A stretch of 64,000 nucleotides of DNA, taken from the NCBI RefSeq assembly GCF_007197575.1, contig NZ_CP041616.1, positions 372,001 through 436,000 of the forward strand, in the 5' to 3' direction. Shown here piece after piece: positions 1 to 64,000 of this stretch. The notes beneath the pieces are model-generated. The model ran no database searches and was not told the origin of the DNA. It was given only the letters and a program-made list of their open reading frames with translations. A program made the translations under genes and the position numbers. Position 1 is the stretch's first letter, and each line of letters opens with the position of its first letter. Origin of the DNA: Ornithinimicrobium ciconiae. Lineage in GTDB: Bacteria; Actinomycetota; Actinomycetes; Actinomycetales; Dermatophilaceae.

Positions 1-32
1 CACCCTGCAATGTCGCAGTGCCGTGGCGCGCG

Positions 33-1607
33 ATGGGTGAGACACCAACTGTGAAGACTCGGAGTCTCCCTGTGTCCCAGGACTTTGCACGCCTTGGCGT
101 GCCCGCCCCGCTGTGCGACCACCTCGCTCAGCAGGGGATCACCACCCCCACCCCGATCCAGGCAGCGACGCTGCCCGACAGCCTCGCCGGCCGTGACGTG
201 CTCGGCCGTGGCCGCACCGGCTCGGGCAAGAGCTATGCCTTCCTCCTCCCCATGGTCACCCGCCTCATGGGCTCGGGGCGTCGCCGCACCCCCAAGCGTC
301 CCCGGGCCCTGATCCTGGCGCCGACCCGCGAGCTCGTCGGGCAGCTCGAGACCGCCCTGGCGCCGCTGGCGCAGATCGCGGGCCTGCGCACGATGACCAT
401 CTTCGGTGGCGTCGGCCAGAACCCCCAGGTCCGCGCGCTCGCCGCCGGCGTCGACATCGTAGTCGCCTGCCCCGGGCGCCTGGAGGACCTGATGGGTCAG
501 GGTCACGTCATCCTCGACCACATCGAGATCACCGTCCTCGACGAGGCGGACCACATGGCCGACCTGGGCTTCCTGCCCGGCGTCAAGCGCATCATGGACA
601 AGACGCCCCGCGAGGGCCAGCGGATGCTGTTCTCCGCGACGCTGGATGCCGGCGTCAACGTCATCGTCAAGCGCTTCCTGTCCAACCCGGTCACCCACGA
701 GGCGGACTCCGAGCAGTCGCCGGTCGACGCCATGAGCCACCACGTGCTCCACGTCGCGCACGACTCGCACCTGCCGGTGCTGCTGGACCTGACGGCCGCC
801 CCGGGCCGCACGGTCGTCTTCACCCGCACCAAGCACCGCGCCAAGAAGCTGGCCCGCCAGCTCAACGCGTCCGGCGTCCCGGCGGTGGAGCTGCACGGCA
901 ACCTGAGCCAGAACGCCCGCACCCGCACGATGGACGCCTTCCACAGCGGCGCGGCCGCGACCCTGGTCGCCACCGATATCGCGGCGCGGGGGATCCACGT
1001 CGACGACGTCGCACTGGTCATCCACGCCGACCCGCCGGTCGAGCACAAGGCCTATCTGCACCGCTCGGGCCGCACCGCCCGCGCCGGCAACTCCGGCACC
1101 GTGATCACCCTGATGACCGACGACCAGGTGCGCGACGTGCGTGACCTGACCCGCAAGGCCGGCATCAAGCCGACCACCACCCGCGTCGACACCACGCACC
1201 CGCTGCTGCAGGAGCTCGCCCCCGGCGAGCGGGAGTATGCCGGCGCTTTCGTCCACGCGGTTCCCGCCGGTGGGCAGCAGGGCGGTGGGCAGAACGGCAG
1301 CCGTAACGGTGCCGGACAGAACGGCGGCAGCCGCTCGAGCGGTCGCAGTGGCGGTGACTCGCGGGGCACCCGGGGTCAGGGTGGCGGTTCCCGCGCCGGT
1401 CAGGGCCGAGGCCGCGGTGGCGGTCAGGGCTCGGGTCGCTCCGGCGGCGGTCGCTCCGGTGGTCAGGGCTCGGGTCGTGCGGGGGGTCAGGGCTCAGGCT
1501 CTGGTCGCTCCGGTGGCCAGCGGTCCGGCTCCGCCGTGCGTTACTCCAGCAGCTCCGGCGGCGCAGCCGCCTTCTCGGCGGGCACCAGTGCCGGTCGCAG
1601 CCGCTGA
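33..1607 (+). CDS. DEAD-box ATP-dependent RNA helicase with Gly/Arg/Ser-rich tail
   Basis: This is an RNA-unwinding ATPase, probably acting in ribosome assembly or mRNA turnover. The helicase core spans about residues 15-390 and shows, in order, the Q motif (TPTPIQ), Walker A (GRTGSGKS), PTRELVGQ, PGR, DEAD, SAT, ATDIAARG and HRSGRTARAG. The last 110 residues are a low-complexity GGQGSGRSGG-type tail, an RNA-binding extension common in actinobacterial RhlE/DeaD-like proteins. I placed the start at the ATG at 33. A GTG at 18 and GTGs at 51 and 72 are alternatives, and none has a clear ribosome-binding site. The promoter may lie outside the window. The family is certain; the paralogue and its RNA targets are not. 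Confidence 0.93.
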   Translation: MGETPTVKTRSLPVSQDFARLGVPAPLCDHLAQQGITTPTPIQAATLPDSLAGRDVLGRGRTGSGKSYAFLLPMVTRLMGSGRRRTPKRPRALILAPTRELVGQLETALAPLAQIAGLRTMTIFGGVGQNPQVRALAAGVDIVVACPGRLEDLMGQGHVILDHIEITVLDEADHMADLGFLPGVKRIMDKTPREGQRMLFSATLDAGVNVIVKRFLSNPVTHEADSEQSPVDAMSHHVLHVAHDSHLPVLLDLTAAPGRTVVFTRTKHRAKKLARQLNASGVPAVELHGNLSQNARTRTMDAFHSGAAATLVATDIAARGIHVDDVALVIHADPPVEHKAYLHRSGRTARAGNSGTVITLMTDDQVRDVRDLTRKAGIKPTTTRVDTTHPLLQELAPGEREYAGAFVHAVPAGGQQGGGQNGSRNGAGQNGGSRSSGRSGGDSRGTRGQGGGSRAGQGRGRGGGQGSGRSGGGRSGGQGSGRAGGQGSGSGRSGGQRSGSAVRYSSSSGGAAAFSAGTSAGRSR

Positions 1608-1631
1608 CGCTCCGCTCTGACGTTGCCTGCT

Positions 1632-1653
1632 GACCCGTCCTCCGGGGCGGGTC
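1632..1653 (+). terminator. Hairpin after the helicase gene
   Basis: GACCCGTCC pairs with GGGCGGGTC (one G-T pair) around a short loop, 25 bases after the helicase stop. There is no T-run, so it could be a weak terminator or only an mRNA 3'-end stabiliser. The rest of the 256-base gap up to the next start contains an AT-richer stretch around 1760-1785 that probably holds the promoter of the next gene. Confidence 0.4.
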
Positions 1654-1863
1654 GGCGGTGACCCCTGGGAAATCGATCGCGGCAAACCCTAGGAATGACC
1701 GCCGCCCTGCGCCATACTGCAGGGCCAGAGGTCATTGTTCACGTGTCGGTCAAGCCAAAGTCATTAATTGCTATTACGGTCGGCGGCAGGCACGGCCCGC
1801 CCAGTGCGGTCGCGATGCCTCCCCGTGAGCGCCATCCGGCGTCCATCCCGAAGGAGCGAATTG

Positions 1864-4611
1864 ATGTCCCAGACCCAGAGCAGGTGGCGCCGCGGTTCGA
1901 CCGCCGCGCTCGCTGCGGCGGCGTTGGTGGCCAGTGGCGCAGCCATGACCAGCACCGTCGCAAACGCCGACCCCGAGGACGCCGCGTCCCCGGTCGCCCC
2001 GCAGGCGGCGACCGCTGAGCGCATCAGCGGCCCGGACCGCTACGCGACGGCGGCCGCGATCGCGGCTGAGTACCCCGATGGGGCCGACGTGGTCTACGTC
2101 GCGACTGGCACCTCCTTCCCGGACGCCCTCGCCGCCCGGGACAACAGGGACGCGGCGCCCGGCCCGGCTCCCCTGGGCGACAACCTGTGGGCTGAGGGCC
2201 AGGACGGCGGCAACGCCGCTCCCGTGCTGCTGGTCACCCACCAGCGCATCCCCAACGCCACCAGGGCCGCTCTGGAGAGCCTCTCCCCGTCCAAGATCAT
2301 CGTGGTCGGCGGTGGCGAGGTCATCAATGGCAACGTCTTCGGGCAGCTCGGTGCCTACGCCGACGACGTGGAGCGGCTGCGCGGCAACGACCGTTACGGG
2401 ACGGCCGCCGCGGTCGCCGAGCGCTGGCCGACGGGGACGCCGGTCGTCTTCCTCGCCTCCGGCGAGAACTACCCGGACGCCCTCACCGGTGGCGCGGTCG
2501 CCACGCGGGCCAACGCCCCGATCCTGCTGACCCGCACCGACCACCTGCCCAAGACCACCCGCGAGGCGCTGCAGGACATCGCTCCCTCGTCCGTGGTCAT
2601 CGTCGGTGGGACCGGCGCGGTCGACGAGGAGGTCGAGGCCGCCGTCGCCGCGATCGTGCCCGACACCCGCCGCGTCGGTGGTCTGGACCGCTACGAGACC
2701 GCTGAGCTGCTCGGCGAGCGCTACGAGAAGGACGCCGACCGCGCCTTCGTGGCCACCGGTGCGGACTACCCGGACGCCCTGACCGGCTCCAGCCTGGCCG
2801 GCTACGAGGGTGCCCCGCTGCTCCTCACGCGCCCGGACAAGCTCCCCAACTCCACGTACGCGGCGCTCGACACGCTGTCGCCGCAGGGCGTGGCGGTGCT
2901 CGGCGGCACCGTGGCCGTCGCGGACGCCGTGCTGGACACGCTCAACGCCAGCCTGCCGGACTGGGTCACCAGCGTCCACCTGCAGCTGCTGTCCTTCAAC
3001 GACTACCACGGCCACCTCGAGGCTGAGTCGGGCCAGACGCTCACCGAGCAGCAGGACCCCGAGCAGCACGTCGTCGGTGGTGTCGAGTACCTCTCGACCA
3101 AGCTGAGCGAGCTGCGGGTCGGCTCCAAGGACGACCAGACGCTGACCGTCGCGGCCGGCGACCTGATCGGTGGCTCGACCTTCCTGTCGGGCATGTTCCA
3201 CGATGAGCCCTCCGTGGAGAGCCTCAACGTCCTCAACCTGGACCTCTCCTCCGTGGGCAACCACGAGTTCGACGAGGGCACCGAGGAGCTGCTGCGCATG
3301 CAGGACGGCGGCTGCCACCCCGTGGACGGCTGCTACTTCGACGACGAGCCCTATGCCGGCGCGGACTTCCAGTGGCTCGCGGCCAACGTCGTCAAGAAGG
3401 ACGGCTCAGGCACCCTGCTGCCGGGCACTGACGTCAAGGAGATCGATGGCGTCAAGGTCGGCTTCATCGGGATGACCCTGGAGGCGACCCCGTCGCTGGT
3501 GAGCCCGGGTGGGATCACCACCGTCAACTTCCTCGACGAGGTGGAGACCGCCAACGCGGCCGCGGCGGCGCTGCAGGCGCAGGGCGTCGAGAGCATCGTG
3601 GTGCTGCTCCACGAGGGTGGCTACCCGACCGGCACCTACAACGGTTGTGAGGGCATCTCCGGCCCGATCGTGGACATCCAGAACGGTCTGGACCCGGCGA
3701 TCGACGCTGTCGTTACCGGGCACACCCACCAGCCCTACGTCTGCACAATGGAGGACCCGGCCGGCAACCCGCGCCTGATGACCTCCGCCGCGCAGTATGG
3801 CGGGGTTGTGACCGCGGCTGACCTGCCGATCGACCGGACGACCGGTGACGTGATCCGGGAGGGCCTGGCCGCGGCCAACCACCTGGTAATCCGGGCTGAG
3901 CTGACGCCTGATCCGGCTGAGACGGCTGTGCTCGACAAGTGGGGCGCGCTGGCTAACGAGATGGCCGGTCAGGTCGTCGGCACCGTCGCGGAGGACATCA
4001 CCGGCGACTCCAGCACCTCTCGCGCCGAGGTGACCCCGATGGCCAACCTGGTCGCCGACGCGATCCTGTTCGGCACGCAGGCTCCCGAGGACGGAGGCGC
4101 GCAGATCTCCTTCATGAACGTCGGTGGTGTCCGTGCCGAGCTGACCGTGGCGCCGACTGGCGACGAGGCGCCGGGTGAGGTCACCTACGCCGAGGCCTAT
4201 GGCGTCGCGCCGTTCGGCAACCTGCTGGTCAGCATCGACCTGACCGGCGCCCAGATCGACGCGGTCCTGGAGCAGCAGACTCAGCCGGCCGGCAGCAGCC
4301 GCCCGGTCCTGGCTCTGGGCGTCTCCGAGGGCTTCAGCTACACCTGGGACGCCGCTGCTCCCGCGGGTGAGCGGGTCAGCAACATGACGCTCAGCGGTGT
4401 CCCGCTGGAGGATGGCGAGACCTACCGCGTCTCGACCCTGTCCTTCCTGCAGGAGGGCGGCGACAACTTCACCGCCTTCACCGACGGCACCAACCTGCAG
4501 GGTGGTCCGGAGGACCTGGCCAACCTGGTGGACTACCTCGGCGCCAACGAGGGCCTGACCGCCCCCGAGTGCCGCGTTGTGGGACTGTGCTGGGCCGACG
4601 GTTGGAACTGA
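1864..4611 (+). CDS. Secreted 5'-nucleotidase/metallophosphatase with three CWB2 cell-wall-binding repeats
   Basis: This is a 915-residue exported enzyme expected to dephosphorylate extracellular nucleotides (UshA/YfkN-like) while anchored to the wall. The ATG at 1864 is chosen because AAGGAG lies seven bases upstream and a signal peptide follows (basic start, Ala-rich core, probable ANA cleavage near residue 35). Three CWB2 repeats (RISGPDRY, RLRGNDRY, RVGGLDRY starts) cover about residues 52-365. The metallophosphatase domain begins near 374 with the D-x-H motif NDYHGH, then GDLIGGS, GNHEF (about 465) and GHTHQP (about 618). The C-terminal nucleotidase domain shows NVGGVRAEL and APFGN. All metal ligands I can check are present. 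A strong hairpin follows the gene. Confidence 0.93.
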   Translation: MSQTQSRWRRGSTAALAAAALVASGAAMTSTVANADPEDAASPVAPQAATAERISGPDRYATAAAIAAEYPDGADVVYVATGTSFPDALAARDNRDAAPGPAPLGDNLWAEGQDGGNAAPVLLVTHQRIPNATRAALESLSPSKIIVVGGGEVINGNVFGQLGAYADDVERLRGNDRYGTAAAVAERWPTGTPVVFLASGENYPDALTGGAVATRANAPILLTRTDHLPKTTREALQDIAPSSVVIVGGTGAVDEEVEAAVAAIVPDTRRVGGLDRYETAELLGERYEKDADRAFVATGADYPDALTGSSLAGYEGAPLLLTRPDKLPNSTYAALDTLSPQGVAVLGGTVAVADAVLDTLNASLPDWVTSVHLQLLSFNDYHGHLEAESGQTLTEQQDPEQHVVGGVEYLSTKLSELRVGSKDDQTLTVAAGDLIGGSTFLSGMFHDEPSVESLNVLNLDLSSVGNHEFDEGTEELLRMQDGGCHPVDGCYFDDEPYAGADFQWLAANVVKKDGSGTLLPGTDVKEIDGVKVGFIGMTLEATPSLVSPGGITTVNFLDEVETANAAAAALQAQGVESIVVLLHEGGYPTGTYNGCEGISGPIVDIQNGLDPAIDAVVTGHTHQPYVCTMEDPAGNPRLMTSAAQYGGVVTAADLPIDRTTGDVIREGLAAANHLVIRAELTPDPAETAVLDKWGALANEMAGQVVGTVAEDITGDSSTSRAEVTPMANLVADAILFGTQAPEDGGAQISFMNVGGVRAELTVAPTGDEAPGEVTYAEAYGVAPFGNLLVSIDLTGAQIDAVLEQQTQPAGSSRPVLALGVSEGFSYTWDAAAPAGERVSNMTLSGVPLEDGETYRVSTLSFLQEGGDNFTAFTDGTNLQGGPEDLANLVDYLGANEGLTAPECRVVGLCWADGWN

Positions 4612-4645
4612 CCTGACCTGAGTAGTTCAGACTGACCATGAAAAC

Positions 4646-4681
4646 CCCTTGGGGCCGCACCGTCCGGTGCGGCCCCAAGGG
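4646..4681. terminator. Strong 16-bp stem terminator between convergent genes
   Basis: A perfect 16-bp inverted repeat with a 4-base loop (GTCC) sits between the nucleotidase stop and the dipeptidase stop. On the minus strand the stem is followed by a TTTT run (AAAA at 4641-4644 on plus), so it is a good Rho-independent terminator for the dipeptidase transcript. It probably also stops the plus-strand transcript. Confidence 0.85.
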
Positions 4682-4708
4682 CGTTGCGCCACCTTCCGCG
4701 TCGGGGCG

Positions 4709-5875
4709 TCAGCTGGAGAAGCGTGCTCTGCTGGGACCCCGCTGGGTCTGCAGGTCTCGAGCGACGGCCTCGGCGTCCCGCAGGGTGCGCAGCACGTTGG
4801 CGCCGGCGAGCTTCACGAGGTCAGCGTCGGACCAGCCGCGGTCGGCGAGGGCGGCGAGCAGTCGCGGATAGCCGGACACGTCCTCGAGGCCAACCGGCAG
4901 GCTGGCGACACCGTCATAGTCGCCGCCGAGCCCGATGTGGTCGATCCCCGCGACCTCCCGCAGGTGCTCGATATGGGTGACCACCTGCTCCAGGGTGGCC
5001 GGGGGGCGGGGGTGCGTGACGGCATACTGCTCGACCCAGGGCTCGAAGGCCTCCAGGTCGGTCGAGGCGATCCCCTCCTGTGCTGCGGCGGCGGCCGCCT
5101 CAACCTTCCAGTCCCACACCTGCGGGGAGACGAACTGCGGGGCGAAGACCGCCATGCAGGTGCCGCCGTTGCGGGCCAGCGTCTCCAGGACGTCGTCCGG
5201 GACATTGCGTGGGGTCGGACAGATCGCCCGGGCCGAACTGTGCGAGAAGATCACCGGCGACTCGGTCACTGCCAGGGCGTCGCGCATCGTGTCCGCCGAG
5301 ACGTGCGAGAGGTCGACGAGCATCCCGAGGCGGTTCATCTCCCGCACCACCTCTCGCCCGAAGTCGGACAGGCCACCGAGCACGGGCTCGTCCGTGGCCG
5401 AGTCCGCCCACGGCACGTTGTCGTTGTGGGTGAGCGTCAGATAGCGGACACCCAACCGGTGCAGGATCCGCAGTGCGCCGAGAGAGCAGCCGATGGAGTG
5501 CCCGCCCTCGGCCCCCATCAGGGACGCGATGCGACCCGAGGCGAAGACCGCGTCCACCTCGTCCGCCGTCGTAGCCAGTCCGAGTCGGTCAGAGTAGCGC
5601 TCCACCATGGCGTAGACCGCGTCGATCTGCTCCAGGGTCTGGATGACCGCCTGGTCGGGCTGCAGGGTCGAGGGGACGAAGACCGACCAGAACTGGGCGC
5701 CGACCCCACCGGCCTCCAGCCGAGGCAGGTCGGTGTGGTTGGGCGTGCTGCCCGCGATGTCGAGGGCGTCCCAGTCGTAGTCGACCAGAGCCCGGGCCCG
5801 CCAGGGCAGGTCGTTGTGGCCATCGACGAGGGGGTGCTGGCGCAGCAGGTCACGAAGTCGCTCGGTGGAGTTCAC
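4709..5875 (-). CDS. Membrane-dipeptidase-like zinc peptidase (family M19)
   Basis: This protein of about 388 residues belongs to the renal dipeptidase family, which hydrolyses dipeptides (often with a D-residue at the second position) using two zinc ions. The start of the barrel shows HNDLPW (the H-x-D metal pair). Further on are the bridging acid in GAEGGHS, then LSHVS and SHSSAR (zinc histidines), and GGDYDGV late in the protein. I chose the GTG at 5875 because homology begins just after it; an open frame extends further upstream but codes nothing recognisable. No signal peptide is visible, so it is probably cytoplasmic. It faces the gene before it and shares its terminator. Confidence 0.9.
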
Positions 5876-6022
5876 CCGATGAGTTTTATCACTGTCGGCG
5901 GTCAACCGTCGTGGCCAGGCCCGCCAGGAGCTGTCAGGACCCGCGCAGACGCGGGTGACTGTGCTGAACATAGTCCTGCAGGGGGATTCCCCCCGGTCTG
6001 CTGCAGGTCTAGGGTGTGCCAT

Positions 6023-7948
6023 ATGAAGGTAAAGGGGGCAGTACTCGTCGGCCTTGTCACGGCCGCGCTCACAGTGGCTCCGGCTGCGGGTGCACTCAGC
6101 AGCCCGTCGAGCAGTTCCGGTGCAGACGCATCGCACATCACCATGTCCGCCCTGGCCTCCGGCTCAGAAACCGCCGCCGGCTCCCTGGGCATCTCGCTCA
6201 ACGTCCTGGCCCACGCCGACGATGCATCGTCCGACCCGGGTTCGTCACCCGACGCCGGTTCGTCGCCCGACGCGGGTTCGTCGCCCGACGCGGGGGCGGG
6301 GCTGACGTCGGACACGACGGCCGTCGGCAAGGCGAGACTGGCCGGCACGGACCGCTACGGCACCTCGGTCGCGATCTCGAAGTGGACCTTCCCGCACCAG
6401 GGTGACGCGGACCGCGTCTACCTGGCCCGCGCGGACGTCTTCGCCGATGCACTCACTGCTGGCGTGCTCACGGACGGTCCGGTGCTGCTGGTCCCCGGCG
6501 ACTGCGGTGCCCCTCGCGCGGTGGTGCGCGCGGAGATCACCCGGCTGGATCCCGAGACGGTCGTGGCCCTGGGCGGCGAGGCTGCAGTGTGCCAGGCACA
6601 GCTCGAGGTGGCCGCCAACGGGCGCCCAGTCGAGCGGCTCACCGGCGAGAACCGGGCCGCCACCGCGGCCGCGATCGGACTCTATGAGTTCGCCGAGGGC
6701 ACCACGACGGTCTATCTCGCACGGGGCAACAGCTCCCCGGACGCGATGGTCGGCGGGATGCTGACCGACGGACCGATCCTGCTGACCAATCCCGACGGCA
6801 CCCACCTCCCGCAGGTGACGCGTGCCGCCATCGCCGAGCTGGACCCGGACCGAGTGGTCGCACTCGGCGGCACGACCTCGGTCAGCAACTACCTGCTGGG
6901 CCAGGCGGCTGATGGACGCGCGACGAGCCGGTTGGCCGGCACGGACCGTTACGCGACGTCGGTCAAGGTGGCCGACAACGCCTTCCCCGCCGGCAGCGAC
7001 CGGGTCTATATCGCCCGCGGAGACGGAGCCAACCTGACCGACGCGGTCGTCTCCGGCGTGCTCACCGACGGACCGGTGCTGTTGGTCAACGGCCCGTGCA
7101 TCAAGGTGCCCAACGTCATCCAGAAGTATCTTGCGGACAAGCAGCCCTCTGTCGTCGTGGCCCTCGGCGGCCAGGGCGCGGTCTGTCACCAGTTGCTGGA
7201 GGACGCGGCAGCGGCCGCGACACCCCCGCCGCCACCACCTCCACCACCTCCGCCTGGTCCCAACTGCGCCCAGGTCAGATGCGTGGCACTGACCTTCGAT
7301 GACGGCCCGTCGGCCTACACCACCCAGCTCGTCAATACCCTCGACGACCTCGACGTCCCGGCCACCTTCTTCGTGGTCGGCCAGATGGCCGACGCCCGGC
7401 CCAACACGGTGAAACGGTCCTACGACCACGGCTACCAGGTCGAGAACCACACCTGGAACCACCCGGAGATGAACACGCTCACGCTGACCCAGCAGCAGTC
7501 GCAGTACACCTCGACCCGCAACCTGCTGACCGGTCTGGGCATCGAGCCGACCGACATGCTGCGCCCGCCCTACGGGGCGTGGAACAGCAACACCCGCAAG
7601 CTGGGCGTCCCGCTGATCCTGTGGAGCATCGACACCCGTGACTGGGAGAACCGCAACACGGCCCAGATCCGGGCCAACGTCCGCAACAGCATCCACAACG
7701 GCGCGATCGTCCTCCAGCACGACACGATCCCCGAGTCGGTCGCAGCCGTCCCGGGCATCGTCTCGGACCTGCGGGCGCGGGGTTATCACTTCGTGACGGT
7801 GGAGGACCTGGTGCCGTGGGCCGGTCCGGGAGACCTGGTCTACTCCCGTGGCAATGTCGTCGACGCCACCGTCGAAGCTGAGCCGCAGGTCTTTGACGGC
7901 GCCGACTACGCGCCTCCGGTCGACGCGGCAGAGATGCCGGTGGAGTGA
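6023..7948 (+). CDS. Secreted polysaccharide deacetylase (CE4/NodB) with CWB2 repeats
   Basis: This is a 641-residue exported enzyme expected to remove N-acetyl groups from a surface polysaccharide or peptidoglycan. A signal peptide occupies residues 1-26. An acidic Ser/Pro linker with three DAGSSP repeats follows, then three CWB2 repeats (about 105-400; [23 protein letters not shown]). Next comes an 11-proline spacer and the NodB domain from about 420. That domain carries TFDDGP (catalytic Asp 426 and metal Asp 427), the metal histidines of NHTWNH (476 and 480), RPPYG, and LQHD late in the domain. The proline run probably projects the catalytic domain from the wall. The ATG at 6023 gives a clean signal peptide. 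The upstream gap 5876-6022 is AT-richer and serves two divergent genes. Confidence 0.93.
6239..6292 (+). repeat. 18-bp coding tandem repeat, three copies
   Basis: Three near-identical 18-base units encode repeated Gly-Ser-Ser-Pro-Asp-Ala in the linker between the signal peptide region and the CWB2 repeats of the deacetylase. Being in frame and nearly identical, it is likely to vary in copy number between strains. Confidence 0.85.
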
Positions 7949-7980
7949 CCTGTGTCGGTCCTCGGGTGCATGCTGACCGT

Positions 7981-9579
7981 ATGCAGCTCACCCGGGTGAT
8001 CGAGACATCGGCAGCGGTCGCGGGGACCAGGTCCCGCACCGCCAAGGTGGCAACCCTCGCGCAGACCCTGCAGGAGGCCTCGCCGGACGAGGTGGGTGTG
8101 GTGGCCGACTATCTGGCCGGCCGGTTGCCACAGCGGACCGTCGGAGTGAGCTGGAGAGGGCTGCAGTCCCTGCCCGGTGCGGCGACTCAGGCACAGCTGG
8201 AGGTCCTCGAGGTCGACCACGCCCTCAGCGAGCTGGGCGCGCTCCGGGGCGCCGGTTCCGGGGCGATCCGGGCCGCAGCTGTCGCGGCCCTGTTCGGCCG
8301 CGCGACCGCGCAGGAGCAGCGGTGGCTCGTCGGGCTGATCACCGGTGAGCTGCGGCAGGGTGCCGGCGACGGCGTCATGCTCAAGGCGATCGCTGAGGCC
8401 GCGCAGGTCCCGGAGTCGCAGGTCCGCCGAGCCGTGATGCTGGCCGGGTTCGCCGGGCCCGTGGCGGCCCTGGCCTTAGGAGCCGGAGGTGGTGAGGAGT
8501 CCACCAGGGCGCTGGCACAGATCCGGTTGGAGGTCGGGCGTCCGTTGCGACCGATGCTGGCTGGCGCCGCACCCGACCCGGCCGCCGCCGTGGCAGCAGT
8601 AGCGGCCGGTGCCGAGGCAGCGGGCCCTGACCCGGCTGCGCCCAGACCGGCTGGCTCGGTGGGGGTGGAGACCAAGATCGACGGCATCCGGCTGCAGGCG
8701 CACCTCGATGGTGGACACGTGCGACTGTTCACCCGCACCCTGGACGAGGTGACCGACCGGCTGCCCGAGGTGGTCGCAGTAATTACAGCTCTGCCCGCCG
8801 AGCGAGCGGTCCTGGACGGCGAGGTGATCGCCCTGGGGCCAGACGGGCGACCGGAGCCCTTCCAGGTGACCGGTGCCCGGACCGCGAGCAGCGCCGATCC
8901 CGACGCGCTGTCGGGCACGACGCCGCTGACCACCTTCCTCTTCGACCTGCTCCACGTGGACGGGCGTGATCTGGTCGACGAGCCCGGGCAGGTGCGCTGG
9001 GCGGCCCTGGAGTCCCTCGCGCCGCACCTGCTGGTGCCCCGCACGGTGACCAGCGAGCCGGAGACGGCGCAACAGTTCTTTGCCGACCAGGTCGCCGACG
9101 GCCACGAGGGCGTCGTGGTCAAGAGCCTGGGCGCACCCTATGCCGCGGGGCGACGCGGCGCGGGCTGGGTCAAGGTCAAGCCGCGCCACACCCTGGACCT
9201 GGTGGTGCTCGCCGTCGAGTGGGGCAGCGGACGGCGTCAGGGCTGGCTGTCCAACATCCACCTGGGGGCGCGTGATCCACAGAGCGGCGAGCTGGTGATG
9301 CTCGGCAAGACCTTCAAGGGCATGACGGACGAGATGCTGGCCTGGCAGACCGAGCGCTTCCTGGCCCTGGAGACCCACCGGGACGGGCACGTCGTGCACG
9401 TCCGGCCCGAGCAGGTGGTCGAGGTCGCCTATGACGGGGTGCAGCGCTCCTCGCGCTATCCCGGTGGTGTCGCCCTGAGGTTCGCGCGGGTCCTGCGCTA
9501 CCGCGATGACAAGCCGGTCTCCGAGATCGACCCGGTGCCGCTTATCGGGAGTCGCGCTCGCGATAGAGACGACGCGTGA
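7981..9579 (+). CDS. ligB: ATP-dependent DNA ligase, LigB type
   Basis: This ligase seals DNA nicks using ATP. It is an accessory enzyme beside the essential NAD-dependent LigA that actinobacteria also carry. The protein has 532 residues, close to the roughly 510 of Mycobacterium LigB. The N-terminal domain has the family pattern LPQRTVGVSWRGLQSLPG. The adenylation motif is ETKIDGIR, with nucleotidyl lysine at about 232, followed by LDGEVIAL, FDLLHVDG, GVVVKS and WVKVKP (motifs III-V). The OB domain follows, with LGKTFKG. I chose the ATG at 7981; the open frame begins slightly earlier. The last 38 bases overlap the convergent DUF3068 gene. Confidence 0.92.
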   Translation: MQLTRVIETSAAVAGTRSRTAKVATLAQTLQEASPDEVGVVADYLAGRLPQRTVGVSWRGLQSLPGAATQAQLEVLEVDHALSELGALRGAGSGAIRAAAVAALFGRATAQEQRWLVGLITGELRQGAGDGVMLKAIAEAAQVPESQVRRAVMLAGFAGPVAALALGAGGGEESTRALAQIRLEVGRPLRPMLAGAAPDPAAAVAAVAAGAEAAGPDPAAPRPAGSVGVETKIDGIRLQAHLDGGHVRLFTRTLDEVTDRLPEVVAVITALPAERAVLDGEVIALGPDGRPEPFQVTGARTASSADPDALSGTTPLTTFLFDLLHVDGRDLVDEPGQVRWAALESLAPHLLVPRTVTSEPETAQQFFADQVADGHEGVVVKSLGAPYAAGRRGAGWVKVKPRHTLDLVVLAVEWGSGRRQGWLSNIHLGARDPQSGELVMLGKTFKGMTDEMLAWQTERFLALETHRDGHVVHVRPEQVVEVAYDGVQRSSRYPGGVALRFARVLRYRDDKPVSEIDPVPLIGSRARDRDDA

Positions 9580-10654
9580 TGGTGTCCTCGTCGGTCTCGT
9601 CCCACTGCTGGTCGTCGTAGCCGTCCGTCCCGTCGGAGCCGTCGTGGCCCTCCTCCGGGGCGTAGCCGTCCGTGGCGAGGTCCTCGGCATCGGCGGGTCG
9701 ACGGTTGCCGCTCAGGGTGAGGAAGGCTCCCAGCGCGATCAGCGCCAGGCCGACCAGGATGCCCACCCAGGTCAGTGGTCCGCGGATGAAGCCCAGGAGT
9801 GCGCCCTGGCTGCCATAGGTGTCAGCGTTCTCGGCGACCGTCTCATCGGTGTAGCCGATCGTGCCGACCGTGATCGGCACCGTCGGCAGGCTCGCATCGC
9901 GTGGCTGGAAGTGGACGTTCTGCTCCTCGAGCCCCTTGAGGATCACCCCGGTGTTCGGCTCGACCCACAGCGAGCGGGTGTTCTGATAGATCCGGCCGGC
10001 GTCGACAGGCTGATCGGTGCCAAAGAGCTCGCCCGGCAGACCCTCGCTCTCGGAGACCTCCTCCGGGCCCAGGACCATCACGAACTTGTAGGCGGCCACT
10101 CCCTCGATCCGCTCCTCGCCCTGGAACTCGGCGGTGACCGACCGTTCCAGCGCACCGTCCCAGTAGGGGTAGTCCTCCTGCTGGGTGTCGAACGGGAACT
10201 TGAAGAACAGACCGTCGTGCTCGATGCTCTCTCGCGGAGCGACCCCGTCGGGGTCGGTCGGGTCGCCCACCGCGATGTAGTCGCCGCAGCAGTTGTTGGC
10301 CAGCCCCGTGGTCCGGTCGAAGGAGACTCCCTCGTCGGAGTAGGTCAGCACCGGCCCGTCCTCGACCTTGGACTCCACGGTGGTCTGCCAGAACGCGGAG
10401 TTGTCCTCACCGTCCACCAGACCCGGGATGCCCACCACCGTCCGGGTCGACAGGAGGGTCACTCCCTCCAGCTTCTCCACGCCGTCGCCGGAGACGCGCA
10501 GGGCACTCATGTTGCCGCCGCGAGAGACCGAGACACTCTCCTGGTCGAGGTCGATCTTGGCCAGCGACTCGTAGATGACGGGCTTGGCCAGCATGCCCAG
10601 GAGCAGCGCGAACGCCCCGACTACGAGACTGAGCATGCCGAGGGTGCGGCGCAT
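9542..10654 (-). CDS. DUF3068 membrane-anchored envelope protein (PorA-family label)
   Basis: This 370-residue protein has an N-terminal membrane segment (about 5-27), a large extracytoplasmic domain with an adjacent Cys pair (NNCCGDY), a second membrane segment (about 290-312), and an acidic cytoplasmic tail ending TRRLYRERDSR. This is the DUF3068 architecture, of unknown biochemical role and specific to actinobacteria. From memory the mycobacterial counterpart, Rv0227c, also lies beside an acyltransferase, a methyltransferase and a glycosyltransferase. The gene diverges from the acyltransferase gene, and their starts are 93 bases apart. Function is inferred only from context: envelope glycan assembly or transport. 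Confidence 0.85.
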   Translation of the reverse strand: MRRTLGMLSLVVGAFALLLGMLAKPVIYESLAKIDLDQESVSVSRGGNMSALRVSGDGVEKLEGVTLLSTRTVVGIPGLVDGEDNSAFWQTTVESKVEDGPVLTYSDEGVSFDRTTGLANNCCGDYIAVGDPTDPDGVAPRESIEHDGLFFKFPFDTQQEDYPYWDGALERSVTAEFQGEERIEGVAAYKFVMVLGPEEVSESEGLPGELFGTDQPVDAGRIYQNTRSLWVEPNTGVILKGLEEQNVHFQPRDASLPTVPITVGTIGYTDETVAENADTYGSQGALLGFIRGPLTWVGILVGLALIALGAFLTLSGNRRPADAEDLATDGYAPEEGHDGSDGTDGYDDQQWDETDEDTITRRLYRERDSR

Positions 10655-10747
10655 CTGTGGCTCCTTTGCCGATGAGGATCAGCCGGATCGTACCAGCGAG
10701 TAACGCAACCGCCCAGCTTCGCCCGGGTGTCGTAGAGTTCTGGCGAG

Positions 10748-11956
10748 ATGACCGCGCCCCTCCGTCGTGGATTTCCCGACGCCACTCCCGACGCCCGTGA
10801 CGCCACAACCCCGGCGGATCCGTTCGGGCTGCGTCGCCGGTTTGGCGCGCTGGACGGGTTGCGCGCGATCGGGGCGCTGATGGTGGTGCTCACGCACGTC
10901 TCGGCGCACACCGCCACCAGCTTCACCGAGCCGTTCGGTGGGATCCTGTCCCGTTTCGATGCCGGGGTGGCGCTCTTCTTCGTCATCTCCGGGTTCCTGC
11001 TCTACCGCCCGTATGTCGCGGCGCGGCTGACCGGGACGCCCTCTCCCGACATCCGTGGTTATCTCTGGCGCCGTGCCCTGCGCGTCCTGCCGGTGCTGTG
11101 GCTCGCCGTGGCCGGGGTCTGGGTCTTCTTCGACCACGGCACCCCGGCCAGCCTCTACCTACGGCACGCCGCCCTGATCCACATCTACTGGCCCGAGAAC
11201 TGGGTGCTCGGACTCACCCAGATGTGGAGCCTGGCGGTGGAGGCAGCCTTCTATGTCGCGCTGCCGTTGCTCGCCTGGTTGCTGGTGCGCACCGCCCGGG
11301 ACCCGTTGGCCTTCGTCCGGCGCAGCCTGCTGGTCCTGGTGCTGCTGGTCCTGGCCAGCCCGGTGTGGGTCTATGTCGTCACCGTTCTGGACCATGCCAC
11401 CGCCCCCCAGTGGCTGCCCGCCTATCTCGGCTGGTTCGCGGTCGGGATGGCTCTGGTGACCTGGCAGCAGGCCCGGTGTCTCGGCATACTCCCCAGCTCC
11501 TGGCTCGACGGGTGGGCCCGCCAGCCGGTCACCCTCTGGCTGTGTGCGCTCGCCGTCCTGGTGATCGCCGCGACCCCGGTCGCGGGTTCGCGGGGGTTGG
11601 CTGCGGCCGTGCCCGCGGAGGCGGCGTTCAAGAACCTGATCTATGCGGTCTTCGCGCTCCTCATGGTGCTGCCGTGCATCGCGGCTCTGCGCGGGCACGA
11701 GGACCCGTCGGCAGTCCGGGTCCTGTCCCGTGGCGTGGGCCGGTGGCTGGGTGACATCTCCTACGGGATCTTTGCCTACCACCTGCTGATCCTGGAGCTG
11801 GTCGGTCCGGTCGTCGGACACGAGAACTTCACCGGAGGCTTCTGGCGGTTGCTGCTGCCCACCCTGCTCATCACCATCCCGGTGGCCTGGGTGAGCTATC
11901 GCTACATCGAGAGGCCACTCATGCAGTGGGGGCGTCGGGTCTATCCGCGCCGCTGA
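10748..11956 (+). CDS. Acyltransferase-3 (OafA/YrhL) membrane protein
   Basis: This 402-residue integral membrane protein probably O-acylates a cell-surface sugar. The family start LDGLRAIGALMVVLTH carries the conserved His after the first helix. About ten hydrophobic helices follow, and the end SYRYIERPLMQWG is typical of the family. It lacks the SGNH hydrolase domain found in longer members. The gene lies in the envelope-glycan cluster opposite the DUF3068 gene, and its last 38 bases overlap the AftD-like gene on the other strand. The acyl group and sugar acceptor cannot be told from sequence. Confidence 0.9.
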   Translation: MTAPLRRGFPDATPDARDATTPADPFGLRRRFGALDGLRAIGALMVVLTHVSAHTATSFTEPFGGILSRFDAGVALFFVISGFLLYRPYVAARLTGTPSPDIRGYLWRRALRVLPVLWLAVAGVWVFFDHGTPASLYLRHAALIHIYWPENWVLGLTQMWSLAVEAAFYVALPLLAWLLVRTARDPLAFVRRSLLVLVLLVLASPVWVYVVTVLDHATAPQWLPAYLGWFAVGMALVTWQQARCLGILPSSWLDGWARQPVTLWLCALAVLVIAATPVAGSRGLAAAVPAEAAFKNLIYAVFALLMVLPCIAALRGHEDPSAVRVLSRGVGRWLGDISYGIFAYHLLILELVGPVVGHENFTGGFWRLLLPTLLITIPVAWVSYRYIERPLMQWGRRVYPRR

Positions 11957-14900
11957 CCGGCGGCCCCGCGCTGACCGGCGGCCCCGCGCTGACCGGCGGC
12001 CCGGCACTGTTCGGCGGCCTTGCACTGACGTGGCGTGCGGCACCGGCCAGTGCCAGCAGGATGGCCAGCAGGACGACCACCTGCGGCAGCACGTCGCTCG
12101 GCGCGCTCCCGTGCGGCGTGGGGCCGAGCCAGGTCAACAGGCCTGTGCCGACCAGTCCGACGACAGACACGACGGCGGGTGCGGCACGCGGCGGCGTCAG
12201 CCGCAGCACCCCGGCGGCGAGCAGCGCCAGACCCAGGCCCCAGAGCCCGGCGAACAGGATCGCAAACAGCAGCACGAGGCCCACCGCCTCGGGCACGTTG
12301 GGCGAGGCCGCCGGCAACGGTCGGACGGGCCGCCCTGGATGCCAGAGCGCCCCGGCTCCGAGCAGGGCCAGCAGGGCGAGGAAACCGGCACCCAGGCCGG
12401 CGCGGTAGGCGCCGTCCGGACCGAACGTCGCCTCGACCGTCCCCGCCGCACCGGCGGGCACGACGAAGCCCTGCTGCCAGCCGTCGACGACCAGTGGCGT
12501 CAACGGCGTGCGCTGTCCGTCCTCGGACACCAGCGTCGCGGACCAGCCCGCCCCGGCGTTCTGGGCGATCACGACGAGCGAGTCCGCCGGTCGCTCGGGC
12601 AGGGACACCTCCAGGGCGGCCGGGTCGGGCCGGGTCACCTCCAGGGGGATGCCCCGCGCAGCGCCCGCCGTGGGGATGCCCCGCGCAGCGCCCGCCGTGG
12701 GGATGCCCCGCACAGACCCGGCAGCCGAGTTGCTCGTCTCGGAGTCGACCCGCGTCAGCATGAGGGCGACCGGAACCCACTGTTCGGTCGCCTCGGCCAC
12801 CACGTCGTGCGCACCGGAGCCCAGGACGAGGGTGTCGTCGTCGGTGCACGGCACCCAGTCCAGCCGGGACCGCTCCAGCACCTGCCGCACCGTGCCGCTG
12901 ACGCGGGTCTGGATGGTCTGGTCCGCGACGATGACGTCGGGGCCCGAGCCGCACTCCAGCTGCAGATCGCGGTCGGGGTCGGGCAGCGCCAGGTCCTCCG
13001 CGCCGAGCAGGGTGAGCTCGCTGACACCGACCGGCAGGACCCGCAACGAGTCCGGCACGAGCGGGTCGACGGTCGTCACGGGGAAGGAGCCTCCGAAGGT
13101 GATCTCCACGGTGCTCACCTCGGTCTCCTCCCAGGTCACCGTGCTCTCCGCGCCGATGACACGCTCCATCGGCTCGCCACCGTCGAGACTGACGAGCAGC
13201 TCCGAGGGGTGACTGGCCGCCAGGAAGTAGTCACTGACCACCCGCAGCCCGCCGACCCGGCGAGGCTCGGGGAGCGTCAGGGTCAGGGTCGGTGAGCCGT
13301 CCAGCGCTCCGGCCACCCAGCCGGTGCCCGCATCGCCGTCCAGGACGGACTCCGGACGGGCATAGGGCGCCAGGACGTCGCGGGAGGAGGCCGTGACCTG
13401 CACCTGTCCCGGCACCCGCAGCAGTTCCTCGAGCGCGGTGCCGTCCACGGGCAGCACCTGACCGTGCACGGCATACTCCGCTCCGGTGTCGAGGGCGACG
13501 GTGCGCCGCAGACCGGCCGGCTCCTCCAGCGGCGCGGACTGAGCTCCGGCGCACAGCGGTCGCTGACCGAGCATCAGGCAGGCCGACCGGCCCAGCTGCT
13601 GGGCCCGCAGCGAGATCACCTCCACCTCGCCGGTGGCCGGACGGACCTGCAGGCTCGGAGCCACGGGGGTCAGTCCCGGCAGGTCCACCTCGGCCAGCGC
13701 CGCCGACCCGCCAGAGGCCGCGGACGCCTCGAGCACCGTCAGCCGCAGGGTGGCCGTCGACCCCTCTGGCAGGGCCAGTTCGTGCGTCAACCGTCCGGGA
13801 GTCATGGTGGTGGTCTCGGTGCCGGCGTCGGTCTCCACCTGCCAGGTCTGCACCGAGGCGTAGTAGGCCGGTGAGCCGACCCGGATCGTGAGGGTGCTGC
13901 CCAGGTCCTGGGGCTGCGTGAACTCCAGCTGCCACCACTGACCCACCGCACTGGTCCCGGCGCCGACCCACGCCGACGTCGCCGAGCCGTCAAGCGCGCG
14001 CCAGGGGTCGTGGCCCGCCTCGGTGGTGCCAAAGACGTCCGCGTCCGAGCGGGAGGAGGAGGCGGTCACCGAGGCGATCGGCTCCGGCCAGGTCAGGACC
14101 GCGGGGTCACCGAGTCCGGGCAGCAGGTAGTCGTTGACCGCCCGGGCCGGCATCTCCTCCGCGGCCGTCATCATGCCGGAGACATTGTCTGCGGCCTGCC
14201 CGAAGTTGACCGCCCGGCGCCGATACCCGTCGCTGACGACCGTGCCTGCCAGCTCTGCACCGCCCAGGGCGGCGTCGAGGTCACCGCCCAGGGCGCTGGC
14301 CGCGTCCTGCAGCAGGTATGCCGGGGCGCCAGCCACCAGCGCCGGCACGTCCTCCGGTCCACCGGTGAGCAGTTGGGTCTGGTCGAGCGGGACGAGCCGG
14401 GCGGGCGTCGGGTCCGGCACGGCATACACCTGCACCGAGGGGGTGGGCACGATGGTCCGCTGCCGGGTCGTGTGGGTGTCGGTCTCACCGGGTGGGCCGA
14501 CCGGCGGGCCGAAGTCACCCACGCGCTCCAGCCCCGCCGCCACCAGTGCCTGGTGCGGCGCGATCGGTGGCGTCTGCTGCGCGCCGAGGGTCAGGTCGTT
14601 GCGGACCACCACCCACCCGATGCCGCCACGGGCCAGGGCCTGCGCCAGGTCCGGCCCCCCGTCACCGGCGCCGATGCGGCGCTGGATCTCGTCCAGCCAC
14701 CGGGTCGAGCCGGCCCCGCCCAGCGGGACAGCGTCCCGCACCGCGAACGGGCGCTCCAACAGCGCCTGCAGCGGCTCGTCCCGGGTCACTCCCCAGGTGT
14801 GCTCAGCAAAGGGGGCCGCGGGGACCACCAGGACGGTGCCGTCCCCCGGCTGGGCGTCCAGCCAGTCGGCCGCCTCCACCCAGTGGGGCGCGATCTGCTC

Positions 14901-16238
14901 ATAACCGCCGGGCCGCGGCAGGGTCGAAGCCACGGCAGGTGCCCCGACCGCCACCACCAGGCAGGCGGTGGCGAAGGGCACCAGGGCGCGGTGCACCTGG
15001 GCGCGACGGGCCCAGCGGGTGGCCTGGGTCAGGGCGCTGGCCAGCAGCAGCACCAGCGGCAACCGCACGACCAGCTCGAACTTGTGGGTGTTGCGGAAGG
15101 CGGCCAGGGGCCCGTCGAGCAGGGACTGGACCGGCTCGGCCAGGACCCCCGCGAGGACCCCGGTGTGTCCCGCGCCGACCAGCAGCAGGCCGGTGCCCAG
15201 ACCCACGGCCAGGAACAGCCGGTGCGGCGTCCGGGCCACGGTCAGCATCACCAGACCGACCACGGCGATGATCAGGCTGGCGGCGATCAGGAGCCAGCTG
15301 TCGACATACTGCCTCCCGGCGGGCCAGCTCGGTCCGGAATGGGTGACCAGATAAAACAGCCAGTGCGTGGTGCCGCGCAGCGCCTCGGTCGGACCCGCGA
15401 CGAGGGTGGTGGTCCCGGCCGACTCGATCCAGTCCAGGAAGGGTGGGCTGTGCGCCCCCATCACCAGCAGCGGCACCAGCCACCACGCCATCGCCACGAC
15501 GACGGCAGCCAGCCACGCCAGCAGGGCGAGCAGCACCTCGCGGCTGAGGCGACGGGTCAGGAACCACAGGGTCGGCAGCACCAGCACCGCGCCGGTGGCG
15601 ACCGCGTTGACCCCGCCGACCAGCGCCACGGCGAGAGCCGACCGCCAGATCCGGCCCCACCAGGTCAGCGGCGCCCGGCTGACCAGCGGCAGCAGCACCC
15701 ACGGGGCCATCGCCATCGGCCACACCTCGACGGAGGTGATGGTCACCTCGCTGAGCATTCGCGGGGTCAGGGCATAGGCGAAGGCGGCGGCATAGGCGGC
15801 CCACGGTGACCCCATGCCCAGGGCGCGGACTAGCCGCCAGGCACCGAGGAAGGCGACGCACAGCACGACTGACCACCACAGGCGCTGGACCACCCAGGCC
15901 GGCAGACCCAGCTCGAGCAGCACGGCGTGAAAGGGCCCGACGGGCAGCAGATAGCCGTAGGCCTGGTTCTGCAGCTGGCCGAGGAAGCCGTGCGGGTCCC
16001 ACAGGTGCAACGACCGGGCGAGGAACCCGATCGGGTCGGCGGTCAGGTCGAGCTTGGTGTCCGGCACCACCAGTCCCGGCGCCTGCCGGAACATCAGGGC
16101 GGTCAGCGCCAGGCAGCCCAGCAACAGGCGGGCGGGCCAGGGGCTGGACCCCTGGGCGTATGCCGCACGCTCGCCCTTGTCGTCGGCGTCCGGTCTGCTG
16201 GGGGGCGGGTCCGTGAGCTGCTCAGGGGTGCGGCTCAC
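11919..16238 (-). CDS. AftD-like alpha-(1->3)-arabinofuranosyltransferase family protein
   Basis: This 1439-residue protein has a GT-C type membrane N-terminus (about 30-430, many helices) with the VPDTKLDL acid motif in the first loop. A large extracytoplasmic region (about 430-1290) with discoidin/CBM-like beta domains (CBM in the DUF3367 family) follows, and the C-terminus is again hydrophobic. Mycobacterial AftD adds branching arabinofuranose to arabinogalactan and lipoarabinomannan using decaprenyl-phospho-arabinose. Organisms like this one usually lack mycolic acids, so the acceptor may differ. It starts with a 4-base overlap with the methyltransferase stop, so the two are probably cotranscribed. 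Two in-frame repeat tracts lie near the C-terminus. Confidence 0.85.
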   Translation of the reverse strand: MSRTPEQLTDPPPSRPDADDKGERAAYAQGSSPWPARLLLGCLALTALMFRQAPGLVVPDTKLDLTADPIGFLARSLHLWDPHGFLGQLQNQAYGYLLPVGPFHAVLLELGLPAWVVQRLWWSVVLCVAFLGAWRLVRALGMGSPWAAYAAAFAYALTPRMLSEVTITSVEVWPMAMAPWVLLPLVSRAPLTWWGRIWRSALAVALVGGVNAVATGAVLVLPTLWFLTRRLSREVLLALLAWLAAVVVAMAWWLVPLLVMGAHSPPFLDWIESAGTTTLVAGPTEALRGTTHWLFYLVTHSGPSWPAGRQYVDSWLLIAASLIIAVVGLVMLTVARTPHRLFLAVGLGTGLLLVGAGHTGVLAGVLAEPVQSLLDGPLAAFRNTHKFELVVRLPLVLLLASALTQATRWARRAQVHRALVPFATACLVVAVGAPAVASTLPRPGGYEQIAPHWVEAADWLDAQPGDGTVLVVPAAPFAEHTWGVTRDEPLQALLERPFAVRDAVPLGGAGSTRWLDEIQRRIGAGDGGPDLAQALARGGIGWVVVRNDLTLGAQQTPPIAPHQALVAAGLERVGDFGPPVGPPGETDTHTTRQRTIVPTPSVQVYAVPDPTPARLVPLDQTQLLTGGPEDVPALVAGAPAYLLQDAASALGGDLDAALGGAELAGTVVSDGYRRRAVNFGQAADNVSGMMTAAEEMPARAVNDYLLPGLGDPAVLTWPEPIASVTASSSRSDADVFGTTEAGHDPWRALDGSATSAWVGAGTSAVGQWWQLEFTQPQDLGSTLTIRVGSPAYYASVQTWQVETDAGTETTTMTPGRLTHELALPEGSTATLRLTVLEASAASGGSAALAEVDLPGLTPVAPSLQVRPATGEVEVISLRAQQLGRSACLMLGQRPLCAGAQSAPLEEPAGLRRTVALDTGAEYAVHGQVLPVDGTALEELLRVPGQVQVTASSRDVLAPYARPESVLDGDAGTGWVAGALDGSPTLTLTLPEPRRVGGLRVVSDYFLAASHPSELLVSLDGGEPMERVIGAESTVTWEETEVSTVEITFGGSFPVTTVDPLVPDSLRVLPVGVSELTLLGAEDLALPDPDRDLQLECGSGPDVIVADQTIQTRVSGTVRQVLERSRLDWVPCTDDDTLVLGSGAHDVVAEATEQWVPVALMLTRVDSETSNSAAGSVRGIPTAGAARGIPTAGAARGIPLEVTRPDPAALEVSLPERPADSLVVIAQNAGAGWSATLVSEDGQRTPLTPLVVDGWQQGFVVPAGAAGTVEATFGPDGAYRAGLGAGFLALLALLGAGALWHPGRPVRPLPAASPNVPEAVGLVLLFAILFAGLWGLGLALLAAGVLRLTPPRAAPAVVSVVGLVGTGLLTWLGPTPHGSAPSDVLPQVVVLLAILLALAGAARHVSARPPNSAGPPVSAGPPVSAGPPVSGADRPDAPTA
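11952..12005 (-). repeat. 18-bp tandem repeat at the acyltransferase/AftD junction
   Basis: Three 18-base units (GCTGACCGGCGGCCCCGC with one variant), plus a degenerate fourth up to 12023, code for repeated Ser-Ala-Gly-Pro-Pro-Val at the AftD C-terminus. The first unit contains the stop codon of the convergent acyltransferase gene. The repeat therefore sits exactly where the two genes meet. Confidence 0.8.
12646..12714 (-). repeat. 27-bp coding tandem repeat within the AftD-like gene
   Basis: Two full 27-base units and a partial third encode Arg-Gly-Ile-Pro-Thr-Ala-Gly-Ala-Ala repeated in a linker between the extracytoplasmic beta domains. The unit length keeps the reading frame. The near-identity of the copies suggests recent slippage or a variable linker. 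Confidence 0.8.
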
Positions 16239-16984
16239 AACCGCTCCAGCACGATCACGGCGTTCCAGGCCACGACCTCACGCAGGCCCGGCACGCGGAC
16301 CATCCATCGCGCCCAGGCGGGGTGATAGCGCGGCTCGACCGCCACGATGCGCGCCTCGCCGGAAGCCTCGACCGCCCGCGCCCAGCGCATCATCCGCCCC
16401 ACGGAGCAGACAAACAGCGACGTGCCGAAGTCGTTCTTGGGCCGGTGACCATGCCGCCGGGCATAGCGGTCGGCCGCCCGGCGTCCGCCCAGGTAGTGCC
16501 ACATCCCGGTCTCGTGGCCGCCGTGCGGGGACAGCCACGGGGTCCACGACAGATAGACGGTGCCGCCCGGCCGGGTCACGCGCACCATCTCGTGCGCCAT
16601 CTGCTCAGGGTCCGGCACGTGCTCTAGGACGTTGGAGGAGTAGCACAGGTCGATGCTGGCGTCGGCCAGGGGCAGTGCCAGACCGGAGGCACGCAGGGTG
16701 TTGGCCGCGGCGTGGCCGCGGGCGGTCAGCTCGCCCGCATCGGGCTCGATGCCGAGATAGCGGGCCCCTGCGGCGAGGAAGGCGTTGGCGAAGTAGCCGG
16801 GTCCGCCTCCGACGTCGAGCACGTCGGCACCAGCCAGGGGAGCGAAGCGGGCGACCTCCCGGGTCGAGTCGGCGGCCAGCACGCTGTAGAACCGGTCCGG
16901 GTCACTCTGCTCGACCAGAAAGGCGCGAAAGAGGTGCACGGAGCGCGCGAGGGTCCCGGCGGGGGGCAGCGCTGCGTGTTCCAC
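16235..16984 (-). CDS. Class I SAM-dependent methyltransferase
   Basis: This 249-residue Rossmann methyltransferase has motif I VLDVGGGPGYF (about 56-66), the acidic end of strand 2 (GIEPD) and the motif VLEHVPDPEQM typical of methyltransferase type 11. It probably methylates a sugar or lipid of the envelope, judging by its place in the glycan cluster. It is upstream of, and overlaps by 4 bases, the AftD-like gene, so the two form a minus-strand operon. From memory Rv0224c is the mycobacterial counterpart and lies in a similar neighbourhood. The start matches an ATG, and the divergent GT4 gene begins 82 bases away. Confidence 0.88.
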   Translation of the reverse strand: MEHAALPPAGTLARSVHLFRAFLVEQSDPDRFYSVLAADSTREVARFAPLAGADVLDVGGGPGYFANAFLAAGARYLGIEPDAGELTARGHAAANTLRASGLALPLADASIDLCYSSNVLEHVPDPEQMAHEMVRVTRPGGTVYLSWTPWLSPHGGHETGMWHYLGGRRAADRYARRHGHRPKNDFGTSLFVCSVGRMMRWARAVEASGEARIVAVEPRYHPAWARWMVRVPGLREVVAWNAVIVLERL

Positions 16985-17066
16985 GCCAGAACCATAATGC
17001 GGCTACTATGCGGTAACCCATTCGGCGCCGCCCGGCTGCCGGCCCACGACGACGGAGTCCTGATCG

Positions 17067-18254
17067 ATGCGGATCGCCCTGTGCAACTGGCGCGATCTCG
17101 CGCACCCTGAGGGCGGCGGGGCTGAGCTCTATGCGCGGATGGTCGCCGAGGGACTGGCCGCTGCCGGGCACGACCTCACCTTCCTGTGCGCGGCGCACGA
17201 CAACGCGCCAAAGGAGGAGCACCACAACGGGGTGCGCTATCTGCGGGCCGGGTCCCGCACGGGCGTCTATGCCGCGGCCCGGCGCGCGATCCGCCGGCTC
17301 GAGGCCACCGAGGGACGGTTCGACGTGGTGGTCGACGTGCAGAACGGCCTGCCCTTCTTCGCCGGCTGGGCCACGCAAGCCCCTGTCGTCGTGCTCGTCC
17401 ACCACGTGCACCGCGAGCAGTGGCCGGTCGTCTTCAGCCCCCCTGTGGCAGCGCTGGGCTGGGGCATCGAGTCCCGGGTCTCCCCGCGCCTCAACCGCGG
17501 ACGGCAGTATGTCGCTGTCTCCCGCTCCACCCGCGACGAGCTGGCCGAGCTGGGGGTCGAGCCGCGCCACGTCGCGATCATCCACAACGGGACGCAGCCG
17601 CCACCGCAGGTCACCGCCGAGCAGACCGAGGGACCGCACCTGGTGGTGCTGGGCCGGGTCGTGAAGCACAAGCGGATCGAGCACGCGATCGACCTCACCC
17701 GTCGGCTGCGTGACCGGCACCCGGGTCTGCGTCTGCGGGTGGTCGGCGACGGCTGGTGGCGCGACGAGGTGCGCGACTACGTCGCCGCCTGCGGCGCGCA
17801 GAAGTATGTCGACCTGCTGGGTTTTGTTGACGAGGAGACCAAGCACCGCGAGCTGGCGGCTGCCTCCCTGCTGCTGGTGCCCTCGGTCAAGGAGGGCTGG
17901 GGTCTGTCGGTGGTGGAGGCCGCCAGCCACGGGGTGCCGGCGATCGGCTACCGCGGAGCGGGTGGGGTCTCGGAGTCGATCGAGGACGGCACGACCGGGC
18001 TGCTGGTCGACGACCTCGAGGAGATGACGGCGGCGGTCGATGGACTGCTCACCGACCCGGACACCCTCATCCGCCTGGGCAACAACGCCCTCGCCCATGC
18101 CGCACGCTTCACCTGGGACGAGACCGTGCGTGCCTGGGAGCACCTGCTCCTGCGCGCGTCCTGGGGCCACGACCCGACGGCCCTCGGCGATCACGAACAC
18201 CCCGTCCCATCGGCTAACCTTTCCATCAAATCAGCAACCCGGAGGTCCTCATGA
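17067..18254 (+). CDS. Glycosyltransferase family 4
   Basis: This 395-residue GT-B glycosyltransferase probably transfers a sugar to an envelope glycan or lipid precursor at the cytoplasmic membrane face. The N-terminal half begins MRIALCNWRD with a Gly-rich loop (EGGGAE). The C-terminal half shows GRVVKHKRIEHAI and the nucleotide-sugar motif PSVKEGWGLSVVEAASHG, with the E-x7-E pair. It diverges from the methyltransferase and overlaps the DUF2613 micropeptide start by 4 bases. The intergenic region at 16985-17066 contains a TACTAT element that could be a -10 box, but no good -35 is visible. Confidence 0.9.
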   Translation: MRIALCNWRDLAHPEGGGAELYARMVAEGLAAAGHDLTFLCAAHDNAPKEEHHNGVRYLRAGSRTGVYAAARRAIRRLEATEGRFDVVVDVQNGLPFFAGWATQAPVVVLVHHVHREQWPVVFSPPVAALGWGIESRVSPRLNRGRQYVAVSRSTRDELAELGVEPRHVAIIHNGTQPPPQVTAEQTEGPHLVVLGRVVKHKRIEHAIDLTRRLRDRHPGLRLRVVGDGWWRDEVRDYVAACGAQKYVDLLGFVDEETKHRELAAASLLLVPSVKEGWGLSVVEAASHGVPAIGYRGAGGVSESIEDGTTGLLVDDLEEMTAAVDGLLTDPDTLIRLGNNALAHAARFTWDETVRAWEHLLLRASWGHDPTALGDHEHPVPSANLSIKSATRRSS

Positions 18255-18436
18255 GCCAGTCCACCAGCGCCGCCCGCGTCGTGCCCGTGGTCCTCGCTCT
18301 CGTCGTGGGTCTGGGCGCCGCCGGCGCCGCCACCGCTGCCGTGGTCAACAGCTTCAGCCCCGACGACGGCACCGCCAAGGACAGCGGACCGGTCGAGCCG
18401 GTCCCCGCCGGCGAGCTCCTCGGCTACGGGGAGTAA
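18251..18436 (+). CDS. DUF2613-like small membrane/secreted protein
   Basis: This is a 61-residue protein with one hydrophobic helix (VVPVVLALVVGLGAAGAATAAVV) and a short acidic, Pro-rich tail ending LLGYGE. Size, layout and position beside glycosyltransferase genes match the DUF2613 family, whose mycobacterial member (Rv0236A, from memory) lies next to aftD. The start overlaps the GT4 stop by 4 bases, so it is translationally coupled. Function is unknown; it may be a small accessory subunit of the arabinosyl/glycan machinery. Confidence 0.75.
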   Translation: MSQSTSAARVVPVVLALVVGLGAAGAATAAVVNSFSPDDGTAKDSGPVEPVPAGELLGYGE

Positions 18437-18439
18437 CCC

Positions 18440-18567
18440 ATTTTCCGAGAGGTTTGGTAGGTCTCCCCCGCCTTTTTGGAGGGGTTTCGTAGGTCTCTTC
18501 CGCCTTTTCCGAGAGGCTTTGTAGGTCTCCCACACCTTCTCGGAGAGGTTTCGTAGGTCTCCCACGC
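18440..18567. repeat. 32-bp tandem repeat array, four copies
   Basis: Four consecutive 32-base units start at 18440, 18472, 18504 and 18536. Each carries a GGTTTCGTAGGTC-like core flanked by GAGA and TCTC, which can pair. The array begins three bases after the DUF2613 stop and fills most of the gap before the convergent membrane-protein gene. Units differ at several positions, so it is not a recent duplication. A related two-unit array lies at 50590-50653, also between convergent genes. Confidence 0.9.
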
Positions 18568-18610
18568 CGTCTGGGGAATTCAGGCCGCTGGACTGCGCCG
18601 GGTTGAGGGG

Positions 18611-20269
18611 TCAGGGGATCTCGAGCACCATCCAGTCGTCACCGCTGTGCGCGCGGTGGAGCTCACCGCCGCCGCTGGGCAGTTCACCGGGTGAACCGAG
18701 CCAGATCAGCACGTGGCTGATGTCCTGCGCTCGCAGCAGGTCTGTGTCGAGCACGCCATCCGGGCCTGCGAGTTCCGCGGCGATCTCGGGGTCCTCCCCG
18801 CCGACCAACCACTCCTGATCTCCCCGGCGGACCAGAAGGTCTCGGGCGTGCACCACCTCCGCCTCCAGGGCGCGGGGGAAGGGGTCGAGGAACTGCGTGG
18901 GTCCCACCCAGTCGACCTGACGGAAGGGCTGCCAGGGCAGGAGCAGCACGCGCCCCTCGGCCTCGTCGTTGAGGAGGTCGACGACCTGGTGCCACTCGGC
19001 CGGCAGGGCCACAGGATGCAGGTCTCGGGCCAGTCGGCTGGGGACGTCCGGCACGGTCAGCACCGCGAGGGCCACTGCGGTCAGGGACAGCCCGGCGGCG
19101 ACCCATCGGCTCCACCTCATCCGGTCGACCGCGACCGCCAGTCCGATCGCGAACAGCACCGCCACGCCACAGGCGGCCCAGCCAAGCCACCGGTGGGTGT
19201 CGCGCAACAGCGCGACGCCGGGCACCTGCTGGACGGCCCGCCACAGCGGCATCAACGGGCCGGCCAGGAGCAGCACGCTGAGCACCGTGCCCAGATAGGC
19301 CGCAACTGCCAGATCCAGCGCGCGCCGGGTCGGGACGGGGACGGTGCGCGCCGGGAATGGCCAGGCGGTGGCCGTGGACCGGGCGAGCAGCGCACCGAGC
19401 ACCAGGAGGAGCTGCAGCAGCACGAACGCTAGGGTGTCGCGCGCGGAGGGCATGGCTCCACCGGCCCAGACCCCACCCAGCGTGGCGACGGAGCCGATCA
19501 CCCCCAACGGTCCGTCCGAGCGCACCGCAAAAGCGTCGGCGCCCTCCGGCCTGGTCCCCGCGCTGGGATCCTGCAGCCCGGCGATCACCCAGGGCAGGGA
19601 GAGCAGGGCGACGGGCGTCAGCAGCACCGCGGCCTCCAGCGCTCGTCCCCCCAGCTGTGCGGGAGCCCTGGTCGATCCGTCGCGCAATTTCGGGGAGGTG
19701 CGGCCCACCGCAAGGGCAGTGACCAGCACCGTCACGGCGGCCATGACAGCTCCGACCGGGGTGAGTGCGGCTGGGGCGGCGGCCGCGAGCACGAGGAGCG
19801 CCCGGACCGGCAGTGACTTCGCCGACCGGGCCGCACCCACCAGCCACGGGATCATGGCATAGCCCAGGAGTGAGGGTGCCTGCCCCAGCAGAAGGCGCTC
19901 TGCGACATAGGGATTGGCGATGGCCAGGCCCGCTGCCACACTCGTGGCGACCGGACCATACCGCCGCAGCAGCACCGTCATGCCGGAGCCGACGAGCAGC
20001 AGGGGGGCGACCAGCAGCACCCGGGCAACCAGGCCGGCCGGCAGCACGACGCTGAGCGCGGCGACCACCGCATCCAGAGGCACGGCCCGAGGCGCTCCGT
20101 CACCGCCGAGGGTGTTGGCCCCGAGCACCGGGTCCGGCACCGTCACGAAGTCACGGAACAGATAGACCCCGTCCCAGGGTGGGACACCTACTGATCCGCC
20201 CAGGAACAGCGCTGTGGCCAGGACGGTGACGGAGAGCCCGGCCCCGACCGCCCAGCGTGGGCGTGGCAC
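18611..20269 (-). CDS. Large polytopic membrane protein of the envelope-glycan cluster
   Basis: This 552-residue protein (GTG start) has about a dozen hydrophobic helices over residues 10-410 and a soluble C-terminal third with no domain I recognise. An acidic motif (WDGVYLFRDF) in the first external loop and the overall layout resemble GT-C membrane glycosyltransferases. From memory Rv0226c is the equivalent gene in mycobacteria, beside the glycosyltransferase and DUF3068 genes. The start is three bases from the nadE stop, so it can be transcribed with nadE. The GT-C assignment is an inference; the membrane topology is clear. Confidence 0.7.
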   Translation of the reverse strand: MPRPRWAVGAGLSVTVLATALFLGGSVGVPPWDGVYLFRDFVTVPDPVLGANTLGGDGAPRAVPLDAVVAALSVVLPAGLVARVLLVAPLLLVGSGMTVLLRRYGPVATSVAAGLAIANPYVAERLLLGQAPSLLGYAMIPWLVGAARSAKSLPVRALLVLAAAAPAALTPVGAVMAAVTVLVTALAVGRTSPKLRDGSTRAPAQLGGRALEAAVLLTPVALLSLPWVIAGLQDPSAGTRPEGADAFAVRSDGPLGVIGSVATLGGVWAGGAMPSARDTLAFVLLQLLLVLGALLARSTATAWPFPARTVPVPTRRALDLAVAAYLGTVLSVLLLAGPLMPLWRAVQQVPGVALLRDTHRWLGWAACGVAVLFAIGLAVAVDRMRWSRWVAAGLSLTAVALAVLTVPDVPSRLARDLHPVALPAEWHQVVDLLNDEAEGRVLLLPWQPFRQVDWVGPTQFLDPFPRALEAEVVHARDLLVRRGDQEWLVGGEDPEIAAELAGPDGVLDTDLLRAQDISHVLIWLGSPGELPSGGGELHRAHSGDDWMVLEIP

Positions 20270-20272
20270 AGC

Positions 20273-21094
20273 TCAGACGTCGGCCGGAGCAACGGGCATC
20301 GCACGCTTGTGGGCGGTGCGGGCGTGCCAGCCCTCAATCGTCTCCCGATCAGTGTCGGAGACGTCCTTGCCCTCGAGGTAGTCGTCGATCGCCTCATAGG
20401 TCACGCCGAGGGCCACCTCGTCCGGCTGCAGGGGCTGACCGTCCTCAAGGTCGGCGGTCGGCACCTTGACCACCAGGTGCTCAGGCGCGCCCAGGTGGGC
20501 CGCGACGGCACGGACCCGACGCTTCGTCAGCCCAGCCAGAGGGGTGAGATCACAGGCCCCGTCGCCATACTTGGTGTAGAAGCCGACCACCGCCTCAGCT
20601 GCCTGGTCGGTCCCGAGGACGAGCAGCGAGCGGGCGCCGGCGGCGAGGTACTGCGCAACCATGCGCTGCCGGGCCTTGACGTTGCCCTTGACGAAGTCGG
20701 CATGGTTGATGGTGGTGAAGTCGATGCCAGCCGCGTCGACCTCGGCGAACATCGCGTCGGTGGACTCCTTGATGTTGACCGTCACGGTCTCGTCGGCCCC
20801 CACGAACTGCACCGCGGCCGCGGCGTCGGCCTCATCGGCCTGGGCGCCGTAGGGCAGCCGCATCGCGAGGAAGGTGGCATCGCCCCCGTCGGCGCGCACC
20901 CGCTCGCACGCCAGCTGCGCAAGACGCCCGCAGACCGTGGAGTCCACACCACCGCTGATCCCCAGCACATAACCCTTGGTGCCGCTGGTGCGCAGATAGT
21001 CCGCCAGGAAGGTGATGCGCCGCTCGGTCTCCTGCGCCGCATCGAACTCCGCCCGCACCCCGAGCTCTGCGATGATCTCCTGCTGCCTGGTCAT
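20273..21094 (-). CDS. nadE: Ammonia-dependent NAD+ synthetase
   Basis: This enzyme amidates nicotinic acid adenine dinucleotide to NAD+, the last step of NAD synthesis. The protein has 273 residues, the normal size for the short bacterial form without a glutaminase domain. It therefore uses free ammonia, unlike the long mycobacterial enzyme. The PP-loop motif SGGVDST is at residues 47-53. Other family blocks are YTKYGDGACDLTPLAGLTK and the end EGWHARTAHKR. It may share a transcript with the membrane protein downstream; that link is positional only. Confidence 0.95.
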   Translation of the reverse strand: MTRQQEIIAELGVRAEFDAAQETERRITFLADYLRTSGTKGYVLGISGGVDSTVCGRLAQLACERVRADGGDATFLAMRLPYGAQADEADAAAAVQFVGADETVTVNIKESTDAMFAEVDAAGIDFTTINHADFVKGNVKARQRMVAQYLAAGARSLLVLGTDQAAEAVVGFYTKYGDGACDLTPLAGLTKRRVRAVAAHLGAPEHLVVKVPTADLEDGQPLQPDEVALGVTYEAIDDYLEGKDVSDTDRETIEGWHARTAHKRAMPVAPADV

Positions 21095-21137
21095 GCTGCG
21101 AATCTACCCGTGGCAGTGGCCGGTCGCGCGATGCCTG

Positions 21138-21755
21138 CTAGAGCCACCCCCGCTCCTGGGCGACCCGGGCCGCTTCCACCCGGGTCGCGGTGCCGGTCTT
21201 GCCGATCGCCGAGGACAGGTAGTTGCGCACCGTGCCCTGCGACAGGTGGACCCGCCCGGCGATCGAGGAGACGGTGCCTCCCGCGATCGCCTCGCGCAGG
21301 ACCTCGCGCTCGCGGTCGGTGAGCGGGTTGGGGCCCCCGAGCACCGACTCGGTGGCCAGCTCCGGGTCGACGACGCGCAGCCCGGCGTGGACCCGGCGCA
21401 CCGCCTCGGCCAGCTCGCGGGCAGGAGTGTCCTTGACCACGAAACCACGTGCGCCGACGTCCATCGCCCGGCGCAGGTAGCCAGGACGTCCGAAGGTCGT
21501 CACGATGAGGACCCGAACCTGCGGCAGGTGTTGGCGCAGCTGGTCGGCCGCCTCGATGCCGTCCATCCCGGGCATCTCGATGTCGAGCAGGCAGACGTCC
21601 GCCTGTGAGGTGCGGGCGGCCTCGAGCACCTCGTCACCACGGCCGACCTCGGCGACGACGCTGAGGTCCTGCTCCAGGTTGAGCAGCGCGGCGAGGGCAC
21701 CACGGACCAGCGCCTGGTCGTCGGCGAGCAGGAGGCGGATCGGTGAGTCAGTCAA
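21138..21755 (-). CDS. NarL/LuxR-type response regulator (DesR-like)
   Basis: This 205-residue two-component regulator has a receiver domain (residues 7-120) with acidic pair D12-D13, phospho-acceptor D58 (LLDIEMPGMDG) and K108 (VKDTP). Its C-terminal LuxR HTH (about 140-200) contains LTDREREVL and the recognition helix LSQGTVRNYLSS. The start overlaps the end of the histidine kinase gene by 8 bases, so the pair is one operon with coupled translation. Size and the VRNYLSSAIGKTG ending are like DesR and similar regulators of membrane or antibiotic response. The signal and targets are not visible here. Confidence 0.93.
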   Translation of the reverse strand: MTDSPIRLLLADDQALVRGALAALLNLEQDLSVVAEVGRGDEVLEAARTSQADVCLLDIEMPGMDGIEAADQLRQHLPQVRVLIVTTFGRPGYLRRAMDVGARGFVVKDTPARELAEAVRRVHAGLRVVDPELATESVLGGPNPLTDREREVLREAIAGGTVSSIAGRVHLSQGTVRNYLSSAIGKTGTATRVEAARVAQERGWL

Positions 21756-22881
21756 GGGATACCTCCAGGACGGTGCCTCCGGTCGGTCCCGGGGTCAGGG
21801 TGATGGTGCCTCCTGCGGCGGCAACCCGCTCTCGTATGCCGCGCAGGCCGTTGCCCTCCCGGCGACCGACGGCACCGCGCCCGTCGTCGGCCACCACCAA
21901 CCGCCCCGGGCCCAGCTCGACGGTGCACCGGGTGGCGCCGCTGTGCCGCACCACATTGGTGACCGCCTCGCGCAGCACCCATGCCGTCAGCACCCGGTGC
22001 CGGGGGTCGACGTCCGAGAGGTCCTCTGGCAGGTCGGCCTCGATCCCGGCGTCGGTCAGTGCCGCGTCGGCGGCTGCCACCTCGTCCGCCAGGCTCGCGA
22101 CCCGCAGGCCACTGACGGTCGCCCGGATCTCGGCCAGCGCGACCCGGCTCAACGCCTGGATCTGTGCCAGTTCCTCCCGGGCGCGCACGGGGTCGGTCTC
22201 GATGAGCCGCTCGGCGAGCTCGGCCTTGACGGTGACCACGGTGAGGCTGTGCCCGAGGACGTCGTGGACGTCCCGCGCGACCCGGTCGCGCTCGGCGGCC
22301 AGGGCCAGCTCGGCCTGCGCCGCCCGGTGGACGTGGCCCCGCTGCTCGACGATGCGGACCAGTCCGGTGGACAGTGCCACCAGGGAGACGATGAGGATGA
22401 AGTACCAGTCCTCGGTGAGTGACCCCACCGCGAGCGGGACGATGATGCAGAGCAGGACCGCGCCCACCGCTGTCGCGAAGGCCCAGGTCAACGGCAGGCT
22501 GAACATCGCCAGGGCCACGATGTAGGGCAGATGGGACAGAGAGCCCACGCCGAGCAGCGGGGTCAGCGCCAGGGCGATCAGCGCCATGACCGCCAGGTGG
22601 CGCAGACCGGTGCGCACCACCTGGTCCCAGGTGTCCACCCCGCTGATGACGATGAAGCACCGCAGATAGACCGCCGCGAAGGTGAGGATCCCGACGATCC
22701 CGAGCACCCGCCATACGGTCGGAGCCTCGCCCGTGGCCAGCGCGATGATCGGGAAGGCCAGGAAGACCAGCCAGATCGCGCCCATCAGCCAGCCGAACCG
22801 CTCCCAGGGGTCGACCGTCGAGGAGGGGGTCGCTGCCTGGGCCATGGCACGAGCCTGCCGCATCGACCTCGACGGTGCCAC
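21748..22881 (-). CDS. DesK-like sensor histidine kinase (HisKA_3)
   Basis: This is the partner kinase of the following response regulator. The N-terminus has about five or six membrane helices (30-180) with no large external loop, so it probably senses the membrane itself. The HisKA_3 phospho-acceptor is in ERDRVARDVHDVLGHS, around residue 205. The ATPase has an N-box NVVRHS, then DDGRG and NGLRGIRERV. The start is uncertain: GTG at 22881 or ATGs at 22863 and 22845, and none has a good ribosome-binding site. The gene diverges from the nucleotidyltransferase gene. Confidence 0.9.
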   Translation of the reverse strand: MAPSRSMRQARAMAQAATPSSTVDPWERFGWLMGAIWLVFLAFPIIALATGEAPTVWRVLGIVGILTFAAVYLRCFIVISGVDTWDQVVRTGLRHLAVMALIALALTPLLGVGSLSHLPYIVALAMFSLPLTWAFATAVGAVLLCIIVPLAVGSLTEDWYFILIVSLVALSTGLVRIVEQRGHVHRAAQAELALAAERDRVARDVHDVLGHSLTVVTVKAELAERLIETDPVRAREELAQIQALSRVALAEIRATVSGLRVASLADEVAAADAALTDAGIEADLPEDLSDVDPRHRVLTAWVLREAVTNVVRHSGATRCTVELGPGRLVVADDGRGAVGRREGNGLRGIRERVAAAGGTITLTPGPTGGTVLEVSLD

Positions 22882-22962
22882 GTCCGGGCGTCACCGGCCC
22901 CACCTGACACCTGTCACCACCGCCGGACCTACGCCCGCCAGGGCCCCGACTAGCATCGGAAT

Positions 22963-23832
22963 GTGTCCGTCCTCCCCGACCTGGTGCCCCGACGCGTCCG
23001 TGCCGCCTTTGCGCACGCCGCCGTGCAGCAGGCCGCCGACCGGATCGGGATCCGGCTGTTGCACATCAAGGGCGTCGCCGTCGATGAGGAGCTGCGCTCG
23101 CCCGGCGGGGGCACCGATGCCGACATCCTGGTCGACCCGGCAGCCGTCGGTCACCTCATCGCCGAGCTGACCGCGCTGGGCTGGGAGTCCTACAGCGACT
23201 TCGTCACCGGCTCACCCTTCGGGCACGCCGCCACGATGGCGCACCCGCACTGGGGTTATGCCGACCTGCACCGCTACTTCCCGGGGATGCACCGCGACCC
23301 GGTCCGCACCTTTGAGGTGCTCTGGGCCGACCGGCGCACCGCCGAGATCGCGGGTATGCCGTGCCCCGTCCCCTCTCCCTCCGGCCAGGGGCTGGTGCTG
23401 CTCCTCAACAACCTGCGCAACCGGCGCTCCGTCCTCAACGACGCTCGCGTCCAGAGCCTTCGTGAGAATGAGCCAGCCTGGCAGGAGGTCGTGGACCTGG
23501 TGCCGCGGGTCGGGGCCGAGGTGGCCTTCGATGCGGCGCTGGGCAGGCTGGAGGAGCATCGCGGCGAGGGCGAGTACTGGATGTGGAAGGCGACCCTCGA
23601 GGACAGCAGCCGCAGTGCCGAGTGGCTGGCCCGGGTGCGCGCGGCCCGGACCCTGCGGGAGAAGGTGGCCCTGGTGGGACGCCTGCCGTTGGTCAACACC
23701 GACGCCCTCGGGCACCGGCTCGGGCGCGCCCCGACCGGGGCGGAGATCTCCCGTGAGTTCGTGCACCGCGGCGTGCGCGGAGCCGGCGAGCTCAAGGACG
23801 CGGCCCTGCGCCGGCTGGGACGCTCCCGGTGA
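22963..23832 (+). CDS. Nucleotidyltransferase-fold protein (NTP_transf_5 type)
   Basis: This 289-residue protein (GTG start) has the family pattern HIKG followed by G-x-TDADILVD, the nucleotidyltransferase-like metal-binding aspartates, then HWGYADLHRYFPG. Members are widespread beside PqqD-like proteins in actinobacterial exopolysaccharide and peptide-modification loci, with unknown substrates. Its stop overlaps the GTG of the PqqD-like gene, giving tight coupling. It may transfer a nucleotide or act as a sugar-phosphate-handling protein. The family is fairly sure; the reaction is unknown. Confidence 0.75.
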   Translation: MSVLPDLVPRRVRAAFAHAAVQQAADRIGIRLLHIKGVAVDEELRSPGGGTDADILVDPAAVGHLIAELTALGWESYSDFVTGSPFGHAATMAHPHWGYADLHRYFPGMHRDPVRTFEVLWADRRTAEIAGMPCPVPSPSGQGLVLLLNNLRNRRSVLNDARVQSLRENEPAWQEVVDLVPRVGAEVAFDAALGRLEEHRGEGEYWMWKATLEDSSRSAEWLARVRAARTLREKVALVGRLPLVNTDALGHRLGRAPTGAEISREFVHRGVRGAGELKDAALRRLGRSR

Positions 23833-24191
23833 CCTCCGGGTTGGGCCGGGCGGCCGAGTCCGCGATGGACCCTGGCGCTGAGGGCACCGTCGCTGCACGG
23901 TGGTGGCGTGCCTATGCCGTCGCGGTCGTGGACGTGAAGGGCGCGCCCGAGGAGGACGAGGAGGCTCCGGGTGGTGTGGTCTATCTGGCTCCGCTGCCCG
24001 ACGGTCCCGTGGTCGTCCTGGAGGGCGTGTCGGCCGTGCTCTACCGCGCGCTGACCGCTGCTTCCGGGGACGTGGTCGAGGAGGTGGCCCGCAGGTTGGG
24101 GGTGCCGCCGGAGGACATCGACCCCGAGACGATCACCGAGTTCGCGCAGGAGTTGCGCGAGGCCGGCCTCGTCGTGCGGGCGACCAGCTGA
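23829..24191 (+). CDS. PqqD-family small protein
   Basis: This is a 120-residue protein. From about residue 45 it matches the PqqD/RRE winged-helix layout: GGVVYLAPL, VLEGVSAVLYRALT, then VVEEVARRLGV, and a final helix EFAQELREAGLV. RRE domains bind the leader of a precursor peptide for modifying enzymes, but no precursor gene is visible nearby. Coupled to the nucleotidyltransferase upstream and facing the BY-kinase gene, it is more likely part of an exopolysaccharide locus, where this pair recurs. The stop codon lies within a 23-base unit that is duplicated just downstream. Confidence 0.75.
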   Translation: MTSGLGRAAESAMDPGAEGTVAARWWRAYAVAVVDVKGAPEEDEEAPGGVVYLAPLPDGPVVVLEGVSAVLYRALTAASGDVVEEVARRLGVPPEDIDPETITEFAQELREAGLVVRATS

Positions 24192-24227
24192 CCTGACGGC
24201 GTCCGACCAGCTGACCTGACGGCGTCT
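24182..24227. repeat. 23-bp direct tandem duplication at a convergent junction
   Basis: Two adjacent copies of GACCAGCTGACCTGACGGCGTC plus one base, differing only at the last base. The first copy contains the stop codon of the PqqD-like gene; the second lies fully between the convergent genes. No stable hairpin is obvious. Confidence 0.85.
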
Positions 24228-24269
24228 GCCGACGCTGTCGTGACCCGCCGGGTGCCGGGCAGAGCGAGG

Positions 24270-25691
24270 TCAGCGGCGGGCGCGCGAACGGGCAGCCGAG
24301 CGGGGCCGGGTGGCCTCCATCAGCAGGGTCTGCTCGTCGGCATCGGTGTCTCCACCGTTGGCGTCCATCTCCTGGCGGTAGTAGCCGTAGTAGGACGCGG
24401 TGTCGACCGGCGCCATATTGAGCGCGGTGCCGGCGAGGGTGGCGCCGGACATCTCAAAGGTGCGCAGCGCCTCGGCCACGTGCCGCTTGCGGGTGCGGTT
24501 GGCCGCGACGACCATGAGCGAGCCACCGGTGAGCTTGTCCACCACGGTGGCATCCGTCACCGGCAGGACTGGTGGGGTGTCGACGAGCACGAAGTCGAAC
24601 CGCTCGCGGAGCTCGACGAACAGGTCGTGCATCGCCTCCGAGCCGAGCAGCTCGCTGGGGTTGGGCGGGATCTCACCGGCCGGCAGGATATAGAGGTCGC
24701 TGCGACCCCAGCGGATCAGCATGTCGTCCAGCGTGGCCCGTCCCAGGAGCACGGTGGTCAGCCCGACGCCGCCCTCCAGCTCCATCGTCTTGGCGACCGA
24801 GGGGTGGCGCAGGTCCGCGTCGACCAGGACGACCTTGGTGCCGGCATCAGCCATCGCCAGGGCCAGGTTGACGGCGGTGGTGGTCTTGCCCTCGCTGGGC
24901 ATCGGTGAGGTGACCAGGAACGAGTGCTTGCGGGTCGTGACGTCGACAAACATCAGGTTGGTGCGCAGCCGGCGGATCGCCTCGGCGTGCGAGCCGAAGG
25001 GGTCGGTCTCCATGAAGACCTGGTGTTCGTCACCGCCCTTGCGCAGCGGGATCGTCGCGAGCACCGGGTGGCCGGACATGTCGGCCAGGTCCTGGGCGGT
25101 GCGCACCCGGGTGTCCAGGTTGTGGCGCAGCAGCGCAAAGCCGATCCCCAGGAACAGCCCGGCCAGCAGGGCCAGAGCCAGGTTGCGAGCGACATTGGGG
25201 CTGCTCGGTGAGCCGGGCGGGCTGGCCGCCACGATCGTCTGGGCCTGCACCTCGCCGCCGGAGGCGGCCAGCATCTGGGAGAAGTCCGGGGAGACCTCGG
25301 CCAGCTTGTTGGCCACTGCGGTAGCGACCTCGGCCGCGGCCTCAGGGGTGCGGGCCGAGACGTTGATGTCGATCAGCGGGGTGCCGGTCTCGGCCGCAGC
25401 GTTGACGCTGAGGATCTGCCCGGGCTCCAGGCCCAGCTGCTCCTGCACCGGGGTGAGCACCACGGGTGACTGGGCGACCTCGAGGATGGTGCTCAGCTCC
25501 GCCGTGGGCATCTGATACATGTTGACCGAGCCCTGGTCGCCCTGGGCCGACAGGTAGACGCGGGTGTGGGCCTGATAGGTCGGTGGGGTCTGCAGGGTGA
25601 TCACCGCTGCCACGCTGACCACGGCCAGGATGGTGGCCACGATGATGCGCCACCTGGTCCGCAGGATGGCGAGCAGTTCGTTGATCTGCAC
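24270..25691 (-). CDS. Polysaccharide chain-length/tyrosine autokinase (Wzz plus BY-kinase)
   Basis: This is a 473-residue single-chain exopolysaccharide copolymerase/kinase. The Wzz domain has membrane helices near residues 15-35 and 175-195 flanking an external loop. The cytoplasmic kinase has Walker A (SEGKTTT), Walker A' (VVLVDADLRHP) and the Walker B-like FVLVDTPP. A C-terminal tyrosine cluster (ASYYGYYRQEM) is the expected autophosphorylation site. Such proteins control polymerisation and export of surface polysaccharide. GTG start with GGGGAG at proper spacing. The rmlA gene lies 90 bases upstream in the same direction; a TACGAT at 25729-25734 (minus) could be a -10 element for this gene. 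Confidence 0.93.
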   Translation of the reverse strand: MQINELLAILRTRWRIIVATILAVVSVAAVITLQTPPTYQAHTRVYLSAQGDQGSVNMYQMPTAELSTILEVAQSPVVLTPVQEQLGLEPGQILSVNAAAETGTPLIDINVSARTPEAAAEVATAVANKLAEVSPDFSQMLAASGGEVQAQTIVAASPPGSPSSPNVARNLALALLAGLFLGIGFALLRHNLDTRVRTAQDLADMSGHPVLATIPLRKGGDEHQVFMETDPFGSHAEAIRRLRTNLMFVDVTTRKHSFLVTSPMPSEGKTTTAVNLALAMADAGTKVVLVDADLRHPSVAKTMELEGGVGLTTVLLGRATLDDMLIRWGRSDLYILPAGEIPPNPSELLGSEAMHDLFVELRERFDFVLVDTPPVLPVTDATVVDKLTGGSLMVVAANRTRKRHVAEALRTFEMSGATLAGTALNMAPVDTASYYGYYRQEMDANGGDTDADEQTLLMEATRPRSAARSRARR

Positions 25692-25781
25692 CGGTGGTTC
25701 TCCCCACTAAGTCAAAGTCGCGAACCTTATCGTACCCGCAGGCCGCTGCGGCTACGGACAGCGCGTGACACGCCGTGGAGC

Positions 25782-26645
25782 CTATTCGTCCAGCAGCGCC
25801 AGCAGATAGCTGCCGTAGCCGGACTTGAGCAGGGGCTCGGCCCGTGCGGCCAGCTCGTCGTCCGTGAGGAAGCCCATCCGCCAGGCGACCTCCTCCGGGC
25901 AGCCGACCTTGAGTCCCTGGCGACCCTCCAGGGTGCGGACATAGTTGCCCGCGTCGTTCAGTGCGTCGAAGGTGCCGGTGTCCAGCCAGGCGGTGCCGCG
26001 CGGCAGCACCTCGACCTGCAGGTTGCCCTCGCGGAGATAACTGCGGTTGAGGTCGGTGATCTCCAGCTCGCCGCGGTCGCTGGGACGCAGGTCACGGGCC
26101 CGCTCGACCACGGTCTCGTCATAGAAGTAGAGCCCCGGGACGGCATACGGACTCCGGGGATGCGTGGGCTTCTCCTCCAGGGACAGGGCCCTGCCGTCCT
26201 CGTCAAACTCGACCACGCCGTATGCCGTGGGGTCGGCCACGCGGTAGGCGAAGACGGCCGCGCCGGTGAGCTGGTCGAACCGCCGCAGCTGCGTGCCCAG
26301 GCCGGAGCCGTAGAAGATGTTGTCCCCCAGGACCAGGGCGCTGGTCTGCTGACCGATGTGCTCGGCACCGATCAGGAAGGCCTGCGCGATCCCGTCGGGG
26401 CTGGGCTGCTGCGCGTAGGTGACGGAGATGCCCAGGCGCGAGCCGTCCCCGAGCAGCCGCTCGAAACCGGCGGCGTCGTGCGGGGTGGTGACGACCAGGA
26501 TGTCCCGGATGCCGGCCAGCATCAGCGTGGACAGCGGGTAGTAGACCATCGGCTTGTCGTAGACGGGGACGAGCTGCTTGCTGACCCCGAGGGTGATCGG
26601 GTGCAGACGGGACCCGGTGCCCCCGGCCAACAGGATTCCTCGCAT
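25782..26645 (-). CDS. rfbA: Glucose-1-phosphate thymidylyltransferase
   Basis: RmlA makes dTDP-glucose from glucose-1-phosphate and dTTP, the first step to dTDP-L-rhamnose. The ATG at 26645 gives [14 protein letters not shown], the nucleotide-binding loop at the very start, in a 287-residue protein of normal size. Other family blocks include [27 protein letters not shown] and EKPTHPRS. The remaining rhamnose genes (rmlB, rmlC-rmlD) lie 5 kb away on the other strand, beyond the kinase and ABC transporter, so the pathway is split but complete in this window. Confidence 0.95.
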
Positions 26646-26882
26646 GGTCACGCATCGTAGGGGCACACTCTGACGGCGGCCACCAGCCAGGGTGCCCGGC
26701 GGTGGTTCGAAGGCCGGCGGGCACCGGCCGCCCGGGGGGTGGACGGCGACGGTGCGACATAACCGCGACGGCGGCGCGACGGCCCGTTCCTAGCCTGCGG
26801 GGACGAGGCCCTGGGTGGGGCGTCGCCCGCAGGCCGGGCCGCCCACCTTGGTGCCGACGCGGCCGTTGAGGAGGACGTGGTG

Positions 26883-27344
26883 ATGGTGCGGTTCAGACGG
26901 TCCGGGGCCGGGGTGCTACTCGTGGCCCTCGCTCTCTCGAGCTCGCTGAGCGCGTGCGGCGGACCGGAGCGAACTCCGGAGGCGTTCTGCGAGGTGATGG
27001 ACCTGCACCGGGAGCGCTTCGAGGACGCCACGGGCAACGCGCTCACCCTCGCGGAGCGCGGTGACGCTGCCGGGCTGCTGGGCGGCACCGCCCAGATGGT
27101 TTCGGCCCTCGGTGACCTCCAGGTGATGTTCGACGAGCTGGCCGAGGTCGCCCCGGACGACATCCGCACCGACGCCGAGCGGGTGCGGGACACCAACCGG
27201 GAGATGCTCGAGTCCGCCAAGGAGGCCGTCAACGACCCCGTCGGCGCCCTGGTCGGTGGTCTGGCGGGAGGCCTGATCAACTCCGGCTCCTACACCCGGC
27301 TCAATGACTACGCCGGCGAGCACTGTGGATCCCGCCCCTTCTGA
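26883..27344 (+). CDS. Small lipoprotein of unknown function
   Basis: This 153-residue protein has a lipoprotein signal (basic start, hydrophobic core, lipobox LSAC with the Cys near residue 25). A mostly helical domain follows with two further cysteines (FCEVMD and EHCGS) that could pair. I chose the ATG at 26883 because GAGGAGG lies eight bases before it; an in-frame GTG is at 26877. It is followed 52 bases later by the Ser/Thr kinase gene in the same direction. No family is recognised. The 237-base gap before it (26646-26882) separates divergent genes and shows no clear promoter. Confidence 0.8.
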   Translation: MVRFRRSGAGVLLVALALSSSLSACGGPERTPEAFCEVMDLHRERFEDATGNALTLAERGDAAGLLGGTAQMVSALGDLQVMFDELAEVAPDDIRTDAERVRDTNREMLESAKEAVNDPVGALVGGLAGGLINSGSYTRLNDYAGEHCGSRPF

Positions 27345-27396
27345 GCACACCGCCTGACCACGCCGTCCAGCCGCTCCAGCCCGAGAGGGAACGACC

Positions 27397-29223
27397 ATGA
27401 ACGAACAGCCACTGGGGAGCACCTACACCCTGACCGACCGGCTCGGCGCCGGCGCCATGGGCACCGTCTATCGGGGTCGCGACAAGGCGGGCGCCCCGTT
27501 CGCCTTCAAGGTGCTACGACCGGAGTTCGCCGAGGACCCAGCCCTGGTGCAGCGCTTCGTCCAGGAGCGTTCCGCGCTCACCCAGGTCGAGCATCCCAAC
27601 GTCGTGCGGATGCACGACCTGGTCATCGAGGGGGAGACGCTCGCGATCGTCATGGACCTCGTCGACGGCGGTGACCTGCGGGCGCTGCTGCGGCAGGAGG
27701 GGACCCTGTCGCCCGCGCAGGCGGCGCAGCTGGCCGGTGGCATCGCGAACGGGCTCTCCGCGGTCCATGCCGCTGGCCTCGTGCACCGGGACGTCAAGCC
27801 CGAGAACGTGCTGCTCGACCGCAGCGGCACGACCACCGTGCCGCGCGTCACCGACTTTGGCATCGCCCGGCTGGCGGACGCCGCTGCCGCGACCCGGTCC
27901 ACGATGGCCCTGGGCACGCCCAACTACGTCGCTCCCGAGATCGCTGAGGGACGTCCGGCCACCGGCGCCGCCGATGTCTACTCCTTGGGGATCGTGCTCT
28001 ATGAGCTGTGTGCCGGGGTGACCCCCTTTGAGGGTGGCAGCCAGCTCGCGGTCATCCGTCGACACGGAGATGCCACGGCCCCACGCCCGGACGGGATCCC
28101 CGACCAGTTGTGGGCGGCCATCCGGGACATGCTCGCCAAGGGCCCGGCCGAGCGCCCGACGATGGCGCAGATCGCGCCCTATCTGACCAACCTGGGGGTC
28201 TCTCTCGCCGGACACCCCGCCGCGGCCCGGCTCACCGAGCCGCTGCCGATCCCCAGCCCCACGACCCAGCTGTCACCGCCGCCACCCAGTCAGGAGGCCT
28301 GGACGCCGCCGCGGGAGCCGGAGCGTCCGCGGCGCCGGCGCGGAGCACTGGTGGCCGGCCTGGCGGTGGCTGCGCTGGTGCTCGGCGGTGGCGGCTATCT
28401 CGCGTCGCAGACCCTGCTTGGAGGTGAGGACGCGGCAGCAGATGCCGAGGATGGCAGCGAGGCCGACGGTGACGCCGCACCGGCGACCGATGCCCCCGCG
28501 GCGACCCCTGCGGCGGCGGAGGAGACCACCGCCGAGCCCACCACGCAGGACCCCACCACGGAGGAGCCCACGACCGAGGAACCGTCCGAGACGACCACCA
28601 CGACCGAGGAGCCGGCGGTGATGCCCGACGTGGTGGGCAGCACGCTCTCGGGGGCCCGCGCCGACCTGCGCGGAGTCACGGTCCAGGTGGTGGAGCAGCT
28701 CGATGAGAAGGCAGTGGACAACACCGTGCTCGAGCAGAGCGTCGCGGCGGGCGAGGCCTGGCCGGACACCGTCGAACTGACCGTCGCGCGGCGGCCGGTG
28801 ATGGTCTACATGGACTCCCTGTCCTCTGTGGAGAGTGACGAGTTCCGCTCCGAGACCGCGGAACTCGACGGAGAGAGTTATCCGCGGTCGCTGGTGGGCG
28901 GCTCGTGGCCCTATGGGACCAGCGGTTTCCGCGAGTGGAACCTGAGTCGCGGGTATCGCCAACTGGTCGCGACCGTGGGCAGGTCTGACAATGCGACAAG
29001 CGCCACGGAGCAGGTGCAGGTCGAGGTCTTCGCGGACCAGCGCAAGCTGTGGAGCGAGCGCGTCGTCCTCGGTGACCCCGTCGCGATGAAGGTCGACGTG
29101 ACCGACGTCCTGCGGCTGCGCATCGAGTTCACCGCTCTTGATGATCAAGACCCTCATTTGGTGCTCGGCGACATCCACCTCCTGGGCCTGCCGGGCGAGG
29201 TGCCCGAGCCCGAGGACGACTGA
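27397..29223 (+). CDS. Ser/Thr protein kinase with PASTA and NPCBM-like outer domains
   Basis: This 608-residue membrane kinase has a Hanks domain (about 8-270) complete with LGAGAMGTVY, the ATP lysine in FAFKVL, HRDVKPEN, DFG and APE. A proline-rich segment follows, then one transmembrane helix (about 312-334), a Thr/Glu-rich spacer, a single PASTA repeat (MPDVVGS to ELTVARRP) and an NPCBM-like carbohydrate-binding domain (about 467-590). PASTA domains sense muropeptides or lipid II, and NPCBM binds glycans. The FHA-ABC transporter gene starts four bases after its stop and is the likely phospho-target, as for PknF and Rv1747 in Mycobacterium. Confidence 0.93.
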   Translation: MNEQPLGSTYTLTDRLGAGAMGTVYRGRDKAGAPFAFKVLRPEFAEDPALVQRFVQERSALTQVEHPNVVRMHDLVIEGETLAIVMDLVDGGDLRALLRQEGTLSPAQAAQLAGGIANGLSAVHAAGLVHRDVKPENVLLDRSGTTTVPRVTDFGIARLADAAAATRSTMALGTPNYVAPEIAEGRPATGAADVYSLGIVLYELCAGVTPFEGGSQLAVIRRHGDATAPRPDGIPDQLWAAIRDMLAKGPAERPTMAQIAPYLTNLGVSLAGHPAAARLTEPLPIPSPTTQLSPPPPSQEAWTPPREPERPRRRRGALVAGLAVAALVLGGGGYLASQTLLGGEDAAADAEDGSEADGDAAPATDAPAATPAAAEETTAEPTTQDPTTEEPTTEEPSETTTTTEEPAVMPDVVGSTLSGARADLRGVTVQVVEQLDEKAVDNTVLEQSVAAGEAWPDTVELTVARRPVMVYMDSLSSVESDEFRSETAELDGESYPRSLVGGSWPYGTSGFREWNLSRGYRQLVATVGRSDNATSATEQVQVEVFADQRKLWSERVVLGDPVAMKVDVTDVLRLRIEFTALDDQDPHLVLGDIHLLGLPGEVPEPEDD

Positions 29224-29227
29224 CCGG

Positions 29228-31585
29228 ATGCGGCCCACGCCCGGCGCGGGAAGTTCCGCTGACAGGACTGCCGGAGAGAGCGGCTCCCCTGCCAGTGGCC
29301 TGGGCGACCTGGTGGTGAGCACCGGTACTGACCGCTGGGTGCTGTCCCCTGGCCAACAGCTGCTGCTCGGCCGGGACGAGCTCGCCGACGTGCGCTTCGA
29401 GAGTCCGCGCGTCTCGCGCCGACACGTCACCCTCCGGCACACCGGAACCGACTGCCTGATCACCGACCTCGACAGCCGCTACGGCACGGTCCTGGACGCT
29501 GCTCCGCTCGGCGGTGCCGGCAGCGCCCGACCACCCTTCACGCTGGTCCTGGGCGGCGACGGCGGAGCCATGGTGGGCGTCGCCCCGGCGAGCGCCCCGG
29601 CGACGGTCGAGGACCGCCCGGCCCCCCGGCATACCGGACCCTCGCTCTCGGCACCCGGTGACGCCCTGATCGTCGGGCGCGACCCGGACTGCGATGTCGT
29701 GGTGGAGGACCTGCTCGTCTCACGCCGCCACGTGCGCGTCGTGCGGGAGTCCGCCGGGGTGTTCGTCGAGGACCTGGGCAGCCGCCACGGCACCTTTGTC
29801 GACGGCCAGCGTGTGGTCCGCACCCGACTGGCCCCCGGGAGCCTGCTCACCGTCGGCCGGCACGGATTCCGGCTGCACCACGGGGTCCTGCGGCGCGACG
29901 ACGACGACGGCGACATCCCGTTCGCAGCCGACGCCCTGTCCTTCACCCTGCCGGACGGGCGGGCGCTGCTGCAGGAGGTCAGCTTTGCCCTGCCCGGCTC
30001 GAGCCTGATGGCCGTCATCGGCGGCTCCGGGGCCGGCAAGACCACCCTGCTGGACGCCCTCTCCGGCGACCAACCGGCCACCTCCGGCCAGGTGCTGTAT
30101 GACGGACGCGACCTCTATCAGCACCTCGCCAGCCTCCGGCAGCGGATCGGCGTCGTGCCGCAGGACGACGTGGTCCACCCCCAGCTCTCCACCCGGCATG
30201 CGCTGGAGTATGCCGCCGAGCTCAGGTTTCCCGATGACCTCAACCCCGCGCACCGCTCGTCCCGCGTGGAGGAGGTGATGGCCGAGCTGGGGCTGAGCGA
30301 GCACGCCGACACCCGGGTCGAGGCACTGTCCGGTGGGCAGCGCAAACGGGTCTCGGTCGCACTGGAGCTGCTCACCGGACCCTCGCTGATCCTGCTCGAC
30401 GAACCCACCTCGGGGTTGGACCTGCAACTGGTGGGCGAGGTGATGGAGCTGCTCCGCCGGCTGGCCGACGGAGGGCGGACGGTGGTCGTCATCACCCACT
30501 CGGCAGAGGGGCTGGAGCTGTGTGACCGGGTGCTGGTGCTGGCCGTGGGTGGACGGGTCGCCTACTTCGGCGAGCCCAGCGGGGTGTTGGAGCACTTCGA
30601 CGCCGCGAGCTATCGGGAGGTGCTGGACCGGTCCAAGGACGATCCGGAGGGAGTCGCTGCGCGGTTCCGTCAGTCCGCAGCCCATCAGCGGCACGTGGAG
30701 ACCCCGCTGACCCGCAGTCGCGGCCACCAGAACATCGAGCCTCCCGCGCAGGGCCGCCAGCAGAGCCAGTGGCACCAGGTGTCGACCCTGGTGCGACGCC
30801 AGCTGCGGGTCCTGCTCGCTGACCCGACCCGGCTCGCTTTCCTGGCGCTCATGCCCTTTGCGCTCGCGGCGCTCGCTCTCGCCGTCCCCGGTGATCAGGG
30901 GCTGGGGCCGCCCGCCGCCGGAGCCGAACCCACCGGTCAGCCCACCCAGATCCTGATGGTGCTCGTCGTCGGCGCGGTCTTCATCGGCCTGGCGGCCGCG
31001 ATCGGTGACCTCATCGGAGAGCGGGCCATCTATGTGCGCGAGCGTGCCGTGGGACTGTCCCCCACGGCATACCTGCTGTCCAAGCTAGCTGTGCTGGGCG
31101 GACTCACCCTCGTGCAGTGCCTCGTCCTGGTGGCGGTGACCCTGAGCTTCCGCACGGGCCCGGCGGACGCGGTGCTGCTGGGGTGGCCCGCGCTGGAGCT
31201 GGTGGTGGCCCTGTGGCTGTGCTCGCTGGCCAGCGTCGCCCTCGGGCTGTGGGTCTCCGCCTCGGTGGGACGGGCCGAGCAGATGATGCCGCTGCTGGTG
31301 GTGCTCGTGATGGTCCAGCTGGTGCTCAGCGGCGGGCTGTTCCCGATCGAGGGCCGGGTGGGACTGGAACAAGTGGCGTGGCTCTCGCCGTCCCGCTGGG
31401 GCTATGCCGCGGTGGCCGCGACCGCCGACGTCAACGCCTTCGTGCCGCACGCCGACGATCCGTTGTGGCAGCACACTGCCTGGTCCTGGCTGCGCGCGAG
31501 CGCCGTGCTGACGCTGCTCGGTGCCGGGTTCGCCGGGTTGGCGCACCGGCGCCTGGGGCGGCGCTATCGCTCCCGCCGGCGGTGA
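29228..31585 (+). CDS. Tandem-FHA ABC transporter (ATPase plus permease; Rv1747-like)
   Basis: This 785-residue fused exporter has two FHA domains (about 20-100 with GRDELADVRFESPRVSRRH, and about 138-225 with GRDPDCDV), which bind phosphothreonine. An ABCG-type ATPase follows with GGSGAGKTT, the signature LSGGQRKRV, LLDEPTSGLD and the His of VITHS. The last 260 residues form six membrane helices (ABC2 type). Mycobacterial Rv1747, the known relative, is phosphorylated by its neighbour kinase and exports lipo-oligosaccharide-type material. The kinase lies four bases upstream here, which supports the same control. The ATG at 29228 is chosen; the substrate is unknown. Confidence 0.93.
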   Translation: MRPTPGAGSSADRTAGESGSPASGLGDLVVSTGTDRWVLSPGQQLLLGRDELADVRFESPRVSRRHVTLRHTGTDCLITDLDSRYGTVLDAAPLGGAGSARPPFTLVLGGDGGAMVGVAPASAPATVEDRPAPRHTGPSLSAPGDALIVGRDPDCDVVVEDLLVSRRHVRVVRESAGVFVEDLGSRHGTFVDGQRVVRTRLAPGSLLTVGRHGFRLHHGVLRRDDDDGDIPFAADALSFTLPDGRALLQEVSFALPGSSLMAVIGGSGAGKTTLLDALSGDQPATSGQVLYDGRDLYQHLASLRQRIGVVPQDDVVHPQLSTRHALEYAAELRFPDDLNPAHRSSRVEEVMAELGLSEHADTRVEALSGGQRKRVSVALELLTGPSLILLDEPTSGLDLQLVGEVMELLRRLADGGRTVVVITHSAEGLELCDRVLVLAVGGRVAYFGEPSGVLEHFDAASYREVLDRSKDDPEGVAARFRQSAAHQRHVETPLTRSRGHQNIEPPAQGRQQSQWHQVSTLVRRQLRVLLADPTRLAFLALMPFALAALALAVPGDQGLGPPAAGAEPTGQPTQILMVLVVGAVFIGLAAAIGDLIGERAIYVRERAVGLSPTAYLLSKLAVLGGLTLVQCLVLVAVTLSFRTGPADAVLLGWPALELVVALWLCSLASVALGLWVSASVGRAEQMMPLLVVLVMVQLVLSGGLFPIEGRVGLEQVAWLSPSRWGYAAVAATADVNAFVPHADDPLWQHTAWSWLRASAVLTLLGAGFAGLAHRRLGRRYRSRRR

Positions 31586-31608
31586 GGACGCTGCCGGACC
31601 CTCGTTAG

Positions 31609-32697
<1,089 letters not shown>

Positions 32698-32699
32698 CC

Positions 32700-34085
32700 G
32701 TGGCCCCTGCGCTGCGGCATACGGCCATCCCCGGCCTGCTCGTCGTCGACCTGGCGGTCCACGGTGATGCCCGCGGCTGGTTCAAGGAAAACTGGCAGCG
32801 GGCCAAGATGACCGAGGTGGGTCTGCCCGACTTCGGTCCGGTGCAGCACAGCGTCGCGCACAACGGGCCGACCGGGGTGACCCGCGGCATCCACGCCGAG
32901 CCGTGGGACAAGTTCGTCTCGATCGTGCAGGGGAAGGTGTTCGGCGCCTGGGTGGACCTGCGTGCCGGGGCGACCTTCGGGACGGTGCACACCGAGGAGC
33001 TCGACGAGCACACCGCGGTCTTCGTCCCCCGCGGCATCGGCAACAGCTATCAGACGCTGCTGCCCGACACCGTCTACTCCTACCTGGTCAACGCGCACTG
33101 GAGCCCTGACGCGAGCTACACGATGCTCAACCTCGCCGACGAGAGCGTCGCGATCCCGTGGCCGATCCCGCTGGAGGAGGCACGCATCTCCGACAAGGAC
33201 CGCGTCCACCCGCGACTGAGCGACGTCGTGCCCGTCCGGCCTCCGCGGACCCTCATCCTGGGCACCGGGCAGCTGGGCCGGGCCCTGGCCGCCGAGCTGC
33301 CCGAGGCCCAGGTGCTCTCTCGTGCCGACCTCGACCTGACTGACCCGGCGGAGGTCGCGGCGCTGGACCTGTCCGGTGTCGACACCGTGATCAACGCGGC
33401 GGCCTTCACGGCCGTCGACCGGGCGGAGACGCCGCAGGGACGTCGCGAGGCGTGGGCGGCCAATGCCACCGGGGTGGCCGCGCTGGCGGCCGTGGTCGCA
33501 CGCGCCGGGGCGCGTCTCGTGCACTACTCCAGCGACTATGTCTTTGACGGCACGGCAGAGGCCGCTGCCGAGGACGAGGCGCTGGCACCGCTGAGCGTCT
33601 ATGGCCAGTCCAAGGCGGCCGGTGACCTCGTGGTCTCAGTGCTCCCACGCCACTATCTGCTGCGCACCGCCTGGGTGGTCGGCGACGGCAGCAACTTCGT
33701 GCGGACCATGCAGCGGCTGGCCCGCTCGGGGGCCGAGCCGACGGTGGTCTCGGACCAGATCGGCCGGCTGACCTTTGCCGACGAGCTCGCACGGGCGACC
33801 CTGCACCTGCTGCGCACCAACGCCCCGCACGGCACCTACCACCTGACCAACGGGGGCGAGCCGGGCTCCTGGGCGGACGTGGCCACGGCGGTGTTCGCGC
33901 ACGAGGGCCGGGCCGGATCGGCGGTGCGTCCGGTGACGACCCAGGAGTATGCCGCGAGCACCGGCGGGGCTGTCGCGCCCCGGCCGGCGCGGGGCGTCCT
34001 GGACCTCGCCCGGATCGAGGCGACCGGCTTTGTCCCGCGCGACCAGTGGGCGGCGCTGAAGGACTATCTGGCGACCTCGCCTTGA
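32700..34085 (+). CDS. Fused dTDP-4-keto-rhamnose 3,5-epimerase and reductase (RmlC-RmlD)
   Basis: This is a 461-residue bifunctional protein. The RmlC cupin domain (about 1-185) contains HTAIPGLLVVDL, RGIHAEPWDKF (His of the active site), FVPRGIGNSY and YLVNAHWSP. From about residue 192 a Rossmann RmlD domain follows: LGTGQLGRAL, INAAAFTAVDRAE, SSDYVFDGT and YGQSKAAGD (catalytic Tyr and Lys). It should complete dTDP-L-rhamnose synthesis after RmlA and RmlB. Such fusions are known in actinobacteria. GTG start (32700), two bases after the rfbB stop. The rhamnose is probably used for exopolysaccharide or a wall linker. Confidence 0.92.
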   Translation: MAPALRHTAIPGLLVVDLAVHGDARGWFKENWQRAKMTEVGLPDFGPVQHSVAHNGPTGVTRGIHAEPWDKFVSIVQGKVFGAWVDLRAGATFGTVHTEELDEHTAVFVPRGIGNSYQTLLPDTVYSYLVNAHWSPDASYTMLNLADESVAIPWPIPLEEARISDKDRVHPRLSDVVPVRPPRTLILGTGQLGRALAAELPEAQVLSRADLDLTDPAEVAALDLSGVDTVINAAAFTAVDRAETPQGRREAWAANATGVAALAAVVARAGARLVHYSSDYVFDGTAEAAAEDEALAPLSVYGQSKAAGDLVVSVLPRHYLLRTAWVVGDGSNFVRTMQRLARSGAEPTVVSDQIGRLTFADELARATLHLLRTNAPHGTYHLTNGGEPGSWADVATAVFAHEGRAGSAVRPVTTQEYAASTGGAVAPRPARGVLDLARIEATGFVPRDQWAALKDYLATSP

Positions 34086-34192
34086 AGGCCGCCCCGGGAC
34101 CACGGCATACTGACCCCGGCGGGGGCGACCTGACTCACGGGGCAGGTGGGGGAACCGATCCGAGACTGCGCCCGTCGCACTGACCCAACGAA

Positions 34193-34206
34193 GCACCACC
34201 TGGTGC
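34193..34206. promoter_or_regulatory. 14-bp palindrome before the lipoprotein gene
   Basis: GCACCACCTGGTGC has perfect 6-base arms around CC and lies 26 bases before the lipoprotein start, just ahead of its ribosome-binding site. It could be an operator or a leader hairpin. There is no further support. Confidence 0.3.
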
Positions 34207-34231
34207 ACCACGACAAACGAGGATGCTGCAC

Positions 34232-34888
34232 ATGCGCACGACCACACTGATTGCCCTGACCGCCGCCACCGCCCTGGGCCTGTCCGCCTGTGGCGGGTCC
34301 GAGCCGCTGACCCAGGAGCAGACCCGGGACGCGCTGCTCACGGAGTCCGAGTTCCCGCTGGACGGTTTCACCGCAGGCACGATCACCGAGCACGACGGTG
34401 GCGACGACAGCGGTGACTCCGCCGGTGACCTGCTGGCTGGCTTCCCCGGAGCCGAGGAGCTCGACCAGGAGTGCCAGGACGCTCTGTCTGCGCTCTCCTC
34501 CCTGGACGCCGACTTTGAGGCCTCCTCCTCGCTGGACTTCACCGGCTCCGAGGGCGACAGCCCGTTCGGCGCCCCGGAGGTCACCGTCGTCGTGGCCTCC
34601 ATGAAGGACGGCGACAACCCGTTGGACACCGTCGAGGGACTCAACTCCGCCTGCGAGGAGGTCACCATCGAGGAGGAGGGCATGTCCATGACGATGAAGT
34701 TCGAGGACATCGACGGCGACGCCCAGGGCACCAAGATCACGATGGAGGTCATGGGCCAGAGCATGGAGCTGGCGGTCGCCGGCCGCGAGAACGGCGGCAA
34801 CTACGCCATCGCCACCGGCATGGGTGTCAGCGACGACGAGGTCATCGAGGTCCTCGACGCTCAGGAGTCCAAGATCTCCGACCTGTGA
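34232..34888 (+). CDS. Lipoprotein of unknown function
   Basis: This 218-residue acidic lipoprotein has signal MRTTTLIALTAATALGLSAC with the lipobox Cys near residue 20. The rest has two more cysteines (QECQDAL and SACEEV), repeated Asp/Glu/Gly stretches and no recognised domain. The layout (short repeats of acid residues, a two-Cys core) is like many actinobacterial sensor-domain lipoproteins. The ATG at 34232 is preferred over the one at 34223 because GAGG precedes it at normal spacing. The gap to the next gene, 34889-35076, is locally AT-rich (34945-34985) and probably contains that gene's promoter. Confidence 0.8.
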   Translation: MRTTTLIALTAATALGLSACGGSEPLTQEQTRDALLTESEFPLDGFTAGTITEHDGGDDSGDSAGDLLAGFPGAEELDQECQDALSALSSLDADFEASSSLDFTGSEGDSPFGAPEVTVVVASMKDGDNPLDTVEGLNSACEEVTIEEEGMSMTMKFEDIDGDAQGTKITMEVMGQSMELAVAGRENGGNYAIATGMGVSDDEVIEVLDAQESKISDL

Positions 34889-35076
34889 CCCGGGCGGTCG
34901 AGAACCACATGAGCCTCAGGAGTCACACGAGTCCCAGAGTTGACGCAAACTTGGCAAATTTTGGGCTCTTGGACACAAGAGATTTCCGTGCAGGTGTAGT
35001 CAGGGACGCTGCGGACCAATAGAGTCACAGGCAGACTTTCCTCGTCCCGTGAAGATCAGGTAGGAGCTAAACGACA

Positions 35077-36957
35077 GTGGCACGTTCAGGGGGCACCGCC
35101 AGGCATGCTGGCGGAAGACGGCGGGTAGGCCAGGGTCGGCACCGCGAGATCCAGCGCGGGGCGGTGGCGGTGCTGGGGGCAGCGCTGGCGATCTCACTGG
35201 TGCAACTCCCTGCCTGGGCGACGGACGGCGAGACTGACGCGGGGACCGGCGACGGGGGCACCACGGAGCCCGCGGCACCCGCCGACGAGACCCAGCCGGC
35301 CGACGGCAGCGGTTCCGACGGCTCGGGGTCCAACGGCTCGGGCGACTCGGACACGACCCCGCCGGCGACCGGTGGCTCGAAGTCCGGAGGGGGCACGAAG
35401 TATGGCGGTCGCGCGACCGGCCCCGCCCCCCTGATCACCCTCCCGGACGACCCGAACTATCCCGTGCCCGAGCCCCCGGAGAACGAGTTCCTGCCCGAGG
35501 GGGTCGAGCTGCCGGAGGAGATCGATGCCAGCAACGTCTTCCAGCGCAATGTGATCTGCGACCCGGTCACCAAGCCCGGGGTCATCGCGGTGGCCAACCT
35601 GCTCAGCCAGTCCTTCGAGAACCAGGGCTACACCCTGCACCGCAACTGCATCGATCTGCGTTCCGAGCACTACGACGGGCGGGCGGTCGACTGGCAGCTC
35701 AGCGCCTACGACCCGCAGGAGCGGCGCACCGGTGACGCCGTCGTCACCTGGCTGACTGACGATGACGGCGAGATCGCCCGACGGCTGGGCATCCAGTCGA
35801 TCATCTGGAACAAGCGCTCCTGGCACGCGAGCACCGGCTACTGGCAGGGCTATGCCGGCAAGAGCGACCACACCGACCACATCCACCTCTCGTTCACCTG
35901 GGACGGCGCCTTCATGCGCACCTCGTGGTGGACCGGTGTCGCGCTGACCGAGGAGGAGGCCGACCAGGGTCCCTGCTCCGTCATCGGCGGTGCCTATGCC
36001 GCCGTCCCGCAGGCCCGCCGCACGGAGGTCTGTGTCCCGGCGGAGGTCTGGCCGACCAACACCGGCTACACCACGGTGCGCCCTGGTGGTCAGGGCGCCG
36101 GGGTCGAGCTGGTCCAGCCCCTGCTCGAGGTCGAGCAGACCGGGGTCCTGGACACCGAGACCCGCGAGGCACTGATCGCGTGGCAGACGGAGCAGGGCAT
36201 CCCGCAGACCGGCGTCCTCGACCAGCTCACCTATGCCGCCGCCCTGGGCCAGGAGCTGCCCGAGCTGCCCGAGCAGGCGCTCGCGGTGGAGCTCCCGGAC
36301 TATCGCGTCACCGAGTTCAGCCCGTTCAAGCGCACGGTGGTCACCGAGGGTGACCGCGGCGAGGCTGTCGCAGCCCTGCAGAAGGCGCTCGGCGTGGAGG
36401 ACGACGGCATCTTCGGGCCGAAGACCGCCGAGGCACTCACCGCGTTCGCGGAGGAGGAGCCCCTGGTGCTGGACGACCTGACCGCGACCGACACCCTGGT
36501 GTGGCACCTGCTGGAACAGCGCGCCTACCCCTACCTGGCCTATCGCGACATCGAGGTGCAGATCGAGGACACCGGCCTGCCGGTGACCCTGATCCAGCAG
36601 CTCCTCGAGCTCGAGGACGACGGGATCTTCGGACCGGTCACCCAGCAGGGCGTCATGGAGGCCCAGGCTGCTGCCGAGCTCGAGCAGACCGGCATCGTCG
36701 ACGGCGCCACCTGGCAGGCCATCGAGGCGGCCGCTGCCCAGGAGGAGGCCTCGGCAGACGAGTCGGCCGAGGAAGAGTCGGCACAGGACAACGCAGACAC
36801 CGACCACGCGCAGGCTCGCGTCACGCAGGCCAACAACGCGCAGGATCGCGCGCAGGCCGACAAGGCCCAGGCTGCGGACACGCAGGCTCCCGACACGCAG
36901 GCTGGCGACGCGCAGGTCGCGACGTCGCAGACCCTGCCCGCTGCGGTCAAGCGCTGA
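35077..36957 (+). CDS. Secreted peptidoglycan-binding protein with ARB_07466-like domain
   Basis: This is a 626-residue exported protein. A long basic start and a hydrophobic segment (about 28-48) end in PAWA, a signal peptidase site. A Ser/Gly/Asp-rich spacer follows, then a domain (about 145-285) with NCIDLRSEHYDGRAVDW and SDHTDHIHLSF. That pattern of His and Asp resembles the ARB_07466-like domain related to D,D-peptidase/VanY folds. Three PG_binding_1-like repeats follow (GVLDTETREAL, DDGIFGPKTAEAL, DDGIFGPVTQQGV). The C-terminus is a Gln/Ala/Asp repeat tail. It probably acts on or binds the wall; catalysis is unproven. GTG start. Confidence 0.85.
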   Translation: MARSGGTARHAGGRRRVGQGRHREIQRGAVAVLGAALAISLVQLPAWATDGETDAGTGDGGTTEPAAPADETQPADGSGSDGSGSNGSGDSDTTPPATGGSKSGGGTKYGGRATGPAPLITLPDDPNYPVPEPPENEFLPEGVELPEEIDASNVFQRNVICDPVTKPGVIAVANLLSQSFENQGYTLHRNCIDLRSEHYDGRAVDWQLSAYDPQERRTGDAVVTWLTDDDGEIARRLGIQSIIWNKRSWHASTGYWQGYAGKSDHTDHIHLSFTWDGAFMRTSWWTGVALTEEEADQGPCSVIGGAYAAVPQARRTEVCVPAEVWPTNTGYTTVRPGGQGAGVELVQPLLEVEQTGVLDTETREALIAWQTEQGIPQTGVLDQLTYAAALGQELPELPEQALAVELPDYRVTEFSPFKRTVVTEGDRGEAVAALQKALGVEDDGIFGPKTAEALTAFAEEEPLVLDDLTATDTLVWHLLEQRAYPYLAYRDIEVQIEDTGLPVTLIQQLLELEDDGIFGPVTQQGVMEAQAAAELEQTGIVDGATWQAIEAAAAQEEASADESAEEESAQDNADTDHAQARVTQANNAQDRAQADKAQAADTQAPDTQAGDAQVATSQTLPAAVKR

Positions 36958-36960
36958 CCC

Positions 36961-37803
36961 GTGCCTCGCGCGTTCGTGCGACGGCCGAGTCCCCGGCTTG
37001 CCGAGGGCCTGGTCACTCACGTCGAGCGCAGTGACTCCGTCGACGCGGGGCGCGCGCTGCAGCAGTGGGAGGCCTACTGCGCGGCACTGACCACGGCTGG
37101 CTATGCGTTGACCGAGGTTCCCCCTTCTCCCGAGCACCCGGACAGTGTCTTCGTGGAGGACGCGCTCGTGGTGGTCGGCGACCTCGCGGTGGTCACCGCA
37201 CCCGGTGCCCCGGAGCGATCAGACGAGGTCACCGGTGTGCGCCTTGCGGCACACGACCTGGGCCTCACCGTCGTGGAACTCACGGAGGAGCCCGCGCTCG
37301 CTGAGCAGTCGACGTCGGCGGAGGGTCAGGCGTCCCGTGCTGGGCAAGCTTCGACGGAGCCCGCCCACCTTGACGGCGGGGATGTCCTCAAGGTCGGTCA
37401 GACCCTCTATGTCGGAGTCGGCGGACGGACCACCTCGGCCGGAGCCCGGGCCCTCGATCGGGCCGTCGCCGGCACCGGACGCACGGTGACGGCGGTGCCG
37501 ATCGCCAAGACGCTGCACCTCAAGAGCCAGGTCACGGCACTGCCCGACGGCACCGTGGTCGGCTATGCCCCACTGGTCGACGACGTCAGCCAGTGGCCAC
37601 ACTTCCTGGAGGTGCCCGAGCCGGAGGGCGCTCACGTCATCGCGCTGGGCGAGCAGACGGTGCTGATGTCCGACGCGGCGCCGCGCTCGGCCCAGCTGTT
37701 CCGCAGTCGCGGACTCGAGGTCGTCAGCCTCGACGTGAGCGAGTTCGTCAAGGTCGAGGGCTGTGTCACCTGCCTGTCCGTGCGACTGCACCCCTGGGAC
37801 TGA
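36961..37803 (+). CDS. ddaH: Dimethylarginine dimethylaminohydrolase (dimethylargininase)
   Basis: This enzyme hydrolyses N-omega-methylated arginines to citrulline and methylamines. The 280-residue amidinotransferase-fold protein has FVEDALVV (substrate acid), DGGDVL, the catalytic His in LHLKSQ and the catalytic Cys 271 in EGCVTCLSVR. A roughly 20-residue insertion rich in Ser, Gln and Ala (about 117-140) lies before LDGGDV and is absent in the compact bacterial enzymes I know. It starts three bases after the peptidoglycan-binding gene, so they may share a transcript, though no functional link is evident. Related arginine deiminases are the alternative. Confidence 0.88.
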   Translation: MPRAFVRRPSPRLAEGLVTHVERSDSVDAGRALQQWEAYCAALTTAGYALTEVPPSPEHPDSVFVEDALVVVGDLAVVTAPGAPERSDEVTGVRLAAHDLGLTVVELTEEPALAEQSTSAEGQASRAGQASTEPAHLDGGDVLKVGQTLYVGVGGRTTSAGARALDRAVAGTGRTVTAVPIAKTLHLKSQVTALPDGTVVGYAPLVDDVSQWPHFLEVPEPEGAHVIALGEQTVLMSDAAPRSAQLFRSRGLEVVSLDVSEFVKVEGCVTCLSVRLHPWD

Positions 37804-37867
37804 GGACCGGCCCGTGGGGCGACTGAGGACGGGCCCGTGGGGCGACTGAGGACGGGCCCGTGGGGGC
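37798..37867. repeat. 23-bp tandem repeat, three copies, after ddaH
   Basis: Three units of GACTGAGGACSGGCCCGTGG-type sequence (23, 23 and 24 bases) begin on the last codon of ddaH, so the first unit holds the stop codon. A fourth partial GACTGAG follows. Units two and three contain the palindrome ACGGGCCCGT. The array lies between convergent genes. Confidence 0.88.
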
Positions 37868-37926
37868 GACTGAGCGCGTGCCCCGAGCGACCCGGGCGTG
37901 CAGGGGTGAGCCGGGTGATGCCAGAG

Positions 37927-39012
37927 TCAGGCCAGCAGTCGCAGGAGCTCGGTCACCGCGGCTCGGCCGGCACGGTTGGCACCGATGGTCGAGGACGAGG
38001 GGCCATAACCCACCAGGTGCACGCGGGGTTCGTCGGCGACCCTGGTGCCTTCCATCGTGATGCCCCCACCGTGGCCGCGCAGCCGCAGGGGCGCCAGGTG
38101 ATCGAGGGCGGCACGGAACCCGGTGGCCCACAGGATGACGTCCACCTCCAGCACTGAGCCGTCGGCCAGCCGCACCCCGTCAGGCAGGATCTCGGTGAAC
38201 ATCGGGCGACGGTCGAGAGCGCCGCGTGCCTGCGCCTCCAGCAGCGCGGGTGTCCACAGCAGGCCGGTCACCGAGACCACGCTCAGGGGTGGCAGCCCCC
38301 TGGCGACCCGTTCCTCGACCATGGCGACGGCGTCATGCCCGGCCCGTGCGTCGAACGGGGTGTCGCGCCAGACCGGCTCGCGTCGGGTGAACCAGCTGGT
38401 GGAGGTCACCAGGGAGATCTCGTCGAGCAGCTGCACCGCGGAGATCCCACCGCCCACGACGGCCACGTGCTGGCCGCGGAACTCCTCGGCCGCGACATAG
38501 TCCGCCACGTGCAGCTGGCGCCCGGTGAAGGACGACTGACCGGGATAGAGCGGCCAGAAGGGTTTGGTCCAGGTGCCGGTCGCATTGATCAGAGCTCGGG
38601 CCGAGAGGGTGCCCGCGGAGGTCTCGACGCGCAGCCGCCCACGCGGATCGTCATCCTCACGGGACACCGCAGAGACCTGCACCGGCCGCCGGATCGCCAG
38701 CTCCAGCTCGTCCTCGTAGTCCGCGAAGTAACGGGTGATGAACTCCGAGCTGGGCTCGGTCGGATCCACCTCGGGGACGGGGGTGCCTGGCAACTCGCTG
38801 ATGCCGTTGACGGTGGCCATCCGCAGCGAACGCCAGCGGTGACGCCACGCTCCACCGGGTCCCTCCTCGCCGTCCAGCACCAGATAGGTCAGCGGAGCGC
38901 TCGGAGCACCACGCTCAATCGGTGCAGGGCGCACGCCTCGACGCTGCAGGTGGTAGGCCGCTGAGAGACCTGCCTGACCCGCGCCGATGACCAGGACGTC
39001 GACGGTGTGCAC
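37927..39012 (-). CDS. Flavin-containing monooxygenase-like FAD/NAD(P)-binding protein
   Basis: This protein of about 361 residues has an FAD-binding motif at the start (VLVIGAGQAGLSAA), a second Rossmann motif in the middle (VAVVGGGISAVQLL) and the terminal block LWATGFRAALDHLAP. This is the layout of small FAD-dependent monooxygenases (YhhX/CzcO-like). The substrate could be an organic N or S compound or a ketone. The start is taken at a GTG (39012) just before the FAD motif; another GTG is at 39021, and a longer open frame upstream codes nothing recognisable. It diverges from the App1-like gene. Confidence 0.88.
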   Translation of the reverse strand: MHTVDVLVIGAGQAGLSAAYHLQRRGVRPAPIERGAPSAPLTYLVLDGEEGPGGAWRHRWRSLRMATVNGISELPGTPVPEVDPTEPSSEFITRYFADYEDELELAIRRPVQVSAVSREDDDPRGRLRVETSAGTLSARALINATGTWTKPFWPLYPGQSSFTGRQLHVADYVAAEEFRGQHVAVVGGGISAVQLLDEISLVTSTSWFTRREPVWRDTPFDARAGHDAVAMVEERVARGLPPLSVVSVTGLLWTPALLEAQARGALDRRPMFTEILPDGVRLADGSVLEVDVILWATGFRAALDHLAPLRLRGHGGGITMEGTRVADEPRVHLVGYGPSSSTIGANRAGRAAVTELLRLLA

Positions 39013-39107
39013 AGGAGGCACGCTACCGGCCAGCCAGAGGTGGCGTGAGCGACCGCGATCGAGCTGCCGCTGACGCCCGAACTGCCTGGCAGCACTAGGG
39101 TTGAGCC

Positions 39108-40229
39108 ATGGCGAGACCCCACATTGCTGCTGTTCTCGAGGATGTGATCTTCCGGCGCGTGGAGGGCGTGCTGAGACGGCGCGGCTGGCAGGAACGGGTG
39201 ACCGGTTACACCGGCTACGGCACCCCGGAACATGCCCGGTTGCTGGCACGGGTGCTGCTCAAGCGGGCGGTGCCGCGCGAGGCCGGGTCCACCTGGGACG
39301 ACCTGCCGGAGAGCCCGGACCCGGGCGGGAGCGCCGTGGAGCAGGCGGCCGAGGCGCTGACCAAGGCGGTGCGCGGCTGGCGCAACTTCCTGACCGCCCC
39401 GGCGCTCAACGCACCGGTCACGGTCCAGCTCGGCGAGGTGGAGATCGACACCGCCGTCGACCGGGGCGGCTATCTCGACCTCGAGGTGCGCGGCCACGGC
39501 CTGCAGCCCGGATGGCACGAGGGGATCGTGCGCAGCGCCAATGGCGACACCGTGGAGGTGCCGGTGTGGATCATGGACCCGTCGGTCGGGACCGGCCTGG
39601 TCTGCGACATCGATGACACCGTGATGGTGACGCACCTGCCCCGCCTGATGATCGCGGCGTGGAACACCTTCTTCCTCGACGAGCTCGCCCGCAAGGCCGT
39701 CTCCGGGATGGCCCCGCTGCTGCGCTCGATCGTCGCGGAGAAGCCGGGCACCCCGGTCTTCTACCTCTCGACCGGGGCGTGGAACACCGCACCGACGCTC
39801 GCCCGGTTCCTGCGGCGCCACAACTATCCGCAGGGACCGTTGCTGCTCACCGACTGGGGGGCCACCAACACCGGATGGTTCCGCAGCGGTCAGCAGCACA
39901 AGATCAACGAGCTGCACCGCCTGCTGCGCGACCTGCCCGGGATGCGCTGGATCCTGGTCGGCGACGACGGGCAGCACGACCCGACGATCTATGGCGACTT
40001 CGCCAAGCAGCACCCGGACGCGGTCGAGGCCGTCCTGATCCGCCAGCTCACCACTGCCGAGCAGGTGCTGAGTCACGGTCTGCCGATCGCCAACGACGAG
40101 CTGCTCGGCAAGGACTATTCCGGGGTGCCGATGCTGCGGGCCCCCGACGGCTATCTGCTGCACCGCATCCTGGTGCAGAGTCGGCAGGTGCTGCGCAGGT
40201 TGGACCCTGCGGCGGTGGGACATGCCTGA
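39108..40229 (+). CDS. App1-type phosphatase domain protein (DUF2183)
   Basis: This 373-residue protein has the App1 catalytic region in the middle: CDIDDTVMVTHLP (HAD-like D-x-D-x-T nucleophile), FYLSTGAWN, LTDWGATNTGWF and LVGDDGQHDP. In yeast App1 this domain is a Mg-dependent phosphatidate phosphatase, so this is presumably a lipid phosphatase. The N-terminal 150 residues form a conserved beta domain of unknown role. No signal peptide is visible. Its end overlaps the start of the DNA glycosylase gene by 8 bases, suggesting coupled translation despite unrelated functions. Confidence 0.88.
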   Translation: MARPHIAAVLEDVIFRRVEGVLRRRGWQERVTGYTGYGTPEHARLLARVLLKRAVPREAGSTWDDLPESPDPGGSAVEQAAEALTKAVRGWRNFLTAPALNAPVTVQLGEVEIDTAVDRGGYLDLEVRGHGLQPGWHEGIVRSANGDTVEVPVWIMDPSVGTGLVCDIDDTVMVTHLPRLMIAAWNTFFLDELARKAVSGMAPLLRSIVAEKPGTPVFYLSTGAWNTAPTLARFLRRHNYPQGPLLLTDWGATNTGWFRSGQQHKINELHRLLRDLPGMRWILVGDDGQHDPTIYGDFAKQHPDAVEAVLIRQLTTAEQVLSHGLPIANDELLGKDYSGVPMLRAPDGYLLHRILVQSRQVLRRLDPAAVGHA

Positions 40230-41082
40230 GCTGCCCGAGGTCCAGGCCCTGGTCGACTTCCTGGACGGTCGGGTCGTGGGTCGGGTCGTGACGGATGTCG
40301 AGTTGGGCTCCATCGCGGTGCTCAAGACCTTCAACCCGCCACCGGACTCCCTCATCGGGCGACCGATCGACGGGACCGCCCGGCACGGCAAGTTCATCGA
40401 CCTCGACGTGGACGGGACGCACCTGGTCTTCCATCTGGCCCGCGCCGGGTGGCTGCGCTTCTCCGAGAAGATGCCGACCACCCGCGTGCGGCCGGGCAAG
40501 TCACCGATCGCCCTGCGTGTGCGCCTCGACGACGACTCGGGCTTCGACCTCACCGAGGCGGGCACCAAGAAGGGCCTGGCGGCATACGTCGTGGACGACC
40601 CGCAGGAGGTGCCGGCCATCGCCACCCTGGGACCTGACCCGCTGGGTGAGGACTTCACCCGTGAGCTGTTCGGGCAGATCCTGGCGGGCAAGCGCACCCA
40701 GATCAAGGGCCTGCTGCGCAGCCAGGGCACGATCGCGGGGGTCGGCAACGCCTACTCGGACGAGATCCTGCACGCGGCCCGCCTCTCCCCCTTCGCGATC
40801 GCCGACAAGCTCACCGAGGAGCAGGTCGACACGCTGTATGCCGTGCTCCGCGAGATCCTGCAGGGTGCCGTCGCGCACAGCTCCGGCAAGCCGGCCGCCG
40901 AGCTCAAGGACGCCAAGCGCAAGGGCATGGCGGTCCACGGCCGCACCGGACAGGAGTGTCCGGTCTGTGGTGACACGGTCCGCGAGGTGAGTTTTGCCGA
41001 CACCTCGCTGCAGTACTGCCCGACCTGTCAGACCGGTGGCAAGCCGCTGGCGGACCGTCGGATGAGCCGACTGCTGAAATAA
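40222..41082 (+). CDS. Fpg/Nei-family DNA glycosylase/AP lyase
   Basis: This base-excision repair enzyme removes oxidised bases. The 286-residue protein starts PELPEV after Met, giving the catalytic Pro and Glu at once. The helix-two-turn-helix is GVGNAYSDEILHAARLSP. The C-terminal zinc finger has two CxxC pairs (CPVCGD and CPTCQT). The Lys of the beta-hairpin (GTARHGKFIDL) is present. The motif set fits the Fpg-like Nei2 group of actinobacteria rather than canonical MutM; lesion preference cannot be read. It overlaps the App1-like gene by 8 bases. Confidence 0.93.
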   Translation: MPELPEVQALVDFLDGRVVGRVVTDVELGSIAVLKTFNPPPDSLIGRPIDGTARHGKFIDLDVDGTHLVFHLARAGWLRFSEKMPTTRVRPGKSPIALRVRLDDDSGFDLTEAGTKKGLAAYVVDDPQEVPAIATLGPDPLGEDFTRELFGQILAGKRTQIKGLLRSQGTIAGVGNAYSDEILHAARLSPFAIADKLTEEQVDTLYAVLREILQGAVAHSSGKPAAELKDAKRKGMAVHGRTGQECPVCGDTVREVSFADTSLQYCPTCQTGGKPLADRRMSRLLK

Positions 41083-41109
41083 CTGAGCGCAGCGTGTGAC
41101 GATGGAGCC

Positions 41110-41439
41110 ATGAGTAACGCAGCCCTGATCTCCGTCTCCGACCTGCCGGACGACGCCGTCGTCGTGGACATCCGCGAGGACGACGAGTGGCAGGCCGGGC
41201 ACGCGCCGAACGCCATCCACGTCCCGATGGGCACCGTGCCCGACAACCTGGACGCCTTCCCCGAGACCGACGAGCCGGTGCCGGTCATCTGCCGCAGCGG
41301 GGGCCGGTCCCACCGTGTCGTCCAGTGGCTGGTGCACCAGGGCTTCGACGTGGTCAACGTCGACGGGGGGATGCGTGCCTGGGCCGCCGCGGGCAAGCAG
41401 ATGCGCAGCGAGGACGGCAGCGAACCCTCCGTCATCTGA
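41110..41439 (+). CDS. Rhodanese-like sulfurtransferase, single domain
   Basis: This 109-residue single rhodanese domain has VVDIREDDEWQAGHAPNAIHVPMG and the active-site loop CRSGGRSH, with catalytic Cys near residue 62. It may move sulfane sulfur or simply bind a partner. ATG start 27 bases after the glycosylase stop, so possibly the last gene of that transcript. What follows is an eroded region. Confidence 0.92.
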   Translation: MSNAALISVSDLPDDAVVVDIREDDEWQAGHAPNAIHVPMGTVPDNLDAFPETDEPVPVICRSGGRSHRVVQWLVHQGFDVVNVDGGMRAWAAAGKQMRSEDGSEPSVI

Positions 41440-41490
41440 CGGCGATACCCGCTTCTAGCCTTATCTAGCGCTGATGCGAGAGTGGTGAAT

Positions 41491-41739
41491 ATGACGGCAT
41501 CGAGACTCATGGCTCTGCCGCTGGGCACGCGCGTTGTCGTGCGCTATCTCATCGAGAACGGCGACCGGGCCACGGATGCCCTCGGCTACCTCCTCGAGCG
41601 CGACGACGAGCACGTCGTGGTGGAGACGCGACGTGGACCAGAGCAGATTGCCCTGGCCGATGTCCTGCTCGCCAAACCGGTGCCCCCGCCGCCCGCCCCA
41701 CGACCGCGCCGCACGCCCGCTCCGCCGAGCACCCTGTAG
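41491..41739 (+). pseudogene. Detached N-terminal domain of an Rv0428c-type acetyltransferase
   Basis: This 82-residue frame reads LPLGTRVVVRYLIENG, TDALGYLLERDDEHVVVETRRG and ADVLLAKPVP. I recognise this as the small beta-barrel N-terminal domain of the Rv0428c/cg3035 family of GNAT acetyltransferases. The GNAT part is missing. After a Pro/Arg-rich end and one TAG stop, the same frame continues into the truncated esterase. It therefore looks like the left side of a deletion junction. It could still be expressed as a tiny free domain; no partner is visible. Confidence 0.6.
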
Positions 41740-41763
41740 TCGGCCGGCCCGGCCGCCGGCCTC

Positions 41764-42267
41764 GTGGTGGCCGCGGTCGATGGTGGCAACGGCTACTGGC
41801 ACGCCCGCGCGGACGGCACCGACACCGGCACCATGGTGTTGGAGGACCTGGTGCCCGTGCTGGCGGCCGCGGGGGCACCGGTCGAGCGTCTCGGGTTCAC
41901 CGGCTTCTCCATGGGTGGCTATGGCGCCCTGCTGCTCGCCACCCGGCTGCCGCCGGAGCAAGTCCTAGGCGTCTCCGCAGTGAGCGCGGCAGTGTTTTTC
42001 TCCGAGAGCGAGGCTGCGGTCGGAGCCTTTGACGGTGCCGAGGACTTCGCGCAGCATGACCTCTTTGGTCGACTGGACGCACTCCGGAAACTGCCGCTGT
42101 GGTTGTCCTGCGGTGACCGCGACACCTTCGCCGAGACCAACCGGGCACTGGCCGAGCAGCTGCCCCACGCGGTCACCATCTTTGATGAGGGAGGCCACGA
42201 TCGCGCCTACCTGGAGGCGCACTGGCCCCGTGGGCTGGAGTTCTTGAGGGGGCAGGTTGGCAGGTGA
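41764..42267 (+). pseudogene. N-terminally truncated alpha/beta-hydrolase (esterase) remnant
   Basis: This frame keeps the second half of a feruloyl-esterase/esterase-D-like hydrolase: VAAVDGGNGYWHARADG, the nucleophile elbow GFSMGGYGA, the acid in SCGDRD and the catalytic His in EGGHDRAY. The first roughly 100 residues (early strands and any signal peptide) are absent, and upstream in frame there is only a stop codon at 41737. Although the catalytic triad survives, the fold is probably incomplete. The frame is the same as that of the acetyltransferase fragment, so one deletion could have joined the two. Confidence 0.65.
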
Positions 42268-42392
42268 CTGATTGGGATATATCGGGCCGTCTAGCGTGAG
42301 GGTGAGAGTCCGGCATACTGCGTGATCGACACACGATGGGGATGTATGTCAAAATCTCAGGTTTCCGATAGATCTCCGGATACGCTGCGATC

Positions 42393-43604
42393 GTGGACCC
42401 GATCAGGAACCCTTATGCACCCGGCGCCGGTCAGCGCCCGCCCGAGCTCGCCGGCCGCGATGAGCAACTCGACCGCTTCCAGGTGGTGCTCGAGCGGATC
42501 CAGCGCGGTCGACCCGAACGGTCCATGATCCTCACGGGTCTGCGGGGGGTCGGCAAGACTGTGCTGCTCAACGCGCTGCGGTCCACGGCCGTGCGGGCCC
42601 GCTGGGGCACCGGCAAGTTCGAGGCGCGACCCGACCAGGCGCTGCGCCGGCCGCTGGCCGCGGCCCTGCACATGGCGGTCCGCGAGCTGGGGCACCCGCG
42701 CGGGGACGAGCTGGACCACGTGCTCGGGGTGATCAAGGCGTTTGCGCAGAAGGACCAGCCGGGCGCCAAGCTGCGGGACCGGTGGAATCCAGGCATCGAC
42801 GTGCCGGCCATCGCCGGGCGGGCAGACTCCGGTGACATCGAGATCGACCTGGTGGAGCTGCTCACCGATGTGGGCGGGTTGGCCGCGGATGTGGGCAAGG
42901 GCGTGGCGGTCTTTATCGACGAGATGCAGGACCTGGGGGCCGAGGACATCTCCGCAATCTGCGCGGCGTGCCATGAGCTGTCCCAGACCGCGCTGCCGGT
43001 GATCATCGTCGGGGCCGGACTGCCGCACCTGCCCGCGGTGCTCTCGGCGAGCAAGTCCTACTCCGAGCGGCTGTTTCGCTACAACCGCATCGATCGCCTG
43101 GACCGGGAGAACGCTGAGAAGGCGCTGCGGATGCCGGCGCAGGACGAGGACGCCGACTTCTCGCCGGAGGCCCTCGAGGCGTTGTATGCCGCGACCGGTG
43201 GCTATCCCTACTTCATCCAGGCCTACGGCAAGGCCGTGTGGGACCACGCACCGACCACGCCGATCACCGACGAGGATGTGCGGGTCGCTGCTCCGGAGGC
43301 GGAGGAGGAGTTGGCTGTCGGCTTCTTCGGGTCGCGCTACGAGCGGGCCACCCCGGGGGAGCGGGAGTACCTGCGCGCCATGGCTGACCTCGGTGTGCGC
43401 GCGGCCACCGAGGATCCGGACTCTGTCGACGCGATCGAGTCGGTCGCGACCGCCGACGTGGCGACGCACCTCGACCGCAAACCGCAGTCCCTCTCACCCG
43501 CGCGCGACGCGTTGCTCAAGAAGGGGCTGATCTACTCCGGGGAGCGTGGCCGGATCGCCTTCACGGTGCCGCACTTCGGGAGGTATCTCCGCGCCCAGGC
43601 CTAG
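42393..43604 (+). CDS. AAA/Orc-like P-loop ATPase of unknown role
   Basis: This 403-residue protein (GTG start) has a Walker A motif LRGVGKTVLL near residue 50 and Walker B VAVFIDEMQDL. It also shows SYSERLFRYNRIDRL and a C-terminal winged-helix-like region (LKKGLIYSGERGRIAFTVPHFGRYL). This is the archaeal-type ATPase/Orc1-Cdc6-like group found scattered in actinobacteria, often on mobile or defence-like islands. The leader 42268-42392 is unusually AT-rich, and its neighbours on both sides are gene fragments, which suggests acquisition by transfer. No nuclease or toxin partner is recognisable nearby. Confidence 0.8.
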   Translation: MDPIRNPYAPGAGQRPPELAGRDEQLDRFQVVLERIQRGRPERSMILTGLRGVGKTVLLNALRSTAVRARWGTGKFEARPDQALRRPLAAALHMAVRELGHPRGDELDHVLGVIKAFAQKDQPGAKLRDRWNPGIDVPAIAGRADSGDIEIDLVELLTDVGGLAADVGKGVAVFIDEMQDLGAEDISAICAACHELSQTALPVIIVGAGLPHLPAVLSASKSYSERLFRYNRIDRLDRENAEKALRMPAQDEDADFSPEALEALYAATGGYPYFIQAYGKAVWDHAPTTPITDEDVRVAAPEAEEELAVGFFGSRYERATPGEREYLRAMADLGVRAATEDPDSVDAIESVATADVATHLDRKPQSLSPARDALLKKGLIYSGERGRIAFTVPHFGRYLRAQA

Positions 43605-43688
43605 GTGATTGTCAGCGGGGAAGCGATGTGCGACTTACTGGAGAGTTTGTGACACGTGCGGTTTCGGAGGTCACGGTCGTCGGGTGCA

Positions 43689-43700
43689 GCGAATATTCGC
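43689..43700. promoter_or_regulatory. AT-centred 12-bp palindrome in an eroded gap
   Basis: GCGAATATTCGC is a perfect palindrome in a 204-base stretch (43605-43808) that codes nothing recognisable. It lies downstream of an arsR-like remnant. Similar AT-centred palindromes serve as ArsR operators, so it may be a fossil or live operator. Confidence 0.25.
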
Positions 43701-43808
43701 GCTTCTGCGCGTGGCAGCACTCGGCGCCTCCCCCGGCTGGGTGGCCAGATACCGTGAACGGGCGGCAGTGGCACTCCAAAGGTGGCGCCGTCCAAGCAGG
43801 TGGGCCGT

Positions 43809-43994
43809 TCAGGGTCGGCGCGGGCTCGGTGTGGGACCGCGCTTCTCCGCGGTGACGAAGCAGGTCCGGGCGAGAGCAGCGAGGTGGTGGCTCAACGGCG
43901 ACTGAGACAACGAGAAGGCGTCCACGATCTCTCGCACCGGCACAGGATCAGTCTGGCGGGCCAGCCAGGCCAGGAGTTGCACGCCTTGTGCCAC
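43809..43994 (-). pseudogene. ArsR-type winged-helix regulator remnant
   Basis: This 61-residue frame carries the ArsR HTH pattern LLAWLARQTDPVPVREIVDAF, LSQSPLSHHLAAL and TCFVTAEKRGP, corresponding to helix 2 through the wing. The first helix and the C-terminal dimer helix with any metal site are missing. It begins one base after the GNAT stop on the same strand, so it may once have been part of an operon. It is probably non-functional. Confidence 0.55.
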
Positions 43995-44453
43995 TCACCG
44001 CCCGTAACGGTCCGGGCGCGCCCACGGCCAGTCGGCAGAGATCCACTCCACGAGGGCGTCGGCCAGGGGCTCATCGAGGTCTGCGTGGTCGGCGCGGACC
44101 CAGGACTGGACGCTCACGTCATACTCCTGCGTGGACGCGGGATAGAGATAGACGCAGCCGATGACATCGCCGTCAGCAGGATCAAGGACGGTGAAGGTGA
44201 AGCCCTTTCGTGCCGCGAAGTGGTCGGCGTGCCGTTCCAGGTCGGCAAGGTTGCGCTCGAGTGTCATGCCGTCAGCGGGTGGCCACTTGCCATCGGGATA
44301 GCCCGGTGTCGCGCGGATGTGCTCAACGCTCGACATCCAGGCGGCGCGATCAGCTTCGTTATGTTGCGGGCCCAGTGGCTCGAGCACAAAGCGGTCGGTG
44401 ACCAAGGAAGTTGGAGGGTCGAAGTCGTGGGGAACGAAAGTCGCAGACGTCAT
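43995..44453 (-). CDS. GNAT-family N-acetyltransferase
   Basis: This 152-residue protein reads like a GNAT fold: VTDRFVLEPLGPQH at the first strand, RKGFTFTVLDPADGDVIGCVYLYP in the middle, then VQSWVRADHADLD and a final helix. The acetyl-CoA loop (Q/R-x-x-G-x-G/A) is replaced by RADHADLD, so cofactor binding is uncertain. I chose the ATG at 44453, where homology-like sequence begins, rather than the open frame start upstream. The substrate is unknown. The neighbouring arsR fragment hints that this corner of the genome is decaying. Confidence 0.75.
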   Translation of the reverse strand: MTSATFVPHDFDPPTSLVTDRFVLEPLGPQHNEADRAAWMSSVEHIRATPGYPDGKWPPADGMTLERNLADLERHADHFAARKGFTFTVLDPADGDVIGCVYLYPASTQEYDVSVQSWVRADHADLDEPLADALVEWISADWPWARPDRYGR

Positions 44454-44515
44454 TTCTGAAACGGTAGTCGGGCGCAGGCAACGGTTCCACCTTTTATGAA
44501 GGCGTCGACGGGTGG

Positions 44516-44557
44516 ACACGATCGGCCCGCCGCGAGAGCGCGACGGGCCGATCGTGT
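44516..44557 (-). terminator. 14-bp stem hairpin after the collagen-like gene
   Basis: ACACGATCGGCCCG pairs perfectly with CGGGCCGATCGTGT around a 14-base loop. It lies 13 bases beyond the collagen-like gene's stop on the minus strand and before the GNAT start. No T-run follows, as is common in high-GC genomes. Confidence 0.65.
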
Positions 44558-44570
44558 GACAAGGCTGGGG

Positions 44571-45857
44571 TCAGTTGATGCCTGCTGCTGCCTTGGCCTC
44601 GTCGAGGACGTCATCACAGACGGCATTCGTGCCGCCGAGTGCGGTGACCCGCTGAGGGGTGGTCTCCGCGAGGTACTGCTTGACGACGACGGGCAGGTCG
44701 CAGGACCTGACCAGCAGGATCGGGCCGAGCAGGGTGTTCGCCGCCAGCGAGTCCGCGAATTCGTCATTGCGCGCCAGGTAGACGGCAGGGCTGCCGTCAG
44801 GGAAGCGGAACTTGGCGACCGCGATCGCCGTTTCGTAGCGGTCCTTGCCGGAGAGTCGGTCCGGACCGTCGGCCGACGGCATGAGGTCGGCGTCCTGCCC
44901 AGCCGGGCCCTGCGGGCCAGCCGGACCAACCGGACCGGTCGCGCCTGCCGGGCCTGCGTCGCCCTGCTCGCCAGGTTCGCCCTGGGGTCCTTCGCCGCCC
45001 TGGTCACCCTTGGGGCCGGCAGGTCCGGTGAGCCCGGTCTCGCCCTGCTCACCCTTGGGACCGGCAGGTCCGGTGAGCCCGGTCTCGCCCTGGGGTCCCT
45101 GGGGTCCTTCCGGTCCCTCGGGGCCCATCGGTCCCTGCTGGCCACCCGGCTCGAAGTCGTACTGGACGCCGTCGAAGACGACGTAGTCCACCGCGCCGCT
45201 GAATGCGGTGTCGCGGCCCTTGCTGATGCCTGCGGAGAACCACACCTCGGCGTCGGGGTAGGCGGCGGTCAAGCCCTCCCACGTGCAGGGATCAGAGTTG
45301 CGGCACTCGTTCCCGTTGGTGCTGAACCACATGCCGGCCTTGGCGTCATACTCCTCCCAGTGCTTCAGGTTGCGCTCGCCGTCCACGGGGTCAGACTGGC
45401 CCGGCAGGAAACCGAACGTCGCGTAGTCGCCGACCTCCAGACCGCTGCGGGCCACTTCAATCTGGATCCCAGGCAGGGCGGCGTCGACACCCTCCGTGCC
45501 GTCGTAGACGCGATAGCTGATGTCACCGAGCTCAGACACCGGCTTGCCCCACAGGGGGGATGCCTCGCTCAGCGGCATGGCGTAGGCGACCTTCTCGTCG
45601 CCACCACCCACCTGGAGATGGAGGCTGCCGATGCCGAAGGCCTGCAGCTCACTGTCGGCGACGGGACCGCTGGCAAAGGTCACGGACGGGCTGCCGATGG
45701 TGTTGCGGGAGATGAGTTGCCACTCTGGGGACGCCGGGGTCACCTGCACAGGGTCGGCGGCCTGGGCTGAGGCCAACATCGGGATGACGAGGACGGCCGA
45801 GGCGGCGGCGGCCAGCGCGCCGCCCTTCCATCCTCGGAAGTGGTGAGCAATTCGCAC
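44571..45857 (-). CDS. Collagen-like surface protein with a C-terminal CWB2 repeat
   Basis: This 428-residue exported protein has a signal peptide (about 1-34, ending SAQA). A globular domain of unknown family (about 35-220) has one CRNSDPC disulfide-like pair. About 28 Gly-X-Y triplets (about 222-318, rich in GPQGPA and GETGLTGPAGPKG) follow, and a single CWB2 repeat (RLSGKDRYETA to the end) closes the protein. It probably forms a stalk that presents the N-terminal domain, with the CWB2 end held in the wall. I chose the GTG at 45857 because AAAGGA lies seven bases before it. A duplicated block within the collagen region suggests growth by tandem duplication. Confidence 0.9.
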   Translation of the reverse strand: MRIAHHFRGWKGGALAAAASAVLVIPMLASAQAADPVQVTPASPEWQLISRNTIGSPSVTFASGPVADSELQAFGIGSLHLQVGGGDEKVAYAMPLSEASPLWGKPVSELGDISYRVYDGTEGVDAALPGIQIEVARSGLEVGDYATFGFLPGQSDPVDGERNLKHWEEYDAKAGMWFSTNGNECRNSDPCTWEGLTAAYPDAEVWFSAGISKGRDTAFSGAVDYVVFDGVQYDFEPGGQQGPMGPEGPEGPQGPQGETGLTGPAGPKGEQGETGLTGPAGPKGDQGGEGPQGEPGEQGDAGPAGATGPVGPAGPQGPAGQDADLMPSADGPDRLSGKDRYETAIAVAKFRFPDGSPAVYLARNDEFADSLAANTLLGPILLVRSCDLPVVVKQYLAETTPQRVTALGGTNAVCDDVLDEAKAAAGIN

Positions 45858-46118
45858 AGGGATTCCTTTTCTGGAGTCGTCACAGCACACCCCCGAGAGG
45901 AATGTGTCAGATTGTTACCTGCTGCGCAGGCACCCCGGAGTCTACAGAGAATTGGTCACAGTTGAATAAAAAACCATCACGAAATGGCAACATTTGGCAA
46001 GGCCGCTGTCCGGACGGAAGTGCCCCTATGTCGGCACCATAAAAAGGATTCTTAGCAACGTGCAGGGTGGAGCTCTGGTGTGGCTAAAGCGCATCTGAGT
46101 GGATAACCAAAGGCGCTG
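45858..46118 (-). promoter_or_regulatory. AT-rich leader of the collagen-like gene
   Basis: This 261-base gap is the most AT-rich stretch in the window (especially 45945-46055). It must hold the promoter of the collagen-like gene on the minus strand and any terminator of the MurB-like gene. I see short direct repeats (ATGGCAACATTTGGCAA) but no clear -35/-10 pair and no riboswitch I can name. Confidence 0.4.
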
Positions 46119-46712
46119 TCACACACCGTTGCAGAGCGGACGTCGGGGTGCCTCTTCGGCGGCGCCTGCCACCAGCGCATCGCGGACCTCAACGAGCGGC
46201 ACGCGTGCTCCCCGCGTGGTGCCGAGCAGTGTCGCCAGGTGCGCGGTGGCGATCGGTGCACTGAGCTCGCCCTGCTTGAACAGCAGAGAGACGTCGAGGA
46301 CCTGATAGCGATAGCTCCCATCCGGCAGCGTCTCGACGAACCGCGAGCCGCCCGACCGAAAGTCGCAGTCGCTCCAGGCGAACGTCCGCTGGGCGTCGTG
46401 GTGCCGATCCCAGGTGCGGACCGCAGCGACGACGTCGGAGAGGGTCTGTCCGTGCTCGCTCGGATTGACCCGGACCACATCAGCCACGTCACCCGTGACC
46501 CCGGCCAGCGTCTCCAGGCCGGGCCACCCCTGAGTGACGGCCGCTGTCACCAGGGTTTGCCAGTCCACGTCGCCCGTGACCGTGACGGCCACAGCGCCAC
46601 ACGGACTGAGGTCGTTGGGGTCGCAGGCCGAGTCGTCGACGGTGATCCCCGGCAGCTCAGGCGACCCGACGCGGACCGGTCGCGGAGGGTCTGGGAGATC
46701 GTGCGTCCTCAC
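46119..46712 (-). CDS. Degenerate MurB-like protein lacking catalytic domains
   Basis: This 197-residue protein matches the middle of UDP-N-acetylmuramate dehydrogenase: GLETLAGVTG, TLSDVVAAVRTWDR, FAWSDCDFRSG, YQVLDVSLLF, GELSAPIATAHLATLLG and RVPLVEVRDALVAG. In true MurB the first block reads SGIPGTVGAAPVQNVGAYG. Here the FAD-contacting residues are replaced by DVADVVRVNPSEHG. The N-terminal FAD motif and the C-terminal domain with the catalytic Ser are missing. It is therefore a paralogue that has lost activity, either a decaying gene or a repurposed protein. GTG start; the neighbours are unrelated. Confidence 0.7.
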   Translation of the reverse strand: MRTHDLPDPPRPVRVGSPELPGITVDDSACDPNDLSPCGAVAVTVTGDVDWQTLVTAAVTQGWPGLETLAGVTGDVADVVRVNPSEHGQTLSDVVAAVRTWDRHHDAQRTFAWSDCDFRSGGSRFVETLPDGSYRYQVLDVSLLFKQGELSAPIATAHLATLLGTTRGARVPLVEVRDALVAGAAEEAPRRPLCNGV

Positions 46713-46879
46713 CGGGCGTCACCTCCAGGTCGCGGTCTTGTCCCTGCTACGCAACCATCCTCGCGTTCGGTGCGCAACTGTCAGTGCTGGCTGGCAGCAT
46801 TGGTAAACGTCATGGTGCTCGCGTCCTCGCCGGGCCCGAGTGCCGAGGCGCCGCGCCACCGGACACTCACAGGAGAGAC

Positions 46880-47668
46880 ATGCCAACCTTCGGTCGGGAC
46901 GATGACCTGCAGGGCGCCGAGTTCGTCCGCGCCGACCTCACCGGGGCCCGCTTCGAGCGCACCAGGCTCACGGGCGCCCGGGTGGTCGCGAGCGACCTGA
47001 CGGGCCTGGTGGTCCGTGGCAGCGATGTGCTGAATGTCGAGATCGACTCCCCGTGGTTGGCGGAGGGCGACTTCTTTCGAGTCAACGGCGTCGATGTCAT
47101 CCCACTCATCGAGGCAGAGCTCGACCGCCGCTTCCCGGGCCGGAAGCTGCGCCGAGCCGCCGACCCTGAGGGGTTGGCCGCGGCCTGGTCCGCGCTCGAG
47201 AGCACCTGGGCGGCCACGCTCGACCGAGCGAGCCGTATGCCGGCGGGGACCGTCAACGCCTCGGTGGACGGTGAGTGGTCGCTCGCCGAGACGCTGCGTC
47301 ACCTGGTGATGGCCACTGACACCTGGCTGGGCAAGGCTGTGCTGCGTGCAGCGCGGCCCTACCATCCGCTGGCTCTGGCCAATGCCGGTGCCGAGGAGGA
47401 CGGTCTGGACATGTCGGTCTTCACCACCGGCACGCCGTCCTACGAAGAGGTGCTCACGGCTCGTGCGGACCGGACCACGATGGTGCGCGAGTTCATCGCT
47501 CGGGTGAGTCCCGGCATACTCGCGGAGGAGCGCACCAACCCGTGGGCACCAGAGCATCCGGAGACGGTCCTTTCCTGCCTGCACACGATCCTCGAGGAGG
47601 AGTGGGAGCACCACCGCTATGCCGTGCGTGACCTGGATGCTCTCGAGTCCGCCGGAGATAGCCCCTGA
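46880..47668 (+). CDS. Pentapeptide-repeat plus DinB-family protein
   Basis: This is a 262-residue protein. Residues 8-50 are pentapeptide-like (LQGAEFVRADLTGARFERTRLTGARV). From about 95 a DinB four-helix bundle follows, with metal-type histidines in LRHLVMATD and EEEWEHHRYAV. DinB-fold enzymes include thiol-dependent transferases (bacillithiol/mycothiol S-transferases), so it may detoxify electrophiles; the catalytic reaction is unknown. The ATG at 46880 follows AGGAGAG at good spacing. It diverges from the MurB-like gene and faces a small gene downstream. Confidence 0.88.
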   Translation: MPTFGRDDDLQGAEFVRADLTGARFERTRLTGARVVASDLTGLVVRGSDVLNVEIDSPWLAEGDFFRVNGVDVIPLIEAELDRRFPGRKLRRAADPEGLAAAWSALESTWAATLDRASRMPAGTVNASVDGEWSLAETLRHLVMATDTWLGKAVLRAARPYHPLALANAGAEEDGLDMSVFTTGTPSYEEVLTARADRTTMVREFIARVSPGILAEERTNPWAPEHPETVLSCLHTILEEEWEHHRYAVRDLDALESAGDSP

Positions 47669-47711
47669 GTGACCGTGGACAGGGGGCGGGGGCTGGGTGC
47701 TGGCCAGCGCG

Positions 47712-47996
47712 TCAGGTGCGTGAGAAGTGGGCGCGGAGCCGCTCGGGGAAGTCGTCATAGGCTGCCGCAACGACCTCGATCTCGACCTCGGCCGGGAGCT
47801 CATCGAGTCGCTGGTGCTCCAGCAGGAAGGACACCGTGGCGTTCACGATCTGCTCGTCCGCGACGCCAGACAGGCCGAGAGACTCGAGGAAGGCTGGATC
47901 CAGGCCGACCGTAACGTCCACGCGGTCACCGTGCTCCGTGCCGTGCACGAGATAGGTGTGACTCCCCAGGTCTTCGACGGTCCAGTTGCGTGACAT
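47712..47996 (-). CDS. Conserved hypothetical protein (94 aa)
   Basis: This small acidic soluble protein reads MSRNWTVEDLGSHTYLVHG, then GVADEQIVNATVSFLLEHQ and a final helix DDFPERLRAHF. I recognise a common actinobacterial hypothetical of this shape but no function. It diverges from the flavin reductase gene by 148 bases. Confidence 0.7.
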   Translation of the reverse strand: MSRNWTVEDLGSHTYLVHGTEHGDRVDVTVGLDPAFLESLGLSGVADEQIVNATVSFLLEHQRLDELPAEVEIEVVAAAYDDFPERLRAHFSRT

Positions 47997-48080
47997 CGTC
48001 TCGTCCTTCCACGCCAGCGCGGTCAGCGCCCCGAGGGGGTGCGCGTCCGACGATCCGGGGCGGGGGCTGCAGACCCTCTC

Positions 48081-48114
48081 TATATTATCAGCCAGTAAGT
48101 GTGAAAAAATATTC
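48081..48114 (+). promoter_or_regulatory. AT-rich promoter region of the reductase/adenosyltransferase operon
   Basis: A sharply AT-rich stretch (TATATTATCA, then GTGAAAAAATATTCC) sits 30-65 bases before the reductase start, in a genome where such runs are rare. It likely contains the operon promoter or an operator. I see no conserved cobalamin-riboswitch blocks. Confidence 0.4.
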
Positions 48115-48144
48115 CGACGTGCTCACCCGCCAAGAAGGAGCGCC

Positions 48145-48897
48145 ATGCCCCTGGCCGCAGTCCCGGAGGAGCTGCTCCACGCCGTGGTGGCACGGGAACG
48201 AGTCACCCCAGTCATCACGGAGCTGACTCTCGAGCCGTTGGGCGCGACCCTTGAGTACCTGCCGGGCCAGTACGTCCTGGTCTGTGACGAGGACTACCGG
48301 GTCCCGGTCAGGTCCTACTCCCTGGCCAGCGCGCCGGAGCCCGGCGGTCGTCTCACCCTGCTGGTCACGAGAGTCGAGGGCGGGGCAACCAGTGTCTGGC
48401 TCGCGGACGAGGTGTCCACCGGTGACCGGGTGCTGGTCTCTGGTCCCTATGGCACCTTCGTGGCCAATACCGAGGCCGGGCGCCCCGTGCTCTGCCTGGC
48501 CGGCGGGTCCGGACTGGCCCCCGTCCGGGCGCTCGCCCAGGACGCGGTGCGACGAGGCGTGCCCGACCCGTTCACCGTCTTCTTCTCAGGGCGCACGGAG
48601 CAGGACCTGATCGACCAGGAGACGTTCCGGGACTGGGGGCGGGAGCACCCCAGGTTCCGCTATCTGCGCACTCTCACGGGCGCGGCCGGACCGGCACCGC
48701 TCGGGCGGGTGGGCACCGTGCTGCCCGAGCTGGTGGACGACCTGTCCGAGCACGAGATCTTTATCGCGGGAGCCCCAGGCTTTGTCGCCGCGGGTGTCCG
48801 CGTCGCCCGTGACCTCGGCTGCCGGCCCGGCCGGCTGCACACCGAGGAGTTCTATGCCGAGCCCCAGCCCTGGGGCACCGAGATGTCAGGAGAGTAG
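48145..48897 (+). CDS. FAD-dependent ferredoxin/flavodoxin-NADP reductase family protein
   Basis: This 250-residue two-domain reductase has a flavin barrel with RSYSLAS (FAD) and SGPYGTF, and an NAD(P) domain with CLAGGSGLAPV and a final EEFY block. It has no iron-sulfur domain, so it should pass electrons from NAD(P)H to a protein or small acceptor. The adenosyltransferase gene begins three bases after its stop. Cobalamin adenosylation needs cob(II)alamin reduction to cob(I), so this could be the reductase for that step (inference from context). ATG with AAGGAG upstream. Confidence 0.88.
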   Translation: MPLAAVPEELLHAVVARERVTPVITELTLEPLGATLEYLPGQYVLVCDEDYRVPVRSYSLASAPEPGGRLTLLVTRVEGGATSVWLADEVSTGDRVLVSGPYGTFVANTEAGRPVLCLAGGSGLAPVRALAQDAVRRGVPDPFTVFFSGRTEQDLIDQETFRDWGREHPRFRYLRTLTGAAGPAPLGRVGTVLPELVDDLSEHEIFIAGAPGFVAAGVRVARDLGCRPGRLHTEEFYAEPQPWGTEMSGE

Positions 48898-48899
48898 CG

Positions 48900-49472
48900 A
48901 TGGCTGGCGAGGCGTCCGCGATCTACACCAAGACCGGTGACGACGGCACGACCGGGAGGCTGTTCGGTGGCCGACTGGGCAAGGATGACGCACTGGTCGA
49001 AGCGTGTGGAGACACGGATGAGGCAGTGGCGGTCCTCGGGGGCGCCCGTCAAGCGCTGGGCGACGAGGGTGACGCCGCGCTTGCCGAGCTCGTGCTGAGG
49101 CTGCAGCGTGAGCTCTTCGTCGTGGGCGCCGACCTGATGACCAACCCCCGCGCCCGGGACCGGGGCACGCCGGGTCAGTCCCAGGTCAGTCCGGGGATGA
49201 TCGACGCCCTGGAGCGGACGATCGATGACCTCGTCGCAGAGCGTCCGCTGCAACCCGTGTTCATCGTCCCGGGCGCCACGCGCGCGTCGGTCGCCCTCGA
49301 TGTGGCGCGCACCGTCGTGCGACGGGCCGAACGGCATACCATCGCCGCGGCGCGGGCCGGGGCCGACGTCTCCGACCAGGTCCTCGTCTATCTCAACCGG
49401 CTCAGTGACCTGCTCTTCGTGCTCGCAAGGCGGGCGGCAGGGGAGGTCCAGGAGCCGCCGAGCCATGACTGA
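48900..49472 (+). CDS. PduO-type cob(I)alamin adenosyltransferase
   Basis: This enzyme transfers the adenosyl group of ATP to cob(I)alamin, making coenzyme B12. The 190-residue protein has the ATP loop YTKTGDDGTTGRLFGG at the start and the second block VPGATRASVALDVARTVVRRAER, with the conserved Arg and Asp-Arg-like elements. The helical-bundle end is YLNRLSDLLFVLARR. It is cotranscribed with the flavin reductase. A B12-dependent enzyme or salvage pathway must be elsewhere, since no cobalamin synthesis genes are in the window. Confidence 0.95.
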   Translation: MAGEASAIYTKTGDDGTTGRLFGGRLGKDDALVEACGDTDEAVAVLGGARQALGDEGDAALAELVLRLQRELFVVGADLMTNPRARDRGTPGQSQVSPGMIDALERTIDDLVAERPLQPVFIVPGATRASVALDVARTVVRRAERHTIAAARAGADVSDQVLVYLNRLSDLLFVLARRAAGEVQEPPSHD

Positions 49473-49517
49473 GATCAGGGCGGCCGCCGTCGATGGTGCT
49501 GCGGGTAGTCTGCACGC

Positions 49518-49931
49518 ATGCGGACCATCGGCAACCTTCTGTGGCTGATCCTGGCCGGGTGGTGGCTGGCCCTGCTCTATGTCATGGCCGGTGTCGTCGC
49601 CTGCATCCTCATCATCACGATCCCCTTCGGGATCGCTTCCTTCCGGCTGGCCAACTTTGTGCTGTGGCCGTTCGGGCGCACGACTCTGTGGCGTCAGGAC
49701 GCTGGCGTCTGGTCGATCATCGGCAACATCCTGTGGATAGTGCTGCTCGGCTGGGAGCTGGCCATCGGCCACCTGATCGCCGGGGCGCTGCTGTGCCTGA
49801 CGATCATCGGCATCCCGTTCGGCATCGCCTGCTGGAAGATGGTGCCCCTCGCGTTGCTGCCGCTGGGGCAGCAGGTGGTGCCACTGTCGCAGGCGCGGGC
49901 TGACCGGTTCGCGGTGCCCGTCAGCCGCTGA
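49518..49931 (+). CDS. yccF: YccF-family inner membrane protein
   Basis: This 137-residue membrane protein is built of two copies of the YccF domain. Each has a WLILAGWW or WIVLLGWE helix followed by a Pro-Phe-Gly motif (ITIPFGIASFRLA and IGIPFGIACWKM). That gives four hydrophobic helices. Function is unknown in all species I know of. It starts 45 bases after the adenosyltransferase. The following gap, 49932-50101, has a palindrome AGCGCCGCCGGCGCT (50041-50055) that could be an operator for the MarR gene. Confidence 0.9.
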   Translation: MRTIGNLLWLILAGWWLALLYVMAGVVACILIITIPFGIASFRLANFVLWPFGRTTLWRQDAGVWSIIGNILWIVLLGWELAIGHLIAGALLCLTIIGIPFGIACWKMVPLALLPLGQQVVPLSQARADRFAVPVSR

Positions 49932-50101
49932 CGGTCCCCTCGGGACGCTCGGCGCGGGCCGGCAGGTGCCCGGTCGGGTGACACGCGCAGACAGTGCATG
50001 ACTCGGAATGTAGTGAGTGCGAGTGCGGTTGTCTTTGGTGAGCGCCGCCGGCGCTGCACGAGGACTGCACGGGCGCCTTGGCGCGCGACGAAGGACGACG
50101 G

Positions 50102-50557
50102 ATGAACAGGACGCAACTCGCCAACGAGTCGTGGGAGGCGCTGTTCCGGGCGCAGGTCGCCCTGAATGAGGTATTCGCCAGCGACGAGGTCTGGATCGAG
50201 GTGACCCAGGTGGAGTATGACGTGCTGTACACCCTGTCGAAAGCGCCGACGGGGATGTCGATGGCCGAGCTCAACCGGGGCATCCTCATGACTCAGGGCG
50301 GCCTGTCCAAGCTGGTTGCCCGCCTTGAGCGCCGTGGCCTCCTGCAGCGCACACCCGATCCCCACGACCGTCGCGCGACCTGCTTGGTGTTGACAGAGCA
50401 GGGCCGTGCGATCCAGCGCCGGGTCGGGCTCCGTCACGGGGTGTCGGTGGCTGCGACCATGACGCGAATCCTCGACGACCAGCAGATGGACCAGCTGCGG
50501 GAGCTCGGCACGCACATCGTCGAGGCGCTGCACGCGGCACCGGTCGCTCGTGCCTGA
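50102..50557 (+). CDS. MarR-family transcriptional regulator
   Basis: This 151-residue winged-helix protein reads TQVEYDVLYTLSKAP, MSMAELNRGILMTQGGLSKLVARLERRGLLQR, the wing DPHDRRATCLVLTEQG and a helical C-terminus. It will bind a palindromic operator as a dimer and respond to a small ligand, probably a phenolic or other organic acid. The ATG at 50102 follows GAAGGA; an upstream open frame from 50078 is less likely. It does not clearly face a target operon: YccF lies upstream on the same strand and the crotonase gene is convergent. Confidence 0.92.
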   Translation: MNRTQLANESWEALFRAQVALNEVFASDEVWIEVTQVEYDVLYTLSKAPTGMSMAELNRGILMTQGGLSKLVARLERRGLLQRTPDPHDRRATCLVLTEQGRAIQRRVGLRHGVSVAATMTRILDDQQMDQLRELGTHIVEALHAAPVARA

Positions 50558-50589
50558 CGGCTGACCTACAGGACAGGGTCGGGGGAAGC

Positions 50590-50653
50590 GGCCAACGAAA
50601 CCACACCAAAAATGGTGAAGTGGCCAACGAAACCTCACCAAAAATGGTGGGGC
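50590..50653. repeat. 32-bp tandem repeat, two copies, related to the array at 18440
   Basis: Two 32-base units (starting at 50590 and 50622) contain the inverted core GGCCAACGAAACC and a hairpin CACCA-AAAA-TGGTG type arm (CACCAAAAATGGTG). On the minus strand each unit reads TTTTTGGTG-GGTTTCGTTGGCC. The core GGTTTCGTWGGYC and unit length match the 18440 array. It fills the gap between MarR and the convergent crotonase gene. Confidence 0.85.
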
Positions 50654-51447
50654 TACCGGTCCGACCAGGTCGGCTGACGCTTCTCCAGGAAGGCGCAGAT
50701 GCCCTCCTGGGCGTCGGCAGCCAGGGCGTTCATGGTCATGACGGTCTTGGCGTAGTCGTAGGCAGCGCCCTGGTCCCGGGAGATCTGGGCATAGAAGGCC
50801 TCCTTGCCGATGCCCGTGACGACCGAGCTCGCCGACGCGATCTGCAGGGCTAGCTCGCGGGTGCGGGCCTCGAGCTCCTCGACCGGGACGACCTCGTTGA
50901 CCAGGCCCCAGTCGGCCGCCGTGGGGGCATCGATCGGCACACCGGTCAACAGCATCTGCATGGCCCGCTTCTGGCCGATGACGCGACTGATGGCCACCAT
51001 CGGCGTCGAGCAGAACAGGCCGATCTTGACCCCGGGCGTCCCGAACCGGGCACCCTCCTCGGCCACGACCAGGTCGCAGGTCGCCGCGAGCTGGCAGCCC
51101 GCGGCAGTGGCGATGCCCTGCACCCTGGCGATCACCGGCTGCGGGATGGACTGCACCATCTCCATCAGGTCACAGCAACGGTCGAAGATCTCCCGGTAGT
51201 CCTCGACCGAGCGGCCGGTCATCTCCGCGAGGTCGTGACCCGCACTGAACGCGGGACCGGCGCCGGCGAGGATGACCACCGAGACGTCCTTGCGCGCACC
51301 GATCTCGCGCAGCACCTCGATCAGCTCGGTCATCAGGGCCAGGGACAACGCATTGCGCTTCTCTGGGCGGTTGAGGGTGATGGTGGCGATGCGCGCCGTG
51401 TCATCGATCTCCGTCAGGACTGAGGTTGCTGCGACGGTCGTGGTCAT
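50653..51447 (-). CDS. Enoyl-CoA hydratase/isomerase-family protein without catalytic glutamates
   Basis: This 264-residue crotonase-fold protein has the oxyanion-hole loops AFSAGHDL and ATAAGCQLAATCDLVV, and FGTPGVKIGLFCS. In active hydratases the two general acid/base glutamates follow GGGCE and PE. Here Gln and Gly stand at those positions, so classical hydration is unlikely. The pattern TPGVKIGLFCSTPMVA matches the ECHDC3-like subgroup. It may act on acyl-CoA thioesters by another chemistry, such as decarboxylation or thioester cleavage. ATG start. Its stop codon adjoins the second 32-base repeat. Confidence 0.88.
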   Translation of the reverse strand: MTTTVAATSVLTEIDDTARIATITLNRPEKRNALSLALMTELIEVLREIGARKDVSVVILAGAGPAFSAGHDLAEMTGRSVEDYREIFDRCCDLMEMVQSIPQPVIARVQGIATAAGCQLAATCDLVVAEEGARFGTPGVKIGLFCSTPMVAISRVIGQKRAMQMLLTGVPIDAPTAADWGLVNEVVPVEELEARTRELALQIASASSVVTGIGKEAFYAQISRDQGAAYDYAKTVMTMNALAADAQEGICAFLEKRQPTWSDR

Positions 51448-51557
51448 GGCTGATCCCTTCGGTGGCGGCGGTTCTGTCTAGCCTACGCAGCATGCGGGTG
51501 GTCCCGGGTGAGATGAGAGAGTGGTGGGGTCCAGAACGTGTGAGATGAGGTGCAGCA

Positions 51558-52109
51558 GTGGCACAGCAGGACGAGAGATCAGGCGAGGCAGGAGCCCCAG
51601 GCTCCGACCCTGGCGAGGGCCTCGGCCCGGGGGAGCGCGAGCAACTGGTCTATGCCCTAGAGAATCGGTTCGCCGACCATCTCGAGGCCGCCGCCTCTGC
51701 GGTGCGGGAGGCCGAACGGCAACTCGCCGAGGCGCAGGAGGACCTCAGGCGTGCGGTGGAGCAGGAGTCAGCGCGCCCCTATCGCTCGGACTCCCTGGTC
51801 TTCATGCGCGAGGCGATGAACGAGGAGGTCGACGGGCTGCACCGGAAGACGAACCCGAAGAAGGTCCGGGCCGCCTACCGATTCCTGCTGGACCGGGCCG
51901 TCGAGCTCGCGGCCGGCGAGGTGGCGGGTTTCCACGACGACCAGGCCGCAGAGCGCCGGGGGCGTGAGCACGGAGTGCAGGCCTGCCAGGAGGCCGAGAA
52001 GCGCGCCGTCGCGGCCGTGGAGGAGGCTCGTCGCATGCAGGAGCGAGTTCGCAACGCTGAGGCGCTGGCTCGTCAGGGCCTGACGGTGCTCGCGGACAAG
52101 CTGGAGTAG
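51558..52109 (+). CDS. Coiled-coil hypothetical protein
   Basis: This 183-residue, mostly charged protein (GTG start) is rich in Glu, Arg and Ala, with long predicted coiled-coil helices (LEAAASAVREAERQLAEAQEDLRRAVE and EKRAVAAVEEARRMQERV). A short conserved-looking central part, TNPKKVRAAYRFLLDRA, separates them. There are no membrane segments. It could be a scaffold or a cytoskeletal DivIVA-like protein, but I see no DivIVA motif. It ends five bases before the stop of the convergent gene, which precedes the STAND-WD40 gene. Confidence 0.65.
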   Translation: MAQQDERSGEAGAPGSDPGEGLGPGEREQLVYALENRFADHLEAAASAVREAERQLAEAQEDLRRAVEQESARPYRSDSLVFMREAMNEEVDGLHRKTNPKKVRAAYRFLLDRAVELAAGEVAGFHDDQAAERRGREHGVQACQEAEKRAVAAVEEARRMQERVRNAEALARQGLTVLADKLE

Positions 52110-52113
52110 CGAC

Positions 52114-52545
52114 TCACGGCATCCGGACCACACGGCCCATTGCTGGACGTGGCGCGGCGACTGGCTGGCGCCCGGCAGCCACCACGGGAAGGTCTTCGCC
52201 GTCACCCATGAGGTGCGCCGCCCAGAGCTGGTCGGCGACGACGGCGGGGATATCAAAGGCCAGGATGAACAGGGTGAGGCTGCGCGGCGAAGGTCCCTCG
52301 GCGGGCGACAGGGCCCGGCTGACCCGGTCCTTGAGCCGGCGGGGGAGGAGGACATCGTTCTCGTGCTCCTCGCCGTTGTCCCAGAGCCACTCGGCCAGGA
52401 CCTGTGCGATGGCGGCCTGGTTGATCGTGCCACGACGAGTGCGGGCGGCCCGGCTCTGCCACTTGCGCCGACACGCGGTGTCGGTCAGCAGATGGTGGCG
52501 CAGGAGGTCGGCGGTGGTCACAGGAGTGGAGGGTTCAACGGTCAC
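52114..52545 (-). CDS. Hypothetical protein beside the STAND-WD40 gene
   Basis: This 143-residue soluble protein (GTG start) is basic in the N-terminal third (DTACRRKWQSRAARTRRG) and has conserved-looking ALSPAEGPSPRSLTLFILAFDIPAVVADQLWAAHLMGD in the middle. I recognise no family. It diverges from the large HTH-STAND-WD40 gene with 146 bases between starts and could be co-regulated with it. It might be a small partner, but that is only a guess from position. Confidence 0.6.
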   Translation of the reverse strand: MTVEPSTPVTTADLLRHHLLTDTACRRKWQSRAARTRRGTINQAAIAQVLAEWLWDNGEEHENDVLLPRRLKDRVSRALSPAEGPSPRSLTLFILAFDIPAVVADQLWAAHLMGDGEDLPVVAAGRQPVAAPRPAMGRVVRMP

Positions 52546-52606
52546 GTGCGCTCCCCGGGATTGGCATCGACTAGTTGTGCCTGAAGTCTCAACCTTTTAC
52601 CTGCCC

Positions 52607-52636
52607 TTGACCAGTGCCTGCACCAAGTCAATACAA
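52607..52636 (+). promoter_or_regulatory. Putative promoter of the HTH-STAND-WD40 gene
   Basis: TTGACC (52607-52612) is followed after about 17-18 bases by AATACAA, a weak -10-like element. It lies about 55 bases before the chosen ATG at 52692, and this supports that start rather than the earlier in-frame codons at 52614 and 52659. Confidence 0.35.
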
Positions 52637-52691
52637 GCCCGTACACACCCCCATACAGATGCGGATCCGTACACCCAGCACACTGTGCTAC

Positions 52692-55600
52692 ATGGCAGCA
52701 ACGGGGACCGAGCACAGCGCCCACAACCCATCCGGAGCGTTTGGCGAGGCGCTCACGACACTGCGACTCCAGGCTGGCCTGTCCGTGCGAGAGCTCTCGC
52801 GCCGGACCGGCATCCCGTCCGGGACGCTCGGAGGATACTTCAGCGGACGACACCTGCCACCGGCCAACCGTCCGGAGGTCCTCGAGGCGATCGTGACCAC
52901 CTGCGGAGGCACCGCACAGGACGTCGAGGACTGGCGCGCGCGGCTGGTCGACCTGCATCAGGGACGGCGCAGCACAGTGGTGATGCGTCCTCCCTATCGC
53001 GGACTGGCCGGCTTCGGGGTGGAGGATCAGGACCTCTTCTTCGGCCGGGCCGACCTGACCCGTCAGCTGCTCGACCATGTCACGAGCGCCGCCACCCGAG
53101 GCAGCATCGTCCTCGTGGTCGGTGCCTCGGGGACCGGCAAGTCCTCCCTGCTCCGGGCAGGTCTGATCCCCGCCCTGCAGCGACCGGCCCTGGCGCGGGA
53201 CGGCTGGCAGTGTGAGCTGATCACTCCCGGTGTTGAGCCGGCGGCGAACGTCGAGAGGGCTCTCGATCGGCTGAAGAGCAGCCCTCGGGCAGTGCTGGTC
53301 GTCGACCAGTTCGAGGAGTTGTTCACCCTCACCTCGGACGACGACGAGCAGACAGCCACGGTGAAGCGACTGGTCGGGTGGGCAGAGCAGACGACTCCGG
53401 AACGGACCCGGGTGCTGGTGATCGGGCTGCGCGCCGACCGTTATGGCGAGGCGGCGGCACAGCCGGGTCTGGTGACCGGTCTGCGGGACCATCAGGTCCT
53501 GGTGCCGCCGATGAGTGAGGAGGAACTGCGCACCGCGGTCGAGGGCCCGGCCGAGGTCGTCGGCCTTAAGCTCGAGTGGGGGCTGGTGGACGTCATCCTG
53601 TCCGACGTGCGGGCCAGTGACATCACACATGTGCTGCCGCACCTGTCACACACCCTGCAGGCAGCCTGGGAGGACAGTGACCGGCGGCAACTGAGGATCC
53701 GGGACTACAAGGCGGTCGACGGGGTGGCCGGGGCAGTGCGGCGCAGCGCCGAACGGGCCTTTGCCGAGCTGGACGAGGAGGGCCAGGAGGTGGCCCGCAG
53801 CATCATCCTGCGCCTGATCGCCCTCCACCCCGACGCCGGCCCGAGCCGGCGCAGTCAGATCACGGCCGATCTGGTCCGCAGCCACCCCCGCGCCGGCCAG
53901 GTGCTCGACCACCTCATCGACCACCGCCTGCTGACCTCCAGCCAGACCGAGGTGTCGTTGAGCCATGAGGCGCTCATCGCGGCCTGGCCACGGCTGGGGC
54001 AGTGGCTCGACGCCGACCGCTCCGACCTGTTGTTGCGGGAGATGCTCGCCCGCCAGGAGCACACCTGGGCCGAGCACGGACAGGACCCAGAACTCCTGCT
54101 GCGGGGCAGCCTGCTGGAGGCGGTGCGGACCTGGATGCTGACGAACGCCAGCCAGCTCACCGAGGCCGAGACGGCCTACGTCGAGGCGAGCGAGGCCCAG
54201 GCACTGCAACGACGCCGGGAGCGGGGTCGTCAGCACCGTCGGACGCAGCAGCTGCTGGCCGCCGCGGTGTGCCTGGCCCTGGTCGCGGCGCTCGCCGGGG
54301 CGTTTGCCCTGCAGAGCCGCAGCACGGCCGCGACCCAGCGGGACGAGGCCAGGTCTCGCCAGATGGCGCGGGTGGCGGCCACCCTCCAGGAGAACAACGT
54401 CCCGCTGGCCAACCAGGTGGCGCTCGGTGGCTATCAGATCTCCGACACCCGTGAGTCCCGCTCCGCCCTGATCGACGCGACCTCGCTGCCCGTCATGACC
54501 CGGCGGGTGGACCCCGGCGCCCCGCTGACAGCCACCGCGAACGAGACCGGTGACCTGCTCGCGTTCGGCGGCAACGATGGTGCTGTTGACCTCGTGCGGG
54601 TTGACGGGGACCGGATGCAGGACGCCGCCACCGTGACCCTGGACGAGGACGGCACGACGGTGCAGACGGTGGCCTTTGGGGTCGAGGGTCGCCTGCTCGC
54701 GGTGGGCGGCGGGGCCCCCAACGTCCGGCTGTTCGACGTCACCGACCCGGACTCGCCGGTGCTCAGCGCCGAGCTTGCCGTCGACCGGACCGTCTTCGAC
54801 CTCGCCTTCTCCCCGGACGGCAGCCGGCTGCTGGCCGCCGGCGACGAGGATGCGCAGGGCGACGCACAGATCCTGACCTGGACGTATGCCGACGGTCAGT
54901 GGGTGGAAGCAGACCCGGTGGAGGGAGTCTCCGGGTCGATCCGGGGCCTGGACCTGGACGCTGACGGAGGACAGCTGGCGGCGGCGACCACGGGGGGGAA
55001 TCTCTATCTGTGGGCGGTGTCCGACGTCGGCCTGACCGAGACCGCACAGGTGCATGTCGGGGAGGACTCGACGCGGCAGTTCGACATCGACCTCAGCCCC
55101 GACGGCACGCACCTGGCTGCGGTCGGCAGCGACAAGACGCTGCGCCTCTTTGACATCACCGAGGACGGTGCCCTGGAGCCGCTCGCTGAGCTGCCGGATT
55201 TTGACAGCTGGGTCAACTCTGTGTCCTTCACGCCCGACGGTCGCAGCGTCGTCGCGGGCAGCTCGGACAGCACGCTGCGCCTCTACGACATTCCCGACAG
55301 TGGCGCAGCCGCAGCGGTGCGGTCGGTGCTCCCGGTGAGCGCTGCGGTCACCTCGGTCGAGGAGGTCGACGAGGAGCGGATGATCATCACGACGACCGAC
55401 ACCTCGTCCTACCTGTGGCATCGCACCGAGGGCGTGCTGCCGCTGTCTGGGGACACCGTCTTCATCACCGCAGCATCGTCGGACGGCTCCCGGTCCATCA
55501 CCTCCTCCGGCACAGCCGACGGGCACCTCTATCTGTGGGACACCACGCAACCGCGCACCCCTGTGCTCCTCGCCCCGCTGCTGGCGCCGGCGAGTGCTGG

Positions 55601-56465
55601 CGTGATGGATGGTGCCGCGACCATCAGCTCCACCGGGGATATCGTGGCCAGTGGCACCTCGACCGGTCACGTGGTCGCCTGGGACGTCAGCGACCCGGCC
55701 GACCCGCAACTGCTCGTGGACGTGCAGGTCGGCGAGAAGTATGTCGAGCACTCCGCCTTCTTCGACGGTGACCGGCGCATCGTTGCCGCCAGCAACGACG
55801 GCGTGCTGTCGGTGCTCTCGCTCGAGGACCCAGATCGGGTGGTGGCCCAAGAGACCCCCGACGACCCGGTGCTGACAGTGGCGGGGAGCGAGAGCGGCAT
55901 CATCGCGACGGGTGGGACCCTGGGCGGTGTCCAGCTGTGGGACGGCACCGACCTGGCTGGGGGTCCGATCAGCACGATCGACGTCGAGCTGTCGATCTTT
56001 GCGCTGGACTTCGCCGCAGGCGGCAACCTGCTCGCCGTGGGTGGGGCCAACAGCCAGCTGCAGCTCTATGACGTGAGCGACCCGGCCGCGCCGGTCAAGG
56101 TCGGGCCCACCCTGACCGGCCCGGCCGCCACGGTCTACTCCGTGGCGTTCTCCCCGGACGGCTCACGGGTGGCCGCGGCCGTCCTGGACGGCACGGTCTG
56201 GGTCTGGCGCCAGGAGGGGCAGGACTATGTCTCCGAGCTCGTGCTGCGTTCGTCCCAGGCCTCTCTGACCGCCGTGGGCTGGGTTGACGGTCGCCACCTG
56301 CTCGCCGGAGGCCAGCAGGGGCGTGCCTACATGTGGTTGGTGGATGCGCCGGCAGCGGCAGAGTTCGTCTGTGCCACGACCGGCACCCCGGCCACGGAGC
56401 TGGAGTGGACGACCCATCTTCCGGGCATCGACTATGAGCCACCCTGCGGCCGGCAGACTCGCTGA
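52692..56465 (+). CDS. HTH-STAND ATPase-WD40 signalling protein
   Basis: This is a large protein of about 1257 residues. The N-terminal HTH (about 15-75: FGEALTTLRLQAGLSVRELSRRTGIPSGTLGGYFSGRH) is XRE-like. An nSTAND1 P-loop ATPase follows, with PYRGLAGFGVEDQDLFFGR, Walker A VVGASGTGKSSLLRAG and Walker B-like VLVVDQFEELFT, then ISLSHEALIAAWPRL-type (SLSHEALIAAWPRL) and one transmembrane helix (about 530-550). The rest is two WD40-like propellers (repeats such as AFSPDGSRLLAAG and SFTPDGRSVVAG) ending CGRQTR. Such proteins are signal hubs or conflict/defence sensors in actinobacteria. The trigger and effector are unknown; no nuclease or peptidase domain is visible. Confidence 0.9.
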   Translation: MAATGTEHSAHNPSGAFGEALTTLRLQAGLSVRELSRRTGIPSGTLGGYFSGRHLPPANRPEVLEAIVTTCGGTAQDVEDWRARLVDLHQGRRSTVVMRPPYRGLAGFGVEDQDLFFGRADLTRQLLDHVTSAATRGSIVLVVGASGTGKSSLLRAGLIPALQRPALARDGWQCELITPGVEPAANVERALDRLKSSPRAVLVVDQFEELFTLTSDDDEQTATVKRLVGWAEQTTPERTRVLVIGLRADRYGEAAAQPGLVTGLRDHQVLVPPMSEEELRTAVEGPAEVVGLKLEWGLVDVILSDVRASDITHVLPHLSHTLQAAWEDSDRRQLRIRDYKAVDGVAGAVRRSAERAFAELDEEGQEVARSIILRLIALHPDAGPSRRSQITADLVRSHPRAGQVLDHLIDHRLLTSSQTEVSLSHEALIAAWPRLGQWLDADRSDLLLREMLARQEHTWAEHGQDPELLLRGSLLEAVRTWMLTNASQLTEAETAYVEASEAQALQRRRERGRQHRRTQQLLAAAVCLALVAALAGAFALQSRSTAATQRDEARSRQMARVAATLQENNVPLANQVALGGYQISDTRESRSALIDATSLPVMTRRVDPGAPLTATANETGDLLAFGGNDGAVDLVRVDGDRMQDAATVTLDEDGTTVQTVAFGVEGRLLAVGGGAPNVRLFDVTDPDSPVLSAELAVDRTVFDLAFSPDGSRLLAAGDEDAQGDAQILTWTYADGQWVEADPVEGVSGSIRGLDLDADGGQLAAATTGGNLYLWAVSDVGLTETAQVHVGEDSTRQFDIDLSPDGTHLAAVGSDKTLRLFDITEDGALEPLAELPDFDSWVNSVSFTPDGRSVVAGSSDSTLRLYDIPDSGAAAAVRSVLPVSAAVTSVEEVDEERMIITTTDTSSYLWHRTEGVLPLSGDTVFITAASSDGSRSITSSGTADGHLYLWDTTQPRTPVLLAPLLAPASAGVMDGAATISSTGDIVASGTSTGHVVAWDVSDPADPQLLVDVQVGEKYVEHSAFFDGDRRIVAASNDGVLSVLSLEDPDRVVAQETPDDPVLTVAGSESGIIATGGTLGGVQLWDGTDLAGGPISTIDVELSIFALDFAAGGNLLAVGGANSQLQLYDVSDPAAPVKVGPTLTGPAATVYSVAFSPDGSRVAAAVLDGTVWVWRQEGQDYVSELVLRSSQASLTAVGWVDGRHLLAGGQQGRAYMWLVDAPAAAEFVCATTGTPATELEWTTHLPGIDYEPPCGRQTR

Positions 56466-56502
56466 GACAGCGTTGCGACAGAGATAGGGTAGGAACCGCG
56501 GT

Positions 56503-56859
56503 GTGCGTCTCATCTGTTTCCGAACCCTGCCGGTCCCTCGTCAGCGCTCCGGACCCGCGTGGGCGTTCGGCCTGCTCACGGTCGCTGTGCTGTCGGGGTG
56601 TGGTGGAGGGGTCCCGTTTGCTGCCGGGTCGACCACCTGCTTCGCCTTCGGTGAACTGTCCCTGACCGAGCGCACCGCCCTCTTGGCGGAGTTGCTGGTG
56701 GAAGCGGGACTCGACCCCCACGCGCAGGGGAACGAACTCGGCATACGCACAGCGGTCGACGACTTCTGCGGCTCCGCGACCGTCCCCCTCAGTGGGGCCA
56801 GCCGCAACCTGGACGAGCCGATCCTGGATGCCGTGGACTGGGACGCCGAGAGCTGGTGA
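56503..56859 (+). CDS. Small lipoprotein with a two-cysteine helical domain
   Basis: This 118-residue protein (GTG start after TAGGAA) has a lipoprotein signal with lipobox LSGC near residue 32. A short helical domain TTCFAFGELSLTERTALLAELL to VDDFCG follows, bracketed by two cysteines. That layout resembles small HdeA/DUF732-like domains. Function is unknown. It sits between the STAND-WD40 gene and the propeller protein gene on the same strand. Confidence 0.7.
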   Translation: MRLICFRTLPVPRQRSGPAWAFGLLTVAVLSGCGGGVPFAAGSTTCFAFGELSLTERTALLAELLVEAGLDPHAQGNELGIRTAVDDFCGSATVPLSGASRNLDEPILDAVDWDAESW

Positions 56860-56938
56860 TGGGGCGGGCAGCGGTCCACCGGGCCTGGGCGGGCACCGCG
56901 ACGCAACCGCGACACCGCCACGACAGAGCCTTCCTACA

Positions 56939-56952
56939 GTCTCCCGGGAGAC
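56939..56952. promoter_or_regulatory. Perfect 14-bp palindrome before the propeller-protein gene
   Basis: GTCTCCCGGGAGAC is a perfect palindrome ending just before the ribosome-binding site GAGAGGGG. It could be a repressor operator. No other copy was seen in the window. Confidence 0.35.
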
Positions 56953-56967
56953 GAGAGGGGCAGTTTG

Positions 56968-58668
56968 ATGACCGACACTTCCGCGTGGACCCCGGCTCCG
57001 CTGGAGCCCGACCTGCCATGGGACCCAGAGACCGATCCGTCCGGTCAGGGACACGGACCTGCGACACCGGTGAGTCCGCAGGGGCAGCCACGACGCCGTC
57101 GGTGGCTGGGGCTGGCGCTCGCCCTGCTGGTGCTGTCGGTGATCGCCGTGGGTGTGTGGTTGCTGTTCCTGAAGCCGGCGGGCGGCGCGACCGCGTCAGA
57201 CGTGCCGGTCGCGGACCTGACGGCTGCCCCGGAGGAGGCCTGGACCTATAAGTACGCCCCCCGCGGCGAGGAGGAGTGGATCGCGCCGTCGGCTGCCGTC
57301 TATGCCGTCGGCAACGACCGCCTCCTGGTCAAGGCCGACCTGGACTCCTCGACCTACTACGAGGCTGGGACCTCGTCCTGGTACCCCGGCTATCCGGAGC
57401 ACTACGCCGCGGGCTTTGCCGACGGCACGCGCTACCAGGAGGCGATGGAGGCATACCAGCAGGACTCCTGGGGCAACGCCTACCCGTCCTACGAGGACTA
57501 CTTCGGTCTGGGCGGGGCGACCTACGCCTCGGCGGTCAATGATGCTGAGTCCTATCAGGGGTGGTTCGACGGGTTCGGGGACGCCGAGTTCGAGCGGGGC
57601 GAAGGGGCCAGCAGGGCGCAGCAGCCGGACGCCCCGCCGACGCTCGGTCACATCGTCATGATCGACAGGTCCACCGGGAAAGAGCTGTGGACCGCGGACC
57701 TGGAGGCCTTGGCGTTCGAGCCCGGCAGCTCGTCGGTGAGCATCCTGCCACTGTCAGCCGAGGGACACGTCGTCGTGTCGGTCATCACGTTTGACGAGGG
57801 CCTGACGTCAGTGACCGTCACGGCGCTGGACCCCGCAGACGGCACCCCCGTGTCGGAGGTCGAGCTGAGCGACGTTGCTGTCATCAGCAGCGCCGACGTG
57901 GGTGCGCCCCTGATCGTCCTGGACGAGGACGGGGTCCGGCGCCTGGACACCGGGGACCTGGCAGGTGACTACGTCTGGTCTGCCGGGATCCCCGGGGTGC
58001 ATCCTGAGGGTGGAGCCAGCGTCGTCGACGGCTATCTGCAGATCACCACCGAGGATGGCCCCTGGTGGCTGGACGCCGCCTCCGGCTATGAGCCGGAGTG
58101 GTTCGAGGGGTGGGAGCCAGAGGTGTCCTACCGGGTCATCGGCGACGTGGTGCTGCGGCAGGAGTCCAGCAGCTTCGGCTACTACCTGGACGGGCTGGAT
58201 CGCACGGGCAAGACCCTCTGGGCCGGTGACGCCGAGCAGGTCTTCACCGCCGAGGGCAGTGGTGGTGAGGTGCTCCTGAAGGCCGAGGCGACTGAGGACG
58301 GCACCTATGAGTACCTGATGCGTCTGGATCCGAGCACCGGGGACCCGATGTGGGACGAGGAGTATGACGACACGTTCAGCTGGGTGACCGGCACGGTGGC
58401 CGGTGGTCTGGTGCTCAACGAGGGAGACCGCTCGGTCATCCTTGACCTGGACAGCGGTGAACGCAGCCAGCGACTCAGGGGCAGCGCCGACTACCTCGGC
58501 ACGCGGGTCGCCTACGGACATGACGAGGGCAGGCTGCAGGCCTGGGACGTCGAGGACGGGACGGCGCTGTGGTCGATGCGGGTGTCGGGCACCGAGTCAC
58601 TGCGCCGGGCCGGGGACGCGCTCCTGGTGGAGGACACCGCCCGTCGCGAGATCTCGTTGCTGCAGTGA
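56968..58668 (+). CDS. Membrane-anchored PQQ-like beta-propeller protein
   Basis: This 566-residue protein has a Pro/Gly-rich cytoplasmic start, one transmembrane helix (about 45-67: LGLALALLVLSVIAVGVWLLF) and an outer beta-propeller with PQQ-like blades (IDRSTGKELWTADL, LDPADGTPVSEVEL, LDPSTGDPMWDEE, AWDVEDGTALWS). Between them is a Tyr/Trp-rich insert (about 110-195) with repeated YPS and SYQGWFDG. No PQQ-enzyme metal or cofactor residues are evident, so it is a binding scaffold rather than a dehydrogenase. ATG 56968 with GAGAGGGG upstream. Confidence 0.82.
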   Translation: MTDTSAWTPAPLEPDLPWDPETDPSGQGHGPATPVSPQGQPRRRRWLGLALALLVLSVIAVGVWLLFLKPAGGATASDVPVADLTAAPEEAWTYKYAPRGEEEWIAPSAAVYAVGNDRLLVKADLDSSTYYEAGTSSWYPGYPEHYAAGFADGTRYQEAMEAYQQDSWGNAYPSYEDYFGLGGATYASAVNDAESYQGWFDGFGDAEFERGEGASRAQQPDAPPTLGHIVMIDRSTGKELWTADLEALAFEPGSSSVSILPLSAEGHVVVSVITFDEGLTSVTVTALDPADGTPVSEVELSDVAVISSADVGAPLIVLDEDGVRRLDTGDLAGDYVWSAGIPGVHPEGGASVVDGYLQITTEDGPWWLDAASGYEPEWFEGWEPEVSYRVIGDVVLRQESSSFGYYLDGLDRTGKTLWAGDAEQVFTAEGSGGEVLLKAEATEDGTYEYLMRLDPSTGDPMWDEEYDDTFSWVTGTVAGGLVLNEGDRSVILDLDSGERSQRLRGSADYLGTRVAYGHDEGRLQAWDVEDGTALWSMRVSGTESLRRAGDALLVEDTARREISLLQ

Positions 58669-58840
58669 CCCGCACCGGCTGAGGTGAGCCGGGCTGCGCC
58701 GTGCTCGGGAGATCCACCCTCAAGCGTCTGCACAATCGCTGGCAGTTCGTGGCGCTGGTCGCCCCTGCGGGCCGTTGACCTGCAGGGATGTCGGATCCAA
58801 CGAGTTTCTATGGTCGAACTGCCAGTGGGTTTGCACGTAC

Positions 58841-58884
58841 GGGCGCGGTGGGGGGGCAGGCTCGGCGGGCGCGGTGGGGGGGCA
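58841..58884. repeat. 18-bp G-rich direct repeat in a convergent gap
   Basis: GGGCGCGGTGGGGGGGCA occurs at 58841-58858 and again at 58867-58884. The 253-base gap 58669-58921 between the propeller gene and the convergent lipoprotein gene holds nothing else I can identify. G7 runs could form G-quadruplexes in RNA or DNA. Confidence 0.75.
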
Positions 58885-58921
58885 TGGTGGGCGCGCTCCG
58901 GGGTGGGGCTTGGCGCCGTGC

Positions 58922-59545
58922 TCAGGACAGGTCGTAGGACGAGCGTGCGAGGCGGAAGCTGTAACCGGTCGAGTCCTCGGAGCACTGGACACCGTCGGTG
59001 TCGCTGAGGCAGGTGAAGCCGTGCCGCATCATCACCGAACCGTAGGACAGGGTCGCGCCCTGCACCTCGTGCCGGACGCCGAACATGCTGTGCTCGGAGC
59101 AGACCCACTGGGCCTGCTGCCCCGCACGCAGGAGGAGTGTGTCCGCCTCGGTGGCCCGGCAGCCGGGGAAGGTGTGTGAGGGGGTGTAGTCGCGGTCGGC
59201 GATCTGACAGGCCACCCACTCGGGACCGATGCCGCAGGCCACGTTGGTGGAGGGCATCAGAAACGCGGCGTCGGGAGCGCTGGTGCCCGACCACGGGTTG
59301 GCCGGGTCGGCGGTGCCCTCCGTCGCCACACCGCCGCCCGTAGCCGATGCCGTGCCGTCCTGGCTCTGCGCCGAGCCGGTGCTCTGGCTGCTGTCGCCCG
59401 GTCCCTTCGGGGCCGCCCGGTCATGGGAACCACCCGCCGAGAGGTCCTGTCGACCCCCGGCCGGCTCGGCTCCCGGAGCCGCGGAGCCCCCACCGCACCC
59501 GGCGAGAAGGAGGCCGGCGCTGACCACAGCTGTTATCCATCGCAT
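58922..59545 (-). CDS. Cysteine-rich lipoprotein of unknown function
   Basis: This protein of about 207 residues has a lipoprotein signal MRWITAVVSAGLLLAGC (ATG at 59545). A Ser/Gly/Gln-rich low-complexity spacer (about 25-75) follows, then a compact domain with six cysteines (VACGIGPEWVACQI, FPGCRA, WVCSEH, FTCLSD, VQCSED). The pattern suggests three disulfides outside the cell. I recognise no function. The frame is open further upstream but without a plausible signal there. Confidence 0.78.
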   Translation of the reverse strand: MRWITAVVSAGLLLAGCGGGSAAPGAEPAGGRQDLSAGGSHDRAAPKGPGDSSQSTGSAQSQDGTASATGGGVATEGTADPANPWSGTSAPDAAFLMPSTNVACGIGPEWVACQIADRDYTPSHTFPGCRATEADTLLLRAGQQAQWVCSEHSMFGVRHEVQGATLSYGSVMMRHGFTCLSDTDGVQCSEDSTGYSFRLARSSYDLS

Positions 59546-59692
59546 GCGAGACACAGCATGGTGTCTATCCCAGCCATGTCGTGGATGTGTCGCGCTCACG
59601 CGCCGAGATCGACCACCGTGTGACATATGTCGTCTTGGACTCTGCGGCGTGTGTCACTGACGCGAGGCCCGCGATATGACCAGAGTGGGGGC

Positions 59693-59875
59693 ATGGACAG
59701 ACAGAAGCTTGCCTATCTCGCTCTCGTCGTCACGATCATCTACGGGGGACTCTTCGCAGTTATCGGGGATGGTGCTCGCACGACCTATGCAGTCATCGGC
59801 GCGATCATCGTGGCGATCAGCTGGGTCAGCGTGGGGATGCTCGGTCGGGACGAGAACGACCCCGCCGGCACCTAA
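59693..59875 (+). CDS. Small two-helix membrane protein (60 aa)
   Basis: This 60-residue peptide is almost entirely two hydrophobic segments (LAYLALVVTIIYGGLFAVIG and YAVIGAIIVAISWVSVGML) with a short acidic tail ENDPAGT. The start is the ATG at 59693. It diverges from the cysteine-rich lipoprotein. Function is unknown; micropeptides of this shape can be regulators of membrane complexes. The following gap 59876-60017 shows no clear feature. Confidence 0.65.
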   Translation: MDRQKLAYLALVVTIIYGGLFAVIGDGARTTYAVIGAIIVAISWVSVGMLGRDENDPAGT

Positions 59876-60017
59876 CGACTGATCGCGGGCGTCTCACCGG
59901 CGTCACCCTTCACCCCGACTGCGTGTGGTCTCACCTGCGGCACACGGTTGCAGTCGCGGCTGCGTGTCTCATCGACCTCTCATCTGCCTGTTGTTAAGTT
60001 GCTCGTTCAATGAGTAG

Positions 60018-61226
60018 GTGCAGGTGAGTCAGATGCTGCCACGTGGGGCTCGGTCCCTGTGGTCGGATGTCAGCGGCACGGCCAGACGGGGGGTCGCGCC
60101 GCTGGTGCGGCGGGTCCGGACCTTGGTCCGCCCGGGTGAGGGACGGCATACGCCTGCCGACCGGGTCCACCTCAGTCAGGTGGACCGGGCCGCTGTCGCG
60201 TTGGAGGTCCTCCGTCAGATCGAGCGACGGGAGCCGGCGCTGCCCACGGCCCGGGAGCCTCGGGAGTTCCTCGTCCGCGACCGGGCGGTGCGTCGGCCCG
60301 GCCCGCCCGACGACCTGCGCACCATGCTGCCGGCGCCGCTGCGGGGCGAGTGGGATCACACCCAGCCTGATTTGCGGCGCGTCACCGCACGTGTGGCGGC
60401 CGACGTGATCGTCCGCGCGAAGTTCGACCTGGGTGAGCAGGTCAAGCTGCGCGCTGCCTACGGCACGCAGCGACGCACGGTGGCCGTGCAGCCGGTGCGA
60501 CCCAATGGCACCTGTGGGATCACGAACGCCGTCCGCGCCCACGAGGTCGTCAATCGCTATGCACCCGGCCTGGTCCCGGTGATGCGAGGCCATGGCGAGG
60601 TCGGACCTGGTCTGCGCTACCTGGTGGAGGACTGGGTCGACGGGGTGCCGCTGGCCAACTCCCAGCGCATGGCCGAGAAGATGTCCTTCATCCTCGAGGG
60701 GCTCGACCGCGTGCACGAGGGCTACGGCGTGCACACCACCCGGGCCAGTGAGATCTGGCCCGCGGGGTTCCGGGAGCAGTGGCAGAGCGTGCGGGAGGCG
60801 GAGCTGGTCCCTGTCGACGTCGGTGACTGGGTGGCTGGCCTCCTCGCCGCGGACAAGCTGCTGCGGGTCTCCTGGTCACACGGCGACCTGGTCGCCTCCA
60901 ACGTGCTCGGCACCGACGACGGTGTCGTCCTCATCGACTGGGAGCACTCCGGTGAGCGTCCGCTGATGCACGACGCCGCCAAGCTGCACCTCTTTGCCGC
61001 GGACAAGGACGCGCTGCTCGGCACGCTCCTGGTGGAGTGGGGCGGCTCCGAGGACTCAGGTGGTTACACGCCTGCCGAGGAGTTGGCGCTCGTGCATGCC
61101 CGCTTCCTTGCGCGGGCGCCGGTCAGGATGGCCGAGCTGGCCGGCCACAAGCGGCAGGGCGTCCATGCCCGTCAGGTGAAGCGGCAGGTCGGTCGCCTCG
61201 CCGACGTGCTGGAGCTGGCCGGCTGA
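60018..61226 (+). CDS. Aminoglycoside-phosphotransferase-fold kinase
   Basis: This 402-residue protein (GTG start) has a C-terminal APH/choline-kinase-like catalytic core: the catalytic loop SWSHGDLVASNVLG and the metal motif VLIDWEHSG. The N-terminal 140 residues are basic and lack a recognisable domain, and no canonical ATP-lysine/G-loop is obvious. Members phosphorylate sugars, choline or antibiotics; the substrate here is unknown. There is no membrane segment or neighbour to place it in a pathway. Confidence 0.8.
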   Translation: MQVSQMLPRGARSLWSDVSGTARRGVAPLVRRVRTLVRPGEGRHTPADRVHLSQVDRAAVALEVLRQIERREPALPTAREPREFLVRDRAVRRPGPPDDLRTMLPAPLRGEWDHTQPDLRRVTARVAADVIVRAKFDLGEQVKLRAAYGTQRRTVAVQPVRPNGTCGITNAVRAHEVVNRYAPGLVPVMRGHGEVGPGLRYLVEDWVDGVPLANSQRMAEKMSFILEGLDRVHEGYGVHTTRASEIWPAGFREQWQSVREAELVPVDVGDWVAGLLAADKLLRVSWSHGDLVASNVLGTDDGVVLIDWEHSGERPLMHDAAKLHLFAADKDALLGTLLVEWGGSEDSGGYTPAEELALVHARFLARAPVRMAELAGHKRQGVHARQVKRQVGRLADVLELAG

Positions 61227-61361
61227 GGCGAGTTGCCGGCATACCGCGCGATGAGGGGTGTTGCGTCGACACTGTCGGTGCGCCGTGCTTGAGTTGGTCA
61301 CCACGATCCCGTATGCCGGTCGGCCCGTTGACTGACCGGTCGCCGACCCGAGGAGACCAGT

Positions 61362-61745
61362 GTGCGTCCTGTCATCGACCACTTCGGTATCAACTGCGCG
61401 GACCTGGCGGCCAGCGCACACTTCTACGACAGGGTCCTGGCGACCCTGGGGATGCGACGCCTGCTCGACCATGAGGTGGCCCTGGGCTACGGGCGGGACT
61501 TCCCGGCGTTCTGGATCGGCAGCGGTGCGGCCGAGGGGCCCAACCGCGAGACCCACATCGCCTTCCATGCCGGGAGCGAGGACGAGGTGCGGGCCTTCCA
61601 CGAGGCAGCGCTGGCCCTCGGCGCCGTGGAGCTCCACGCGCCGCGGCTCTGGCCGGAGTACCACGAGGGATACTTCGGCGCCTTCGTGCGTGACCCGGAC
61701 GGTAATAACGTCGAGGCCGTCTTTCACGGGGGCGGTCCCGAGTAA
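61362..61745 (+). CDS. VOC-family (glyoxalase-like) protein
   Basis: This 127-residue single glyoxalase/bleomycin-resistance-fold protein reads IDHFGINCADLAASAHFYDRVLATLGM, THIAFHA, and FGAFVRDPDGNNVEAVFH with the metal Glu. Members include lactoylglutathione lyase and dioxygenase-like enzymes. GTG start after AGGAG. The gap before it (61227-61361) carries CGGCATAC and GTATGCCG in opposite orientation, discussed under findings. Confidence 0.9.
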   Translation: MRPVIDHFGINCADLAASAHFYDRVLATLGMRRLLDHEVALGYGRDFPAFWIGSGAAEGPNRETHIAFHAGSEDEVRAFHEAALALGAVELHAPRLWPEYHEGYFGAFVRDPDGNNVEAVFHGGGPE

Positions 61746-61816
61746 CTCATCGGCCACACGTTGTGCCATGGCCGGGTCCCTTGCGGTGCTGTCGGCGAGA
61801 GGCTACCTTGTGATGC

Positions 61817-62164
61817 ATGGTACCTGGCGACAGTGCGATCCTGACGCACCTCAGACGAGGTGCGTTGGAGTACTGCGTGCTGGCCATGCTCCGCGGTGGG
61901 CCGACCTACGGCTTTGAGATCGCCCGTCACCTGACGCGTGACGGGGTGCTCATGGGCAGTGAGGGCACGCTCTATCCGCTCCTGTCCCGGCTGCGCAAGG
62001 CCGGGCTGGTCGACACCACCTGGCAGGAGTCCCCGAGCGGGCCGCCCCGCCGTTACTACGCGCTCACCGACTCGGGCTCGCGTGCGCTCGAGGACTTCAC
62101 CCGCACCTGGCAACCGTTCCGTGACGCGGTAGACGCCGCACTCAGCGAAGGGGCAGCACCATGA
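61817..62164 (+). CDS. PadR-family transcriptional regulator
   Basis: This 115-residue winged-helix repressor has RRGALEYCVLAMLRGGPTYGFEIARHL and SEGTLYPLLSRLRKAGLVDTTW, followed by the wing GPPRRYYALTDSG. PadR proteins of this short type usually control the membrane protein encoded next to them. The stop overlaps the following ATG by 4 bases (ATGA), so the HAAS-domain gene is its partner. It probably autoregulates; no clear operator was identified. Confidence 0.93.
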   Translation: MVPGDSAILTHLRRGALEYCVLAMLRGGPTYGFEIARHLTRDGVLMGSEGTLYPLLSRLRKAGLVDTTWQESPSGPPRRYYALTDSGSRALEDFTRTWQPFRDAVDAALSEGAAP

Positions 62165-62919
62165 ACACCACCCAGCACCTGCTCGTCACCCAGTATCTGG
62201 ATGATCTCGCGCGCATGCTCGACCATCTCCCACCGGGCGACCGCGCAGAGGTCCTGGCAGGAGTGCGCGAGCACATCGAGGCGGGGCTCGTGGAGCGCCG
62301 TGGAGCCACTGACGCGAATGTCTCGGCGGTGCTCGCCGAGCTGGGGCCGCCGGAGGCCGTCGCCCGGGAGGCCTATGAGGTCGGCCCGGGCGGGGGGCGG
62401 CAGCCTGCTCCGTATGGCGCACCAACAATGACTCAGACCCCGCCCGGGCGGCTTCCGATCAGCGACCGACGCTGGGTGCCGGTCGCGGTGGCCATCCTGC
62501 AGGTGCTTGCTCTGCTGCTGCTCCTCCTCCTTGTGGGAGGGGCAGGGGCCTACGTCGTGACGGAGGTCAGCTCGAGTGACGGGGGGACTGTGCGCACCGT
62601 GGACCACGAGGCCGGCTCGACCGTGATGCTCCTGGCGGCCGGGATCGTGATGGCTCTGCCGCTGTGGATCGGCATGGCTCTTCTGGTGGGCAACTCCCGG
62701 TTGTGGTCCGCCCGCCAGAAAGTGCTGCACCTGCTGCTCCTGCCCGCCTGTGCGCTCGTCATCGGACTCAGCCCCGACCTGGGCTGGCTCCTCGCCGGTG
62801 AACGAGGGTTGGTCATCACGTCGCTCGTGGCCCTGGTCCTGGTCGTGGGTGTCAGCATCTTGCTGCTCGTCCGCCTGACAATGTCGGGCAGAAGGCGCTC
62901 GGCCACCATCGCTGCCTAG
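62161..62919 (+). CDS. HAAS-domain membrane protein paired with PadR
   Basis: This is a 252-residue protein. The cytoplasmic N-terminus (about 1-75) is the HAAS helical domain: LVTQYLDDLARMLDHLPPGDRAEVLAGVREHIEAGL, then LGPPEAVAREAYE. Four membrane helices follow (about 105-250). PadR plus HAAS genes form a known module in which the membrane protein senses a signal and the regulator responds. It ends three bases from the convergent DUF4262 gene. Confidence 0.88.
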   Translation: MNTTQHLLVTQYLDDLARMLDHLPPGDRAEVLAGVREHIEAGLVERRGATDANVSAVLAELGPPEAVAREAYEVGPGGGRQPAPYGAPTMTQTPPGRLPISDRRWVPVAVAILQVLALLLLLLLVGGAGAYVVTEVSSSDGGTVRTVDHEAGSTVMLLAAGIVMALPLWIGMALLVGNSRLWSARQKVLHLLLLPACALVIGLSPDLGWLLAGERGLVITSLVALVLVVGVSILLLVRLTMSGRRRSATIAA

Positions 62920-62922
62920 CGG

Positions 62923-63495
62923 TCACGCCCGGTAGTCCCCAGGCCGTGCCTGGATCCACGGACCGCCCTGACGCCCCTCATCCCAGGGGAAGCGGCCGGC
63001 TGGGTCGGACCAGGTGAGCTGGTAGGCGGGGACCGATGCCTGCAGTGGCCGCTTGTAGTAGTTGTTGGCCTGGAAGACGATCATCCCGGGGTTGGGGATC
63101 TCCTCCACCAGGAGGTGCGGCTCCAGCTGGGGCACCACCTGACCGGGCACCAGGTCCTGGCGATGGCCGCTGACCTGGTGGGCGGCGGCGTTGAGCACTG
63201 TCATCGACGCGTCCTGGGGCAGGCCCAGCACCACCAGCTCGGGGTGGCCGATGCCGAACAGGCCGATCGTGTAGCAGAACGGCTGATCCAGCCGTGGCGG
63301 CAGCTCTTGGGCTCTGCCGAGCAGGTCGGCGACCTGGTCGCCAGCATCGGGAGCTGCCTCGCCGACCTCGCGGCAGCAGTCGCACTCGCCGGCGGGTGCG
63401 ACATAGACCAGATGCACCCCGTGGCTGCGGATGTGGTCGGTGATCATGCTCCGCTGACGGTCCTCGAACGCACGCATCGCGGCTGAGATGTCCAT
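62923..63495 (-). CDS. DUF4262 domain protein
   Basis: This 190-residue protein has the DUF4262 blocks FCYTIGLFGIGHPELVVLGLP, PNPGMIVFQANNYYKR and YQLTWSDPAGRFPWDEG. A short insertion with CDCCREVG (about 38-45), rich in Cys, could bind a metal. No function is established for the family. ATG start. The 220-base gap before it (63496-63715) contains a tandem repeat and a hairpin. Confidence 0.85.
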   Translation of the reverse strand: MDISAAMRAFEDRQRSMITDHIRSHGVHLVYVAPAGECDCCREVGEAAPDAGDQVADLLGRAQELPPRLDQPFCYTIGLFGIGHPELVVLGLPQDASMTVLNAAAHQVSGHRQDLVPGQVVPQLEPHLLVEEIPNPGMIVFQANNYYKRPLQASVPAYQLTWSDPAGRFPWDEGRQGGPWIQARPGDYRA

Positions 63496-63600
63496 AGTTT
63501 CCTCCCCATGCGCACCCGGCGTGCGCCTTTCGCGAGGACGCTAGACCTCCGGCACGACATCGCGCCGGGGTTGTCCACAGGCACGGTGTCCACGGCCCCG

Positions 63601-63672
63601 GACAGCAGACCCGCGCGGGACAGCAGACCCGCGCGGGACAGATGCCCCGCGCGGGACAGCAGACCGCGCGGG
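63601..63672. repeat. 18-bp GC-rich tandem repeat, four units
   Basis: Units of GACAGCAGACCCGCGCGG occur at 63601, 63619, 63637 (with ATGCC variation) and 63655. The array lies between the P-type ATPase end and the DUF4262 start and merges into a hairpin on its right side. Confidence 0.85.
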
Positions 63673-63700
63673 GCCTGGGGGTTTCCCGGGCCCCGCGCGG
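63664..63700 (-). terminator. Long GC hairpin downstream of the P-type ATPase gene
   Basis: CCGCGCGGGGCC pairs with GGCCCCGCGCGG around a 13-base loop that itself can pair GGG/CCC. It lies 15 bases beyond the ATPase stop on the minus strand. It lacks a T-run but is the obvious terminator candidate. Confidence 0.6.
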
Positions 63701-63715
63701 CGGGGGTGGAGTCGG

Positions 63716-64000
63716 TCAAGCGGCCTGCGTGGCGCGGGCGGGGTCAGCGTTCACCGACGGACCGGGGGTGCGGTCCGTGGGCCGCGAGGGCTGCTGCTCC
63801 CTGCGGCGCAGCAGGCGCATCGCGTTGACGATGACGACCAGGACCGAGATCTCGTGGACCAGCATCCCGATGGCCATGGTCACGCCGCCGAAGAGGACTC
63901 CGGCGAGCAGCACTGCCACGGTCGACAGGGCGATCGCGATGTTCTGCCGCATGTTGGCCACCGTGCGCTTGGCCAGTGACACCGCCTCGGGCAGCTTGAG
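63716..64000 (-). CDS. C-terminal end of a cation-transporting P-type ATPase (partial)
   Basis: Only the last 94 residues are in the window, and the gene continues beyond 64000. The visible part is LKLPEAVSLAKRTVANMRQNI, the conserved stretch after the DGxND-type region of P1B (heavy-metal) ATPases. Two final membrane helices (IAIALSTVAVLLAGVLFGGV and IGMLVHEISVLVVIVNAMRLL) and a cytoplasmic tail follow. EISVLVVIVNAMRLL is the typical terminal helix of ZntA/CopA-like pumps. Metal specificity cannot be assigned without the membrane CPC-type motif, which is upstream. Confidence 0.85.
   Translation of the reverse strand, partial: LKLPEAVSLAKRTVANMRQNIAIALSTVAVLLAGVLFGGVTMAIGMLVHEISVLVVIVNAMRLLRRREQQPSRPTDRTPGPSVNADPARATQAA

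Follow-up and report, generated by a model that had tools for sequence, protein, structure and literature searches.

CGGCATAC, a probable DNA-uptake sequence with lineage dialects in Ornithinimicrobium and its relatives

The octamer CGGCATAC, spread densely over the 4.09-Mb Ornithinimicrobium genome G000, is probably a DNA-uptake sequence with lineage dialects, serving ComEA/ComEC transformation and most likely a Tad pilus, as judged from genome comparisons. Its enrichment is a DNA-level signal. A whole-genome count, proposed in an earlier sequence-only reading of one 64-kb stretch, confirmed the excess, with 1745 copies (889 on one strand, 856 on the other) versus 153 of the reversed word (80 and 73), or about one copy per 2.3 kb. 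The word is non-palindromic and equally frequent on both strands. The pattern likely resembles the ‘own-DNA’ password of some DNA-importing bacteria, for which the literature searched contained no example in this bacterial group.

Copies of CGGCATAC in the window and in the genome

In the window, the whole 64-kb stretch of DNA analyzed, an exact count gave 30 copies, 16 on the plus and 14 on the minus strand. All 30 positions listed by the sequence-only reading were correct and there were no further ones; only the span that it gave, beginning at 5020, missed the copy at 1235, which it had itself listed. Coding sequences (CDSs) in the window are those of a simple in-house gene caller.

1235..1242, minus strand, CGGCATAC copy
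5020..5027, plus strand, CGGCATAC copy
11482..11489, plus strand, CGGCATAC copy
13469..13476, plus strand, CGGCATAC copy
14316..14323, minus strand, CGGCATAC copy
14420..14427, plus strand, CGGCATAC copy
16158..16165, minus strand, CGGCATAC copy
21834..21841, minus strand, CGGCATAC copy
23354..23361, minus strand, CGGCATAC copy
26141..26148, plus strand, CGGCATAC copy
26220..26227, minus strand, CGGCATAC copy
29627..29634, plus strand, CGGCATAC copy
30208..30215, minus strand, CGGCATAC copy
31065..31072, plus strand, CGGCATAC copy
31794..31801, minus strand, CGGCATAC copy
32715..32722, plus strand, CGGCATAC copy
33947..33954, minus strand, CGGCATAC copy
34103..34110, plus strand, CGGCATAC copy outside called CDSs
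40580..40587, plus strand, CGGCATAC copy
40836..40843, minus strand, CGGCATAC copy
42311..42318, plus strand, CGGCATAC copy outside called CDSs
43184..43191, minus strand, CGGCATAC copy
47235..47242, minus strand, CGGCATAC copy
47512..47519, plus strand, CGGCATAC copy
49332..49339, plus strand, CGGCATAC copy
54884..54891, minus strand, CGGCATAC copy
56739..56746, plus strand, CGGCATAC copy
60144..60151, plus strand, CGGCATAC copy outside the simple caller's CDSs, yet inside the ORF 60018-61226
61237..61244, plus strand, CGGCATAC copy outside called CDSs
61311..61318, minus strand, CGGCATAC copy outside called CDSs
1710..62419, strand unassigned, 16 near-copies CG[A/C/T]CATAC, degenerate at position 3, starting at 1710, 3795, 11011, 15302, 17507, 17804, 20563, 22709, 30097, 35400, 44117, 45344, 50215, 55739, 58362 and 62412

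As the same reading had claimed, few copies are expected by chance. The mean over 100 dinucleotide shuffles was 1.19 (maximum 4), and the expectation under a third-order Markov model fitted to the window was 1.6 rather than the roughly 30 that would have refuted the claim (z 22), with CGGCATAC the most extreme of 2447 octamers that have at least eight window copies. Models of order 4, 5 and 6 predict 5.6, 15.2 and 25.6 copies because, being trained on the same sequence, they absorb the word. Copies had been described in all reading frames and between genes; 25 of the 30 indeed lie in CDSs, where every codon phase and either orientation is represented, and five lie outside. The window is typical of its genome, whose density of the word would give 27.3 copies.

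Codon bias had been discounted, and synonymous shuffles of the genome sample bear this out, with a 5.8-fold excess in G000 (10.4-fold in G034, 11.9-fold in G166) and every codon phase in G000 inflated, from 3.6-fold to 29-fold. By the simple gene caller, intergenic and coding densities are 0.30 versus 0.44 per kb in G000 and 0.25 versus 0.39 per kb for another word, CGAAGGGGG, in G108; the difference is weak in G034, and G166 shows a 4-fold intergenic excess (3.47 versus 0.85 per kb). The three position-3 substitutions are enriched about equally in G000 (CGA 34/9.4, CGC 26/9.5, CGT 39/10.3), and the CG[A/C/T]CATAC class is about 3-fold enriched in the genome sample, single near-copies being putative sites. 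Little sequence is conserved beyond the word and two flanking bases in G000; the flanks are lineage-specific and weak, amounting to one or two bases. Conservation between species, another check suggested at the outset, was found in 86 of 140 site comparisons between five congeners versus 27% of 12,857 control windows, the comparisons not being independent.

Distribution and dialects across lineages

CGGCATAC is widespread in the family, with hundreds to thousands of copies in the genomes of Ornithinimicrobium and many relatives, but does not mark every member. At least 100 copies per Mb occur in 108 of the family's 186 genomes, some of them exceeding the reversed word only 2.5-fold, and 65 carry fewer than 40. 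Read by eye, none of 386 other genomes in the class rose above about 55 per Mb. In some lineages lacking CGGCATAC, a different word reaches a comparable density. CGAAGGGGG occurs 797-1939 times in all 19 genomes of two sister genera, which hold 7-41 copies of CGGCATAC, and at most 80 times in the other 167. Words are also exchanged within one genus (g58), where G140 has 19 CGGCATAC and 3117 CGCCGTAC and G141 has 3681 and 193, respectively. CGGCATCC dominates another family, f19, with at least 1000 copies in 31 of 33 genomes as counted by eye. No clear word emerged in 80-100 kb of G205 or G031, the latter still having 1336 CGGCATCC genome-wide. Samples of the G022 and G065 genomes further yielded the weaker, unexplained words GCCGCTAC and CGGTCTAC, respectively. 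Pooling by genus name within a set of 80 loci gave the Nocardioides (19 loci) and Microbacterium (26 loci) subsets, with two Marmoricola-labelled loci excluded.

For the Actinomycetes at large, these sequence patterns incline us slightly towards an old and widespread self-recognition code for DNA uptake, which would be the first one among monoderm bacteria. The majority of dialects would follow CG-N-C-R-T-M-C (CGGCATAC, CGNCGTAC, CGGCATCC), read by homologous receptors whose preference drifts at positions 5 and 7; now and then a lineage would switch words outright, as CGAAGGGGG would exemplify in one sister-genus pair.

Acquired DNA, drawn from three segments in all, is poor in the word. Prophages inserted in comEC of G002 and G017 contain 3 and 2 copies, versus 12.6 and 17.1 expected, and an island of G000 (L034), examined because it was sparse, contains none versus 8.5 expected. 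This scarcity fits the rival explanations discussed below as well.

Competence machinery and known uptake systems

A role of the word in uptake, the identity of its reading protein and its maintenance by uptake bias are inferences. Under the proposed mechanism, CGGCATAC, with position 3 read loosely (CG[G>N]CATAC) and with lineage-specific flanks, would be the uptake sequence. A DNA-binding component of the natural-transformation apparatus (ComEA/ComEC), which a Tad/Flp-type filament like that of Micrococcus luteus would probably supply with DNA, would prefer word-bearing DNA, so that kin DNA would be taken up and recombined more often. Such a bias would let the word build up across the genome, and a shift of receptor preference in a lineage would let the old word decay while a new dialect grows (CGAAGGGGG, CGCCGTAC, CGGCATCC).

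G000 has intact ComEA and ComEC ORFs as well as tadA, tadB and tadC-like ORFs. In G010, genes for a DUF4244 pilin and TadE come after tadABC; they are absent beside tadABC of G000 and were not located. ComEA was detected in 181 of 186 family genomes and ComEC in 55 of 58. For a Tad-type ATPase, 168 of 186 genomes exceed the curated cut-off; at E 0.001 the count rises to 184 of 186, but matches then extend to 13 of 14 control genomes. Loss of competence genes was rejected as the cause of missing words, all three being too widespread. ComEA and the Tad ATPase also occur where the word is missing, so having the machinery is no predictor of having the word. G002, G017 and G014 have an interrupted comEC and retain 1351-1520 word copies. 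When Tad loci were compared in search of a pilin specific to a dialect, nothing decisive emerged, since the small genes diverge too much and, within the set of loci, each of the two CGAAGGGGG genera is the other's nearest relative.

DNA uptake with a strong preference for particular sequences has been described from two Gram-negative families (PMC7811141). Like the DNA uptake sequences (DUS) of Neisseriaceae, which are read by ComP, CGGCATAC is a short non-palindromic word with very many copies and with dialects that track phylogeny (PMC3630211), and it is likewise rare in integrative elements (PMC7371117). Unlike DUS, the words here have 8-9 letters with CG at the start and belong to monoderm, high-G+C Actinomycetota; a ComP-type type IV pilus receptor was rejected, no N_methyl-family pilin being matched in any of 31 genomes of this genus. 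The Pasteurellaceae uptake signal sequence (USS) is similarly dense, involves no inserted element and is under-represented in newly acquired segments (PMC7811141), yet it is unrelated in sequence, belongs to another phylum and has AT-rich flanking segments in place of weak one- or two-base flanks. USS are also under-represented in coding sequence (PMC7811141). Also close is the Tad/Flp-dependent transformation of M. luteus, an actinobacterium with comEA, comEC and tad genes whose transformation needs tad genes (PMC4322843); the main text of that paper does not contain the term ‘uptake sequence’. For mycobacteria, according to PMC10526031, no uptake sequence has been reported, and among the papers listed in searches of an open-access library none concerned one in Actinomycetota. 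If the uptake reading is true, high-G+C monoderm bacteria would supply an independent third case whose dialects can be exchanged, and sequence-coded kin-DNA preference would have evolved more widely. Natural transformation would be predicted in many untested genera, the word would mark recently acquired DNA in these genomes, and the poor entry that foreign DNA may have into some actinomycetes would be explained.

Alternative readings and orientation of neighboring copies

The sequence-only reading had offered a protected methylation site, a nucleoid- or repair-related motif and an uptake-like signal. The last fits best, given the lineage dialects, lack of strand skew, low copy numbers in the acquired segments studied and presence of competence genes, whereas a repair motif of the RecBCD Chi type is contradicted. 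Chi is likewise an over-represented, non-palindromic, octamer-sized word, Chi words differ between lineages, and one copy per about 2.3 kb in G000 would suit a Chi-like recombination site of another nuclease, such as AdnAB. RecC, however, was unmatched in three strongly enriched genomes of other genera (G033, G034, G035) and found in unenriched G022; CGGCATAC is therefore not the RecBCD Chi. It also lacks strand polarity, in keeping with the original claim of no strong skew: 85 leading- and 79 lagging-strand copies among 164 (leading share 95% interval 0.44-0.60; 400 kb sampled, replichores set by hand from weak GC skew) compare with a leading share of about 0.75 for E. coli Chi. A Chi-like site in the broader sense, one of the two main rivals, is quite improbable in our assessment. 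We hold the same low expectation for a binding site of a nucleoid or chromosome-organizing protein or global regulator, which would agree with the genome-wide spread and conserved sites but less well with 165 of 192 copies in the G000 sample lying inside CDSs and with low word density in the 65 family members noted above; word replacement within a genus would, moreover, require the whole binding system to change.

The other main rival, unlikely as well though a shade less so, is a lineage-specific orphan methyltransferase that, coupled to biased mismatch repair, would create the word and maintain it; when the enzyme changes, the word would change too. The exchanges involving CGAAGGGGG and CGCCGTAC look similar to such replacement, but CGAAGGGGG is long for a methylation site, and the near-equal enrichment of all position-3 substitutions in G000 resembles tolerated reading rather than one-mismatch repair. 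The cyanobacterial octamer HIP1 likewise reaches very high frequency, gives way to other words in some lineages and tracks methyltransferases (PMC4390886); HIPs are palindromic, however, whereas none of the four clear words here is. Least probable by far is a bias in codon pairs or composition, or else a small mobile repeat, already contradicted by phase counts, flanks and family distribution. Reverse phase 2, where most copies are expected, does hold 78 of the 165 coding copies, but the remaining phases are more inflated (13 observed versus 1.7 expected, 35 versus 1.8, 26 versus 0.9 and 12 versus 2.3); synonymous shuffles rule out codon bias, unconserved flanks rule out a mobile repeat, and many genomes of the same family lack CGGCATAC.

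Inverted pairs are favored among Neisseria DUS. CGGCATCC in Microbacterium showed no orientation effect (45 direct, 51 inverted), and other congeners gave a nonsignificant 11 inverted to 5 direct. G000 has no surplus of close pairs (39 within 500 bp versus 36.1 expected). Nearby CGGCATAC copies there tend to point in opposite directions, 31 of these 39 pairs being inverted and 8 direct. Among seven other genomes with CGGCATAC, 81 of 108 neighbors within 500 bp are inverted and 27 direct, and within 50 bp 15 are inverted and 1 is direct.

Abundance, degeneracy and arrangement of the octamer

The sequence-only reading had listed 30 copies of the octamer CGGCATAC in the window and called it strongly over-represented. 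All 30 were exact, with no others present, and the excess was borne out: a third-order Markov model predicts 1.6 copies and shuffles give 1.19, and the word was the most extreme under that model among 2447 octamers with at least eight copies. The complete O. ciconiae genome (G000; one contig of 4,092,907 bases, with the window at 372001-436000) contains 889 + 856 copies, against 80 + 73 for the control, the same letters reversed. A 444-kb sample of this genome, comprising 19 spread stretches and the window, held 181 copies versus 11.7 (order 3) or 35.2 (order 4) expected, the latter partly absorbing the word itself. In four 21-kb loci from named Ornithinimicrobium, the counts were 3, 5, 2 and 12.

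In the 444-kb sample, position 3 was loose, with CGA, CGC and CGT forms found 34, 26 and 39 times versus ~10 expected each, and G may stand in place of the last C (43 versus 15.5). Excesses were smaller for further one-base variants, among them AGGCATAC (8 versus 4.2), CGGCATCC (76 versus 45.5) and CGGCCTAC (34 versus 19.7), or were absent. Flanking preferences were weak: G000 favored C at -2 with A or T at -1, and three compared genomes (G166, G188 and G155) favored G at -1. Flank comparison revealed no longer repeat around the word. As the earlier reading had held, codon bias offers no explanation: coding sequences of a 464-kb sample carried 165 copies versus 28.6 in synonymous codon shuffles (maximum 39 in 20 shuffles). 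All six phase-orientation classes were inflated there, least of all the one favored by codon use, and the observed-to-shuffled ratio was 10.4 in G034 and 11.9 in G166.

No leading-strand bias was seen (85 leading versus 79 lagging copies, with replichores assigned from a weak GC skew), and the earlier reading had noted no strong strand skew; a look at the initial 3 kb of the record showed no dnaA. Close pairs in G000 did not exceed chance (39 within 500 bp versus 36.1 expected), but their orientation was biased, with 31 inverted and 8 direct (p 0.0003). Seven other word-carrying genomes gave 81 inverted versus 27 direct within 500 bp and 15 versus 1 within 50 bp, while the 11 versus 5 in further congeners was not significant. 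Past 1 kb neither G000 nor the seven genomes showed the effect, and it was absent for CGGCATCC in Microbacterium. Neighbors within 1 kb mostly face opposite ways in the seven genomes (L202-L220, L044 and L045) and in G000. In the comEC region of five congeners at ~80% DNA identity, sites were conserved in 86 of 140 pairwise comparisons, which are not independent, versus 27% of same-phase control windows.

Distribution and replacing words

Within the family, 108 of 186 genomes contained at least 100 copies per Mb (median 447, up to 1356), at least 2.5-fold over the reversed word; 13 had 40-100 per Mb and 65 fewer than 40. Every genome was low in 18 of 53 genera, and three genera (g1, g30 and g58) included both high and low genomes. 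In Ornithinimicrobium, 30 of 31 genomes were enriched, the exception being G022 with 50 copies. Among the 386 genomes outside the family in a class sample of 394 (eight from the family), none exceeded 55 per Mb as read by eye. A separate count for G054, from another family, gave 62 per Mb, with the reversed word (184) outnumbering CGGCATAC (167).

Sampling of genomes without CGGCATAC surfaced other words. CGAAGGGGG occurred 53 times in coding sequences of G108 versus 6.7 by synonymous shuffling (160 kb) and reached 797-1939 copies in all 16 g52 and all three g61 genomes, with at most 80 in the remaining 167 family genomes. Because these two genera are mutually nearest in the Tad and neighboring proteins compared, one switch suffices. 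Within g58, G140 has 3117 copies of CGCCGTAC and 19 of CGGCATAC, versus 193 and 3681 in G141 and 429 and 1062 in G142. CGCCGTAC was also raised (964-1824 copies) in G059, G060, G068, G069, G071, G144, G145, G146 and G168. With a cutoff of 900 copies, our own choice, nine of ten CGCCGTAC-rich genomes, including G140, had at most 55 CGGCATAC per Mb; G168 has both words.

Of the 33 genomes in family f19, 31 carried at least 1000 copies of CGGCATCC (up to 4831, counted by eye), over a background of 200-900 in many other genomes; ten genomes outside f19 exceeded 1000 (by eye), namely G031, 3.5 Mb in size, and nine with sizes between 4.4 and 9.4 Mb. Since named Microbacterium loci share this word (283 in coding sequences versus 102 by shuffling), f19 is probably Microbacteriaceae. 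Named Nocardioides loci showed CG[G/C/T]CGTAC at ~2.6 times the null; the excess was ~8-fold or more in several phases where the word is rarely expected. Codon pairs contribute to the Microbacterium/f19 and Nocardioides words, for which the case is weaker than for CGAAGGGGG and CGCCGTAC.

Two further words were noted. GCCGCTAC is over-represented in G022 and dense between genes, the small intergenic fraction containing 10 of its 27 copies (L036, L229-L233); it could represent a further dialect or a short repeat of intergenic DNA. CGGTCTAC, a possible further dialect, stands at 5.7 times the synonymous null in G065, which lacks CGGCATAC enrichment (L194-L197, L238-L241).

Acquired DNA, competence genes and competing explanations

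An insertion of ~40 kb interrupts comEC in two Ornithinimicrobium genomes, G002 and G017:

G002:C1 1161102-1202035, comEC insertion of G002 (L037, L225, L226, L038)
G017:C46 68443-109701, comEC insertion of G017 (L039, L227, L228, L040)

Both are prophages, as judged by integrase, terminase and tail genes in each; head, portal and helicase genes occur in one or the other. They hold 3 (G002) and 2 (G017) CGGCATAC copies versus 12.6 and 17.1 expected, at similar G+C. An island in G000 (L034, C1 3800001-3820000) has none versus 8.5 expected. Besides a serine recombinase and a type I methylase, it encodes an FtsK-like protein and two large proteins that match no Pfam family. L031, with one copy, encodes a P-type ATPase and an AAA protein and is not clearly acquired. 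Both stretches were picked as the sparsest of 20 (counts 0 to 16), and the Poisson value for L034 is therefore post hoc. Integrative elements of Neisseria are described in PMC7371117 as found through the same kind of word scarcity.

G000 carries adjacent intact open reading frames for ComEA (346 aa, SLBB and HhH domains) and ComEC (863 aa). ComEC was matched in 55 of 58 relatives, by a model also matching 10 of 14 control genomes. Of the 186 family genomes, 181 matched ComEA and 168 had a Tad-type ATPase above the curated cutoff. No N_methyl-family type IV pilin was matched across the 31 Ornithinimicrobium genomes. Transformation of Micrococcus luteus requires tad genes, according to PMC4322843; G000 has tadA (T2SSE), tadB and tadC (T2SSF), but the genes for a DUF4244 pilin and for TadE, which come next after tadA/B/C in G010, do not lie beside them.

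Two comEC genes appeared incomplete. That of G014 (L041 8936-11038) yields two partial matches that overlap, lacks a portion of the gene and looks broken. That of G022 (L036 = G022:C11, 8504 bases) reaches the contig end, and the assembly showed no remainder of its Pfam domain, which fits either a broken gene or an assembly gap; G022 is also the sole Ornithinimicrobium genome without CGGCATAC enrichment.

We consider CGGCATAC a candidate DNA-uptake sequence with dialects, the best explanation and a fairly probable one. It accounts for the lack of replication polarity, codon independence, site conservation, opposite-facing neighbors, dialect switches that follow phylogeny and scarcity in acquired DNA. 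This reading is unproven, because scarcity and conservation also suit other genome-wide words, competence machinery occurs also in genomes without CGGCATAC and the word's intergenic preference is mixed. Among the papers listed in searches of an open-access library, none concerned an uptake sequence in Actinomycetota, and PMC10526031 states that none have been reported in mycobacteria.

The strongest rival is a methylation and repair motif like cyanobacterial HIP1, because HIP words likewise replace one another, as described in PMC4390886; unlike HIP1, however, the four clear words here are not palindromes, and an interior position of CGGCATAC is freely degenerate, both of which disfavor this account. 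A Chi-like recombination site for RecBCD is contradicted by genomes G033, G034 and G035, where RecC is unmatched despite 2288, 3111 and 939 CGGCATAC copies, and by the presence of RecC in unenriched G022.

Other repeats in the window

CAGATAG/CTATCTG is over-represented in the window, at 21 places from 1052 to 58032; by eye, the copies shown resemble the codon pair TAT-CTG, and the word was not among the top words of a 380-kb genome sample. The window also contains a short array:

18441-18568, tandem array of four copies of a 32-base unit, A+T-richer than the window

It sits between the 3' ends of convergent open reading frames at 17067-18254 (plus) and 18611-20269 (minus).
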